Origin: a bacterium
GTDB taxonomy: Bacteria > Zhuqueibacterota > QNDG01 > DTFT01
DNA length: 47,268 nt
Direction: 5' to 3'
NCBI GenBank assembly: GCA_016933415.1
Contig: JAFGAX010000206.1
Location: 1-47,268 of the forward strand
Position numbers and translations under genes: made by a program. The notes under the pieces are model-generated. The model was not told the DNA's origin, did no database searches, and worked only from the letters and a program-made list of their open reading frames with translations. Every line of letters begins with the position of its first letter. Positions within the stretch are counted from its first letter, which is position 1. Below, one piece after another: positions 1-47,268 of this stretch.

Positions 1-492
1 GAACGGGATCTCGAATTCCGGTCCCATGCGGATGCGCTGGCCCCGTTCGTCCACGGATTCTATAGGAAACTCGGGAAGAAGGAGGGGTGGCTCCGGCCCG
101 AAATGGACCGGGAATATGCGGATCTTCCGGACGAATACCGGGACGACAATCGCGCGGCAGCGGCGAGAATATCAGACGTCGTTTCTCTGGTCGGACTGTA
201 CGTCGTTCCCGAATCGCACCCGTCCTCCGACCCGCCTGATGCGGCACGGGAAGCCGTCGAACAGAACATCGAGATCCTGGCCGAAGCCGAGCACGATGGA
301 TGGATGCGATACAAGATTCAGAACGGGTGGACGTTCGGCGAAAAGAGGGATGATGCCCTGAAAGTGCACGACTGCCTGAAGCCCTATCGTGAACTGTCGG
401 AGTGTGAGAAGGAGAAGGACAGGAACACGGCCAAAAACTACATGGGCATCATCCGCGAGGCGAAATTCAAGATGGTGACCGATCTGGGGTGA
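1..492 (+). CDS. RyR-domain protein, C-terminal part (5' end outside window)
   Basis: Frame 1 is open from base 1 (ERDLEFRSHADALAPFVHGFYRKLGKKEGWLRPEMDREYADLPDEYRDDNRAAAARI...AEHDGWMRYKIQNGWTFGEKRDD...). 'LPDEYRDDNRAAAARI' and 'AEHDGWMRYKIQNGWTFGEKRD' match the bacterial RyR domain pattern. Stop at 490-492. Confidence 0.8.
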   Translation, partial: ERDLEFRSHADALAPFVHGFYRKLGKKEGWLRPEMDREYADLPDEYRDDNRAAAARISDVVSLVGLYVVPESHPSSDPPDAAREAVEQNIEILAEAEHDGWMRYKIQNGWTFGEKRDDALKVHDCLKPYRELSECEKEKDRNTAKNYMGIIREAKFKMVTDLG

Positions 493-548
493 CGGAGAAC
501 CGGCCAGGGGACCGTCGGGGAGGACCGGAGAAGAACCGGCCGGCGCCG

Positions 549-576
549 CGCGGGACGGGTCCCGCGGTTTAAACCG
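549..576. terminator. Hairpin CGCGGGAC/GTCCCGCG followed by palindrome CGGTTTAAACCG between two convergent genes
   Basis: Inverted repeat at 549-556/559-566, then a perfect 12-bp palindrome at 565-576, in the convergent intergenic. No long T-tract. Confidence 0.35.
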
Positions 577-624
577 TTCCTCCACGGCGCGTCACCGCAC
601 GGCGCCCGCAGGGCGTCGTCGGAT

Positions 625-3600
625 CTAGAGACCTTTCAGCACGTCGGTGATGTTGTCGCGCATTTTAACAGCCTGTTCTTTCATGTCCCCGTCGGGGCCT
701 TCCTTGATGAACCGCTGAAAATGAGAAAACGCCTTCTGCAGATCGCCCTTTCCGCGGTCCCCCGATCCCCCCTGGAACTTCTTGGCGGCCGACCGGAAGC
801 AACAGAAGCCGAGATAATAGACGCCGTGCAGGTTGTCCGGATCCCTTTTCAGAATATCCTCGAGGCAGGGAATCAGGCCTTCACATTTCTCCGGCGTGTC
901 CAGCTGGCCTGCGGGCGCGAGCGCGGCGGCCACCATGAGCTGGCGTTTATTTTCGATGACACCGGCTTCGTTCTCCTGCCGGGTCTCGCGTGTGTCCCCG
1001 GATTCGGCCCCGGAGGCCTTCGAAGCGGAGCGGAGGGCGGTCGTGATGTCCCCGTCAATGAGGGGAATCAGGGAATGCCCCTCGTCGGGTTTGCCCTTGA
1101 TCCATTGATGGTAAACGCCCAGTAATTCCTGAATGACGTTGAAGACGTCTGATGTCTTCTCCAGTTCCTTGAGGAGAAGATTCCGGGCGGTCTTGTATTC
1201 CTTCTTCCCCAGGGCGCCGGCGACCAGGGCGGAACCTTTCAGCTTCGCCAGGATCTCCCGGCTCTCCTTGACGCCCTTCGCGCTGAATCCCCGTTCGACG
1301 CATTTCTCCAGAAGGGGAACGGCCTCCTTCGCCTTTCCGATCCTCGAATAAAGCGCGGCGCACAACCGCGCGGGGCCCGTCATCTCGGGGAAATCGATGC
1401 ACCAGCGGCGCAACGCCGACACCGCTTCGAGTATCTTATCTTCCGGAAGGCTCCCCTCCCCGAAAATGGATTGTACGGATTCCGGATAGTAGGGACGCGG
1501 ATCGTCCAGCAGCCTCGCCAGGTTGCGGCCGTTCTCGTCCGGGCCTTTTTCCCACTCGGAGCAGATTTTCCTCCAGAACCTTTTCTGCGTTGAAAACGAG
1601 CCGCGGAGCGACTCGAACCGTTTCGGATCCGGTTTGTTGATGAGGGACCCCCAGATCCGCATGCAGATGATGGAGAGGAATGAATCGAGAAGTTCCGTCT
1701 TTCCCTGGAGCAGTTCGTGATATTCGTTGGCGACTTTTTTGACCGCCGATTCGACGATCTCCTTCTGGAACTGCGTCGGAATGTCGTTCAGACGATCGAG
1801 TATGGCCAGTGATTCGAACGATTTCAACTCCGTTCCCCAGTCGATGGTCGATCGGCGGGCCGAACCGTCATCTGCGGGAAGGTAGAAAAAGCCGTAGAAG
1901 AACTGGAATTTCAGCCTGTAGACGTCCTCGATCCACTGGATCAGCCGGCTTTCGTCGTCGTGGTAATACGGATTGTTTTCGAGGGTCAGCCCCTCGGTTT
2001 TTCCGCAAAACGCGACGGCGGATTGGAGCTTCGAGGCGCACGCGCCGCGGAATCCCCTGCCGATCCGTTCCGGCAGTTCGGGGAGAATCCGGTCGACGAA
2101 CTGGAGTAACGTGTCCGAGTATCCGATTTTCACCGGTTTGGCGCCGGGGTCGTCGGCGTCCTTTCCGTTCCCCTCCGGCGGCCGGCTTTTCTGCAGGGAC
2201 CGGTCGCAGCCCAGCAGAATGACGGGCGTCCGGATTTCGAACCAGCGATTGAGAAATTCCGCCTGTTTGTGGACGACAAATTCCTGGAGCGAGCCCGGAC
2301 TGTTGAGAAGGTCGATCAGCTTGCGGCCGCGGCCCTTGTGGTCGGGGGTCTTGTCCCGGCCGTCCCAGAGGAATCCGTTCGCGAAAGCCGACGCGAAATC
2401 CCGGTGAAACACGGACCGGTCGGCCGCGGAAACGCGCGGGTTGTCCGCGGCGATCGCGTGGAAGTACAGTACCTCGCAATAGGACTTCCAGGACAGAAGG
2501 GTCCTGCCGTGGTCCGAAGAGACGAGCGTGTCGGCCACGGCGATGTTTTTCAGGGCGGGCAGGCAGAGTCTGTCGATGGACAGGCAATTCCGCCAGATCT
2601 CGCGGGCCCGGTCCAGTCGGCCGAGGCGATGGAAGCCGCCGGCCGCCTTCATGTGAACGGAGAGCTCGAGGAGCCGCAGTTCGGGAAGGGAACGCTGCTC
2701 TTCGCTGTATTCTTCGAAAGTGGCCATGCTCAGGCCGACGACCCGGTCCATCTCCCCGTCCGTGATTTCGAGCGCCCGCCTCAGGCCAGTGAGTCCAGAC
2801 AGGGATGATGCGTCAATGCCGCTTTTGGACGGTTCCGATGCGCCCGCGGACGCCCCGGGCGCGGAGGCGGCCGCCGGAAGAGACAGTTTCAATAAGTGCC
2901 GGCCGAACCGGCCCTGCGCCGTCAGATGATCCTTGAAGCGGGATTCGAGTTCGGTCGACTTCCTTTCCAGGGTCTGATCCTGCGCGGCCCGGCGGCGGAC
3001 GGAGGAGATGCGCTGGACGGCCGATTCGCATTTTTTAGGCAGGGAGTCGATGAACAGCCGGATTTCCAGGGAGAGGGCGGCCTGTTCGGGCGTCAGCGTT
3101 CCGGAGGGTGCCCCGTTCCCGGTCATTTTCTTCAGGAGGGCCCAGTAGGATTCGATCCTTCCGGAGATGTCCTTGGATTCCGCCTCGAGCGCGTCCAGAA
3201 GGACCGCGGGGGATTCGGAAGCCTCCGGCTTCCCTTCCGGGGCGGGCAGCTCCGTCGCATCGATGGTCGAGGACCACTCCGCGAACCGGGGTGTGGCCGC
3301 TTCCGCCGGAGCTCCGGTCGGGACGGTCATGGCGGGCAGCCGGCCGCCGATCCGCGCATGGATCTTTTTCAGGTTTGCCGGCGGATTGAGCTCGTTGAAT
3401 GCCTTCTTGCATTCCTCCAGTTTCAGGGTGAAGGCGTTGCGCCGCATTTCCGCCGGCGCGGAGGGATGCAGCGCGGCGTCCAGATCCTCAGAGGGAATTC
3501 CGAGAATCTGCTTCTGAAGCCGGTCGACGCAGGCAACTCCGGCCGAGGCCGCTTCCGTAAGCCGGTTCAGGTCGCCGGTGAAAGTCTCGTAGTCCTTCCG

Positions 3601-4947
3601 GACCTGGGCGGCGGCCTCCGCGGCCGCGGCGGACTGCAAACGGGGCTCCAGGTCGCCCTTCAGCAGGTCGAAGCCCTCCTGGACCCGTTTTTTCAGATTC
3701 TGGTGGCATACATCAAGGCGGTTGAGAATGTCCCGGGCCGCTTCCGGCGTGACGCGCTGGATCTCGGCCTCCGGGGCGGCGTCGGCGATGGGCGCCGGGG
3801 GAGGGGTGTCCATGTTCTTCGCCGCGCTGATCAGCTTCTGGATCAGAACACCGGCTTTTTGTTCCGTTTCTGCGTCGGATTCGTCCCGGGCGGACGGGTC
3901 CAGAAGCTGCCGCGCAGAGCGGTACGCCCCGGTCGCGGGAAAATCGAACTTGCGCCAGAGCAGCCGGCTCTGATGAATCATCGCGATGAGCAGGGGCGGA
4001 AGCCCGCGCTCGGACAACGAATCGGACAGGGCCCGGGAAAGATTCTCGATCGGCGTTTCGAAAAGGGAACAGACATGATCCAGGAGTTCCAACGCCTCGG
4101 CGTCCGCGCTGGAATCGATTTTTCCCATCAGCCTCCGGATGGAAGCGACCGGGTATCCGATGATCATCCATTGGATCGCGATGACGACAAAGGCCGTGGT
4201 CCCCGCCCTTCGGGATCCGGCCTGCCGGAGAATGCCGTCCAGCAGGGGTTTGAGGGCATCCATCTGCCTGCGGCTGGCCCCCTGTTCGAGATTCCTCTCC
4301 GCTTCCAGGTCGATGACCCCGGACCACCGGCATTGATCCACGCCGCTCAGACGTTCGACGGTCCGTTCGTCCGGGGAATCCGTCTCCTTTCCGGATTTGA
4401 CGGAGGGTGCGCCGGCGCGCGGTGCCGCCGTTTTGCCGCCTTTCCGGGATTCAGCCTCGATGGAGGCGAGGCTTCTGGGCGGGGTGAAATTGAGAAGATC
4501 CTTTTCGAATGAATTTTCCCGTCCGCGGATTTTCAGGAATATCCGGTCCGCCTTTTTACGCAGGGCGTCGGGTTCATATTCCGAGTTGCCTGTGTAACGG
4601 TCGTTCAGTTCGTGCTGCAGAAGACCGATGTGGGCCCAGAGCCGGTGGCTGGTCGGACACAGCTTCACCGCTTCCTTCAGCCAGCGGACCGCCTGGTCCA
4701 GGCTGCCGAGGGACATGTGAATGCGGGAGAGATGATAGGCGTATCGGGGATTCGTGTCGTCGATGCCTCGGGCTTCCATGAGACGGGCGATCGCGTCCTG
4801 CGCGGCCGTTCGGGGGTGCAGGGCCAGCCGGAACAGAGACTCCGCGAGCGCCTCGGCGCATTCGAACGTACTGCCGGTTTTCCGTTCCCCGCGGAGTTTC
4901 TCGACGATCCGTTCGAGTCTGTCGATGTCGCAGATCATCTTTTTCAT
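625..4947 (-). CDS. Giant (1440 aa) TPR/helical-repeat scaffold protein
   Basis: Long ORF with TPR-like motifs (QAVRWLKEAVKLCPTSHRLWAHIGLLQHEL; AGGFHRLGRLDRAREIWRNCLSIDRLCLPALKNIAVA; YYLGFCCFRSAAKKF). Starts 1 nt after the stop of the TIR gene. Confidence 0.85.
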   Translation of the reverse strand: MKKMICDIDRLERIVEKLRGERKTGSTFECAEALAESLFRLALHPRTAAQDAIARLMEARGIDDTNPRYAYHLSRIHMSLGSLDQAVRWLKEAVKLCPTSHRLWAHIGLLQHELNDRYTGNSEYEPDALRKKADRIFLKIRGRENSFEKDLLNFTPPRSLASIEAESRKGGKTAAPRAGAPSVKSGKETDSPDERTVERLSGVDQCRWSGVIDLEAERNLEQGASRRQMDALKPLLDGILRQAGSRRAGTTAFVVIAIQWMIIGYPVASIRRLMGKIDSSADAEALELLDHVCSLFETPIENLSRALSDSLSERGLPPLLIAMIHQSRLLWRKFDFPATGAYRSARQLLDPSARDESDAETEQKAGVLIQKLISAAKNMDTPPPAPIADAAPEAEIQRVTPEAARDILNRLDVCHQNLKKRVQEGFDLLKGDLEPRLQSAAAAEAAAQVRKDYETFTGDLNRLTEAASAGVACVDRLQKQILGIPSEDLDAALHPSAPAEMRRNAFTLKLEECKKAFNELNPPANLKKIHARIGGRLPAMTVPTGAPAEAATPRFAEWSSTIDATELPAPEGKPEASESPAVLLDALEAESKDISGRIESYWALLKKMTGNGAPSGTLTPEQAALSLEIRLFIDSLPKKCESAVQRISSVRRRAAQDQTLERKSTELESRFKDHLTAQGRFGRHLLKLSLPAAASAPGASAGASEPSKSGIDASSLSGLTGLRRALEITDGEMDRVVGLSMATFEEYSEEQRSLPELRLLELSVHMKAAGGFHRLGRLDRAREIWRNCLSIDRLCLPALKNIAVADTLVSSDHGRTLLSWKSYCEVLYFHAIAADNPRVSAADRSVFHRDFASAFANGFLWDGRDKTPDHKGRGRKLIDLLNSPGSLQEFVVHKQAEFLNRWFEIRTPVILLGCDRSLQKSRPPEGNGKDADDPGAKPVKIGYSDTLLQFVDRILPELPERIGRGFRGACASKLQSAVAFCGKTEGLTLENNPYYHDDESRLIQWIEDVYRLKFQFFYGFFYLPADDGSARRSTIDWGTELKSFESLAILDRLNDIPTQFQKEIVESAVKKVANEYHELLQGKTELLDSFLSIICMRIWGSLINKPDPKRFESLRGSFSTQKRFWRKICSEWEKGPDENGRNLARLLDDPRPYYPESVQSIFGEGSLPEDKILEAVSALRRWCIDFPEMTGPARLCAALYSRIGKAKEAVPLLEKCVERGFSAKGVKESREILAKLKGSALVAGALGKKEYKTARNLLLKELEKTSDVFNVIQELLGVYHQWIKGKPDEGHSLIPLIDGDITTALRSASKASGAESGDTRETRQENEAGVIENKRQLMVAAALAPAGQLDTPEKCEGLIPCLEDILKRDPDNLHGVYYLGFCCFRSAAKKFQGGSGDRGKGDLQKAFSHFQRFIKEGPDGDMKEQAVKMRDNITDVLKGL

Positions 4948-4948
4948 G

Positions 4949-6697
4949 CTATGCCTTTCCGAGGAGGGCCTGTAACCGCGATCCGTCGGAGATCCGGATC
5001 CCCTCCGGCGAACCGAGCGCCAGTGCGGTCATGCGGGGATCAAAACTGATCGTTCCGCCGGCGTGCGTGTAGACGATCTGGCTGTTTTTCAGGAGCGCGA
5101 ACGTGCCGTCCGGATAGATGAAGGTGGCATAGGCGTCGTCTCCCAGCGATCCGGCGCAGAAAGGCACGGCGCCCTGCGTCGAGTGGAACTTGTGGCGCGG
5201 GAGCAGCTGTTCGTCCAAAAACATCCCGCTGCCCGCGTCGTCCAGCGCCATGATCCGGTCGTTCAGCGGCATGGCGTGGAGGATGTTCGACAGATTGGAG
5301 CGCCAGGGCGTCATTATCACGTTGGGTACGTCGAATTGATAGAGTTTCTTCTCGCCGATGATCACGATGTGGTCCCTGAAGCATTTCATGCCGGCGATTG
5401 AATGTTCCACTGGAAATTGCCGGTCGGGCCGGTCGCCCTGATAGACGGTGAAACCGCCCTGGAAATCGACGATATAGACGTTGTGCCCGTCCGATTCGAA
5501 ATCCAGGATTCCCGCCGGATGCTTGAAGACCAGGGCCGTTTCGCCGGACGCGGGGTCCAGCCGGAGCAGGTCGCCGTTCCACATGCCGACGAGCATCTGC
5601 CCGCCGGCGAGAACGACGTTTCCGGGGATGGCGTACGTGGGCTCGTTCGGCTTGGGCGGGACTTCCCGGATTTCGCCGCTCTCGCGGATGAACAGGAGCC
5701 GTCCGCTCCACTCCGCGAGCACCATGCGGTCTCCGACGCTCCGGACGATCTTCGGCCTGGAGTGGATCGCCGACCGGCCGAGCGCAAGGCCGTTCCGATC
5801 GTAGAGCCGGATGGCGGAGGCGTCGATGACCGCGAAGGTCTTTCCGGACTCGAAGAAATAGACTCTCGACTCCCCGGGAGGGTCGCCGGCGGGAACGACG
5901 ACCCCCTGCGGACGGCCGCCTCCACCCGTGATCGCGGCCTCCTCCTTTTTCGTCTCCACAACGGAAAAAGCGGCGCTGGTGGCGGGCTGATAGCCTTCGG
6001 CCTTGGCCGTGAGGCTGACCCGGCCCGCGGGCTGCCGGAACGAAATGTCGGGGAAAACGGCCGTTCCGCCGGACGTTTTCTGCCTCAGCGTGCCCTGCAG
6101 ACCCTCGCAGTCGGCCGTCAATTCGACGATTCCCTCCTCGAATCCCGCCTGACCCCGGTCGGACAGCGCGACGGATACGGGCGGCAGCGTGATGTTGATC
6201 GCCGTGTCGGAGGGCTGGGTCGTCATTTCGAGAAGACGGATGTCCCGGGAGACGGACAGGCCAATGTTATGGATCAGGCGCGGGAACCAGTCATCGGGCT
6301 GTTCCTGAACGTCCAGGTAGTGGATGTGGTCGATGATGATGGGGATCTGGTCCTTGGCCTCGTGTTCCAGAAGAATCGGATTGATCTTGCCGGCCTTACC
6401 CGTCGGATCGGCCTGCAGCGCCTTCGTGAGTTCCCACCGCGTCATGCTTTTGGAGAAAAAAGTCCTGGAATACACGATGATCACGCGATGGCTGTTCATT
6501 ATCGCCTTGGCCAGCGCCTCCAGATAATTCTCCCCCGGTTTGACGCCCATGTCGGACTGGTCCAGAAACACCTTCGGGCGCTTTCCGTCGGGCATCAGGC
6601 ATTGGGTCAGGGGTGTGTAGAGGGAGTCTCGGACCCAGGCGTAATCCTCGCGCGCGTAGCTGATGAAGATGTCGTAGGTGAATTCGCTGTTTTCCAC
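4949..6697 (-). CDS. TIR-domain protein with C-terminal beta-propeller-like region
   Basis: N-term YDIFISYAREDYAWVRDSLYTPL...KVFLDQSDMGVKPGENYLEALAKAIMNSHRVIIVYSRTFFSKSMTRWELTKAL is a canonical TIR domain. C-term has repeated blade-like segments (VLAGGQMLVGMWNGDLLRLDPASGE; NVYIVDFQGGFTVYQGD). GTG start at 6697 with upstream GAGAGG. Confidence 0.9.
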   Translation of the reverse strand: MENSEFTYDIFISYAREDYAWVRDSLYTPLTQCLMPDGKRPKVFLDQSDMGVKPGENYLEALAKAIMNSHRVIIVYSRTFFSKSMTRWELTKALQADPTGKAGKINPILLEHEAKDQIPIIIDHIHYLDVQEQPDDWFPRLIHNIGLSVSRDIRLLEMTTQPSDTAINITLPPVSVALSDRGQAGFEEGIVELTADCEGLQGTLRQKTSGGTAVFPDISFRQPAGRVSLTAKAEGYQPATSAAFSVVETKKEEAAITGGGGRPQGVVVPAGDPPGESRVYFFESGKTFAVIDASAIRLYDRNGLALGRSAIHSRPKIVRSVGDRMVLAEWSGRLLFIRESGEIREVPPKPNEPTYAIPGNVVLAGGQMLVGMWNGDLLRLDPASGETALVFKHPAGILDFESDGHNVYIVDFQGGFTVYQGDRPDRQFPVEHSIAGMKCFRDHIVIIGEKKLYQFDVPNVIMTPWRSNLSNILHAMPLNDRIMALDDAGSGMFLDEQLLPRHKFHSTQGAVPFCAGSLGDDAYATFIYPDGTFALLKNSQIVYTHAGGTISFDPRMTALALGSPEGIRISDGSRLQALLGKA

Positions 6698-6749
6698 GGA
6701 ATACCTCTCGAGACTGGTCGGCGTCCGTTCGTTCGGGGAGACCGGCGCG

Positions 6750-7616
6750 TTATCGGCCGAACCGGCGCAACGACGACTGGAAGTGGCCTGCCCGGACGAA
6801 ATCCATCAGGGCGTTGATTCTGTACGGGACGAACGGATGGCCGGCGTTCATGCTGATCGGCCCGGCGACCGGGGCCGTGGCCAGAAGCGGATATTGAACC
6901 GACAGGTATTTTTCAAGGTCCACGCGCCTGGCGAGCACCGCGCTTTTCAGCGCGACGGACAGGAGGGCGGAGGCGGCCTGTTTCCAGTCGCCGCACATCA
7001 GGAGGCCCATCCGGTCGCACCGGATCTCCATGCTCCGGCAGTTCGCCATGACCTGGCGGTACACGTTCATCCATTTCCGGCCGGGGAGAACGCGTTCCAG
7101 GGTCTCTTGCTGGTTGTTGTCCACGAGATCCCGGATCAGGAAGCCCAGCGACATGTCGCGGCTCCATTCCGATGTGTAGCTCAGCAGATGCCCCGTTTCA
7201 TGGCCGATCACGAAGGCCAGTTCCACCTCGCTGAGGCTTTCGACCAGGCGGGTTCCCAGCAGCATGATGGGGCGCTTCTGGCTGACCACGCTGACCGCGG
7301 ACCAGGAGTCGATTCCGCGGCGGCCCATGTCCGAGACGATGTACACCTCGGGTCTGGCCCATCCCGACTGGCTGTACAGGTATTCGAAAAGACGGTCCAG
7401 TCCGGGCAGCAGCCTGTAGTCGACCAGCAGTCCCCCGTCCAGGCCCATGATCCGGATCTTTTCGGTCCATTCGTCGTGCCTGGCCTCATAGCGGTCCAGG
7501 CCCGGCACCCGGGCCTCAACGGGGGTCAGGGGAACGGATTCCCAGAGCTGATTGAGATCGATGGCTCCCAGGCGGGGCAGGGATTCAATGCAGATGTCCT
7601 TGGAAGTGAGGTCCAC
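6750..7616 (-). CDS. M48-like zinc metallopeptidase, no obvious TM/signal
   Basis: HExxH motif in ELAFVIGHETGHLLSY plus downstream SMEIRCDRMGLLMCGD (third-ligand Glu region typical of M48). GTG start at 7616. Confidence 0.75.
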   Translation of the reverse strand: MDLTSKDICIESLPRLGAIDLNQLWESVPLTPVEARVPGLDRYEARHDEWTEKIRIMGLDGGLLVDYRLLPGLDRLFEYLYSQSGWARPEVYIVSDMGRRGIDSWSAVSVVSQKRPIMLLGTRLVESLSEVELAFVIGHETGHLLSYTSEWSRDMSLGFLIRDLVDNNQQETLERVLPGRKWMNVYRQVMANCRSMEIRCDRMGLLMCGDWKQAASALLSVALKSAVLARRVDLEKYLSVQYPLLATAPVAGPISMNAGHPFVPYRINALMDFVRAGHFQSSLRRFGR

Positions 7617-7627
7617 GCCGGCCGCCC

Positions 7628-9727
7628 CTAGAGCACACCGTTGATCTGTTGGAGCAGACCGTCATACTGGTTGATCATCTGGCCGAGAGCCTCCTTGGCG
7701 CCCGCGGTGGTGACCGTCGACCGGGCCTTCTTGGCCTCGGACTGGGCGGCGGACACACGGTCCCGGAATCTCTGCAGCTCGTACCGGCTGGTGAACTTCG
7801 AACCGGACTTCAGGACCGCCATGATGGAGAGGAATTCCTTTCCGTGCTCGTCCACGACGGCCTTGTCCTTGAACTGCGAGCGGAAGGTGGTGCTCATCTG
7901 TTCGACCTGTCCGAGATTCCGGTCCACGGCCTGTTCCAGCTGGTCGAGGTTCTTCCGGGCGCCGTCCGTGATCAATTTCCGGTTCATGGCCGGGATGTCC
8001 CGTTTCAGCTTGCGCAGATCCTCGGTGATTCCCTCAAGCTTGGATTCCGAATCGATTCCCCCCTTCGCCCGCTCCATGATCGACTTGAAGCGTTCCGTGG
8101 CGCCGTTGATGACGACGACGTCCTTCTTCTGGTCTTCGATGACCTTGCTGAGGGACTGCAGGGCCTTCAGGTTGCGGTCCACGGCCTGATCCAGCTGAAG
8201 CAGAGTTTTCTTCGATTCGTCCAGGGCCATCTTCGGTTTCGCCTGGGTCACCTGTTTCTTGACTTCCTTCATCCGCTTGAACAATTCCTCGAGGACCTGG
8301 GGGCTGTCGATCCCCTTCTTGGCCCTCTCCATGATCGACACGAATTCCTTGATGATCGCGTTGACCCGGCCGATCTCCTCCTGACGCTTGAGGATGGCCG
8401 AGCGGAGGCCCGTGAAAAAGCCGATCGCCTGTTCGACCTGCGCCAGAAGCTGCGCGGGAACGGGCTGATCCGCATCGGCGGTGGCGAGTTTGGCGAACTG
8501 CCGGGTTTTTTCCAGCTCGGACAGGATCGTGTCGATGTCCGGCAGACGCTGTTTCTGGAAGGCGTCGTTGAACTGCCGGAAACGGCAGGCGGCGAGCAGA
8601 AAGCAGAGGAAGACATAATCCGGCGTAACCTGGAGGGCCGACATGAGCACCTGCTCGGCGCCGGCAAAATTTCCTCGGTTCATGTGCTGCTGGGCGACCA
8701 GGATTTCGTCCCGCACGATCAGTGACTGGAGCTTTTTCCTTTCGTCCAGCGACCCGCCCATTTTCACGTCGGCGATCTTTTTTGAGCCGCCCAGCCGGCC
8801 CAGCAGGCCGCCGGCGGAAAACTGCCGCAGGTAGGCGTCGAAGAGCGTGTATTCGACGGTTCCCTTGAAGCGGTCGTCCGCTTTTCCGAGCGCTTTCAGC
8901 GATTTCCCGAATTCCTCCTTCTTGAAATGCTGAATCGCCGGCTGAAGGGCGAGGTACAGGAGCTGGGATTCCAGATCGTTCTTCAGGCCCGTCAGGATCG
9001 GCGGCACGCGGTCGCCGGCGATCCGGATTCCCTCCAGGACGCATTCATACGCCGCGGGCACGTTTCGCTGTCCCCGGAGCACGATGGCCTTGAACGCGTA
9101 ATATTCGGCGCGCTGCGGATCCAGCTGCATCAGTTCGGTCAGCTGGGTGAAGAGGATGTTCGCGCTGATCATCATGAGGATGGGGAACTTGAGGTAGACC
9201 TGGCCGCAGGCCCTCGTTTTCAGGGCGGCGATCAGATCGTCGAGCGGCTTGCCCGTGCGGGCGGGATCGATCGAGGAAAGAATCCGCAGGGCGCTGATCT
9301 GGTTGTTCAGCGTGCCGATCGGCTTGTCCGTGTACAGGATGCACAGCGCCTTCAGGTACAGCGCTTCGGGGTGACCCTTCTTTTTAGCCAGATAGGCGTC
9401 GAGTTTTTGGGAGGCCGGCAGATACTCCTTCTTCTGGATGTGGGCCTTCGCCTCCTGAAGCAGGGCGAAGTCCACGTCGATGAGGCCGCCCGCGGTGAGA
9501 AGTGTGTCGTCCGGGAGGATTTCCCCAAGACGCAGCGAGTCGTCCGTCTTGGCGCTGTCGGCCATTTTGTTGATCTCGGCCTGAACGTCAAAACCGTCCA
9601 GCTTCGTCTTGCAGGGATCGATGACGGGGCCTTTGAGCACCAGTCCGCCTTCGATCTTGGGGATCGGGGTGGATACGGACAGCAGTTCCGGCGCGTCGAC
9701 GAACTTGTTTTCCGGGGCGGGGGCCAT
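7628..9727 (-). CDS. TPR plus coiled-coil protein with three 85-aa C-terminal repeats
   Basis: Start at MAPAPENKF. TPR-like AKAHIQKKEYLPASQKLDAYLAKKKGHPEALYLKALCILY. Repeated FxSIMERAKxGIDS...QLxQAVDRNL blocks. Confidence 0.8.
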   Translation of the reverse strand: MAPAPENKFVDAPELLSVSTPIPKIEGGLVLKGPVIDPCKTKLDGFDVQAEINKMADSAKTDDSLRLGEILPDDTLLTAGGLIDVDFALLQEAKAHIQKKEYLPASQKLDAYLAKKKGHPEALYLKALCILYTDKPIGTLNNQISALRILSSIDPARTGKPLDDLIAALKTRACGQVYLKFPILMMISANILFTQLTELMQLDPQRAEYYAFKAIVLRGQRNVPAAYECVLEGIRIAGDRVPPILTGLKNDLESQLLYLALQPAIQHFKKEEFGKSLKALGKADDRFKGTVEYTLFDAYLRQFSAGGLLGRLGGSKKIADVKMGGSLDERKKLQSLIVRDEILVAQQHMNRGNFAGAEQVLMSALQVTPDYVFLCFLLAACRFRQFNDAFQKQRLPDIDTILSELEKTRQFAKLATADADQPVPAQLLAQVEQAIGFFTGLRSAILKRQEEIGRVNAIIKEFVSIMERAKKGIDSPQVLEELFKRMKEVKKQVTQAKPKMALDESKKTLLQLDQAVDRNLKALQSLSKVIEDQKKDVVVINGATERFKSIMERAKGGIDSESKLEGITEDLRKLKRDIPAMNRKLITDGARKNLDQLEQAVDRNLGQVEQMSTTFRSQFKDKAVVDEHGKEFLSIMAVLKSGSKFTSRYELQRFRDRVSAAQSEAKKARSTVTTAGAKEALGQMINQYDGLLQQINGVL

Positions 9728-9740
9728 GGTGAATCCTTTT

Positions 9741-9968
9741 CTATTCGATATCGATGTTTTCCGGTTCGGGCACTTTTTCCAGCAGATGCTCGGCGGATTG
9801 CCGGCAGAGCTCGTATTCCTTCTCCTGGGTGATGTCCGCAAGCTGCAGAATGGAGGAGACGATGTTCATCTGCTCCGTGGAGAACTCCTGGGGTTTCGTG
9901 ACGCTTTCCGAGTCGATTTCCAGCGCTTCGAGGAGACTCTTTTTATCGAGGGCGCGGGCTTTGGCCAT
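9741..9968 (-). CDS. Small (75 aa) conserved-looking operon protein
   Basis: MAKARALDKKSLLEALEIDSESVTKPQEFSTEQMNIVSSILQLADITQEKEYELCRQSAEHLLEKVPEPENIDIE. Fits precisely between two operon genes with short spacers. Confidence 0.7.
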   Translation of the reverse strand: MAKARALDKKSLLEALEIDSESVTKPQEFSTEQMNIVSSILQLADITQEKEYELCRQSAEHLLEKVPEPENIDIE

Positions 9969-9971
9969 GGA

Positions 9972-12014
9972 TCACCTCTTCTTGCCGGCTTCCTTGCGGG
10001 GGGCCGGTTTCGCTTTTCTGGGTTTTGCGGCGGGGGCCGCGTCCGGTTGCAGTATCTCGCGGGCGGCCGGGGACGGGTCCGGACCCGTCTCCTCCTCCGG
10101 CAGGAGCACTTCTCCCGTGTAGACCAGAACGCCGTTCACTTTTTTCTCCACCTGGTCGTAGGTGTTGCGGATGATCTCGGTGTTTTTGGAGATCTCTTCC
10201 ATGGATTCGGTCAATTCCTTTTCGGCCCTGGCGCCCCTTTCGTTCTCCTTTGAAGCGCCCGCCTTGATTGCGCTGATGATGGCGCCCATCCGCTTGCGGA
10301 TGAATTCCTGCCGGTTAGCGAGGCTCTGGATCGTCGGTCCCTCGGTGCCGGCGGCCTGATCGGGCGCGTAGAGGTCCGCCAGCCGGTTCTTGAAGCGGGG
10401 GAATGATTCGAGGCGGCGGACGAGTTTCTCCTTCATTTCCGGCGGAACGCTCTTGTTGTCCAGGTAATTTTTCACGATCGAAAAGTAGGTGTTCACCGAG
10501 TCTTTCTGGAGCTCGTCCAGCTTTCTCTCGCGCTTGATGATCAGATCCACCTCCGGGACGAGGGTACCCGATTTTTCGAGCCGGTCCAGGGCTTCATCGC
10601 GGAGCGTCTCCTGGAAGAAGTAGTAGTCGATGAGTCCCAGGATCAGCTTGGGATCCGGCATCTTCGGATCGATCGTCCAGACCCTGGCCACGCGGTCGTG
10701 CAGGGCGTCGCGTTCCTTCCGCGTCAGGCCCGATTTTTCGTCCTTGTCGAGCCATTGGTGGATCATGGACACCGCGTGCCAGAGAAGGATGTTCCGCAGC
10801 GTCCGGTCGTGATCGTCCAGAGAGGGTCCGGTTTTCGATTCGTCCTGCCCGGAGTCTTTCCCGGAGTCCTTCACGGTTTTCGGGGCTTTCTCTTTGACCA
10901 TTTCATCCTTGCGGCGGCCGTCCTCGAGCGTTCGAACGATGTCCGCGAGGGGTTGGTCCAGCGCGCTTCTCTCGCCGGAGCGCCAGCGGCACAGGAGCAG
11001 TCCGATTTCCGCGTTCGTCGAAGGCCGTTTCTCCGTCTTCGCCCGTTCCTTCGCCGCCTCGAAGAAATCCCTGGCCTGGGGCAGCTGGTTGTTGAAGAGC
11101 GAGATAATGCCCAGCGTCACCTGGTGGTCGCTGACGGAGGCCGGAACCCGGTCGGCGTGCACTCCCAGTTCGCGGACGCGGTCGAAATACTGAACGGCGG
11201 CCTCGATGTCCCGTTTCTTCCAGTGCTCCTTGCCGAGATTGAAGCAGGCGATGCTCATCAGTTTTTTCGCCTGGAGGTAGTCCCTGAGCTGATCCGTACT
11301 GGCGTTGTATCTCTCGTACGCTTCCGCGTATTTCTCCTGCTTCACCTTGGCCCAGAGATCGAGGTAGAGGAACGGCGTATCCGTCCGTTCGACAAGGGAA
11401 AGGTCGTCCACGGTTCCGGCGCAGTCGTCGCGGAGGGCCCGCAGGTAAGCGCGGGCGAAATAGGCCTCGTCGAGATCGGCTTTTTTCAGGCCGGCGGTGA
11501 TCGCCTTCGTCAGCAGCGTTTCGGCGAGCGGATACTCGCTCTTCTGCCCCTGGGCGATGATGTGAAGCGCCTGGAGGAGGGATTTCCGCTTTCGGGCGGG
11601 CTGAATCACCGAGAAAAAGAGAACGAGACCCAGGATCACCAGAATCAGGAATCCCAGCGCCGAAGCGCCGGCAAGGATCAGGCGGCGGTCGACACCCGAG
11701 AAAACGCCGGATTTCGATCCGGGCACTTCACCGGCGGGCGGCGCCACGGCGGACTCCGGGGAGGCGACGGACGGCTGTTCGGTCGCCCGGCCGGCCGCAT
11801 CCCGCGCCGCCGAGCTGTCGGCGGCGGCAATCGCTTCCCATGTGTGATCGGCCCTGAGCAGGACCTTCGAACCGTTCCCCGTCGTGACCAGTTCGTCCGC
11901 GCTCGACGGCGCGGCCAGACAGGCCAGGAGGAGCAGCAGCCGGGCAAGCGCGGACCCCGTCCTGTTTTTCGAAGACGGGTGCTTGTTTCGGCCGAACCGC
12001 CTCGGGTGTCCCAT
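9972..12014 (-). CDS. Signal-peptide/TM-anchored TPR protein
   Basis: N-terminal hydrophobic ALARLLLLLACLAAPSSADELV, internal TM LILAGASALGFLILVILGLVLFFSVI, followed by helical repeats (AETLLTKAITAGLKKADLDEAYFARAYLRAL). Confidence 0.8.
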   Translation of the reverse strand: MGHPRRFGRNKHPSSKNRTGSALARLLLLLACLAAPSSADELVTTGNGSKVLLRADHTWEAIAAADSSAARDAAGRATEQPSVASPESAVAPPAGEVPGSKSGVFSGVDRRLILAGASALGFLILVILGLVLFFSVIQPARKRKSLLQALHIIAQGQKSEYPLAETLLTKAITAGLKKADLDEAYFARAYLRALRDDCAGTVDDLSLVERTDTPFLYLDLWAKVKQEKYAEAYERYNASTDQLRDYLQAKKLMSIACFNLGKEHWKKRDIEAAVQYFDRVRELGVHADRVPASVSDHQVTLGIISLFNNQLPQARDFFEAAKERAKTEKRPSTNAEIGLLLCRWRSGERSALDQPLADIVRTLEDGRRKDEMVKEKAPKTVKDSGKDSGQDESKTGPSLDDHDRTLRNILLWHAVSMIHQWLDKDEKSGLTRKERDALHDRVARVWTIDPKMPDPKLILGLIDYYFFQETLRDEALDRLEKSGTLVPEVDLIIKRERKLDELQKDSVNTYFSIVKNYLDNKSVPPEMKEKLVRRLESFPRFKNRLADLYAPDQAAGTEGPTIQSLANRQEFIRKRMGAIISAIKAGASKENERGARAEKELTESMEEISKNTEIIRNTYDQVEKKVNGVLVYTGEVLLPEEETGPDPSPAAREILQPDAAPAAKPRKAKPAPRKEAGKKR

Positions 12015-12040
12015 GATTCCCTCTTTCTTTCGGAAACGAG

Positions 12041-13609
12041 TTACTTTTTAACGGCTGCCATCATTTTCTCGAGCCTCAGAATGGTGTTTCCGTAGACCTC
12101 GATCAACGACGGATCGAGGCGCCGCGGATCGGAGGCCGGATACCGGGCGACCGTGGACAGCGCTTTCTTGATGCCGTCCAGGAAGGTCCGGGCGGCGTCG
12201 AATTTTTCAGGATGGGCCGGAATTTCGCCGATCATGGCCTCCGCATACAAGAGGGTCCGGGGGAATTCCCACCACATGTATGTTGGGGGGGCCCCGGACG
12301 TGCCCGGATGATAGAGGTACGGATGAAGCACCTCCTGGGCTTGGATGAATTGGCCCGCCTTCATGAAAAAGGAAGTCACGGCCATGAAGAGCGTGTCCCG
12401 CTCCCGGACCGGAAGGGACTGAAAATTGCGCAAGGCCATGGCATGCATCTTCGATTGAGTGTCCACGAGGCTTTTCGACGCCCCCGCGGTGTCCCTCCGC
12501 GGCGGAGTTTGGAGAAGAACCGATAGTTGCAGACGTTGCGCCTCCAGGTTCCCGGCCGGGGCGGCCTGGATGGCTCTTTCGAACCATTCCAATGCGTTCA
12601 ACGGCTCCTGCAGGTTCTCCATGGCGATTTTTCCCGCCAGCAGGAGGAGATCGAACCGGCTTTCCCCGAGACACACGTCTCCGATGAAATCGACCGCCTT
12701 CTGATACTGTTTCCGGCCCCGCAGATCCTCCGCAACGGCCAGGGGATCCAGGCGGTCCGCCAGGAGCCGGAGCTTTTCGGAAAGCTGGGCGGGATTCGCG
12801 TCCGCCCGGGTCCGCGGATCCGGATCGAGCGCGGTCCGCACCATCCGGACGACCTCCGGATACAGGTCCACCCGGTCGATCCAGATGGGCATTCTCTGCA
12901 GCAAACCTTCCGGTTCGAACAGGGTGCCCGAGGCCGCCTTGCGCAGCATAAGGAACGGATCGTCCGGCTCCTTCCATGCAAAGAGGCACTGGAGCATCAT
13001 GACACCGCACGCAAAAAGGTCGAGCGTCCGGTCCCGGATCAACTGGCGGCTGCCGCGCACGAGTTCGGGCGCCAGGAAGGGAACGCGGGAGGGCTCGGCG
13101 ACCAGCGTTTCAAAACGGGGCCACAACCCGAGGGACGGAAGCGCCAGAAGCACGGGCCATTGCTGGTTGAAGACGATGTCCGCGGGCATGGGGAAGTTCG
13201 CGTCCCCATTCGTCTCCCACCAGTTGTTCAGCGCGCCCATGACTTTCGACATGAGGAAGAGGCGGCTCTGCGGATCCGCGTCCGTCAGCAGTCCGGACAG
13301 ACTCCGGCCGTTCGCCCGGTAGGTTACGAAAAAGAACAGACTGCCCCGGACCGGCACCTCGCCGGTTTCCTCGATGGGCGCCAGCCCCTGGCGGCACGGC
13401 TGATCCCGGCGCTTGTCTATTTCCAGGCGTTTCGACAGGTCCCGAACGTCCTCGATGGGAAGAAGCCGGAAATACCGGTTCCCGGAGGCCTCACGGTACA
13501 CGTGCCCCCGCATGCTCGGTCCCACGTATTCGAGACCCCTGCCTTCGCGGTCGAAGGGCAGCCCCTGCGGCAGGTTCAACGGGTCATTTCTTCGCGTCTG
13601 CGTAGACAT
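12041..13609 (-). CDS. Protein kinase-like (probable pseudokinase) with C-terminal TPR-like region
   Basis: APE-like FLAPELV, F-helix-like RTLDLFACGVMMLQCLFAWKEPDDPF, and ALDPDPRTRADANP are kinase C-lobe hallmarks. No HRD or DFG is visible. Start at MSTQTRRN; overlaps the end of the Hsp70 gene. Confidence 0.7.
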   Translation of the reverse strand: MSTQTRRNDPLNLPQGLPFDREGRGLEYVGPSMRGHVYREASGNRYFRLLPIEDVRDLSKRLEIDKRRDQPCRQGLAPIEETGEVPVRGSLFFFVTYRANGRSLSGLLTDADPQSRLFLMSKVMGALNNWWETNGDANFPMPADIVFNQQWPVLLALPSLGLWPRFETLVAEPSRVPFLAPELVRGSRQLIRDRTLDLFACGVMMLQCLFAWKEPDDPFLMLRKAASGTLFEPEGLLQRMPIWIDRVDLYPEVVRMVRTALDPDPRTRADANPAQLSEKLRLLADRLDPLAVAEDLRGRKQYQKAVDFIGDVCLGESRFDLLLLAGKIAMENLQEPLNALEWFERAIQAAPAGNLEAQRLQLSVLLQTPPRRDTAGASKSLVDTQSKMHAMALRNFQSLPVRERDTLFMAVTSFFMKAGQFIQAQEVLHPYLYHPGTSGAPPTYMWWEFPRTLLYAEAMIGEIPAHPEKFDAARTFLDGIKKALSTVARYPASDPRRLDPSLIEVYGNTILRLEKMMAAVKK

Positions 13610-15608
13610 CTTCAAGCGTGTCTCCCAGGTCTTCGAGCTTCTCGCCGGTGACCCCGGAATTCAGGGCGGTGATGAAATCGGTGAAAGCCTTGAGCAGGCC
13701 GGCGTCGATTTCCTTGAGGAGAAGCTTCTGCGACCGCCGTACGATGGACTTGAACTGCTCGGGCACGGGCACGGCGGGTTCCGGAATGGCGCCCGCGTCC
13801 GGCGTCGGCGGGGCGGGCTGTTCCGGGGCCGGAGCGGCCGGTGGAGCCGGGGAAGTCGCCGGCTGCGGCTGTGCCGGCTGTGTCCCGGGCACGGCGCCGG
13901 GCTGCGGGGGAGGCGTGAAACCGGCGGAGGACTGCGCCGCGGGGGTCTGGGCGCTGCCGTGGGCGTACAGTCCGAGCAGTTTGTTCCGCATCTGGCTCAG
14001 GGCGGCGTCCCCGCCGATGCCCGTCTTCTGTTCGAATTTCATCTCGTATTGCTTGCCGGTCTGCACGTGGAACACCACCATCGTGAGGAGCCCGTTGACG
14101 TCGAGTTTGAAGGTCACTTCGAATCGGTGGGTGTTCTGGGGCTTGGGCTCGATGTTCTCGATGAACAGATCCCCAATCGGCGTGTTTTCGAAGACGAATT
14201 CGCTCTCTCCCTGAAATACCGGGACGTGAATCCGCGTCGCATTCTCGGGATTGGTGAACATGTCGTTTTTGACCTCGATCGGGATATTGCTGCCCTGCTT
14301 GATCATCCGGACGCACTGGCCTCCCTGGACGCCGATGCCGAGGGAATGCTCGGTGATCAGCCGGATCTGCTGATCGTCGACCGACTGGGTGTTCAGCTTC
14401 AGCGTTTCGTTCCGGCGTTTGATGTCGAAGGCACCGTCGGTGGCGGCGAACCGTTTGGCCAGAATCGCCGCGCCGCGGGCGACCACGGTGTCCGGATTCA
14501 ACTCGCCGCGGACGAAGCTTTCATCCTTCTTGAAATAATCAAGCAGTATCTCCTTGACCTTGGGGATTTTGCTCGATCCGCCGACCAGCAGAATCGCGTC
14601 CACCTGGTCCCGGTCTATCCCCTTCTGCTCCCGGGCGTTGTTGATGGCGGTGTCGACGTACGTGAGTGATTTGCGCAGAAGGTCGTCGATGAGCGTCAGG
14701 AAAACGTCCTTCGTCAGAACCAGCTTGAGGTCGTGACGGATCGATTCCAGCAGCAGGGTCGTGGAATCGTTGTAGCTGAGGGCGATTTTGGCGGGTTCCG
14801 CGACCGACTTGATCTTCGCCCTTGCCAGCGGGTCCTGGCCGACGTCGATTCCCTGCTTGCGGAGTTCTTCGACCGCCCAGTCCACGATGGCGTTGTCGAA
14901 GTCGCCACCTCCGAGCCGGGGGTCCCCGGCCGTCGCGATGACGTTCAGGTTCCCCGTTTCCACCTGGATGATGGACACGTCGAACGTTCCGCCGCCGAGA
15001 TCGTACACGAGGTAGGTTTTTTTCTCCGTCTCCATGCGGTCCACCCCGTAGCAGATCGCCGCGGCGGTGGGTTCCGGAATGATCTGCCTGGGGAACAGCC
15101 CGGCGAGAAGCGCCGCCTCCTCCGTGGCCTTCTTCTGCGGCTCCTTGAAATAGGCCGGCACGGTGACCACCGCGTCGCGGATTTCCTCGCCGATTTCCCG
15201 TTCGGCCACTTCCTTCATCTTCATCAGGACGAAGGCGCTGATTTCCTGGGGAAGCATCCACTCGCCCGCGAAGTAAACCTTTACGGGATCCTGCAGCTTG
15301 AACACGCCCTGGGCCTTGAACCGTTCCAGGCCCTTGTTTTCGGGCGTGAACAGCTCTCCCATCTCCCGTTTGATCTCGATCACCGTGTCTTCGGGACGGA
15401 CGGGGAGATTGCGTTTCGCCGCTTCCCCCACGATGGCCTTGCGGAGCATCTGGTCCGTGCTGACGACGGAAGGCGTGGTCTCGGGATTCTGGTGCGATTC
15501 GGGATTCCGGATGATCTCCGCCTGTTCCGTGTATGTATTGTAGGAGGCCACGGCCGAATACGTCGTGCCGAGATCGATGCCGATCACCTTGTGCATTTTG
15601 TCGTTCAT
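13584..15608 (-). CDS. Hsp70/DnaK-family chaperone with Pro-rich linker C-terminus
   Basis: Start MNDKMHKVIGIDLGTTYSAVASYN; LVYDLGGGTFDVSIIQ; ILLVGGSSKIPKVKEIL. AAGGAGCGGAATC-ATG; ATGA overlap with the GrpE-like gene. Confidence 0.95.
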   Translation of the reverse strand: MNDKMHKVIGIDLGTTYSAVASYNTYTEQAEIIRNPESHQNPETTPSVVSTDQMLRKAIVGEAAKRNLPVRPEDTVIEIKREMGELFTPENKGLERFKAQGVFKLQDPVKVYFAGEWMLPQEISAFVLMKMKEVAEREIGEEIRDAVVTVPAYFKEPQKKATEEAALLAGLFPRQIIPEPTAAAICYGVDRMETEKKTYLVYDLGGGTFDVSIIQVETGNLNVIATAGDPRLGGGDFDNAIVDWAVEELRKQGIDVGQDPLARAKIKSVAEPAKIALSYNDSTTLLLESIRHDLKLVLTKDVFLTLIDDLLRKSLTYVDTAINNAREQKGIDRDQVDAILLVGGSSKIPKVKEILLDYFKKDESFVRGELNPDTVVARGAAILAKRFAATDGAFDIKRRNETLKLNTQSVDDQQIRLITEHSLGIGVQGGQCVRMIKQGSNIPIEVKNDMFTNPENATRIHVPVFQGESEFVFENTPIGDLFIENIEPKPQNTHRFEVTFKLDVNGLLTMVVFHVQTGKQYEMKFEQKTGIGGDAALSQMRNKLLGLYAHGSAQTPAAQSSAGFTPPPQPGAVPGTQPAQPQPATSPAPPAAPAPEQPAPPTPDAGAIPEPAVPVPEQFKSIVRRSQKLLLKEIDAGLLKAFTDFITALNSGVTGEKLEDLGDTLEDVYADAKK

Positions 15609-16414
15609 GATTCCGCTCCTTGACTGTTTTGTGAGGTGCTGTCCTGGCGCGAAAGGTTTTGCGGACCTTCGGAATCCGTCCGGTTCCTGCCCACGATCAC
15701 GCGGCAGGGCCGGACGATGATCTGCCCGGCCCTGTATCCGGACTGTTCGACGCGGAGAACGGTTCCCTCGCGTCCTTCGCCGTATCCGATGCATTCCATG
15801 CGCTGGGGGTCGAAATCGTCCCCCGGACGCACTTCGAAGGGCGCGTATCGGAGCGCCTGGGTGATGCCGGTGAGCAGGTCGAGCAGGGTTTCCGTGTTTT
15901 TAAGCAGTTCCCCGGCGTTTTCTCGCTGCTCGAGGTGTCGATGAATCGATCTCAGCGATTCCATGGCCGGCATCAGGGCGTTGAACGTCGAACGGCCGAT
16001 GAATTCTCTGCGGTCGGAGAGAAGGTTTTCCTTGAGGCGTTCCAGTTCCATCCCGACCGAGCGGGAAAGCGACTCCTGCGCCGTCCGGAGGGATGAAACG
16101 GTTTCGGCCAGTTGGGCGATTCTCCCGTCGATACTGGAGACCATTTTAAAGAGGCCGACCATGTCGTCCGCCAGCTCCCCCAGGGTGTCGTGCAGGTCGG
16201 CCTCTCCCGCGTTCCGGTCCGGTTTTTTCCGGAACAGCCCCGCCGGCTCCGTCAGGTTCATGCGGATCGTGTCGGAAAACCCGGCTCCGCCGATAGCGTC
16301 CCGTGCTTCATCCGTCTTCAATCCGTGCGCGGCCGGGGTTTCACCGGACGATTCGACGCGCGGTTCGTGCGGTGCCGTGTCCGGTTTCTCCCCGCCGGAC
16401 AACTTCTTCTTCAT
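15605..16414 (-). CDS. GrpE-like nucleotide-exchange factor
   Basis: C-term YAPFEVRPGDDFDPQRMECIGYGEGREGTVLRVEQSGYRAGQIIVRPCRVIVGRN resembles the GrpE head domain. Preceding long helix. Start MKKKLSGG with RBS GGAGGAATC; ATGA overlap with the upstream gene. Confidence 0.75.
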   Translation of the reverse strand: MKKKLSGGEKPDTAPHEPRVESSGETPAAHGLKTDEARDAIGGAGFSDTIRMNLTEPAGLFRKKPDRNAGEADLHDTLGELADDMVGLFKMVSSIDGRIAQLAETVSSLRTAQESLSRSVGMELERLKENLLSDRREFIGRSTFNALMPAMESLRSIHRHLEQRENAGELLKNTETLLDLLTGITQALRYAPFEVRPGDDFDPQRMECIGYGEGREGTVLRVEQSGYRAGQIIVRPCRVIVGRNRTDSEGPQNLSRQDSTSQNSQGAES

Positions 16415-17031
16415 GATTCCTCCTCGTCGATCCGCTGGTTGTATTCGTAGTCCGATGTGAAGATTCTGCGGGTCAGGTCGCTGGGGTGAAAACAATGGAT
16501 GTTCTTTTCCTCTTCAAGAAAACGGGAGAATTCTTTTCTGGCGTAAAAGAGCAGGGTCCGGAAGTCCGTCAGAACATCCGCCCGGAATTCCTCGAAACGC
16601 AGCAGAATGCAGGGGGGCGTGGAGAGGTCGTATTTCTGCCGCTCCTCCCTTTTTTCCAGTTCGATCAGGTTGATGTCGTTCACTTCCCGGTCAATGCGGC
16701 CGAGGTCGGATTCGATCTTCCTGAAATCGGGATCGATTCGGACGGCCTCCTTTTCCAGCGCGGCGATTTCCGAATGGAGTTTCTTGAGCGCGGACGGGTC
16801 CGTCTTTTCGGCGCTCTTGTTCATCGTTTCCAGCCGGCTCCGGGCCGTCTCGAGCCCGGGCACCGCCTCGTAAATCCCGGCCCGTCTCTTTTCGAGCATC
16901 TGTTTCCTGGCGCCGAGGGATTGAAGGATTTCGCCCTTGGCGTCCTGGATGTCGTTGGCGGTCGCATCGGGTTTCAGGCCGAGCTTCGCGTAGGACGTGT
17001 CCCGGCTGAGGATCAGGGGAAAATGGAACAT
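16411..17031 (-). CDS. J-domain-like protein (HPD motif not seen)
   Basis: N-term YAKLGLKPDATANDIQDAKGEILQSLGARKQ resembles J-domain helices I-II. Directly precedes grpE-like and dnaK-like genes. Confidence 0.6.
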   Translation of the reverse strand: MFHFPLILSRDTSYAKLGLKPDATANDIQDAKGEILQSLGARKQMLEKRRAGIYEAVPGLETARSRLETMNKSAEKTDPSALKKLHSEIAALEKEAVRIDPDFRKIESDLGRIDREVNDINLIELEKREERQKYDLSTPPCILLRFEEFRADVLTDFRTLLFYARKEFSRFLEEEKNIHCFHPSDLTRRIFTSDYEYNQRIDEEES

Positions 17032-17294
17032 CGGTCGTGAGTTCTCCCTTCTGTCCGGCGACCGAATGCGCCTTTCAGGGACGGAAATCGCTGCGGAAAA
17101 TGATAACTGGGGAATCCCCTTCTGCCGCCACCGAAGAGGATGGATGTCAAGGGCCGACCGCGGCTGACGTCTTCCGCTGCCGACAATCGTTGCCGGAAAT
17201 CCTCTCTCCGCGTTTCAGGGATGGGATGGACGTCCGGGGCTCTATCAATAGAAACAGCTGTTGGCTTTAAGCGAAAAAACACAATGTCACACCA

Positions 17295-17323
17295 ATAGTA
17301 TTGATATTTTATCCGAAAATCAA
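17295..17323 (-). promoter_or_regulatory. Internal sigma70-like promoter for the chaperone half of the operon
   Basis: Minus strand TTGATT (17323-17318) N17 TACTAT (17300-17295), in an AT-rich 337-bp gap. Confidence 0.45.
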
Positions 17324-17368
17324 GAAAAATGTACTCTGACTTGACGATTGCGGGCCGCACGTCGGGAA

Positions 17369-18499
17369 TCATTTCATTTCGATGATCTCCCGCACCACTC
17401 CTTCGGATACGTTTTCAAGAGGCCCGGCGGCCGTGCGGACGGCCGGATCACCCGCCAGAATTGCCCCGACCTTTTCCAGCCTCCCGAAGTTCCCGAAGAT
17501 GATCTTGTACAGGGGCGCTTTCGAGCCGTAATTGCCCCAGGTCACCTCGGTCTTCATGAACCGGCTGAACGCGCCGGACAGCCGGATGTACAGGTTCAGG
17601 GCCTTCTGGGGGAGCTTGTTCAGCACGAAACCGTCCATGTCCTTCACTTTCAGCATGAAGTCACGGATGGCCGGCTGCGGATACACGGCCTCGAAGAAGT
17701 GCACCATCGGGCCGTGCGTCACGCTGCGCAGCTCGCACAGGTCCCCGTTCAGGCACAGGTAGAGCAGCTCGACGGCCCTGTGGAAGAGTGGAAGGTCGAG
17801 GTGTTTGGCCGTCAGAATGCCGGGCCGCTGGTCGTCGTGCCAGGCGGCCTGAAAAACGTACTTGCCGGCGTCGAGCACGTAGTCGTCCACCTCGCGGCCC
17901 GACGCCGCGAACCCGTCCCGGGAGAGCGCCTTCCCAGCGCTCTTGCGGAACTGTGAAAGGCGAAGGAAGTACTTCTCATGCCCGGCCGACATCAGGCGGA
18001 TGAACCGCTCGTCGATCATGGGATAGCCGGGACTGACGTAGAGATCCTCCACGATCAGGCTGTATTCCTCCCAGAAATCCTCGTGGATCCGGCAGAGGTA
18101 GTAGGCCGGCATGTCGTGCGGCGTCAGCCGGACGTCGAGGTGCACCCGGTAGTTGCACGCGTCCCGGATGCCGGAATGCAGGCCCTCCGGGTCCGTCAGG
18201 CGCACGGCGTGGTCGCCGTAGGAAGAACGGATCGTGAACTCGCGCGTCAGCGCCTCGCGGATGTCCGTCATCAGCCGGCCCGTCCCGCCCGACCGCTCGA
18301 GGGTCAACCGAAGGGCGTCGTACGAGCGGAGCGTCTCCAGCAGCGGCTCCAGGACCGCCCGGTAGTCCGTGTTCCAGGCCGCATATCCGGACGCCGTGCT
18401 GTACCGGCCGTACGAGGTTGCGCGGTCGTCCCCATCGGCGCCGCCGGTCCAGCAGGACCCGGTCACGACGGCGGTTCCGTTCTTGCGTTCATCCTCCAT
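17369..18499 (-). CDS. Uncharacterised protein (376 aa) of the MoxR-vWA part of the operon
   Basis: Intact ORF following the vWA gene by ~7 nt. No family recognised by eye. Confidence 0.75.
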   Translation of the reverse strand: MEDERKNGTAVVTGSCWTGGADGDDRATSYGRYSTASGYAAWNTDYRAVLEPLLETLRSYDALRLTLERSGGTGRLMTDIREALTREFTIRSSYGDHAVRLTDPEGLHSGIRDACNYRVHLDVRLTPHDMPAYYLCRIHEDFWEEYSLIVEDLYVSPGYPMIDERFIRLMSAGHEKYFLRLSQFRKSAGKALSRDGFAASGREVDDYVLDAGKYVFQAAWHDDQRPGILTAKHLDLPLFHRAVELLYLCLNGDLCELRSVTHGPMVHFFEAVYPQPAIRDFMLKVKDMDGFVLNKLPQKALNLYIRLSGAFSRFMKTEVTWGNYGSKAPLYKIIFGNFGRLEKVGAILAGDPAVRTAAGPLENVSEGVVREIIEMK

Positions 18500-18506
18500 G
18501 GCTGCG

Positions 18507-20630
18507 TCACTCCCCGTTGCTGATCACCGTCCGGCGGCGTTCCCGGATGCAGGAGGCGACGTACTGGCCGATTTTTCGGGCCACCGCGGCCGCGTCGGTC
18601 AATTCGTCCGGAAGCACCGGTATGATCTTGTCCACCAGGTTTTCCAGCCCGCTTTCCTTTTCCTGCCCGAGCGCCACCATGGTGGTGTGCAGCTTCCCCT
18701 TCATCTCGGCGTTCAGGGAGGCGAACACCGCCTGGACTTCCTCCCTTCCGGAGCGTGAATTCGGGAAGGAGCGGTTCCACTGGCAGTCGGTGATCAGGAT
18801 CAGGTACACCATGCGTCCCCGGGCAAGGGACCTGGCCTCCCGCATGAAATAGGCGATCGAAACGGCATCGGACTGCATGCCCGTTCCCGTGTCCGGAAGC
18901 TCGGGCAGGGTCCGCATCGCGTCCAGCCGGTACAGGACGGGCGTTTTCTGCGGATGGAATATCCACTGCACCAGGGGGCCGGACAGTCCGGGACGGACCT
19001 CCCCGCTGTGGTACAGGCCGGCCATCAGCTGGATTTCGCTGCGGGCGGTGGATTTCAGCCAGGCCGCGGTCAGGACCTTCAGCATCCGCATCTGCCGGCG
19101 GTTCAGCGAGCCGGATCCGTCGCAGGCGATGGCCAGAACGGGCCGGCCCCGGCGGTCCATGCGGTCCCGCATCCGGTAGCGTTTGAAGACGGCCGGGGAG
19201 AAATCGCCCAGGGCCAGCCGTGCCGTGTCCAGCGACCCGGACGTGCGCAGCCGGTCCGTTTCGGGAAGCTTCTGCACGTTCGGATAGAGGCTGCGCCGCA
19301 GCGCCTCGGTGACGGGCGCCGCCTCCTCCTCCAGCCCGAGGCACGAGGACGGGTCGTCCGAGAGCGGAACCGTTCGGTCGAAAATTTCCGCAGTGACGGT
19401 TTTCCCGTCGGCCAGCGGCACTTCGATCTCCTGTCCGTCGGACGGACTTCCTTCCATCAGCCCCCTGTCGAAGATGTTGAAATGCAGCATACGCTCGATC
19501 AGGTCGGACCGCAGATCCTCCCAGGACCGCTGCCGGATTCCCGCGGCGCGCAGTGTCATGATGAACTTGAGCAGAGCGGTCTCCGCGGGGTCGTTTCCCT
19601 CGGGGCCGCCGTCCCGCTTTCCGGACAGCAGGTTGTTTATCATGAGCATGGCCATCTGTTCGACGATACTGTCCGGATCGATCAGAAGGGGCGGGTTCAG
19701 CCGGTCCAGCGGCTGCAGCGGCTGCTCCCCGGCCGGCTCGTCCGGATCCGCGTTCATGACGTTGAGAAGGTCGGGATTGCCGGGTCGCTCCTTGTGCAGG
19801 ATCTGTTTGTGGGCCGGGTTCATCTTCACCGGCGCGGTCACCAGGGGCGCCAGCGCCTCGACCAGGTCGCGGCCCCACCGGTTCCCCAGTTCCACGAGCA
19901 GTCCGGGTTCCGTCCGGCCCAGCGCGTCGAAATGCGGGCGGGAGGCCGTGAGGATCGCGTCCAGCATCCGGCGCGCAACCGGATGCAGCTCCAGCCGGCC
20001 GAAGTCGGGCAGCAGCTCCCCGTAGAGCACTCCGTTGAAGACCACGTCGATCACGGTGCGGAACCGCAGGTCCTGCTGCGACGCCATGAACAGGCGATGG
20101 ATCTCGAGCGAGGAGAACGCCGGCAGGGCGGACAGCTCCTGGAGCAGAATCCGGATGCGGACCGCCTTCTCGATGATCTTGACCATCAGCAGCCGGTGCT
20201 TGTTCCCCGCGGGCGGTTCCGGGTCGTCCTCCTCCGATTCGGGATCGGCCCCGAGATGCAGCGACAGGACCTTGTCGAAGAAGACGGCCTCGTACTCCAG
20301 ATAGCCGGTCAGCCCGATCGCGGCATACGCAGCGGCGACCGCGGGGTACTGCGTGTACAGCGGGCTGAGTTGGGGTTTCACCTCGAAGGACGACTCGGGA
20401 TCGTGCCCGGCGAGCCGGTGAACCGCCGCCTGGATCTGGGCCGCCCGGCGGTAGAAGAGGTTCTGGGCCGGCAGCCGTTCCGCGGGATCCAGATTCGGCC
20501 GGAACGCGTCGCCCAGGGTGATTCCCGCCCAGTCCGATTTGGATCTCCTTTTCCGGTAATAGGAGGAGTACCAGCCCCGTGAGGAGTTTTCCGCCTGCCA
20601 TGAGGTGTCGTTTTTTTTCGTCTGCTTCAC
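18507..20630 (-). CDS. vWA (MIDAS) domain protein, MoxR partner
   Basis: RGRPVLAIACDGSGSLNRRQMRMLK (DxSxS MIDAS), DTGTGMQSDA and LILITDCQW motifs. Adjacent to MoxR. Confidence 0.85.
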   Translation of the reverse strand: MKQTKKNDTSWQAENSSRGWYSSYYRKRRSKSDWAGITLGDAFRPNLDPAERLPAQNLFYRRAAQIQAAVHRLAGHDPESSFEVKPQLSPLYTQYPAVAAAYAAIGLTGYLEYEAVFFDKVLSLHLGADPESEEDDPEPPAGNKHRLLMVKIIEKAVRIRILLQELSALPAFSSLEIHRLFMASQQDLRFRTVIDVVFNGVLYGELLPDFGRLELHPVARRMLDAILTASRPHFDALGRTEPGLLVELGNRWGRDLVEALAPLVTAPVKMNPAHKQILHKERPGNPDLLNVMNADPDEPAGEQPLQPLDRLNPPLLIDPDSIVEQMAMLMINNLLSGKRDGGPEGNDPAETALLKFIMTLRAAGIRQRSWEDLRSDLIERMLHFNIFDRGLMEGSPSDGQEIEVPLADGKTVTAEIFDRTVPLSDDPSSCLGLEEEAAPVTEALRRSLYPNVQKLPETDRLRTSGSLDTARLALGDFSPAVFKRYRMRDRMDRRGRPVLAIACDGSGSLNRRQMRMLKVLTAAWLKSTARSEIQLMAGLYHSGEVRPGLSGPLVQWIFHPQKTPVLYRLDAMRTLPELPDTGTGMQSDAVSIAYFMREARSLARGRMVYLILITDCQWNRSFPNSRSGREEVQAVFASLNAEMKGKLHTTMVALGQEKESGLENLVDKIIPVLPDELTDAAAVARKIGQYVASCIRERRRTVISNGE

Positions 20631-20646
20631 GGCGCACCGCCCGGTT

Positions 20647-21660
20647 TTAAAACAGGTTGCCCTGTATGGTGGTCGTTTCGTCTTCCTCCAGCTTCAGGCC
20701 GAAGACCTGGTTGAAGACGCTGTTGTTCAGTTTCCGGTCCTCCAGGCTGGCGTTTCCCATCAGCGTGGTCTGCGCGATCTGCTGCATGCTCATGTGGGGC
20801 ATGCAGCCAGCCATGCGCAGGAACGCCAGGTATCCGTAGATGGAGGGGGGGGGCACCGACTGAAGCCTGCCCTCCACGCGGTGCTTCCGGATTTCCTGGC
20901 CCATTGCGACGACCTTGATGAGAAGATCCCGTTTGATTTCCGGCACGCCGGCCTGGCGGACCAGGTGCTGAAGCACCAGAACCTCCAGGTCGGCCGGAAG
21001 GTAATCGAGCGTGACGTTCATGGAAAACCGGCGTTTCAGCGCGTCGTCGAGCGTGACCAGGGTGTGCGTGGATTCGTTCTCCGCCTGATAGTTGCTGTCC
21101 GATATCCATCCGATCGATCCCCCCTGAACCGTGGCACCGTCCGGAAGCAGAATCTGCCCCTTGGTCATCAGGTCAAGCAGGCCCCCCTGCACGCTCGATG
21201 AATGGACACGCCCCATCTCCCGGAGCCAGATCAGGGGATAGGCGGATCCGGAGGACGCTTCCGCGTCCTTCAGGGACTCCACCAGGCGGCTCATTTCGTC
21301 GTACGTGGTGCCGCCCTTCAGAGACCGCCGCTGGTACAGTTCGCCGGGCGTCTCGTACACGGCCATTTCGACGGGGTATACCTTCAGCGGTCTGGCGGGA
21401 AGTCCGAGGCGGTCGCAGACCTGGCCGAAGTTGTCCGGAACCCGATGCAGCGCCTCGATCAGCGACGTCTTAGCGCTGCCGGTCGGACCGCTCAGATGGA
21501 TGAATTCCCGGGACGCGACGCCGTAGACGAGCGATTCCAGGATCCATTTCAGGATGAACAGCGGATTTCCCCCGGGGGCCGGGAGGAGTTCGATCAGATC
21601 CTCAGCGCCGGCCTTACGGTACTCCTTTTCCTTCGAGACGTGATACATCTGCTTGGACAT
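20647..21660 (-). CDS. MoxR-like AAA+ ATPase
   Basis: Walker A HLSGPTGSAKTSLIEAL; Walker B-like region YPLIWLREMGRVHSSSVQGGLLDLMTKGQILLPDGATV; sensor/Arg-finger region LDDALKRRFSMNVTLDYLP. Confidence 0.85.
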   Translation of the reverse strand: MSKQMYHVSKEKEYRKAGAEDLIELLPAPGGNPLFILKWILESLVYGVASREFIHLSGPTGSAKTSLIEALHRVPDNFGQVCDRLGLPARPLKVYPVEMAVYETPGELYQRRSLKGGTTYDEMSRLVESLKDAEASSGSAYPLIWLREMGRVHSSSVQGGLLDLMTKGQILLPDGATVQGGSIGWISDSNYQAENESTHTLVTLDDALKRRFSMNVTLDYLPADLEVLVLQHLVRQAGVPEIKRDLLIKVVAMGQEIRKHRVEGRLQSVPPPSIYGYLAFLRMAGCMPHMSMQQIAQTTLMGNASLEDRKLNNSVFNQVFGLKLEEDETTTIQGNLF

Positions 21661-21676
21661 GACGTCCTCCCTGGAT

Positions 21677-23947
21677 TCAATCCGTTTGGATGACCAGACG
21701 CTTCTCCGGATCCACGTCCACCACCCAGGCGGACGGGGATCCGTCCCGTTTCCTACTCAGGAAATCCATGAACGCTTCGGCGGCCAGAGACCGCGCATGC
21801 TCCAGAAGCGCCCGGGCGCCCATCGACTGAAATCGGTTTTCCATCCCGGCGATGACGCATTGACCGACCGAGGGTGCCACCCGGACTTCGTCCGCGCGCA
21901 ACTGCATGCGGGACGCGGCGGCCCGGATCGCGTCCCGGACGGCCCGTTCGACGATCAGCACCAGGGCGGGACCGTCAAGGGGCCGGAACAGGACCGGTGT
22001 CCCGATTCTCGAGAGAAAGGCGCCCGAGAAGAGCTGCTTGATTTCAGCAAGCACGCTGCCCCGGACGTCCCGGTCGGAGGCCTCGTCCTGAAATCCCATC
22101 CGTTTCCGTATCCCCTCGTCCCGGCCGTTGGGGAGATTGATGGTGAACGCGAAGAGGAGATTGGCGCACGAGAACATGTTGCCGGCCGCGCTCTGTCCTT
22201 CCCCGGTCTCCAGGATCTGGAGAAATATGTCCGCGATCGCGGAGCGGACGTGCGGGGGCGCGTGGTCCAGATCGCTCACTTCCACGAGTGCGCCGGCGTG
22301 ATGTTTGGCCGCCTGCTCAAGCCGGCCGCTTTGGAAGGATCCCACGATGCCGCGCCCGGAGCCCAGGAGCTGGGCCGAGGCCGTGTAGAAGTCCGGAATG
22401 CTGGCCGCGTCGATGTTGATATAGGGGACATCCAGTTCCCTCGCCAGCACGACGGCGCTCTGCGATTTGCCCGTGGCGGGCGTTCCCTGCGCGCAATACC
22501 GTATCGGCTGGTGCGAGGGACGCGTCAGGCATTCCATCCGCAGTCGCGCCACCAGCCGGTCGATCGCGTCGTCCTGGGCGACGATTTCCGTCTTCATCGT
22601 GTCCGCGAGGCCGGCCCGGGTCAGGACGGCGTTCATCCGCTCCTGGACGCGGTCCAGGCGTCCAGCGCGCGGGCGGTGGGCCAGGCCGGAAAACGTCTCG
22701 GATAGTCCGTGCACCGCCGCGACGAAAGCGCCCGGGGGCGGAAATCCCGCGCAGCCCTTCTGCGCGAGGTTCAACTCGCGCTGCGCCAGCACCGACAGAA
22801 CGCGCACGCGGCCCGGAGCGGGAATCTCATTCAGGGCCGCTCGGACTCGCTCGAACAGCGCGGATTTCGCGTGCGCCGGCAGTCCTCCCGCTTTCTGGCC
22901 CGCCCGGTCGACGGCGAACCGGATCAGGGAATCTTCCGGAATGTCCGGGGCGTGCCGGATCACGGGCAGCAGCGGATCGTTTATTCCGCCCTGCCCGCCG
23001 TGAAACACCGCCTGCAGCTGTCCGTAACTTCCTGTGAACACGACCAGCCGACGCGTCCCCGAAAACTGCTGCAGCATTGTCTGGACCTCGTTGGCCATTT
23101 CATAGGGGTTGATCCCGAAGTTCAGACAGGACGCGTGCACGACCACCGTGCCCGGGGCCTTGTTGGCCGCTTCCACGAGCATTTTGCCGTTGACGGACGG
23201 CAGAACCAGGCGGCCCATCGTCGCGCCCTCCGCGGACAGGTGCCTGGATATCTGGGCCAGCAGGTAGTCGCCCTCGACCGGATGCCGGGCCGCGACCGCC
23301 AGGCAAAGGGAGCCGTTCATGAAATCGACCGACTGACGGCACCAGACGTCCAGGACCGGGGCGAAGGCGCTGTCCGATTCCTTCGCAGGCAGGATGCATT
23401 CCAGAACGTCCGACACATCCCGATAGCGTCCGAGAAGATCCGAATCCGCCGCTTCCTCGGGCAGATCCTCCTGCAGCGCCAAGGCCGCGGCCTCCAGGTT
23501 TTTCAACTCCGCGAGGAACGCGGCCGAGCGCGTGGGCGTCATCGGACTGGCCTGGACGCGCAGTTCGGCACACAGGGACGCCGTTCCGGCGTCGGGCGGC
23601 GCGGCCGGTGGAATCAGGCGGACTCTGTCGCCGAAACGGGACAGATGCTCGAACAGGTTTTCCGGGGAGACCCGGATCGAGCGGGGCGCCTTCAGCAGTT
23701 CGAACTGGATGCGGAGCACCGATTCTTCGGCGGTCTTTCCGTAAACCGCGCAAAGGCCCTTTCTCTTCTGATCCAAATCGCGGGAGACCGTGCGGAAGGA
23801 CTTCCCGTCCGCGGCGACGGACATCTCGACCGGGACCACCTGCCGGATCAGGCCGATGACCTGATGCACAACGAGAGCGGCATCGGTCCCGTCGTGGTTT
23901 TTCACGTCCCAGCCGGGCACGGTCGACAGTTTCGGATCACCAGACAT
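21677..23947 (-). CDS. ClpA/ClpB-like AAA+ protein with novel N-terminal region
   Basis: Walker A QGTPATGKSQSAVVLARELDVPYINIDAASI; GALVEVSDLDHAPPHVRSAIADIFLQILETGEGQSAAGNMFSCANLLFAFTIN resembles a Clp D2 AAA module; FLSRIGTPVLFRPLD. Start MSGDPKLS with GGGGGAACGC RBS. Confidence 0.8.
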   Translation of the reverse strand: MSGDPKLSTVPGWDVKNHDGTDAALVVHQVIGLIRQVVPVEMSVAADGKSFRTVSRDLDQKRKGLCAVYGKTAEESVLRIQFELLKAPRSIRVSPENLFEHLSRFGDRVRLIPPAAPPDAGTASLCAELRVQASPMTPTRSAAFLAELKNLEAAALALQEDLPEEAADSDLLGRYRDVSDVLECILPAKESDSAFAPVLDVWCRQSVDFMNGSLCLAVAARHPVEGDYLLAQISRHLSAEGATMGRLVLPSVNGKMLVEAANKAPGTVVVHASCLNFGINPYEMANEVQTMLQQFSGTRRLVVFTGSYGQLQAVFHGGQGGINDPLLPVIRHAPDIPEDSLIRFAVDRAGQKAGGLPAHAKSALFERVRAALNEIPAPGRVRVLSVLAQRELNLAQKGCAGFPPPGAFVAAVHGLSETFSGLAHRPRAGRLDRVQERMNAVLTRAGLADTMKTEIVAQDDAIDRLVARLRMECLTRPSHQPIRYCAQGTPATGKSQSAVVLARELDVPYINIDAASIPDFYTASAQLLGSGRGIVGSFQSGRLEQAAKHHAGALVEVSDLDHAPPHVRSAIADIFLQILETGEGQSAAGNMFSCANLLFAFTINLPNGRDEGIRKRMGFQDEASDRDVRGSVLAEIKQLFSGAFLSRIGTPVLFRPLDGPALVLIVERAVRDAIRAAASRMQLRADEVRVAPSVGQCVIAGMENRFQSMGARALLEHARSLAAEAFMDFLSRKRDGSPSAWVVDVDPEKRLVIQTD

Positions 23948-23990
23948 GCGTTCCCCCGTGTGTGTGTTGAGTTGGCTCCATCCGATCATG

Positions 23991-24006
23991 GACAAAAAAA
24001 GGGCCA
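23991..24006 (-). promoter_or_regulatory. Sigma54-type (-24/-12) promoter candidate for the minus operon
   Basis: Minus strand TGGCCC-TTTTT-TTGTC, compared with consensus TGGCAC-N5-TTGCA. GG and G spacing exact. About 33 nt inferred 5'UTR before the RBS and ATG at 23947. Confidence 0.55.
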
Positions 24007-24014
24007 TCCTGCAC

Positions 24015-24047
24015 AATCCCCTGAAAAACATCCGACTACAGGGGATT
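24015..24047. promoter_or_regulatory. Perfect 9-bp dyad AATCCCCTG-N15-CAGGGGATT between divergent promoters
   Basis: 24015-24023 and 24039-24047 are exact reverse complements. Confidence 0.55.
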
Positions 24048-24066
24048 CCGGGTGGAGTTTTGCGGG

Positions 24067-24095
24067 TTGATTTAGGCGGTGAAATACGCTATATT
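24067..24095 (+). promoter_or_regulatory. Sigma70-like promoter for the sigma54-activator gene
   Basis: TTGATT (24067-24072) N17 TATATT (24090-24095). Confidence 0.6.
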
Positions 24096-24156
24096 CAACA
24101 ATATTCGCTTTCCAAGATCAACCGCCCCGATTCAAACATCACGCCTCCGGAGGGAT

Positions 24157-25812
24157 ATGGAATACCAGGCCCTGCGATTCGACGATTCGGACCATCCGGT
24201 AAGCTGCACCATCCGGGCTGAGAACGCCGAGGATATAGTGGAAATCCGGAAGACGCGGCTTCCCGCCATTTATCTTCTGTCGGACGACGCCATTGACGCA
24301 TTCACCGTGCATCCGACCCTGATCCGGGACCGCGGCACCAAGCACAGGAAAAAGGCGCTATCCGACCTGCTTTTGGGGTACGACCGGACTTGTCTCATCC
24401 GGGGATCCTATGAAGGCACGCGCCAGCTGGTCCGGAGCTGCAAGGCGTTTCTGGCGAGAGCGCGGGATCAGGGCGACCGGAACGCGTTCCTGATCTTCAT
24501 CCCGGCGGACGCGTTCATCCGGCTGTGGACCCGGTACAGCGGCGTCGGCACCGCCGGCCGGAAAAGTCGATCGGGCCGCGGCACCGCCGCGCCGTCCGAT
24601 CTTCCGGGCCTTCTGGGGGACGAGGAGGTTCCCCCGCAGCTGCGGGAAAGCTATATCGGCGACTCCCCCGATGTGAACCTGGTCCGGCGGCTGATCCTCA
24701 TCGCCGCCCGATGCGAGAATCCGACCCTGATTCTCGGCGAGTCGGGCACCGGAAAGGAAATCGTGGCGAGGAGCATCCACCAGCTGAGCGCGCGGCGCGG
24801 CCTCCGGTTCGAGGCGGTGAACTGCGGTGCCCTTCCATCGAACCTCCTCGAATCGACGCTGTTCGGCCACAAAAAGGGCGCGTTCACGGACGCCAGACGG
24901 GACCGAAAGGGATCGTGGGAGCTGGCTTCGAACGGAACACTCTTTTTGGACGAAATCGGAGATCTTTCACTGGAGAATCAGGTCAAAATTCTGCGTGCGT
25001 TGTCGACGAACCGGATACGCCCGCTCGGCGCGGAGACCGACGTGACGGTTCACGCGAGCGTCATCGCCGCCACGAATCGCGACCTGTTCGCCATGGTCCA
25101 GTCCGGCCACTTTCGGGACGATCTGTATTACCGGCTCCGGTCCTTTCTGATATTCACGCCGGCGTTGAGAAACCATCCGGACGACATCCCGCTTATGGCC
25201 AACCAGTTCTGGCGGAGGATCACCAAGGTCAATGCCGCCGTCCTGCCGGCGGCCGTGCTGGCCGAGATGAAAGCGTATCCCTGGTACGGAAACGGCCGCG
25301 AGCTCAAGAACGTGCTGTCCTTTCTGAACGGTCTCTTCGGCAGGCATCCGCTGGGCGTGGAACATTTCAGGGCCGTCACCCGCTACCAGCGGGGCGTCGG
25401 CGGATCCGGAGCGGGCGAACGCGGCCCGGCCGGCCTCGCCCTGCATCGCGCAGAGGCCCTGCAGCATCTTAAAAGAGCGGACGAGGTCCTTCGTGCCGTG
25501 GAAATGGCGGTCCAGCCGTACCTGAAACGGACTCGGACCGCGCTCCCGGAGATGAAGGTCACACTCTCCCGAATCGAGAACCGGATGCTCGAACTGGAGG
25601 CGCTGTGCCTGTATCCCGTTCTCTTCGTCAATCCCGCTTTGTTCGAGCGCGTCCGCGATCTCCACGAGGACCTTTCCGGCTTCGCGCGGCATCTTGAAAA
25701 GTCGGCCGGCGGCGTCAAGGGATACTGGCTCAGGCATCTGGAAGATCCCTTCCAGCGGACCCGGCGGATGGTTTTTCAGGAAGTGGCCAAGATCATGCGG
25801 TTCCGGAAATAA
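24157..25812 (+). CDS. Sigma54-interacting transcriptional activator (AAA+) with non-receiver N-terminal domain
   Basis: LILGESGTGKEIVARSIHQLSARRGLRFEAVNCGALPSNLLESTLFGHKKGAFTDARRDRKGSWELASNGTLFLDEIGDLSLENQVKILRAL. ATG at 24157 lies downstream of the predicted promoter; the 24079 GTG would lie inside it. Confidence 0.92.
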   Translation: MEYQALRFDDSDHPVSCTIRAENAEDIVEIRKTRLPAIYLLSDDAIDAFTVHPTLIRDRGTKHRKKALSDLLLGYDRTCLIRGSYEGTRQLVRSCKAFLARARDQGDRNAFLIFIPADAFIRLWTRYSGVGTAGRKSRSGRGTAAPSDLPGLLGDEEVPPQLRESYIGDSPDVNLVRRLILIAARCENPTLILGESGTGKEIVARSIHQLSARRGLRFEAVNCGALPSNLLESTLFGHKKGAFTDARRDRKGSWELASNGTLFLDEIGDLSLENQVKILRALSTNRIRPLGAETDVTVHASVIAATNRDLFAMVQSGHFRDDLYYRLRSFLIFTPALRNHPDDIPLMANQFWRRITKVNAAVLPAAVLAEMKAYPWYGNGRELKNVLSFLNGLFGRHPLGVEHFRAVTRYQRGVGGSGAGERGPAGLALHRAEALQHLKRADEVLRAVEMAVQPYLKRTRTALPEMKVTLSRIENRMLELEALCLYPVLFVNPALFERVRDLHEDLSGFARHLEKSAGGVKGYWLRHLEDPFQRTRRMVFQEVAKIMRFRK

Positions 25813-25836
25813 ACCGAAGAAAGGAACGGATGCTCC

Positions 25837-26277
25837 ATGGACGACCCGAGGCCTTTTTCGCTTTCCGTCAAGAGTCTGGTGTTCGACGCGGACCGCAGGT
25901 GCCTGATCCTGAAGCGATCGGACCGTAACAGGAACTACCCCGGGAAATGGGAGCTTCCCGGGGGCAAACTGTCGCCGGGCGAAACGTTCGCGGAAGCGCT
26001 GATCCGGGAAGTGCGGGAGGAGGCCGGCCTGCACATCGAGATCGACCGCCTGGCGGGCGCCGTCGAATCGGAGCTTCCGGAGTGGCGGATCGTGCACCTG
26101 TTCATGGAGGCCCGCGTCGTCCGGGGGGACATCCGGCTGAGCCCGGAACACACGGAGTACGGCTGGGTGGCCGTCGACGACCTGCCGCTGAAGGACATGC
26201 CCGAGCATTTCGTTCGGTTTGTCAGGGCATACCGGCGAAAGGAGGAGCGCCATGAGGATACGACCGGCACCGGTTGA
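25837..26277 (+). CDS. NUDIX hydrolase
   Basis: Complete Nudix box GGKLSPGETFAEALIREVREEAGLHIE. Confidence 0.93.
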   Translation: MDDPRPFSLSVKSLVFDADRRCLILKRSDRNRNYPGKWELPGGKLSPGETFAEALIREVREEAGLHIEIDRLAGAVESELPEWRIVHLFMEARVVRGDIRLSPEHTEYGWVAVDDLPLKDMPEHFVRFVRAYRRKEERHEDTTGTG

Positions 26278-28759
26278 GTCGCAGATCCGCCAGTACCGGG
26301 GTGAATACGGGCGGTACCGGAAGTACGCGGAGGTCCTCAGGGAAATACTCGAGGCGGCGTGCCGGGACCGGGCGCCGCTGGCCATCGTTCAATCCAGGGC
26401 CAAGACGGTGTCCAGCTTTGCCGAAAAGATCGTTCGTAAACCGACCGCGGATCCCATTCATGATTTCACCGATCTCTGCGGAGCCCGGGTGATCACCAAC
26501 ACGCGGAACGAGGTGAAACGCCTGTGTCGTTTCATCCGGGACCATTTCAGGATCGACGAGGAAAACAGCCAGGACACGTTCGAGCGGCTGAAGACTTCGG
26601 AATTCGGCTATCTGTCGGTCCATTATATCGTGCAGATCGACAGGCCGAGCGTGCTGGGCGTCCGCATCCCGAAGGAGATCGGCGGCAGAAAGGCGGAGAT
26701 CCAGGTGCGCACCCTGCTCCAGCACGCCTGGGCCAACATGAGCCACGACCTGATCTACAAGAACCGTTTCGACGTGCCGCAGCGGTGGACTCGGAATCTG
26801 GCGAGAACGTCGGCCCTGCTGGAACAGGCCGACTCCGTTTTCGATGACGTGCTCCGGGAGCTGGAGGCCTACCGGTTTCATTACGGCGTCTTCTCGGGAA
26901 AATCGAAGTGGGAGGAGGAATTCGCCAGTCTCGAGAGGATCATCCGGAACGAGCCGGATGAGACCAACAAGCCCTCCATTGCGCTGCGTATCGCCCGCAT
27001 GCACAAATCCAGGTGGAACTGGGACGGAATCGTCGCCTGTTTGCGGCCCTACGGAGGCAGGGAGTGCCGCGAGAGGCCGGAAATCGTCCTGGAATACGGA
27101 TATGCGCTCTGCCGGAAGCACAGGGACCGGCCGCTCGGCCGGGACTATCTCAGGGGGCAGGCGTTGATGGCCGAAGCGGTCCGGCTGAGCACGGACGAAA
27201 ACCGGGCCGACGCGCTGAGCCGTCATGCGTGGTCCTACGAGAACATCAAAGGCCGTGAAACGAAGGCGCGGGAGCTCTATCGGCTGGCGCTGGACGCCGA
27301 TCCGAAGGATCCCTACGTGTTCGCTTCGTTCCTCGAGTATGAACTGTACTGCAGCCGGGACGACCGGTTCATTGAGTACATGAAACCGTCGCTCCTGCGG
27401 GCTGTCGACGCCTGCCGGTCCCATGTCCGGGCGGGGATCGAGCTGCCCTGGGCCTTCTTCACGATGGGGAAGCTGCATCTGCTCCTGAACCAGCCGTATG
27501 AAAGCCTGTCCGCCTACGCCGCCGCCGTCCGGAGCTGCCTCGGAAAGGAGGCGTGCGGCCCGCGAGACGTGTTTCAGGAACAGCGGGATTTCCTGGTCCG
27601 GATCAACACTGCGCGGGAATGGCCCGCCGCGCATCGTTGGGTCGAGAGAATCCTCATTCTGGCGCAGGCCGTCCGCTTCGGTGACTCCCGGGCCGTCGGT
27701 CAATTGAACGCTTTGCGCAGAAGGCGGGCGACCTTTGCCGTACCCGTCGTGATCGTTGCGGGCGGAACGGACGCATCGGTCCAAGCCCGGATGGAGGAAT
27801 ACCGGCCTGCGCTGACGCGGGCCTTTGACGGTTTTTCCGGAACCGTCATTTCGGGCGGGACCCGGGCCGGTATCCCCGGGCTGATCGGGGAAATCGCGCG
27901 GAACGCCTCACGACGAAAGGGATACGGATTCGCGGCCGTGTCCTATCTCCCCGGAAAGGTTCCGGCCGGCGTCGAGATCGATCAGCGGTACCGCGAGCGC
28001 ATCGTTCTCGATGGGGACGATTTCACGCCGGAACAGCCGATCCAGAACTGGATCGACATGATCGCATCGGGGATCAACCCGTCCGACGTCAGGGTGCTGG
28101 GCATTAACGGGGGCCGGATCGCCGCGTTCGAATACAGGCTCGCCCTGGCGCTGGGCGCCCGCGTCGGGATCGTCCACTCCAGCGGGAGGGCCGAGTCGGA
28201 AATTCGGCAGGATTCCCGTTTCAGCGCGCCGGACAATCTTCTGTGGCTTCCGCTGGATGACATGACCCTCCGGGCGTTCGTCAATCCCGGAAAGACAGTC
28301 ATGTCGTCCGACCATCTGGACAGGGCGGGAAGGGCCATTCATGCCGCGTTCCTGTCGGAGAACCGCCATCGGGTCGCCGATCCGGGCATGCTTCCGTGGG
28401 AAGAACTGGCGGAGGATCTGAGACAATCCAACCGGGACCAGGCCGCGTACGCCGTCCAGATTCTGGGGGCCGTCGGTTACGGCGTCCGGAAATCCGCGGC
28501 CGCGCGGGTTCCCGTCCGGTTTTCGAAAAAGGAAATCGAAATCATGGCGGAGATGGAACACGGCCGGTGGGTCGTGGAGCGGCTCTGCAGCGGATGGCGG
28601 TACGGGGAAAAAAGGGATCCGGTGAATCGGATCAGTCCCCACCTGGTGCCATGGAAGGAACTCGCGGATAAATTCAAGGAATATGACTGCATCGCAGTGC
28701 GCAAATGGCCGGATCTGCTGAAAAATGCGGGATTGGAGATTTATCGGTTGAAACGATGA
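26252..28759 (+). CDS. RelA/SpoT-type nucleotidyltransferase - TPR - LSDAT/SLOG - RyR multidomain protein
   Basis: N-term DFTDLCGARVITNTRNEV...FGYLSVHYIVQID...AEIQVRTLLQHAWANMSHDLIYK (RelA/SpoT synthetase); middle TPR; VVIVAGGTDA...GTVISGGTRAGIPGLIGEIA...VRVLGINGGRIAAFEYRLALALGARVGIVHSSGRAESEI (LSDAT/TRPM-type SLOG); C-term EIEIMAEMEHGRWVVERLCSGWRYGEKRDPVNRISPHLVPWKELADKFKEYD (RyR). RBS GGAGG at 26241. Confidence 0.88.
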   Translation: MRIRPAPVESQIRQYRGEYGRYRKYAEVLREILEAACRDRAPLAIVQSRAKTVSSFAEKIVRKPTADPIHDFTDLCGARVITNTRNEVKRLCRFIRDHFRIDEENSQDTFERLKTSEFGYLSVHYIVQIDRPSVLGVRIPKEIGGRKAEIQVRTLLQHAWANMSHDLIYKNRFDVPQRWTRNLARTSALLEQADSVFDDVLRELEAYRFHYGVFSGKSKWEEEFASLERIIRNEPDETNKPSIALRIARMHKSRWNWDGIVACLRPYGGRECRERPEIVLEYGYALCRKHRDRPLGRDYLRGQALMAEAVRLSTDENRADALSRHAWSYENIKGRETKARELYRLALDADPKDPYVFASFLEYELYCSRDDRFIEYMKPSLLRAVDACRSHVRAGIELPWAFFTMGKLHLLLNQPYESLSAYAAAVRSCLGKEACGPRDVFQEQRDFLVRINTAREWPAAHRWVERILILAQAVRFGDSRAVGQLNALRRRRATFAVPVVIVAGGTDASVQARMEEYRPALTRAFDGFSGTVISGGTRAGIPGLIGEIARNASRRKGYGFAAVSYLPGKVPAGVEIDQRYRERIVLDGDDFTPEQPIQNWIDMIASGINPSDVRVLGINGGRIAAFEYRLALALGARVGIVHSSGRAESEIRQDSRFSAPDNLLWLPLDDMTLRAFVNPGKTVMSSDHLDRAGRAIHAAFLSENRHRVADPGMLPWEELAEDLRQSNRDQAAYAVQILGAVGYGVRKSAAARVPVRFSKKEIEIMAEMEHGRWVVERLCSGWRYGEKRDPVNRISPHLVPWKELADKFKEYDCIAVRKWPDLLKNAGLEIYRLKR

Positions 28760-28773
28760 ATTTTCAGAATCCG

Positions 28774-28785
28774 TTTCACGTGAAA
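28774..28785. promoter_or_regulatory. Perfect 12-bp palindrome TTTCACGTGAAA downstream of the signalling gene
   Basis: Directly read; 15 bp after the stop codon. Confidence 0.4.
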
Positions 28786-28801
28786 ATCCGGCATCTCGAT
28801 T

Positions 28802-28827
28802 GAATCTGACAGCGAGCGGATTCCCCG
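28802..28827 (+). repeat. Copy 1 of dispersed 26-bp repeat GAATCTGACAGCGAGCG(G/T)ATTCCCCG
   Basis: One mismatch to 29351-29376. Both are followed by CCCGCnnnGCGGG-type hairpins. Confidence 0.9.
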
Positions 28828-28921
28828 GTCCCGCAATGCGGGATCAAGCTGCAGATGCTGGCGATTGAAGACTTGGCCGGACCTAGCAACAAGATTTGTT
28901 TTTATTGAAGGCCCGCGGCTT

Positions 28922-29005
28922 GTCTTCAATAATTCACAAATACAATAGCTTGATCCCGCTCAACGGGGTCTTCAATAATTCACAAATACAATAGCTTGAT
29001 CCCGC
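28922..29005. repeat. Two identical 38-bp direct repeats (period 46 bp)
   Basis: GTCTTCAATAATTCACAAATACAATAGCTTGATCCCGC at 28922-28959 and 28968-29005. Confidence 0.95.
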
Positions 29006-29284
29006 GTAGCGGGCCCCGGGGTAAGCGAGCGAATATAATATGTCTCTTCTCTACAGATAGAAGATTCGCCGCAAGGCGGCACCAGGCTATTCTATCTTTA
29101 CGCTTCATTGTTTTACGGAAAGAATGGCTCGGTCTTGCGCTGCGGGCGGCGGGGAGCCTCATCCCCTTGAATTGGCCGGAACGCAGAATGGGTGAGGATC
29201 ATCAACCGTGGTTTTTTTTCTTTGCCACACACCTTGTTCGCCGGGTTTTCAGGTTTTTTCAGACCGTTTAAGACACTCTACCCC

Positions 29285-29313
29285 TTGCGATCCCCAATAA
29301 ATTATGGTATATT
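29285..29313 (+). promoter_or_regulatory. Sigma70-like promoter upstream of the PKD gene
   Basis: TTGCGA (29285-29290) N17 TATATT (29308-29313). Confidence 0.45.
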
Positions 29314-29350
29314 ATACGGATAGCTTCAAAAATTATCTTCCTTCCGTTCA

Positions 29351-29376
29351 GAATCTGACAGCGAGCGTATTCCCCG
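29351..29376 (+). repeat. Copy 2 of dispersed 26-bp repeat
   Basis: See 28802-28827. Confidence 0.9.
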
Positions 29377-29458
29377 CCGCGTGCCTTCAATCAGAAGGCA
29401 TTGAATCGCCTGGTCCCGCGCAGCGGGGCGGCGGGGAGCTTCAATCCGGGAGGTTCCC

Positions 29459-32400
29459 ATGTTGAACCGCATCCAGTCCCTGTCCCAGCGCACGCTCCCG
29501 ATTCTCCTGCTCCTGATTCCCATATTATCCGACCCGTCACTGCCGGCTTCGGAGCGCCGGACGGACGTGAACTTTCTGGTGACAGCCGGACGGGACGCGT
29601 CCATCGCTTCCGGGGACAGCCTGTTCCGTTCCGTGTTCTTCATCCGCTGTCCGATCGGTTTTGAATCTCCCGTCTACGTCCGAATTTTCGACGCGGACGC
29701 AGGCGGCCGTTTTGACCAGCCGTCCAGCGGGGACAGCGCCCGTTATCGGGTTTTCGGCAAAGGCGCCATCCGGCGTTCCATCCGCTCCATCCATGACGCG
29801 CTCCCGGACGTAAAACCGCTGGTCGACCTTGAAATCGGTGAAGATGTGCTGTACGACGGCCAGTGGCGGACCCTGGCGGTTCTGCGGCCGGAGGACGGGC
29901 AGGAAGCGGAATCGATCCGCGAATTTCAGCTGATTGTGGACGGCGCAGCCGGTGCCGGGGTCAACCGGTACCGGCTTTTCGTCTCTTCCGAAGACAGCCG
30001 CAACACGCCGGTAGAAGGGCTGGTGATTGCGAGCCCGGTCGCGACCGTCCTGATCCCGGCATCCAATGTCCTGGTGACCCGCATTCCGTTCCGCATCCCT
30101 CCGGCGGCTTCCGGTCTTAAAATCACGGTTTTCGACGCAGAGGGAATGGGCGAATGCTATATCCAGACGGAAAAACGCCTGAAGATTCCGGTGCCGGTTT
30201 CCGGCAATATGGAATCGCGATCCACGCGTGTGGAACTCCTCCCGGAGGAGAGGGGCGGAAACGCCAGCCTCATGTTCGCGGGATCCCATCCCAGGCAGGA
30301 CCATGTCCAGTGCCGGATCGAGGACGATTCGGACGAAACCGTCGAATTTTTCCCGCCTGCGCTTCATTCCACGGACAACCGTCTGCCTTCGCCGATCATC
30401 GACCTTCAGCCGCTTTCGGACTGCGAGTCCGTGGTGCTCGACGCGTCCAGCTCATCCGATCCGGACGGGGATCAACTGTTTTTTGAATGGAAATCCGCGG
30501 GGGAGGCCATCGGCGCCGGACCCCGCATCGTCCACCGTTTTTCAGGACCGGGTCTGTACAAGGTCACACTGACGGTGCGCGACAATTCGGGATTCGTTGC
30601 GGACCGCAGGAAACTGGAACGGGACGTGCGCATCAATCAGCCCCCGGTTTCCCTGCCTGCCGCGCCTTCGGGCGGAGCGCCCGGAGAAATTCTCGTGTTT
30701 GACGGCAGCGGATCGTCGGACGCGGACGGCCGGATCACGGCCTGGCGCTGGGATTTCGGAGACGGGGCCGGCGCATCGGGCGCAGTCGCGCGGCACGCGT
30801 ACGCTGTACCCGGCCATTACCGGATCACTCTGACCGTGGAGGATGACAGCCGTTCGTTCTGCGCGTCGGACGGCCGATCCGTTTTCGTGCGAATCAATTC
30901 GCCGCCCGCGGCCCGTCTGAGAGTCCAGTCCCGGGCCGCGGTCGGGGAGGAAGTGCGTGCGGACGGCGGCGGATCGGATGACGCGGACGGAACTTTGATC
31001 CGATATGCATGGGATTTCGGTGACGGCGCGACCGCCGAAGGCGCAGGAGCCGGCCACCGATACACAGCGCCGGGCGTTTACCGGATCCGCCTGGCCGTGA
31101 CCGACGACGCGGGACGCATCAACAGCACGCAAACCGATTCCGCTCTGGTGCGGATCAATGCGCCGCCCGAGGCAAAGGGAAGCGCTCCGGCCGTGGTCGC
31201 GGCGCGTCAGGAGGCGCTGTTCGACGGTTCCGCGTCGCGCGATCCGGACGGCCGCATCGTCGCAATCGAATGGGATTTCGGGGACGGATCCCCATCCGCC
31301 TCCGGACCGGTCGTCCGGCACGCGTATGATCAGCCGGGCGTCTATGAGGCGATTCTGCGGGTTCGGGACGATTCGGGCGTGTCGAACGACACGGACACGC
31401 TCCGGATTTCCGTCCGTGTGAACGCGCCGCCCGTTCCGGACGCGGGCGGCGACCGGGTGCTGAACGAAAGCGTCGCGCGGTTCGACGCGTCCGCATCATC
31501 CGACACGGACGATCCGATTGTCCTGTACCGATGGGATTTCGGGGACGGAAAGTCCGCCGAGGGCCTGCGGCAGAGTCATGTGTACAGCCTGCCCGGCGTT
31601 TATGAGGTCAGCCTCACGGTCACGGACGCTTCGGGCACGGCATCCGCATCGCAGACGGATCGCATACGGGTCACGGTGAACCACCCGCCGGTCGCGGACG
31701 CGGGACCGGCCCGCACCGTGGCCCCGGGTGAGCCGGTGCTTCTGGACGGCGGATTCTCCAGCGACCCGGACGGCCGCATCGAATCGTTCCGCTGGGAAAT
31801 CGAACCCGGGATTTTCCGGGAGGGCCGGCGGGTGGAAGTGACGTTCGACCAACCCGGACTGCGCCAGCCCCTGCTGTTCGTCCGCGATGACGCGGGCGCG
31901 GAGGATGTTTTCGCGACCGAGGTCCGGGTCAATGCGCCGCCGGTTGCGGTTGCCGCGCCGGTTCCGGCGGCGGCGCCCGGCGACACCGTGGTTTTCGACG
32001 GGAGCGGATCCAGCGATCCGGACGGCCGAATCGCCGAGGCCGTGTGGGACTTCGGGGACGGAACGCCGCCAGTCAGCGGACTGCGGTCCGCCCACGTGTA
32101 TACGGAACCCGGCGTCTTCTCCGCGGTCCTGAGAATCCGGGACGACAGCGGCGCGGCCAACGGGGCGGCCTCTGCGGTGTGCGCGGCCGCCGTCAACCAC
32201 GCGCCTGAACCGGACGCGGGCGGCGACCGCAGCCAGTGCGGGCTGATGGTGGATTTCGACGGATCCGGAAGCCGGGACGCGGACGGCGACGGCCTGTCTT
32301 TGAGATGGGATTTCGGGGACAGCACCTCGGCTTTCGGCCGGCGGATCCGCCACCGTTACCCGAAACCGGGACTGTACCCGGTGCGGCTCATCGTGGACGA

Positions 32401-34273
32401 CGGCACCGGACTGACGAACGGCCGGGCCGAAACGTTCATCAAGGTTCACCTGCGTTCCGCGCCCGTGGCCGTTCTGGACGCGCCGGGCCAGGCGTGCGCA
32501 GGGGAAAACGTGCTGTTCGACGCGAGCCGGTCCCTTGACGAAGACCGCGACCTGCTTCTCTTTGAATGGGATTTCGGGGACGGATCAAAGGGAGAGGGGG
32601 CGACAGCCGAACACACCTTCCGGGCCGGAGGGTTGTACCGGGTGCTGGTGACCGTGCGGGACAACAGCGGACTGCCGTGCAATGCATCCACGGCCGCGGC
32701 CGTCATACGCGTCACCGACGCGCCCGTGGCGCAGGCCGGACCGGACCAGACGGTATGCGCCAATCAATCCGTGGTGTTCGACGGATCGGCTTGCGACGGC
32801 GGCAGTCGGCCCATTCAGGGATACGAATGGGATTTCGGCGACGGCGGCCAGGGCGGGGGCGTCCATGCGGCGCACGCCTACACGCGGCCGGGGCTGTACA
32901 CCGTGCGGCTCCGCATCACGGTGCCGGCAGAAGGGAATTGCGAAAATTTTTCAGAGGACGAGATGACCGTGCGGGTTCTGCCCTCTCCGGTCGCATCCTT
33001 CGAGGCGGACAGAGTCGTCTGTCCGGGAGCGGACGTGGTGTTTGATGCGGACCCTGCGGATCCTGATTCGGCCCGGACCGGCCGGTATGAATGGGATTTC
33101 GGCGACGGCGTCACGGGTTCCGGACTCCGGATGACGCACTGCTTCGTGAATGCGGGGACCTTCACGGTCCGCCTGACTGTGACCATGGACGGGGAGGAGG
33201 GCTGCCGGACGGCCGCGGCCGAACGGACGATCATCGTGAACGAAAGACCCGAGGCCGGAATCGAAACCGGGCGTGCCGGAAGGTCCGGACCGGGCGAGGC
33301 AGTCCGTTTCACTGCTTTTCAGAGCCGGGACGGGGACGGGCTCATCCGCTCCTACGCATGGGATTTCGGAGACGGGGAAAAAGCCGAAGGGATCGAGGCT
33401 GTTCATCGCTACCGTTCGCCCGGTGTTTTCCGGGCGGTTCTGCGGGTGGAGGACGACAGCGGTTCGGAATGCGGCACGGATACCGCTTCCGTGACCGTGC
33501 GGGTGGAAAAACCCGGTGATGTGTGGACCCCGGAAGGACCGGCGGCGCTGGCCGTCGGCGAACCCGGCATCTTCTCCGTACCGGAAAGCCATGCGTCCGG
33601 AGAAACGGTCTGGACGTTCGGGGACGGGGATACGCTGACCGGCCCCCGGGTTACCAAATCCTTCCGCGCCCCGGGAACCTGGCAGGTTCAGGCAGGCGAT
33701 TCGGGATCCTGGAGCCGGTCCCTGGCGGTACGGGTCGTGTCCGCTCCGCAAGTGACCGCGCCGGAACGCATGGACGCCGACGTCCGCGTGGGGGCCGAAT
33801 TCCGCGCTTCCGTTTCAGGACGGGATCTCGTCCTGCCCGCCGTGGTCTGGGATTTCGGCGACGGCCGCACGCTGGAGTCCAATCCGGCTGTCCATGCCTA
33901 TGAGAGGCCCGGAACCTTTACGGCATCCGTGACCGTGAGGGACGCCCGCGATCCGGCTGTCCCGGCAGCGGTACGGACGATGATTGTGACCGTGCACCCC
34001 GCTCCTGAGGCCCGGATTGAAATACAGCCCGACACTTTGTATGCGGGGGGCGGCCGGGACGAAGCGTCCTTTCTGGCCGTGCCCGCCGATCCGGATGTTC
34101 CCATTGCCGCGCAATGGGATTTCGGAGACGGGCGATCCGGACGGGGCGGCCGTGTTCTGCACGCGTACACCCGTCCGGGCGCATACACGGTCCGGCTCAC
34201 GGTCCGGAACACCCGACGTCCGGCCTCCGCACCGGTGACGGTCGAAAAACAGATACGGGTGTTGCCGCGATGA
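29459..34273 (+). CDS. Secreted multi-PKD-domain protein (about 15 PKD repeats)
   Basis: N-terminal signal-like LPILLLLIPILSDPSLPAS. Repeated xxWDFGDGxxxxG...HxYxxPGxYxVxLxVxD blocks. Confidence 0.92.
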   Translation: MLNRIQSLSQRTLPILLLLIPILSDPSLPASERRTDVNFLVTAGRDASIASGDSLFRSVFFIRCPIGFESPVYVRIFDADAGGRFDQPSSGDSARYRVFGKGAIRRSIRSIHDALPDVKPLVDLEIGEDVLYDGQWRTLAVLRPEDGQEAESIREFQLIVDGAAGAGVNRYRLFVSSEDSRNTPVEGLVIASPVATVLIPASNVLVTRIPFRIPPAASGLKITVFDAEGMGECYIQTEKRLKIPVPVSGNMESRSTRVELLPEERGGNASLMFAGSHPRQDHVQCRIEDDSDETVEFFPPALHSTDNRLPSPIIDLQPLSDCESVVLDASSSSDPDGDQLFFEWKSAGEAIGAGPRIVHRFSGPGLYKVTLTVRDNSGFVADRRKLERDVRINQPPVSLPAAPSGGAPGEILVFDGSGSSDADGRITAWRWDFGDGAGASGAVARHAYAVPGHYRITLTVEDDSRSFCASDGRSVFVRINSPPAARLRVQSRAAVGEEVRADGGGSDDADGTLIRYAWDFGDGATAEGAGAGHRYTAPGVYRIRLAVTDDAGRINSTQTDSALVRINAPPEAKGSAPAVVAARQEALFDGSASRDPDGRIVAIEWDFGDGSPSASGPVVRHAYDQPGVYEAILRVRDDSGVSNDTDTLRISVRVNAPPVPDAGGDRVLNESVARFDASASSDTDDPIVLYRWDFGDGKSAEGLRQSHVYSLPGVYEVSLTVTDASGTASASQTDRIRVTVNHPPVADAGPARTVAPGEPVLLDGGFSSDPDGRIESFRWEIEPGIFREGRRVEVTFDQPGLRQPLLFVRDDAGAEDVFATEVRVNAPPVAVAAPVPAAAPGDTVVFDGSGSSDPDGRIAEAVWDFGDGTPPVSGLRSAHVYTEPGVFSAVLRIRDDSGAANGAASAVCAAAVNHAPEPDAGGDRSQCGLMVDFDGSGSRDADGDGLSLRWDFGDSTSAFGRRIRHRYPKPGLYPVRLIVDDGTGLTNGRAETFIKVHLRSAPVAVLDAPGQACAGENVLFDASRSLDEDRDLLLFEWDFGDGSKGEGATAEHTFRAGGLYRVLVTVRDNSGLPCNASTAAAVIRVTDAPVAQAGPDQTVCANQSVVFDGSACDGGSRPIQGYEWDFGDGGQGGGVHAAHAYTRPGLYTVRLRITVPAEGNCENFSEDEMTVRVLPSPVASFEADRVVCPGADVVFDADPADPDSARTGRYEWDFGDGVTGSGLRMTHCFVNAGTFTVRLTVTMDGEEGCRTAAAERTIIVNERPEAGIETGRAGRSGPGEAVRFTAFQSRDGDGLIRSYAWDFGDGEKAEGIEAVHRYRSPGVFRAVLRVEDDSGSECGTDTASVTVRVEKPGDVWTPEGPAALAVGEPGIFSVPESHASGETVWTFGDGDTLTGPRVTKSFRAPGTWQVQAGDSGSWSRSLAVRVVSAPQVTAPERMDADVRVGAEFRASVSGRDLVLPAVVWDFGDGRTLESNPAVHAYERPGTFTASVTVRDARDPAVPAAVRTMIVTVHPAPEARIEIQPDTLYAGGGRDEASFLAVPADPDVPIAAQWDFGDGRSGRGGRVLHAYTRPGAYTVRLTVRNTRRPASAPVTVEKQIRVLPR

Positions 34274-36624
34274 GCCTGCGACCGCACATCGGATTCCGGG
34301 GCGTCATCTTCCAGGCCCGTCCGGCCGAATGCCGCCGTGCGCGTGGGGCATTCACGCGTCTGATCGGGATCTGCCTGCTCGAGTTCTGCTTCGCCGCGAA
34401 CGGACCGGCCCAGTCCGGAGATGACGTGCAGGTGACGCTCGAAAGCAACGAGAGCCTGCGCTCCCTGGCCGCGAAATACCTCGGCGGCCCGAACGACTGG
34501 GAAATCATCCTTCTGGTCAACGGACTCCAATCGCCGGATCAGCTCAGGACCGGCCAGCGGCTGCGGATTCCGGTGAAACAGTTTCACCGGACCGTCGCCA
34601 GCCTGGACCGCTGCAGGTCGGCCATCGCGGCGGCCAATGCGGAGGGCGCATCCATCCTGGCCACGCAGCGAATCACGGCGGCGGCGGACCTGGAGAGCCG
34701 GGCGCTCGGCCGCAAGAAACGGGGCGAACTGGACGAAGCGCAGAAGGACGCGGATGAGGCGGCGCGGCTCGCGCGGGCCGCCCTGTCCGAGACGCGCGCC
34801 AAGCGTCACCAGTCGGTCGCAGCCGTGCTCAAGGAGAAACGGGGAACCGTACAGAAAAGGCCGCCGGATGTGCTGCGCTGGGACGACGCGGCGCTTCTGC
34901 AGGATTTGATCGAAAAAGACAGGGTCCGCACCCTGTCCCGGTCGTACGGGAACATCCAGTTCGTGGACGGCAGCAGCCTCCGCATGGACGAGAACGCCCT
35001 CATCGTCATTGAATCGTCGAAAAAGGACGTGGTGAAGAACACCAGCACGGCGGACATTCTCGTGCTGGAAGGCGATGTCTCCGCCCTGATCCGCTCCCTT
35101 TCCTCCGAAAATCCTCTCCGCGTGTCGTCGCCCGGCGTTCAGACCGGCGTCAGGTCCCGTCATTACATGGCCGGCCGGGACCGGGACTGGACTGCCCGTT
35201 TCTCGAATTTCGAAGGGGAACTGGACGTCTCCGCGGCCGGACGCACGGTGAAACTGGCCGTCAACGAGGGAACGCGCGTGAAATCCGGGGCCGTGCCGGA
35301 GAATCCGCGGAAACTGCCGGATCCTCCGGTTCCCCTCGAACCGCGGCCGGGGCGCTCCCTGTTCACGGATTCCATTGACTTTTCCTGGCGGCCGGTTGCG
35401 GGCGCGGAATCCTTCCGCGTGGAAATCGCCGCGGATCCCGCGTTCCAGTCCGTGGTGAAGACCCTGGCTGCCGCAGGCGCCGGTGTCCGATGGACCGATC
35501 CGGAAAACGGGGCCTATTTCTGGCGTGTCCGGGCCGGGGACCGCGACCGTCTTCAGGGGCCTTTCTCCGCTCCGACCGCCTTCACCGTGCGCAAGGATCA
35601 TACGCCTCCGTTTCTGGAATGGAATGCGCCCGCGTCCGACACCGCCGTTTCCGGCGAACGCCTCCGGATACGCGGAAGGACCGAGTCCGGCGCGGTCGTG
35701 ACCGTCGGGGCGGACACGCTGATGCTGTCATCCGGCGGCGCATTCGATGCGGAAGTCCGGGTTGAACCCGGAATCGGGATTCTCCGCATTGTCGCGGTCG
35801 ACTCCGCGGGAAACCGGAGCGTCATCAGCCGAGGGGTGACCGTTTCCTCGGTACCGGGACTGTTCATCCTCGATACCCAGCCGCCCGACCGCACGGCGGC
35901 GAAAAATCTCACGCTCGCGGGCCGGGTGAAACCGGGCGTCCGGCTGTGGCTGAACGGACGTGCCGTCGACGTCGGGGAGAATGTCTTCCGCCTTTCCCCG
36001 GCGCTCAGGGAAGGGGAGAATATTTTTCACTTCAGGGCCGTATCGGCGGAGGAAGGGGAACAGTCCCGGACCGTCACCGTCATTTCTGATGTCACGCCCC
36101 CGGTTCTCCGCATGCCGGAGTTGCCGGAATACACGAACCGGCCGGAATGGCGGTTCGAGGGGGATGTGTCGGAACCGTGCGTTCTGCGGCTGAACGGACG
36201 GCCCGTGCCGTTCGACTCCGTCCGTTTCGGGATGTTGGTGCGTCTCATGGACGGGCCCAATGCGTTCCTCCTGGAGGCCGTGGACCCGGCGGGAAACGCT
36301 TCCGAGCGCAGGGTTACGGTTTTTCTCGACACCCTGCCGCCGGTTGTCGTCTCGACTTCATTCTCAGCGCCGAGGACGCACGGCGGGGAGAAAATCGAAG
36401 CGGTCGTGCGGGCCGCGGACGCCGGGGCCGGGGCGTCGAGAACCGCGTCCTGTGTCGTGGAGATTCTCCCCTGCGGCGCCCGGATTCCGGTTCTGCTGAA
36501 GCGCGCCCCGGATTCGGACGAATTCCGGGCGAGCCTGGCGGTTCCGTCCGGATGCGCCGGGACGCCTGTTCTGAGAGACCTGATGGTTTCCGATTACCTG
36601 GGCAACGCGCGGCGGATTCCATGA
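34270..36624 (+). CDS. LysM-like plus FecR-domain surface protein with FNIII/Ig-like repeats
   Basis: LysM-like NESLRSLAAKYLGGPNDWEIILLVNGLQSPDQLRTGQRLRIP; FecR-like YGNIQFVDGSSLRMDENALIVIE...VSSPGVQTGVRSRHYMAG; FDFSWRPVAGAESFRVEIAADPAF-type segment. ATGA overlap with the PKD gene. Confidence 0.85.
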   Translation: MSLRPHIGFRGVIFQARPAECRRARGAFTRLIGICLLEFCFAANGPAQSGDDVQVTLESNESLRSLAAKYLGGPNDWEIILLVNGLQSPDQLRTGQRLRIPVKQFHRTVASLDRCRSAIAAANAEGASILATQRITAAADLESRALGRKKRGELDEAQKDADEAARLARAALSETRAKRHQSVAAVLKEKRGTVQKRPPDVLRWDDAALLQDLIEKDRVRTLSRSYGNIQFVDGSSLRMDENALIVIESSKKDVVKNTSTADILVLEGDVSALIRSLSSENPLRVSSPGVQTGVRSRHYMAGRDRDWTARFSNFEGELDVSAAGRTVKLAVNEGTRVKSGAVPENPRKLPDPPVPLEPRPGRSLFTDSIDFSWRPVAGAESFRVEIAADPAFQSVVKTLAAAGAGVRWTDPENGAYFWRVRAGDRDRLQGPFSAPTAFTVRKDHTPPFLEWNAPASDTAVSGERLRIRGRTESGAVVTVGADTLMLSSGGAFDAEVRVEPGIGILRIVAVDSAGNRSVISRGVTVSSVPGLFILDTQPPDRTAAKNLTLAGRVKPGVRLWLNGRAVDVGENVFRLSPALREGENIFHFRAVSAEEGEQSRTVTVISDVTPPVLRMPELPEYTNRPEWRFEGDVSEPCVLRLNGRPVPFDSVRFGMLVRLMDGPNAFLLEAVDPAGNASERRVTVFLDTLPPVVVSTSFSAPRTHGGEKIEAVVRAADAGAGASRTASCVVEILPCGARIPVLLKRAPDSDEFRASLAVPSGCAGTPVLRDLMVSDYLGNARRIP

Positions 36625-36698
36625 GCATTCCCCCTGCGCCGGAATCGTTCCGGCTCAGGCCGTGCCGCCGGTCCATCCACTCCTGAACGAAGACGACG

Positions 36699-38390
36699 AT
36701 GAAGGCATTCGAGATTCTCAATAAAAGAATCCTGTTCTTCACTTTTCTCGCCGCGTTCCTGCTGGTGTCGGTGCTGCCTGTGCTGATTTCAGGCTTCATC
36801 ATCCTGCACCGCACCGAGGAGGAGCTGAAAAGCTCGCTCAATGAGAGCAATTACCTGATCGCGCGCGCGATCGCGGTTGAAATCAGCGACTCCAATCTGC
36901 GGCCGTGGGCCGCCCTGCTCGGGGGGCTGGCTTCAACGCCGTCCTCCGGATCCGGGCTGCCGGAATCGTTCGACGTCCTGGTGGACCAGGCTTTCCGGCA
37001 GGAGGATCAGCTGGCCGTGCTTTCGGTGCAGACGGCCGGGCGGCCGGAGCCCCGTCATTACATCAACCGGTCGTTCCGCGAGGAGCTGAACCGTCAGAAT
37101 CCGGCCGAGCTGACCCGTCTGTTCTCCTTTCAGCGGACAGGAGAGACAGTGGGACGGCCGGTTCTGCTCGATTCCGGACGTTCCGTTTTTCTGCCGGTCG
37201 AAGCGGCGGACCGCACCGGGGGAAAGCCCCAGCTTGCCGTGCGCGGCGTCTTCCGGATGAATCCTTCGCTCGAAGCCTTCGACCAGGATGTCTCTCCCAT
37301 GCGGCGCCAGATCTACGTGCTGGACCGGAACGGGAACGTCCTGTTCAGGAACATTTTCGCGGAAATCAGCGCGGGAAAGCAGCTGCCGTATCCGCTTCCG
37401 CCGGCCGGAGCCCGCGCGGCCTCGGTTTTTCGGACCGTGTCTTTCGATTTCCACGGAGAGAGACACCTGGGGTACGCCTATCCCATGGCGGTCACGGGAT
37501 GGCGCGTCGTCCTGGTGTATCCCCAGGACAGGGCGTACGCCCTGGTTTCGGGAACGCGCCGGAGCATCCTGGCGACCCTCGGAACCGCCGTGCTCCTCAG
37601 CCTGGTCCTGTCCTTTCTGCTGGCCTGGTTCCACTCCAGCGTGATTGTCCACGCGAAGGAGGCGCTTCAGCGGTACGCCGACAAGCTCGAGCAGACCAAC
37701 GCCGAACTGGACGCGTTCGCCTCTTCGATTTCACACGACCTGAGCGCGCCGCTCCGGCACATCATGGGTTACGCGGACATCCTGGAGATGCGCCTCAAGC
37801 CGACCCTTGATCCCAAGGACATGGGACACCTCGAGAAGATCGCCTCCGCCGCCCGGCACCTGCACGCGCTCATTCACGATGTGCTCGTGTTCTCCAAAAT
37901 GGGGCGCTCGGAGATCCATAAAACCCGGGTCTCCCTGTCCGCGCTCGTCGACGCGACCCGCAGCCGGCTGGAGCCCGACATCCGCGGCCGAGCCGTCGCC
38001 TGGCGGACGGAAAGCGGCGCGACGCTCTGGGGCGATTCCACCATGCTGCAGCTGGTCCTGTTCAATCTGATTTCGAACGCCCTCAAATTCACCCGGGACC
38101 GCGAGCATCCCCTGATCGAGATCGGCGCCAGGCCCGGCCCCGAAGAGACGACCGTGTTCGTCTCGGACAACGGCGTCGGTTTCGACATGCGGGATCAGGA
38201 CAGGCTGTTCGGACTTTTTCAGCGTCTGCACGACCGCGACGCGTTCGAGGGGCACGGCGTCGGGCTCGCCCACGTCCGCAGGATCATCGCCAAACACGGC
38301 GGCCGCACCTGGGCCGAGAGCCGGCCCGGCCGCGGCGCCACTTTCTACTTTTCACTCCCCGTCGAAACCCGGGAACGGGTGGAGAAATGA
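36699..38390 (+). CDS. Sensor histidine kinase with periplasmic sensor domain
   Basis: Two TM segments; FASSISHDLSAPLRHIMGYADIL (H box); NLISNALKFT (N box); VSDNGVGFDM; GVGLAHVRRI. Confidence 0.93.
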   Translation: MKAFEILNKRILFFTFLAAFLLVSVLPVLISGFIILHRTEEELKSSLNESNYLIARAIAVEISDSNLRPWAALLGGLASTPSSGSGLPESFDVLVDQAFRQEDQLAVLSVQTAGRPEPRHYINRSFREELNRQNPAELTRLFSFQRTGETVGRPVLLDSGRSVFLPVEAADRTGGKPQLAVRGVFRMNPSLEAFDQDVSPMRRQIYVLDRNGNVLFRNIFAEISAGKQLPYPLPPAGARAASVFRTVSFDFHGERHLGYAYPMAVTGWRVVLVYPQDRAYALVSGTRRSILATLGTAVLLSLVLSFLLAWFHSSVIVHAKEALQRYADKLEQTNAELDAFASSISHDLSAPLRHIMGYADILEMRLKPTLDPKDMGHLEKIASAARHLHALIHDVLVFSKMGRSEIHKTRVSLSALVDATRSRLEPDIRGRAVAWRTESGATLWGDSTMLQLVLFNLISNALKFTRDREHPLIEIGARPGPEETTVFVSDNGVGFDMRDQDRLFGLFQRLHDRDAFEGHGVGLAHVRRIIAKHGGRTWAESRPGRGATFYFSLPVETRERVEK

Positions 38391-38398
38391 GAAGCTGA

Positions 38399-39820
38399 AT
38401 GGAAGCCGCGCGTGAACTGAAAATCCTGTACCTCGAGGACAATCCGCTCGATGTGGAACTGACCCGGTCGCGCCTGGAGGTCGAGGGACTGCTCCACCGC
38501 ATGACCCACCTCCGGACCCGGGCGGAATTTCTCGATGCGATGCAGAAGGGCGGGTTCGATGTTTTGATGATCGACTATTCCGTCCCCGGTTTCGCCGGCC
38601 TGGAGGCGCTGGAAATCGCGCGCGCCCTTTACCCGGACGCGCCCATCCTCATCATCTCCGGCACCATCGGCGAGGAAATCGCCATCGACACCATGCGGCG
38701 GGGCGCGAACGATTATGTGCTCAAGAACCGCATCTCCCGGCTGTCCCCGGCCATCCGGCGCGTCGTGCAGGAAGCCGAGGACCGCCGTCGCCGAAAGGAG
38801 GCGGAGAAAGCCCGGCGGGAGGCGGAGGCCCGGTACCGCACCCTGTTTGAGGCTTCGCCGGAAGCCGTTTTTCTCATCGACGGTCAGGGGATCATCCGGG
38901 ACTGCAATCCGGAGGCGGAGCGGCTTCTGGGCATACCGGCCGGCCGCATCGTGGGCCGCTCCGGCTCGGCATTCGGATTTCTCGGCCGTTTCAGCGCCGG
39001 AGACGCGGCGGCGTCCGCGCGGGACGCCGGTGATGCGGGCCATCCATCGCCCTCCGAGGAACGGATCGACGCGACCGGACCCGGCCGATGGGTCGAGGTC
39101 ATTCCGGGCCGGGTGAGTGTGGACGGTGGACGGGGTTTTCAGGTGATCGTCCGCGACATCACCAGCCGGAAACTGGCGGAAGAGCGCATCCAGAACAGCC
39201 TGCGGGAAAAGGAAGTCATGCTCCGCGAGATCCATCACCGTGTCAAGAACAATCTGCAGATCATCTGCGGCCTGCTCGCGTTCAGGAGCGATGCGTCCGG
39301 GGCCGGACCGGGCGGGATGTGCCTCGACTGCCGGAACCGGATCACCACCATGGCCCTGATCCACGAGCGGCTGACCCATTCGGACGATCTCTCCCGCATT
39401 CCCTTCCGGGAATCCGCCCACAGCCTGGTCAGCGAGCGCGTGCTGAGCATGCCCCCGCCCAGGCGCGTGTCGTTCGAACTGGACATCGCGGATGCCACAT
39501 TCACCCTGCCGCAGGCCGTCCCCCTGGCGTTGATCCTCAACGAACTGGTCAACCAAAGCCTGCGGAACACCTGTGAAGCCGGCCGGAAGGGAAGTCTGCG
39601 GGTGAGCCTGACCTCGGACGGACGAAATGTCTGGGTTCTGGAAGTCAGGGACAACGGCGCCGGCCCTGCGCCGGAATCCGGCGCGGACGTGGAAACCGGC
39701 ATGCGTCTGGTCCAAATGCTCGTCGAACAGATACACGGCGAAATGACCGTGACCGCGGAGAACGGAACGGTCTGCCGGATACGGTTTCCGGCCGCGTCCG
39801 ATTTTGTGAAAGGCGCTTGA
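38399..39820 (+). CDS. Response-regulator receiver - PAS - HisKA_2-type histidine kinase hybrid
   Basis: LYLEDNPLDVELTRS..DVLMIDYSVPG..NDYVLKN (REC); RYRTLFEASPEAVFLIDGQG (PAS); MLREIHHRVKNNLQIICGLL (HisKA_2). Confidence 0.92.
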   Translation: MEAARELKILYLEDNPLDVELTRSRLEVEGLLHRMTHLRTRAEFLDAMQKGGFDVLMIDYSVPGFAGLEALEIARALYPDAPILIISGTIGEEIAIDTMRRGANDYVLKNRISRLSPAIRRVVQEAEDRRRRKEAEKARREAEARYRTLFEASPEAVFLIDGQGIIRDCNPEAERLLGIPAGRIVGRSGSAFGFLGRFSAGDAAASARDAGDAGHPSPSEERIDATGPGRWVEVIPGRVSVDGGRGFQVIVRDITSRKLAEERIQNSLREKEVMLREIHHRVKNNLQIICGLLAFRSDASGAGPGGMCLDCRNRITTMALIHERLTHSDDLSRIPFRESAHSLVSERVLSMPPPRRVSFELDIADATFTLPQAVPLALILNELVNQSLRNTCEAGRKGSLRVSLTSDGRNVWVLEVRDNGAGPAPESGADVETGMRLVQMLVEQIHGEMTVTAENGTVCRIRFPAASDFVKGA

Positions 39821-39916
39821 ACCCGTGAACGGGTCGGAATGCGGAACCGGCGGCATCCCCCCGGGGGCGCGGCCGGCGATCTTGATTTGATCAACGAAGG
39901 GAGCCTTCAAAAAGTC

Positions 39917-40798
39917 ATGAGCGCCATGAAAAAACGCACTTCCTCGCGGACCGCCGTCCTGCTGATCCACTGCCCGGACCAGAAGGGACTTGTGCTTGCG
40001 GTGACGGATTTTGTCTTCAAGAACAACGGCAATGTCGTGTATCTCGACCAGCATGTGGACCCGGAGCGGCGGCTGTTTTTCATGCGGATCGAATGGGAGC
40101 TCGCGGATTTCGCGATCCCGGACGACAAAATCGGCGAATTTTTCGGGGTTCTGATGGCGAAGAAGTACCGCATGAAATGGCAGTTGACCTTCTCGGACGA
40201 AAAGCCCCGGATGGCCGTGTACGTGTCCCGGCTGTCGCACTGTCTGGACGACATCCTGCACCGGATGCGTTCGGGCGAGTGGAAGGCCGAACTCCCCGTG
40301 ATCATCAGCAACCACCCGGACCTGGAGCAGGTCGCCCGGAAAAACGGCGTCTCCTTCTCCTGCATTCCCGTCACGGCGGAAAACAAGCGGGAGGCGGAGA
40401 AGGCCCAACTCAGGGTGCTGCGGGCGCACCGCGTCGAATTCGTGGTGCTTGCGCGCTATATGCAGATCCTCTCTGAGGCATTCATCGCCCAGTATCCAAG
40501 CCGCATCATCAACATCCATCATTCCTTTCTGCCCGCGTTTCCCGGCGCGAAACCCTACCATTCCGCCCATGAACGCGGCGTCAAGATCATCGGCGCGACG
40601 AGCCGTTACGTCACCGGCGAGCTGGACGCGGGTCCCATCATCGAGCAGGATGTGACGCGGATCAGCCACGTGGATACGGTCGACGATCTGGTCCGGAAGG
40701 GCCGGGACCTGGAGAAACTGGTTCTGTCGCGCGCGGTCTGGCTCCACCTGCAGCGGAAAATCCTGACCTGCGGGAACCGGACGGTGATTTTCTCGTGA
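39917..40798 (+). CDS. purU: Formyltetrahydrofolate deformylase
   Basis: ACT-like N-term VLLIHCPDQKGLVLAVTDFVFKNNGNVVYLDQHVD; LARYMQILS...PSRIINIHHSFLPAFPGAKPYHSAHERGVKIIGATSRYVTGELDAGPIIEQDV. Confidence 0.95.
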   Translation: MSAMKKRTSSRTAVLLIHCPDQKGLVLAVTDFVFKNNGNVVYLDQHVDPERRLFFMRIEWELADFAIPDDKIGEFFGVLMAKKYRMKWQLTFSDEKPRMAVYVSRLSHCLDDILHRMRSGEWKAELPVIISNHPDLEQVARKNGVSFSCIPVTAENKREAEKAQLRVLRAHRVEFVVLARYMQILSEAFIAQYPSRIINIHHSFLPAFPGAKPYHSAHERGVKIIGATSRYVTGELDAGPIIEQDVTRISHVDTVDDLVRKGRDLEKLVLSRAVWLHLQRKILTCGNRTVIFS

Positions 40799-40935
40799 CG
40801 ATTGCATTCCGATCAATCCTATGGAACAAAGAGGGAACACGGATGATCACGGAGGGGACGGATTTGCACGGATAAAAAGGATGAATGGAGTAATGCGTTG
40901 ATTTGGAGTTCAGGGACGTCTTAACGATTCCAACC

Positions 40936-41059
40936 CGGAACACGGAACACGGAACCCGGAACGCGAAACTCAACGATGTCCGAAAGGCCCGCTGGGAAAC
41001 GCGGGCCATTTCGGACCTACGAACTACAGATCCGGACTCGGAACTCGGAACCCGGGACT
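40936..41059. repeat. Degenerate 7-bp tandem arrays (CGGAACN) flanking a hairpin
   Basis: CGGAACA CGGAACA CGGAACC CGGAACG (40936-40963) and CGGAACT CGGAACC CGGGACT (41039-41059). Confidence 0.8.
40978..41016. repeat. Strong hairpin GTCCGAAAGGCCCGC-N8-GCGGGCCATTTCGGAC
   Basis: 15-bp arms with a single bulge. No T-tract. Confidence 0.8.
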
Positions 41060-41069
41060 AATGAATGTC

Positions 41070-41097
41070 TTTGAACTTTGAACTTTGAACTTTGAAC
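41070..41097 (+). repeat. (TTTGAAC)x4 heptamer tandem repeat
   Basis: Four perfect heptamers directly upstream of the cupin gene. Confidence 0.97.
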
Positions 41098-41108
41098 TAG
41101 AGGTTCCC

Positions 41109-41444
41109 ATGGGTTTCTTCAACGCCGATCAATTCAAGAGAAAGGAAGTCCTTCCCGGCATACGGGTCGGTTCCGTTTTTCTTGAAAAACTGATGCTGAC
41201 GCATTTCACCATGGAGGCCGGATCCGTGGTGCCCCCGCACGCGCATCCCCACGAGCAGATCAGCTTTGTCGTGTCAGGCGAACTGGACTTCACGCTCGAA
41301 GGCGAGACGCGTCGTGTCGGCCCCGGTGAGGGGTGCGCGGTTCCGGCCGGCGCCCGGCACGAGGTCCGGGTTCTGAAACAGGCCGTGGTCATCGACTGCT
41401 GGCATCCGCTTCGGGAGGATTATATCGTGAACGAAGGTTCATAA
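41109..41444 (+). CDS. Small cupin-domain protein
   Basis: HFTMEAGSVVPPHAHPHEQISFVVSGELDFTLEGETRRVGPGEGCAVPAGARHEVRV. Confidence 0.92.
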   Translation: MGFFNADQFKRKEVLPGIRVGSVFLEKLMLTHFTMEAGSVVPPHAHPHEQISFVVSGELDFTLEGETRRVGPGEGCAVPAGARHEVRVLKQAVVIDCWHPLREDYIVNEGS

Positions 41445-41453
41445 GGAAAGGAA

Positions 41454-43013
41454 ATGGGCATGAAAAAACGCGTCATTCTGCTGCTGGCCGCGGCCTGCGC
41501 GCTTCACGCCGGCGAACCCGCGAACCGGGTCATCATCAGCGCGGACATGGGCAAAGACACGATCAGCGCGATGATTTACGGTCATTTCGCCGAGCATCTC
41601 GGCGCCTGCATTTACGGCGGCATCTGGGTCGGGGAGGACTCGCCGATTCCGAACACCCGCGGCGTCCGCAACGACGTGGCCGCGGCCCTGCGGGAGATCA
41701 AGCCGGCCGTGATCCGCTGGCCGGGCGGATGCTTCGGCGACACCTATCACTGGATGGACGGCATCGGCCCCCGTGCGTCGCGACCCTCCATCGTCAACAC
41801 GACCTGGGGCGGGGTCACCGAGGACAACAGCTTCGGCACCCACGAATTCCTCGATTTCTGCGGACAGGTCGGCGCCGAACCCTACATCGCGCTGAACGTG
41901 GGAAGCGGCACGGTGCGCGAGGCGGCGGACTGGGTGGAATACGTGAATTCGGACGCGAAAAGCCCGATGACCGAGCTGAGGCGGAAAAACGGCAGGGAAA
42001 AGCCATGGAACGTGAAGTACTGGGCGGTCGGGAACGAGAGCTGGGGATGCGGCGGTAACATGACGCCGGCCTACTACTCCGACCTCTTCCGGCAGTTCGC
42101 GACCTACATGCGGGCCGGAAAGCTCTATCGGGTCGCGAGCGGAGGCACGGATCCCGATGTCGACTGGACGGAAACGGTCATGGACCGCCTTCTGAACAAT
42201 CCCCACAACGCCATCCGGTCGCTCATCCAGGGGTATTCCTTTCATTATTACACCTTCGCCCGGGGCTGGAACAACAAGACCTCGGCGACGCGGTTCGGTG
42301 CAGAAGAATGGTTCGACACCATGAAACAGACCTGGGTCATGCAGGAGAGCCTGGAGAAACACATCCGTGTCATGGACGAGTACGATCCGGCCAACGAAAT
42401 CGGCCTCATCGCGGACGAATGGGGCAACTGGTTCGATGTCGAACCGGGCACCAATCCCGCCTTCCTGTACCAGCAGAACACGGTGCGTGACGCGGTCACG
42501 GCGGCTCTGTATCTCAACATCTTCAACAATCACTGCGGCAGGGTCAAGATGGCCAACCTCGCCCAGACCGTGAACGTGCTCCAGTCCGTGCTCCTGACGC
42601 GCGGACCGGAGATGGTCCGGACGCCGACCTATTACGCGATGAAGATGTTCCGCCCGCATCAGAACGCCGTTCTCCTGCCGGCTGAAACGGTGTGCGAACC
42701 GCTCACGTCCGGCGGCCGGAGCATTCCCGGGCTCTCGGCGTCCGCGTCGCGCGACGGCAAGGGCCGCATTCATGTCTCCCTCGCCAACCTGGATCCGGTC
42801 CGCGACAAGGACGTGCTGTGCGACCTGCGCGGACGGGGCAAGACGGGTCGGGTGACGGGTGAAATCCTGACCGGCCGCACGCTCAACGCGTACAATGATT
42901 TCGGAAAACCGGAGGAAGTGAGGCCCGCGGCATTCAGCGGATTCAAGGTGTCCGGAAACGCCGTGACGGTCCGGCTGCCCGCGAAATCCGTGGTCATGCT
43001 CGAACTGGAGTAG
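41454..43013 (+). CDS. GH51-like alpha-L-arabinofuranosidase, secreted
   Basis: Signal peptide; YGHFAEHLGACIYGGIWVGEDS; VIRWPGGCFGDTYHWMDGIGP; WNVKYWAVGNESWGCGG; VIADEWGNWF-like LIADEWGNWF. Confidence 0.9.
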   Translation: MGMKKRVILLLAAACALHAGEPANRVIISADMGKDTISAMIYGHFAEHLGACIYGGIWVGEDSPIPNTRGVRNDVAAALREIKPAVIRWPGGCFGDTYHWMDGIGPRASRPSIVNTTWGGVTEDNSFGTHEFLDFCGQVGAEPYIALNVGSGTVREAADWVEYVNSDAKSPMTELRRKNGREKPWNVKYWAVGNESWGCGGNMTPAYYSDLFRQFATYMRAGKLYRVASGGTDPDVDWTETVMDRLLNNPHNAIRSLIQGYSFHYYTFARGWNNKTSATRFGAEEWFDTMKQTWVMQESLEKHIRVMDEYDPANEIGLIADEWGNWFDVEPGTNPAFLYQQNTVRDAVTAALYLNIFNNHCGRVKMANLAQTVNVLQSVLLTRGPEMVRTPTYYAMKMFRPHQNAVLLPAETVCEPLTSGGRSIPGLSASASRDGKGRIHVSLANLDPVRDKDVLCDLRGRGKTGRVTGEILTGRTLNAYNDFGKPEEVRPAAFSGFKVSGNAVTVRLPAKSVVMLELE

Positions 43014-43023
43014 GGCCGGCGGC

Positions 43024-44361
43024 ATGCGGAATCCGAAACAGCCGGTCCCCCGGCGGACGGGAGATCAGGCGGATAAGCGGCCCCGGCCGGAACGGAAATC
43101 CCGGCACACGCGGGTTTTCATCGGATTGCTGGCCGGCCTGGCCGCGGGTTTCGCGGTCCGGTTGTCCGGCCTTCCCGAAGATACTGTCGAGAGCATCGTC
43201 CGCTGGGTGAAACCGGCCGGGGACGTCTTTCTCCGGATGTTGTTCATGACGGTCATGCCGGTGCTGATCTCCGCGCTGTCCCTCGGCGTCTCGGAACTGG
43301 GGGACATCAGGCGCGTGGGCCGCATCGGCCTGAAAACCCTCGGATTCACGCTGTTCGTCTCCGGCGCGGCCGTGCTGACCGGGGTTCTGGCCGTGCATGT
43401 CGTGAACCCGTCCGGCGGACTCTCGGAAGCGGACCGTCTGGCGCTCCTGAAACGGTTCCCGGTTCCCGCATCGGCCCAGACCGCTGAAACGCAGGCCGGC
43501 GGCGGCATGATCGACGCGCTGGTGAAAATCGTGCCAAAGAACCCGCTCGAGGACATGGTCCGGGCCTTTGACCCGTCGTACACGGGCGGCGGCATACTGG
43601 CGGTCATCTTTTTCGCGTTCATGCTCGGCATCGCCATGGCTTTGGCGCCGCCGGCAAAAACGGCCGGCCTCAAGGCTTGTCTCGAGGGATTGTTCGAGAC
43701 CATGATGAAGCTGATCGACATCGGCATGCGCTTCGCGCCGGTCGGCGTGTTCGCCCTGCTGTTTTCGCTTTCGGCCACCATGGGCTTTTCCATACTGGCG
43801 ATCCTGTCGCGGTATGTGGCCGTGGTGCTGGCGGGTCTGCTGGTTCACCTGTTCTTCACGTATTCCGTCCTGCTGTCCTCATTCGGCCGGATGCGTCCCG
43901 GATTTTTCTTCCGGAACACGGCGGAACTGATGCTCATCGCATTCTCAACCAGCTCGAGTAACGCGACCCTGCCGGCCGCGCTCCGAACCGCCACGGAACG
44001 GCTCGGGCTCAAGAAGGACGTCAGCCGTTTTGTGCTGACACTCGGCGCGACCGCCAACCAGAACGGAACCGCCCTGTACGAGGGTGTGACCGTGCTTTTC
44101 CTCGCGGGCTGTTTCGGTGTGCACCTGACGTTCGTCCAGCAGATCACGGTCGTCGTGCTGTGCGTGCTGGCCGGTGTGGGCACGGCCGGCGTTCCGGGAG
44201 GATCCCTGCCGGCCGTGATCATGATTCTGGCGGGCATCGGCGTGCCGGCCGAGAGCATGGGCATCATCCTCGGCATCGACCGCCTGCTCGACATGTCCCG
44301 GACCGTCGTGAACGTTCAGGGGGATCTCGTCGCCGCGGCGGTTGTGAATAGAAGTTCATAG
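43024..44361 (+). CDS. Dicarboxylate/amino-acid:cation symporter (DAACS)
   Basis: FLRMLFMTVMPVLISALSLGV; STSSSNATLPAALRTA; LGATANQNGTALYEGV; GVGTAGVPGGSLPAVIMIL. Confidence 0.95.
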   Translation: MRNPKQPVPRRTGDQADKRPRPERKSRHTRVFIGLLAGLAAGFAVRLSGLPEDTVESIVRWVKPAGDVFLRMLFMTVMPVLISALSLGVSELGDIRRVGRIGLKTLGFTLFVSGAAVLTGVLAVHVVNPSGGLSEADRLALLKRFPVPASAQTAETQAGGGMIDALVKIVPKNPLEDMVRAFDPSYTGGGILAVIFFAFMLGIAMALAPPAKTAGLKACLEGLFETMMKLIDIGMRFAPVGVFALLFSLSATMGFSILAILSRYVAVVLAGLLVHLFFTYSVLLSSFGRMRPGFFFRNTAELMLIAFSTSSSNATLPAALRTATERLGLKKDVSRFVLTLGATANQNGTALYEGVTVLFLAGCFGVHLTFVQQITVVVLCVLAGVGTAGVPGGSLPAVIMILAGIGVPAESMGIILGIDRLLDMSRTVVNVQGDLVAAAVVNRSS

Positions 44362-44436
44362 TTCAAGGTTCAAAGTTCAAAGAAAAAATGGGGGTGGTGG
44401 GAAGGTACTTTGAACCTTGAACTTTGAACTTTGAAC
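44361..44436. repeat. Inverted pair of heptamer arrays (GTTCAAR)x3 ... (YTTGAAC)x4
   Basis: GTTCAAG GTTCAAA GTTCAAA (44361-44381) and TTTGAAC CTTGAAC TTTGAAC TTTGAAC (44409-44436), starting on the last base of the symporter stop codon. Confidence 0.95.
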
Positions 44437-44498
44437 TTGATGGAGTGCGGCAAGTCGATCGTATCGGAACCTTCGAAGGGTAAAGGAGTCCTCATCGC

Positions 44499-46004
44499 AT
44501 GAGTCATTATTTATTCGCCCGCAAACCGCTGAAACTGCTTCTGGAGGAGGCCAGGGGAGAGAACCGCCTGCGCCGCATTCTCGGTCCCGTGGGGCTGACC
44601 AGCCTGGGCGTCGGCGCCATCATCGGAACCGGCATATTCGTCCTCACCGGCGTGGCCGCGCACGACAAGGCCGGGCCCGCCCTGATTCTGTCCTTCGTCA
44701 TCGCGGGGTGCGCCTGCGTGTTTGCGGCCCTGTGCTACGCGGAGTTCGCGTCCATGGTGCCGGTGGCGGGTTCGGCCTACACTTACGCCTATGCGACGCT
44801 CGGCGAACTGTTCGCCTGGATCATCGGATGGGACCTGGTTCTGGAATACACCGTGGCCTCGGCGGCCGTGGCGCACGGATGGTCCGCGCACTTCCAGGAT
44901 CTGCTCGCGAGCTTCGGCGTGCACCTGCCGTTCCGGTGGACGCACCCGCCCTTCGACTTCAATCCGGAGATCGGCGCGTTCATGTCCACGGGCGCGGTGT
45001 GCGACCTGATTTCCATCGGCATCGCGGCGCTGATCACGGTGATCCTCGTCAAGGGGATACGGGAGAGCGCGGGATTCAACGCGCTCATGGTCGGGTTCAA
45101 GCTGGCGGTCGTGCTTTTCGTCATCGTGGTCGGGGCCTTCTACATCGATCCCGCGAACTGGAAGCCGTTCGCGCCGTACGGGTATTCCGGTCTGAGCTTT
45201 TTCGGTAAAACCATTTTCGGCCAGCACGGCCCGGGCGGCGAGCCGCTGGGCGTGCTTGCCGGCGCCGCGATCATTTTCTTCGCCTACATCGGTTTCGACT
45301 CGGTATCCACGCACGCCGAGGAAGCGAAACGGCCGAACCGGGATGTGCCCATCGGCATCATCGCCTCTCTCATCATCTGCACCGTGCTCTACATCGCCGT
45401 GGCCGCGGTGCTCACGGGCATGGTGCCCGCCGGCCAGATCGACATACACGCGCCGGTGTCGGACGCCTTCCGGCAGAAGGGGCTTCCGTTCGCGCGACGG
45501 CTCATCGACCTGGGCGCGATCACGGGCATCACGTCGGTTCTGCTCGTCATGATGCTGTCCCAGCCGCGCATCCTGCTGGCCATGGCGCGCGACGGGCTCA
45601 TTCCGCCGCGGTTCTTCGGCGCCGTCCACGACCGGTTCCGAACGCCCTGGAAATCCACCATGCTCACCGGCCTGCTCGTGGGCGTCATGTCCTCCCTGAT
45701 CCCGCTCCGGGTTCTTGCCGATTTGACGAATATCGGCACGCTTTTCGCTTTTATCATCGTTTGCTCGGCCGTTCTGGTCATGCGGCGGATGCACCCGGAA
45801 GCGGAGCGGCCGTTCAAGGCGCCGCTGTTTCCGTGGGTTCCCATACTCGGCATTTTCTTCTGCGTGGTGCTCATGTTTTCCCTGCCGGTCGAAAACTGGT
45901 GGCGGCTGTTCGCGTGGCTCGGGGGAGGTCTTCTGATCTACTTCCTCTACGGCCGGTCCAGGAGCGTTCTGGCGAGGATACGGGCGGAGGAGAAACCACG
46001 TTAG
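44499..46004 (+). CDS. APC-family amino acid permease
   Basis: GVGAIIGTGIFVLTGVAAHDKAGPALILSFVIAGCACVFAALCYAEFASMVPVAGSAYTYAYATLGE. Confidence 0.95.
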   Translation: MSHYLFARKPLKLLLEEARGENRLRRILGPVGLTSLGVGAIIGTGIFVLTGVAAHDKAGPALILSFVIAGCACVFAALCYAEFASMVPVAGSAYTYAYATLGELFAWIIGWDLVLEYTVASAAVAHGWSAHFQDLLASFGVHLPFRWTHPPFDFNPEIGAFMSTGAVCDLISIGIAALITVILVKGIRESAGFNALMVGFKLAVVLFVIVVGAFYIDPANWKPFAPYGYSGLSFFGKTIFGQHGPGGEPLGVLAGAAIIFFAYIGFDSVSTHAEEAKRPNRDVPIGIIASLIICTVLYIAVAAVLTGMVPAGQIDIHAPVSDAFRQKGLPFARRLIDLGAITGITSVLLVMMLSQPRILLAMARDGLIPPRFFGAVHDRFRTPWKSTMLTGLLVGVMSSLIPLRVLADLTNIGTLFAFIIVCSAVLVMRRMHPEAERPFKAPLFPWVPILGIFFCVVLMFSLPVENWWRLFAWLGGGLLIYFLYGRSRSVLARIRAEEKPR

Positions 46005-46035
46005 AACGTTCCAACGTGTGAACGTTCTGACGTTA
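46004..46035. repeat. 8-bp-period repeat GAACGTTC CAACGTGT GAACGTTC TGACGTTA
   Basis: Directly read immediately after the permease stop. Confidence 0.8.
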
Positions 46036-46080
46036 AACGGAGTTCGGAACAATCGGGTATTCCCGAGCCAGGGACGATAC

Positions 46081-46827
46081 ATGAGAAAGTGGGATTTGTT
46101 CTTTGAGCTGTACGAGAGCCTGCCGCGTCAGGGGCCGGGAGACAATGCCTCCACGCGAAAGGCGTTCGAGATGATCCGCGGGCTTTCCCGCCGCCCGCGC
46201 ATCCTGGACATCGGGTGCGGCAACGGCATGCAGACACTCGAGCTGGCCCGTATTTCGGGCGGAACCGTGCTGGCGCTGGACAACCACCAGCCTTTCCTCG
46301 ACCGGCTGAAGCGCGACGCGCGGTCGGCCGGTATGGGAAAATCCATCCGTACCGTGCGCCGGTCCATGAAAGCCATGGGATTCAGGGACGGATCCTTCGA
46401 CATCGTCTGGTCCGAGGGCGCCCTGTATCAGATGGGATTTTTGAGGGGCCTGAAGCGGTGCAGGCGGCTTCTGAAGCCGGGCGGCTGGCTCGCGGTCACG
46501 GAAGCGGTCCGTTTTCGAAACCGTTTTCCCGCCGAAGTGCGGCGGTTCTGGAGGGATGAATACCCGGACATCACCACGGTGGAGGCGAACCTCCGTAAAA
46601 TCCGAACGGCCGGATTCACGCCCGCCGGACATTTTCCCCTTCCGGTCCGCGCCTGGATCGCGCCGTTTTACGCGCCGATGGAGATAACGGTCCGCAGGCT
46701 CGTCCGGAAATACCGGGAAGACGCCCGGGCGCAGGCCCTGCTCGAGACCTGGCTCGCGGAAATCGATATCTACCGGCGGTATTCCGATTTCTTCGGTTAT
46801 GAATTTTTCATCATGCACAGAGAATAG
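46081..46827 (+). CDS. Class I SAM-dependent methyltransferase
   Basis: RILDIGCGNGMQTLELARISGGTVLALDNHQPFLDRL; FDIVWSEGALYQMGF; LKPGGWLAVTEA. Confidence 0.9.
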   Translation: MRKWDLFFELYESLPRQGPGDNASTRKAFEMIRGLSRRPRILDIGCGNGMQTLELARISGGTVLALDNHQPFLDRLKRDARSAGMGKSIRTVRRSMKAMGFRDGSFDIVWSEGALYQMGFLRGLKRCRRLLKPGGWLAVTEAVRFRNRFPAEVRRFWRDEYPDITTVEANLRKIRTAGFTPAGHFPLPVRAWIAPFYAPMEITVRRLVRKYREDARAQALLETWLAEIDIYRRYSDFFGYEFFIMHRE

Positions 46828-46842
46828 CGGAGGCGGACGCTG

Positions 46843-47268
46843 ATGCATCATCGATCTTCCGGTTTGCGGGTCGTATTCTGGGCCGCGGTTCTGGCCTGTG
46901 CGCATGCGGCCGCTCCGGCCGCGGAACCGGCCGGGGCGCGTGAACGGCTGAGAATGGACGCCGGCTGGCGTTTCGCCTTCGGCCATCCGTTTGACGTTTC
47001 GAAGGATTTCAAGCACGCGACATCCTATTTCTCCTGTTTCGCCAAGGCGGGATTCGGTGACGGCCCGACGGCAAAGAACTTTGACGACAGGCCCTGGCGG
47101 ATTCTCGATCTGCCCCATGACTGGGCCGTTGAACTGCCTTTCGACGAGAGGGCCGGATACAGCCACGGGTACAAGGCGCTCGGCCGGAATTTTCCGGAAA
47201 CCTCGGTCGGCTGGTACCGGCGGTCTTTCCGGATTCCCGCGTCCGACCTGGGCCGCAGGATTTCGGTC
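46843..47268 (+). CDS. GH2-family glycoside hydrolase (beta-galactosidase-like), N-terminal part (runs off window)
   Basis: ATG at 46843, open to the window end (absent from the ORF track): MHHRSSGLRVVFWAAVLACAHAAAPAAEPAGARERLRMDAGWRFAFGHPFD...DDRPWRILDLPHDWAVELPFDE...GWYRRSFRIP. Confidence 0.85.
   Translation, partial: MHHRSSGLRVVFWAAVLACAHAAAPAAEPAGARERLRMDAGWRFAFGHPFDVSKDFKHATSYFSCFAKAGFGDGPTAKNFDDRPWRILDLPHDWAVELPFDERAGYSHGYKALGRNFPETSVGWYRRSFRIPASDLGRRISV

Follow-up and report, generated by a model that had tools for sequence, protein, structure and literature searches.

Introduction

In Thoeris, the TIR protein ThsB works with a SIR2-SLOG protein or with another effector. TRPM2 and the TRPM2 chanzyme combine an ADP-ribose (ADPR) site in MHR1/2 with a NUDT9-H domain, and LSDAT, a domain of the SLOG superfamily, was reportedly named by Burroughs et al. 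in 2015 (NAR). Among phage RyR (PF02026) proteins, RyDEP contacts 2'/3'cADPR through H75, W78, and D117, with H75 and D117 forming a ribose-contacting His/Asp pair (PMC13232231). Six of the eight phage RyR homologues tested formed stable complexes with this nucleotide; RyDEP itself cleaves it, whereas the other tested homologues did not, despite conserved residues (PMC13232231). MoxR-vWA-centric ternary conflict systems have also been described (Kaur 2020, PMC7159879). The same study covers GAP1-N2 GTPase conflict systems, which also use Hsp70 and GrpE, and the effector-swapping logic of conflict systems (PMC7159879).

Here, we analyzed a bacterial contig of 47,268 nucleotides, referred to below as the window, in which a TIR-encoding chaperone operon lies divergent from a gene fusing a RelA/SpoT-type synthetase to LSDAT and RyR domains. 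An earlier note on this DNA had proposed a two-armed immunity system, with a TIR-made signal sensed by LSDAT, an alarmone-type output, and a NUDIX off-switch. Our literature search found no paper linking LSDAT with alarmone synthetases or a RelA output with a TIR/SLOG/RyR pathway; Burroughs et al. 2015 may mention the architecture. The finding joins two questions: what ligands bacterial RyR domains sense, and whether TIR immunity uses stringent-response chemistry as an output.

Results

Organization of the locus

The window, which is the entire contig, contains a minus-strand, 14-gene Hsp70/GrpE/AAA operon running from 24031 to 625 and a divergent plus-strand arm in the order σ54 activator, NUDIX, RelA-TPR-LSDAT-RyR. 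The operon starts with an AAA+ protein ending in a ClpA/ClpB-like domain, followed by a MoxR-like AAA+ protein, a vWA-like protein with a DGSGS motif, three unknowns, GrpE, and Hsp70. Downstream of Hsp70 come another unknown, a TM-TPR protein, a TPR protein, an M48 protein, the TIR protein with its β-rich tail, and a 1440-aa TPR protein. The annotated features are as follows.

1 to 492, plus strand: second RyR protein, C-terminal part, PfkB-like-AAA-RyR type, cut by the contig end; lies immediately beyond the interval given in the earlier note (625 to 28759)
625 to 4947, minus strand: large TPR protein closing the operon
4949 to 6697, minus strand: TIR protein with a C-terminal beta-rich region (propeller-like by eye); TIR domain at 6278 to 6670
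6750 to 7616, minus strand: M48-type metallopeptidase domain
7628 to 9841, minus strand: TPR protein
9972 to 12014, minus strand: TM-TPR protein
12041 to 13615, minus strand: uncharacterized, 524 aa, kinase-like only by eye
13584 to 15794, minus strand: Hsp70 (DnaK-like)
15605 to 16495, minus strand: GrpE co-chaperone
16411 to 17031, minus strand: uncharacterized operon gene, 206 aa, kept in genome G006
17013 to 17372, minus strand: uncharacterized operon gene, 119 aa
17369 to 18499, minus strand: uncharacterized operon gene, 376 aa, kept in G006
18507 to 20630, minus strand: vWA-like protein, by motif only (DGSGS, MIDAS-like)
20647 to 21660, minus strand: MoxR-like AAA+ ATPase, weak profile match
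21677 to 24031, minus strand: AAA+ protein opening the chaperone operon; its C-terminal AAA_2 is ClpA/ClpB-like
24079 to 25812, plus strand: sigma54-type AAA+ activator; conserved start probably ATG 24157
25837 to 26277, plus strand: NUDIX hydrolase, MutT-like, intact Nudix box
26252 to 28759, plus strand: RelA-TPR-LSDAT-RyR protein of 835 aa, counted from the likely ATG (the ORF opens at TTG 26219; Pfam, AlphaFold2 model, Foldseek, 16 relatives)
26393 to 26767, plus strand: RelA/SpoT-type synthetase domain, SAS1/RelQ-like (Pfam, alignments)
27743 to 28216, plus strand: LSDAT (SLOG) domain with a TRPM2 MHR1/2-like fold (Pfam, Foldseek)
28535 to 28741, plus strand: RyR (Repeat12) domain (Pfam, Foldseek)

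Pfam searches recovered, well above chance, every domain that the earlier note had placed here (TIR, NUDIX, RelA/SpoT, LSDAT, and RyR). The overlap it had seen between the NUDIX and RelA genes measures 26 nt from the likely ATG at 26252 and 59 nt from the TTG ORF start. The sigma54-type activator lies between the two arms, and 19.5 kb separate the RelA gene from the TIR gene, which occupies the distal end of the divergent operon in another transcription unit. For the vWA-like protein, neither Pfam nor PDB profiles gave a match beyond the DGSGS motif, and no propeller was detected in it; the kinase-like protein had no match in the PDB profile search. Outside the two arms, positions 29459 to 36624 hold a 1604-aa protein with about 15 PKD domains, then a LysM-FecR-Glucodextran_B protein and histidine kinases, which look unrelated.

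The activator carries a GAFTDA loop and a novel N-terminal domain; no HTH was detected. The σ54 promoter consensus matched the window 37 times against 59 expected, with none at the divergent region. Relatives of the activator adjoin RyR genes at loci L009 and L014; L107, L110, and L113 hold sigma54-type AAA proteins that are more distant. The NUDIX domain was well supported (E 2.3e-21) and has a proline at +16 after the Nudix box; most partner NUDIX proteins likewise have a proline 15 to 16 residues after the box. A proline at this spacing is a hallmark of ADPR pyrophosphatases.

The TIR protein matched TIR_2 with E 2.7e-18 and contains MTRWELTKAL; no second TIR_2 was found in the genome (G000, 76% complete). 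The glutamate that the earlier note had read as catalytic in this motif is where such a residue would be expected: E89 occupies the conserved TIR position, is invariant in nine aligned TIRs, and aligns with the Glu of PdTIR (3h16). Four residues before it, the window TIR has a methionine where many NADase TIRs have tryptophan. TLR TIRs that are not NADases conserve the Glu position too, so E89, though required for NADase activity, does not suffice to predict it. In genome G007, the neighbor of a RelA-LSDAT-RyR gene encodes a fusion of a TIR-like and a phosphofructokinase domain (L010:2947-5316).

Synthetase, LSDAT, and RyR domains in one polypeptide

Within the ORF at 26219 to 28759, Pfam identified RelA_SpoT (E 1.1e-18), LSDAT_prok (E 5.1e-7; 29.6 bits, cut-off 25.4), and RyR (E 1.4e-14), with a helical TPR-like region between RelA and LSDAT. 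With 13 relatives as input, AlphaFold2 gave a model of the 835-aa protein at pLDDT 84.7 and pTM 0.80. When compared with the PDB by Foldseek, this model matched small alarmone synthetases (5ded, 2be3, and 6fgk), CapRel (7ztb), TPR proteins, human RyR3 Repeat12 with adenine nucleotides and dantrolene (9ls7 and 9l9b), and a B. thetaiotaomicron/human RyR chimera (6uhi).

The synthetase residues R49, K51, D74, Y120, E149, and Q151 are invariant in 17 of 17 sequences and align with YjbM/RelQ structures. The set comprises the ATP-site Arg and Lys, the Mg2+-binding Asp, the guanosine-stacking Tyr, and the catalytic Glu. Judged from these residues, the RelA part is a predicted small alarmone synthetase, the product of which could be (p)ppGpp, (p)ppApp, or pyrophosphorylated RNA.

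For the LSDAT domain modeled alone (pLDDT 89.1), Foldseek ranked first the structure of the TRPM2 chanzyme containing ADP-ribose (E 5e-8), and the other top matches were almost without exception TRPM channels. The parallel to TRPM2 drawn in the earlier note is therefore upheld by the fold. It needed structure to be seen, since sequence profiles connected LSDAT to TRPM only at a nonsignificant E 0.38. In the 13-sequence alignment, the Gly-rich loop residues G504, G536, G540, G617, and G620 are invariant.

H770, W773, and D812 of the RyR domain correspond to RyDEP H75, W78, and D117. Across the relatives, H770 and D812 are invariant (17/17) and W773 is Trp in 15 of 17; the spacing is that of RyDEP (0, +3, +42), with one-residue shifts in a few relatives. 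The position of RyDEP H100 (+25) is Ser in the window protein, Ser, Asn, or Thr in most members, and His in some relatives only; thus, affinity or chemistry may differ from RyDEP. The RyR domain at the left edge of the window has the complete H/W/H/D set with exact spacing. Full-length relatives of this PfkB-like-AAA-RyR protein were found at L013:839-3436 and L009:3210-5831. The earlier note had placed the sensing on LSDAT; in light of the more recent work on phage RyR proteins, the RyR domain is no weaker a candidate for reading cADPR (PMC13232231).

Relatives are linked to TIR and NUDIX genes

A single scan of 85,462 species genomes yielded 12 full-length RelA-LSDAT-RyR relatives, with members in Chloroflexi, KSB1, Thiocapsa, WOR-3, Coriobacteriaceae, Desulfosudis, and a Thermoplasmata archaeon. 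Contigs of the same phylum added four more (16 in total). Full-length relatives were not found in plasmids or phages, where the RelA part alone matched.

We compared gene neighborhoods with those of 57 plain-RelA control loci. A TIR gene lay within 6 kb of 7 of the 16 relatives and of none of the controls; for the first-pass relatives the count was 6/12 against 0/57 (Fisher 8e-6). All TIR calls were checked with Pfam except at L112. From genome-wide TIR_2 counts, a nearby TIR was expected in 0.10 genomes and was observed in 6 of 11 (P about 1e-10). Three genomes gave a single TIR_2 each: in the archaeon it is encoded right next to the relative, in Thiocapsa it lies 4 kb away, and in G000 it shares the window. 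G019, which encodes one relative, had no TIR_2 match. NUDIX genes were found within 6 kb of 9/16 relatives, with the same count within 1 kb, versus 1/57 controls. Another RyR protein occurred within 6 kb in 4/16 versus 0/57, and TM-RCK channel-like genes in 7/16 versus 0/57, the RCK profile having been trained partly on these same loci.

Genes for TIR proteins cluster in defense islands, so their linkage here is an association and no proof of a shared pathway. The earlier note had held that its proposal would fall if the two arms lacked phyletic linkage. This objection fails, because TIR genes in general are strongly associated with RelA-LSDAT-RyR genes, as are NUDIX genes. The specific link to the TIR-propeller gene was not borne out, as that gene and its chaperone operon occur in only 2 of 82 phylum genomes; RelA-LSDAT-RyR occurs in nine.

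Two further kinds of neighbor were seen. TM-TrkA_N (RCK) channel-like proteins recur beside RelA-LSDAT-RyR (L022:8639-10510, L029:11254-13188, L109:2702-4003, and L111:11572-12873), and some are fused to a RyR domain, making them possible RyR-gated bacterial channels. DUF4062-type proteins lie near 7/16 of the genes versus 0/57 controls (L024:9531-10136, L109:1-2478, L012:1-3401, and L030:13644-19037). We considered these as hidden TIRs; because the hhalign probability was only 1.3, they were left out of the TIR count.

The arm is exchanged between loci

G006 is the sole other genome of the 82 with the chaperone operon, which is split there over three contigs; it belongs to the same order as the window genome. 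Identity to the window is 58% for the TIR-propeller protein, 77% for M48, 72% for Hsp70, and 76% for the MoxR-like protein. As in the window, the σ54 and AAA genes diverge; behind σ54, however, come a second TIR and a stand-alone RyR, in which Gln replaces the catalytic His. The NUDIX and RelA-LSDAT-RyR pair sits on a different contig. RelA-LSDAT-RyR is thus swapped for TIR plus RyR. The two-armed idea of the earlier note is accordingly sustained in its domains, folds, and TIR and NUDIX linkage, but its specific TIR partner is not conserved, the arm in G006 carrying σ54–TIR–RyR.

In G007, the σ54 gene is followed by a PfkB-like-AAA-RyR gene and NUDIX, divergent from a Ubl/JAB/AAA operon. An arm of σ54 plus RyR is thus found next to more than one kind of large operon, and RelA-LSDAT belongs to a group of parts that can be exchanged. 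Such exchange fits effector swapping in conflict systems, with the RelA part as a swappable output. The operon at L009:8062-20000, divergent from a sigma54-RyR-NUDIX arm, is a Ubl-like conjugation operon with ThiF E1, JAB, proteasome-like AAA, and ClpB-like AAA genes. At L107:1154-3172 and L110:871-4636, GHKL/Hsp90-like ATPases (by eye only) lie beside sigma54-like and RyR genes and may mark another chaperone-type conflict operon.

Discussion

We propose, at slightly less than an even chance, that the sigma54-NUDIX-RelA-LSDAT-RyR arm is an effector cassette that reads the signal of a nucleotide conflict system of the TIR type, probably anti-phage. The catalysis, ligand, signal direction, output, and biological role that we infer would be the following. 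Chaperone/AAA machinery would register infection or proteotoxic stress, upon which the TIR of the divergent operon would act, converting NAD+ into an ADP-ribose or cyclic-ADPR signal. RyR, LSDAT, or both would bind this nucleotide, and the TPR linker might pass relief of inhibition to the synthetase domain. The synthetase would then make an alarmone, or pyrophosphorylate another target as CapRel/toxSAS do, and growth would stop; the NUDIX enzyme would clear the signal or the alarmone. A wider version, possible but doubtful, is an immune pathway of prokaryotes in which cyclic ADP-ribose made by a TIR acts through a ryanodine-receptor-type (plus TRPM2-type) sensor to switch on an alarmone synthetase, with TM-RCK-RyR, PfkB-like-AAA-RyR, and stand-alone RyR proteins coupling the same reader to other outputs. 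Several observations count against a TIR relay. Nine of the 16 relatives have no TIR within 6 kb, TIR types differ among loci, and the window TIR is distant (19.5 kb) and in another transcription unit. The insufficiency of the Glu for NADase activity, the replacement of H100 in most RyR members, and defense-island clustering also weigh against it.

The main alternative reads the same domains differently. RyR, and LSDAT with it, might be an enzyme that hydrolyzes cADPR-type signals to ADPR for cleavage by NUDIX, making the cassette an off-switch or recycling arm of a TIR system while RelA tunes recovery growth. The invariant His/Asp dyad (RyDEP H75/D117; 17/17), the full residue set of the left-edge RyR, and the adjacent NUDIX genes (9/16, most of them encoding the proline 15 to 16 residues after the box) agree with such chemistry. 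However, the other phage homologues tested do not cleave 2'/3'cADPR despite conserved residues (PMC13232231), most members have lost H100, Gln takes the place of the catalytic His in the stand-alone RyR of G006, and a pure eraser paired with an intact synthetase would be odd; we consider this reading unlikely. A simple toxin-antidote pair of NADase TIR and NUDIX was rejected, as it leaves RelA and RyR unexplained.

It is rather improbable that RelA-LSDAT-RyR-NUDIX is a self-contained stress regulator reading ADPR, NAD+, or nucleotide status independently of any TIR, with an incidental position in defense islands. The nine TIR-less neighborhoods, NUDIX as the commoner partner, G019, and TM-RCK genes as frequent as TIRs would suit it, but TIR enrichment far exceeds genome-wide density (P 1e-10) and is absent from plain-RelA loci (0/57), and the patchy multi-phylum distribution resembles that of conflict systems. 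Quite unlikely, in our estimate, is that the window juxtaposes two independent systems, one a TIR NADase operon with a chaperone-set threshold, the other an RyR-type cassette that pairs with several operons. The unequal occurrence of the two (2/82 versus nine genomes), the related sigma54, PfkB-like-AAA-RyR, NUDIX cassette divergent from the Ubl/JAB/AAA operon in G007, and locus L113, with sigma54, RelA-LSDAT-RyR, NUDIX, and RCK where the chaperone operon was not seen, all point that way. Against this, sigma54 and the first AAA gene form a conserved divergent pair in both operon-bearing genomes (about 46% identity each), and RyR domains are present in both arms.

If the effector-cassette reading is true, an NAD-derived signal would be relayed into an alarmone, one nucleotide signal being converted to a second. 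Sensor modules of the animal calcium channels TRPM2 and RyR would have bacterial immune relatives that share a single polypeptide, and the enzymatic output of that protein could be measured. It would also suggest that host RyR domains are cADPR receptors mimicked by phage RyR proteins. With the linkage result, the idea becomes testable using a single purified protein.

The system would be a variant of TIR-linked nucleotide conflict systems, apparently undescribed, although Burroughs et al. 2015 may list the architecture. As in Thoeris, a TIR gene is linked to a protein combining SLOG-superfamily and effector domains; here, however, the effector is a RelA-type synthetase, LSDAT is of the TRPM type, RyR is added, and the TIR is in another operon. 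No Thoeris model scored above its cut-off (ThcB4, 22 versus 220 bits), PADLOC gave candidate-family matches only, and no ThsA-type effector (SIR2, Macro, or TM) was found in the arm. MoxR-vWA ternary systems share AAA/MoxR-like and vWA-like proteins, TPR, a propeller-like region, and TIR, but the window has a different set (Hsp70-GrpE-M48-ClpB-like) in which no GTPase was found. The defining MoxR and vWA families gave no profile match; bpMoxR reached E 0.14 in the G006 homologue and was unlisted for the window protein. With TRPM2 and its chanzyme the locus shares the LSDAT fold and a coupled NUDIX protein, yet by Pfam the window protein lacks a TRP channel domain, and NUDIX is a separate MutT-type protein. 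With phage RyDEP, the window protein has in common the Repeat12-type fold and, of the four ligand residues, His, Trp, and Asp; with Ser at H100, it is a candidate member of that family. It is host-encoded, fused to RelA-LSDAT, and has relatives in which H100 is usually replaced. Last, CapRel/toxSAS and SAS1/RelQ have the same synthetase fold and active site, but where their regulatory part is an antitoxin-like domain or none, here it is TPR-LSDAT-RyR.
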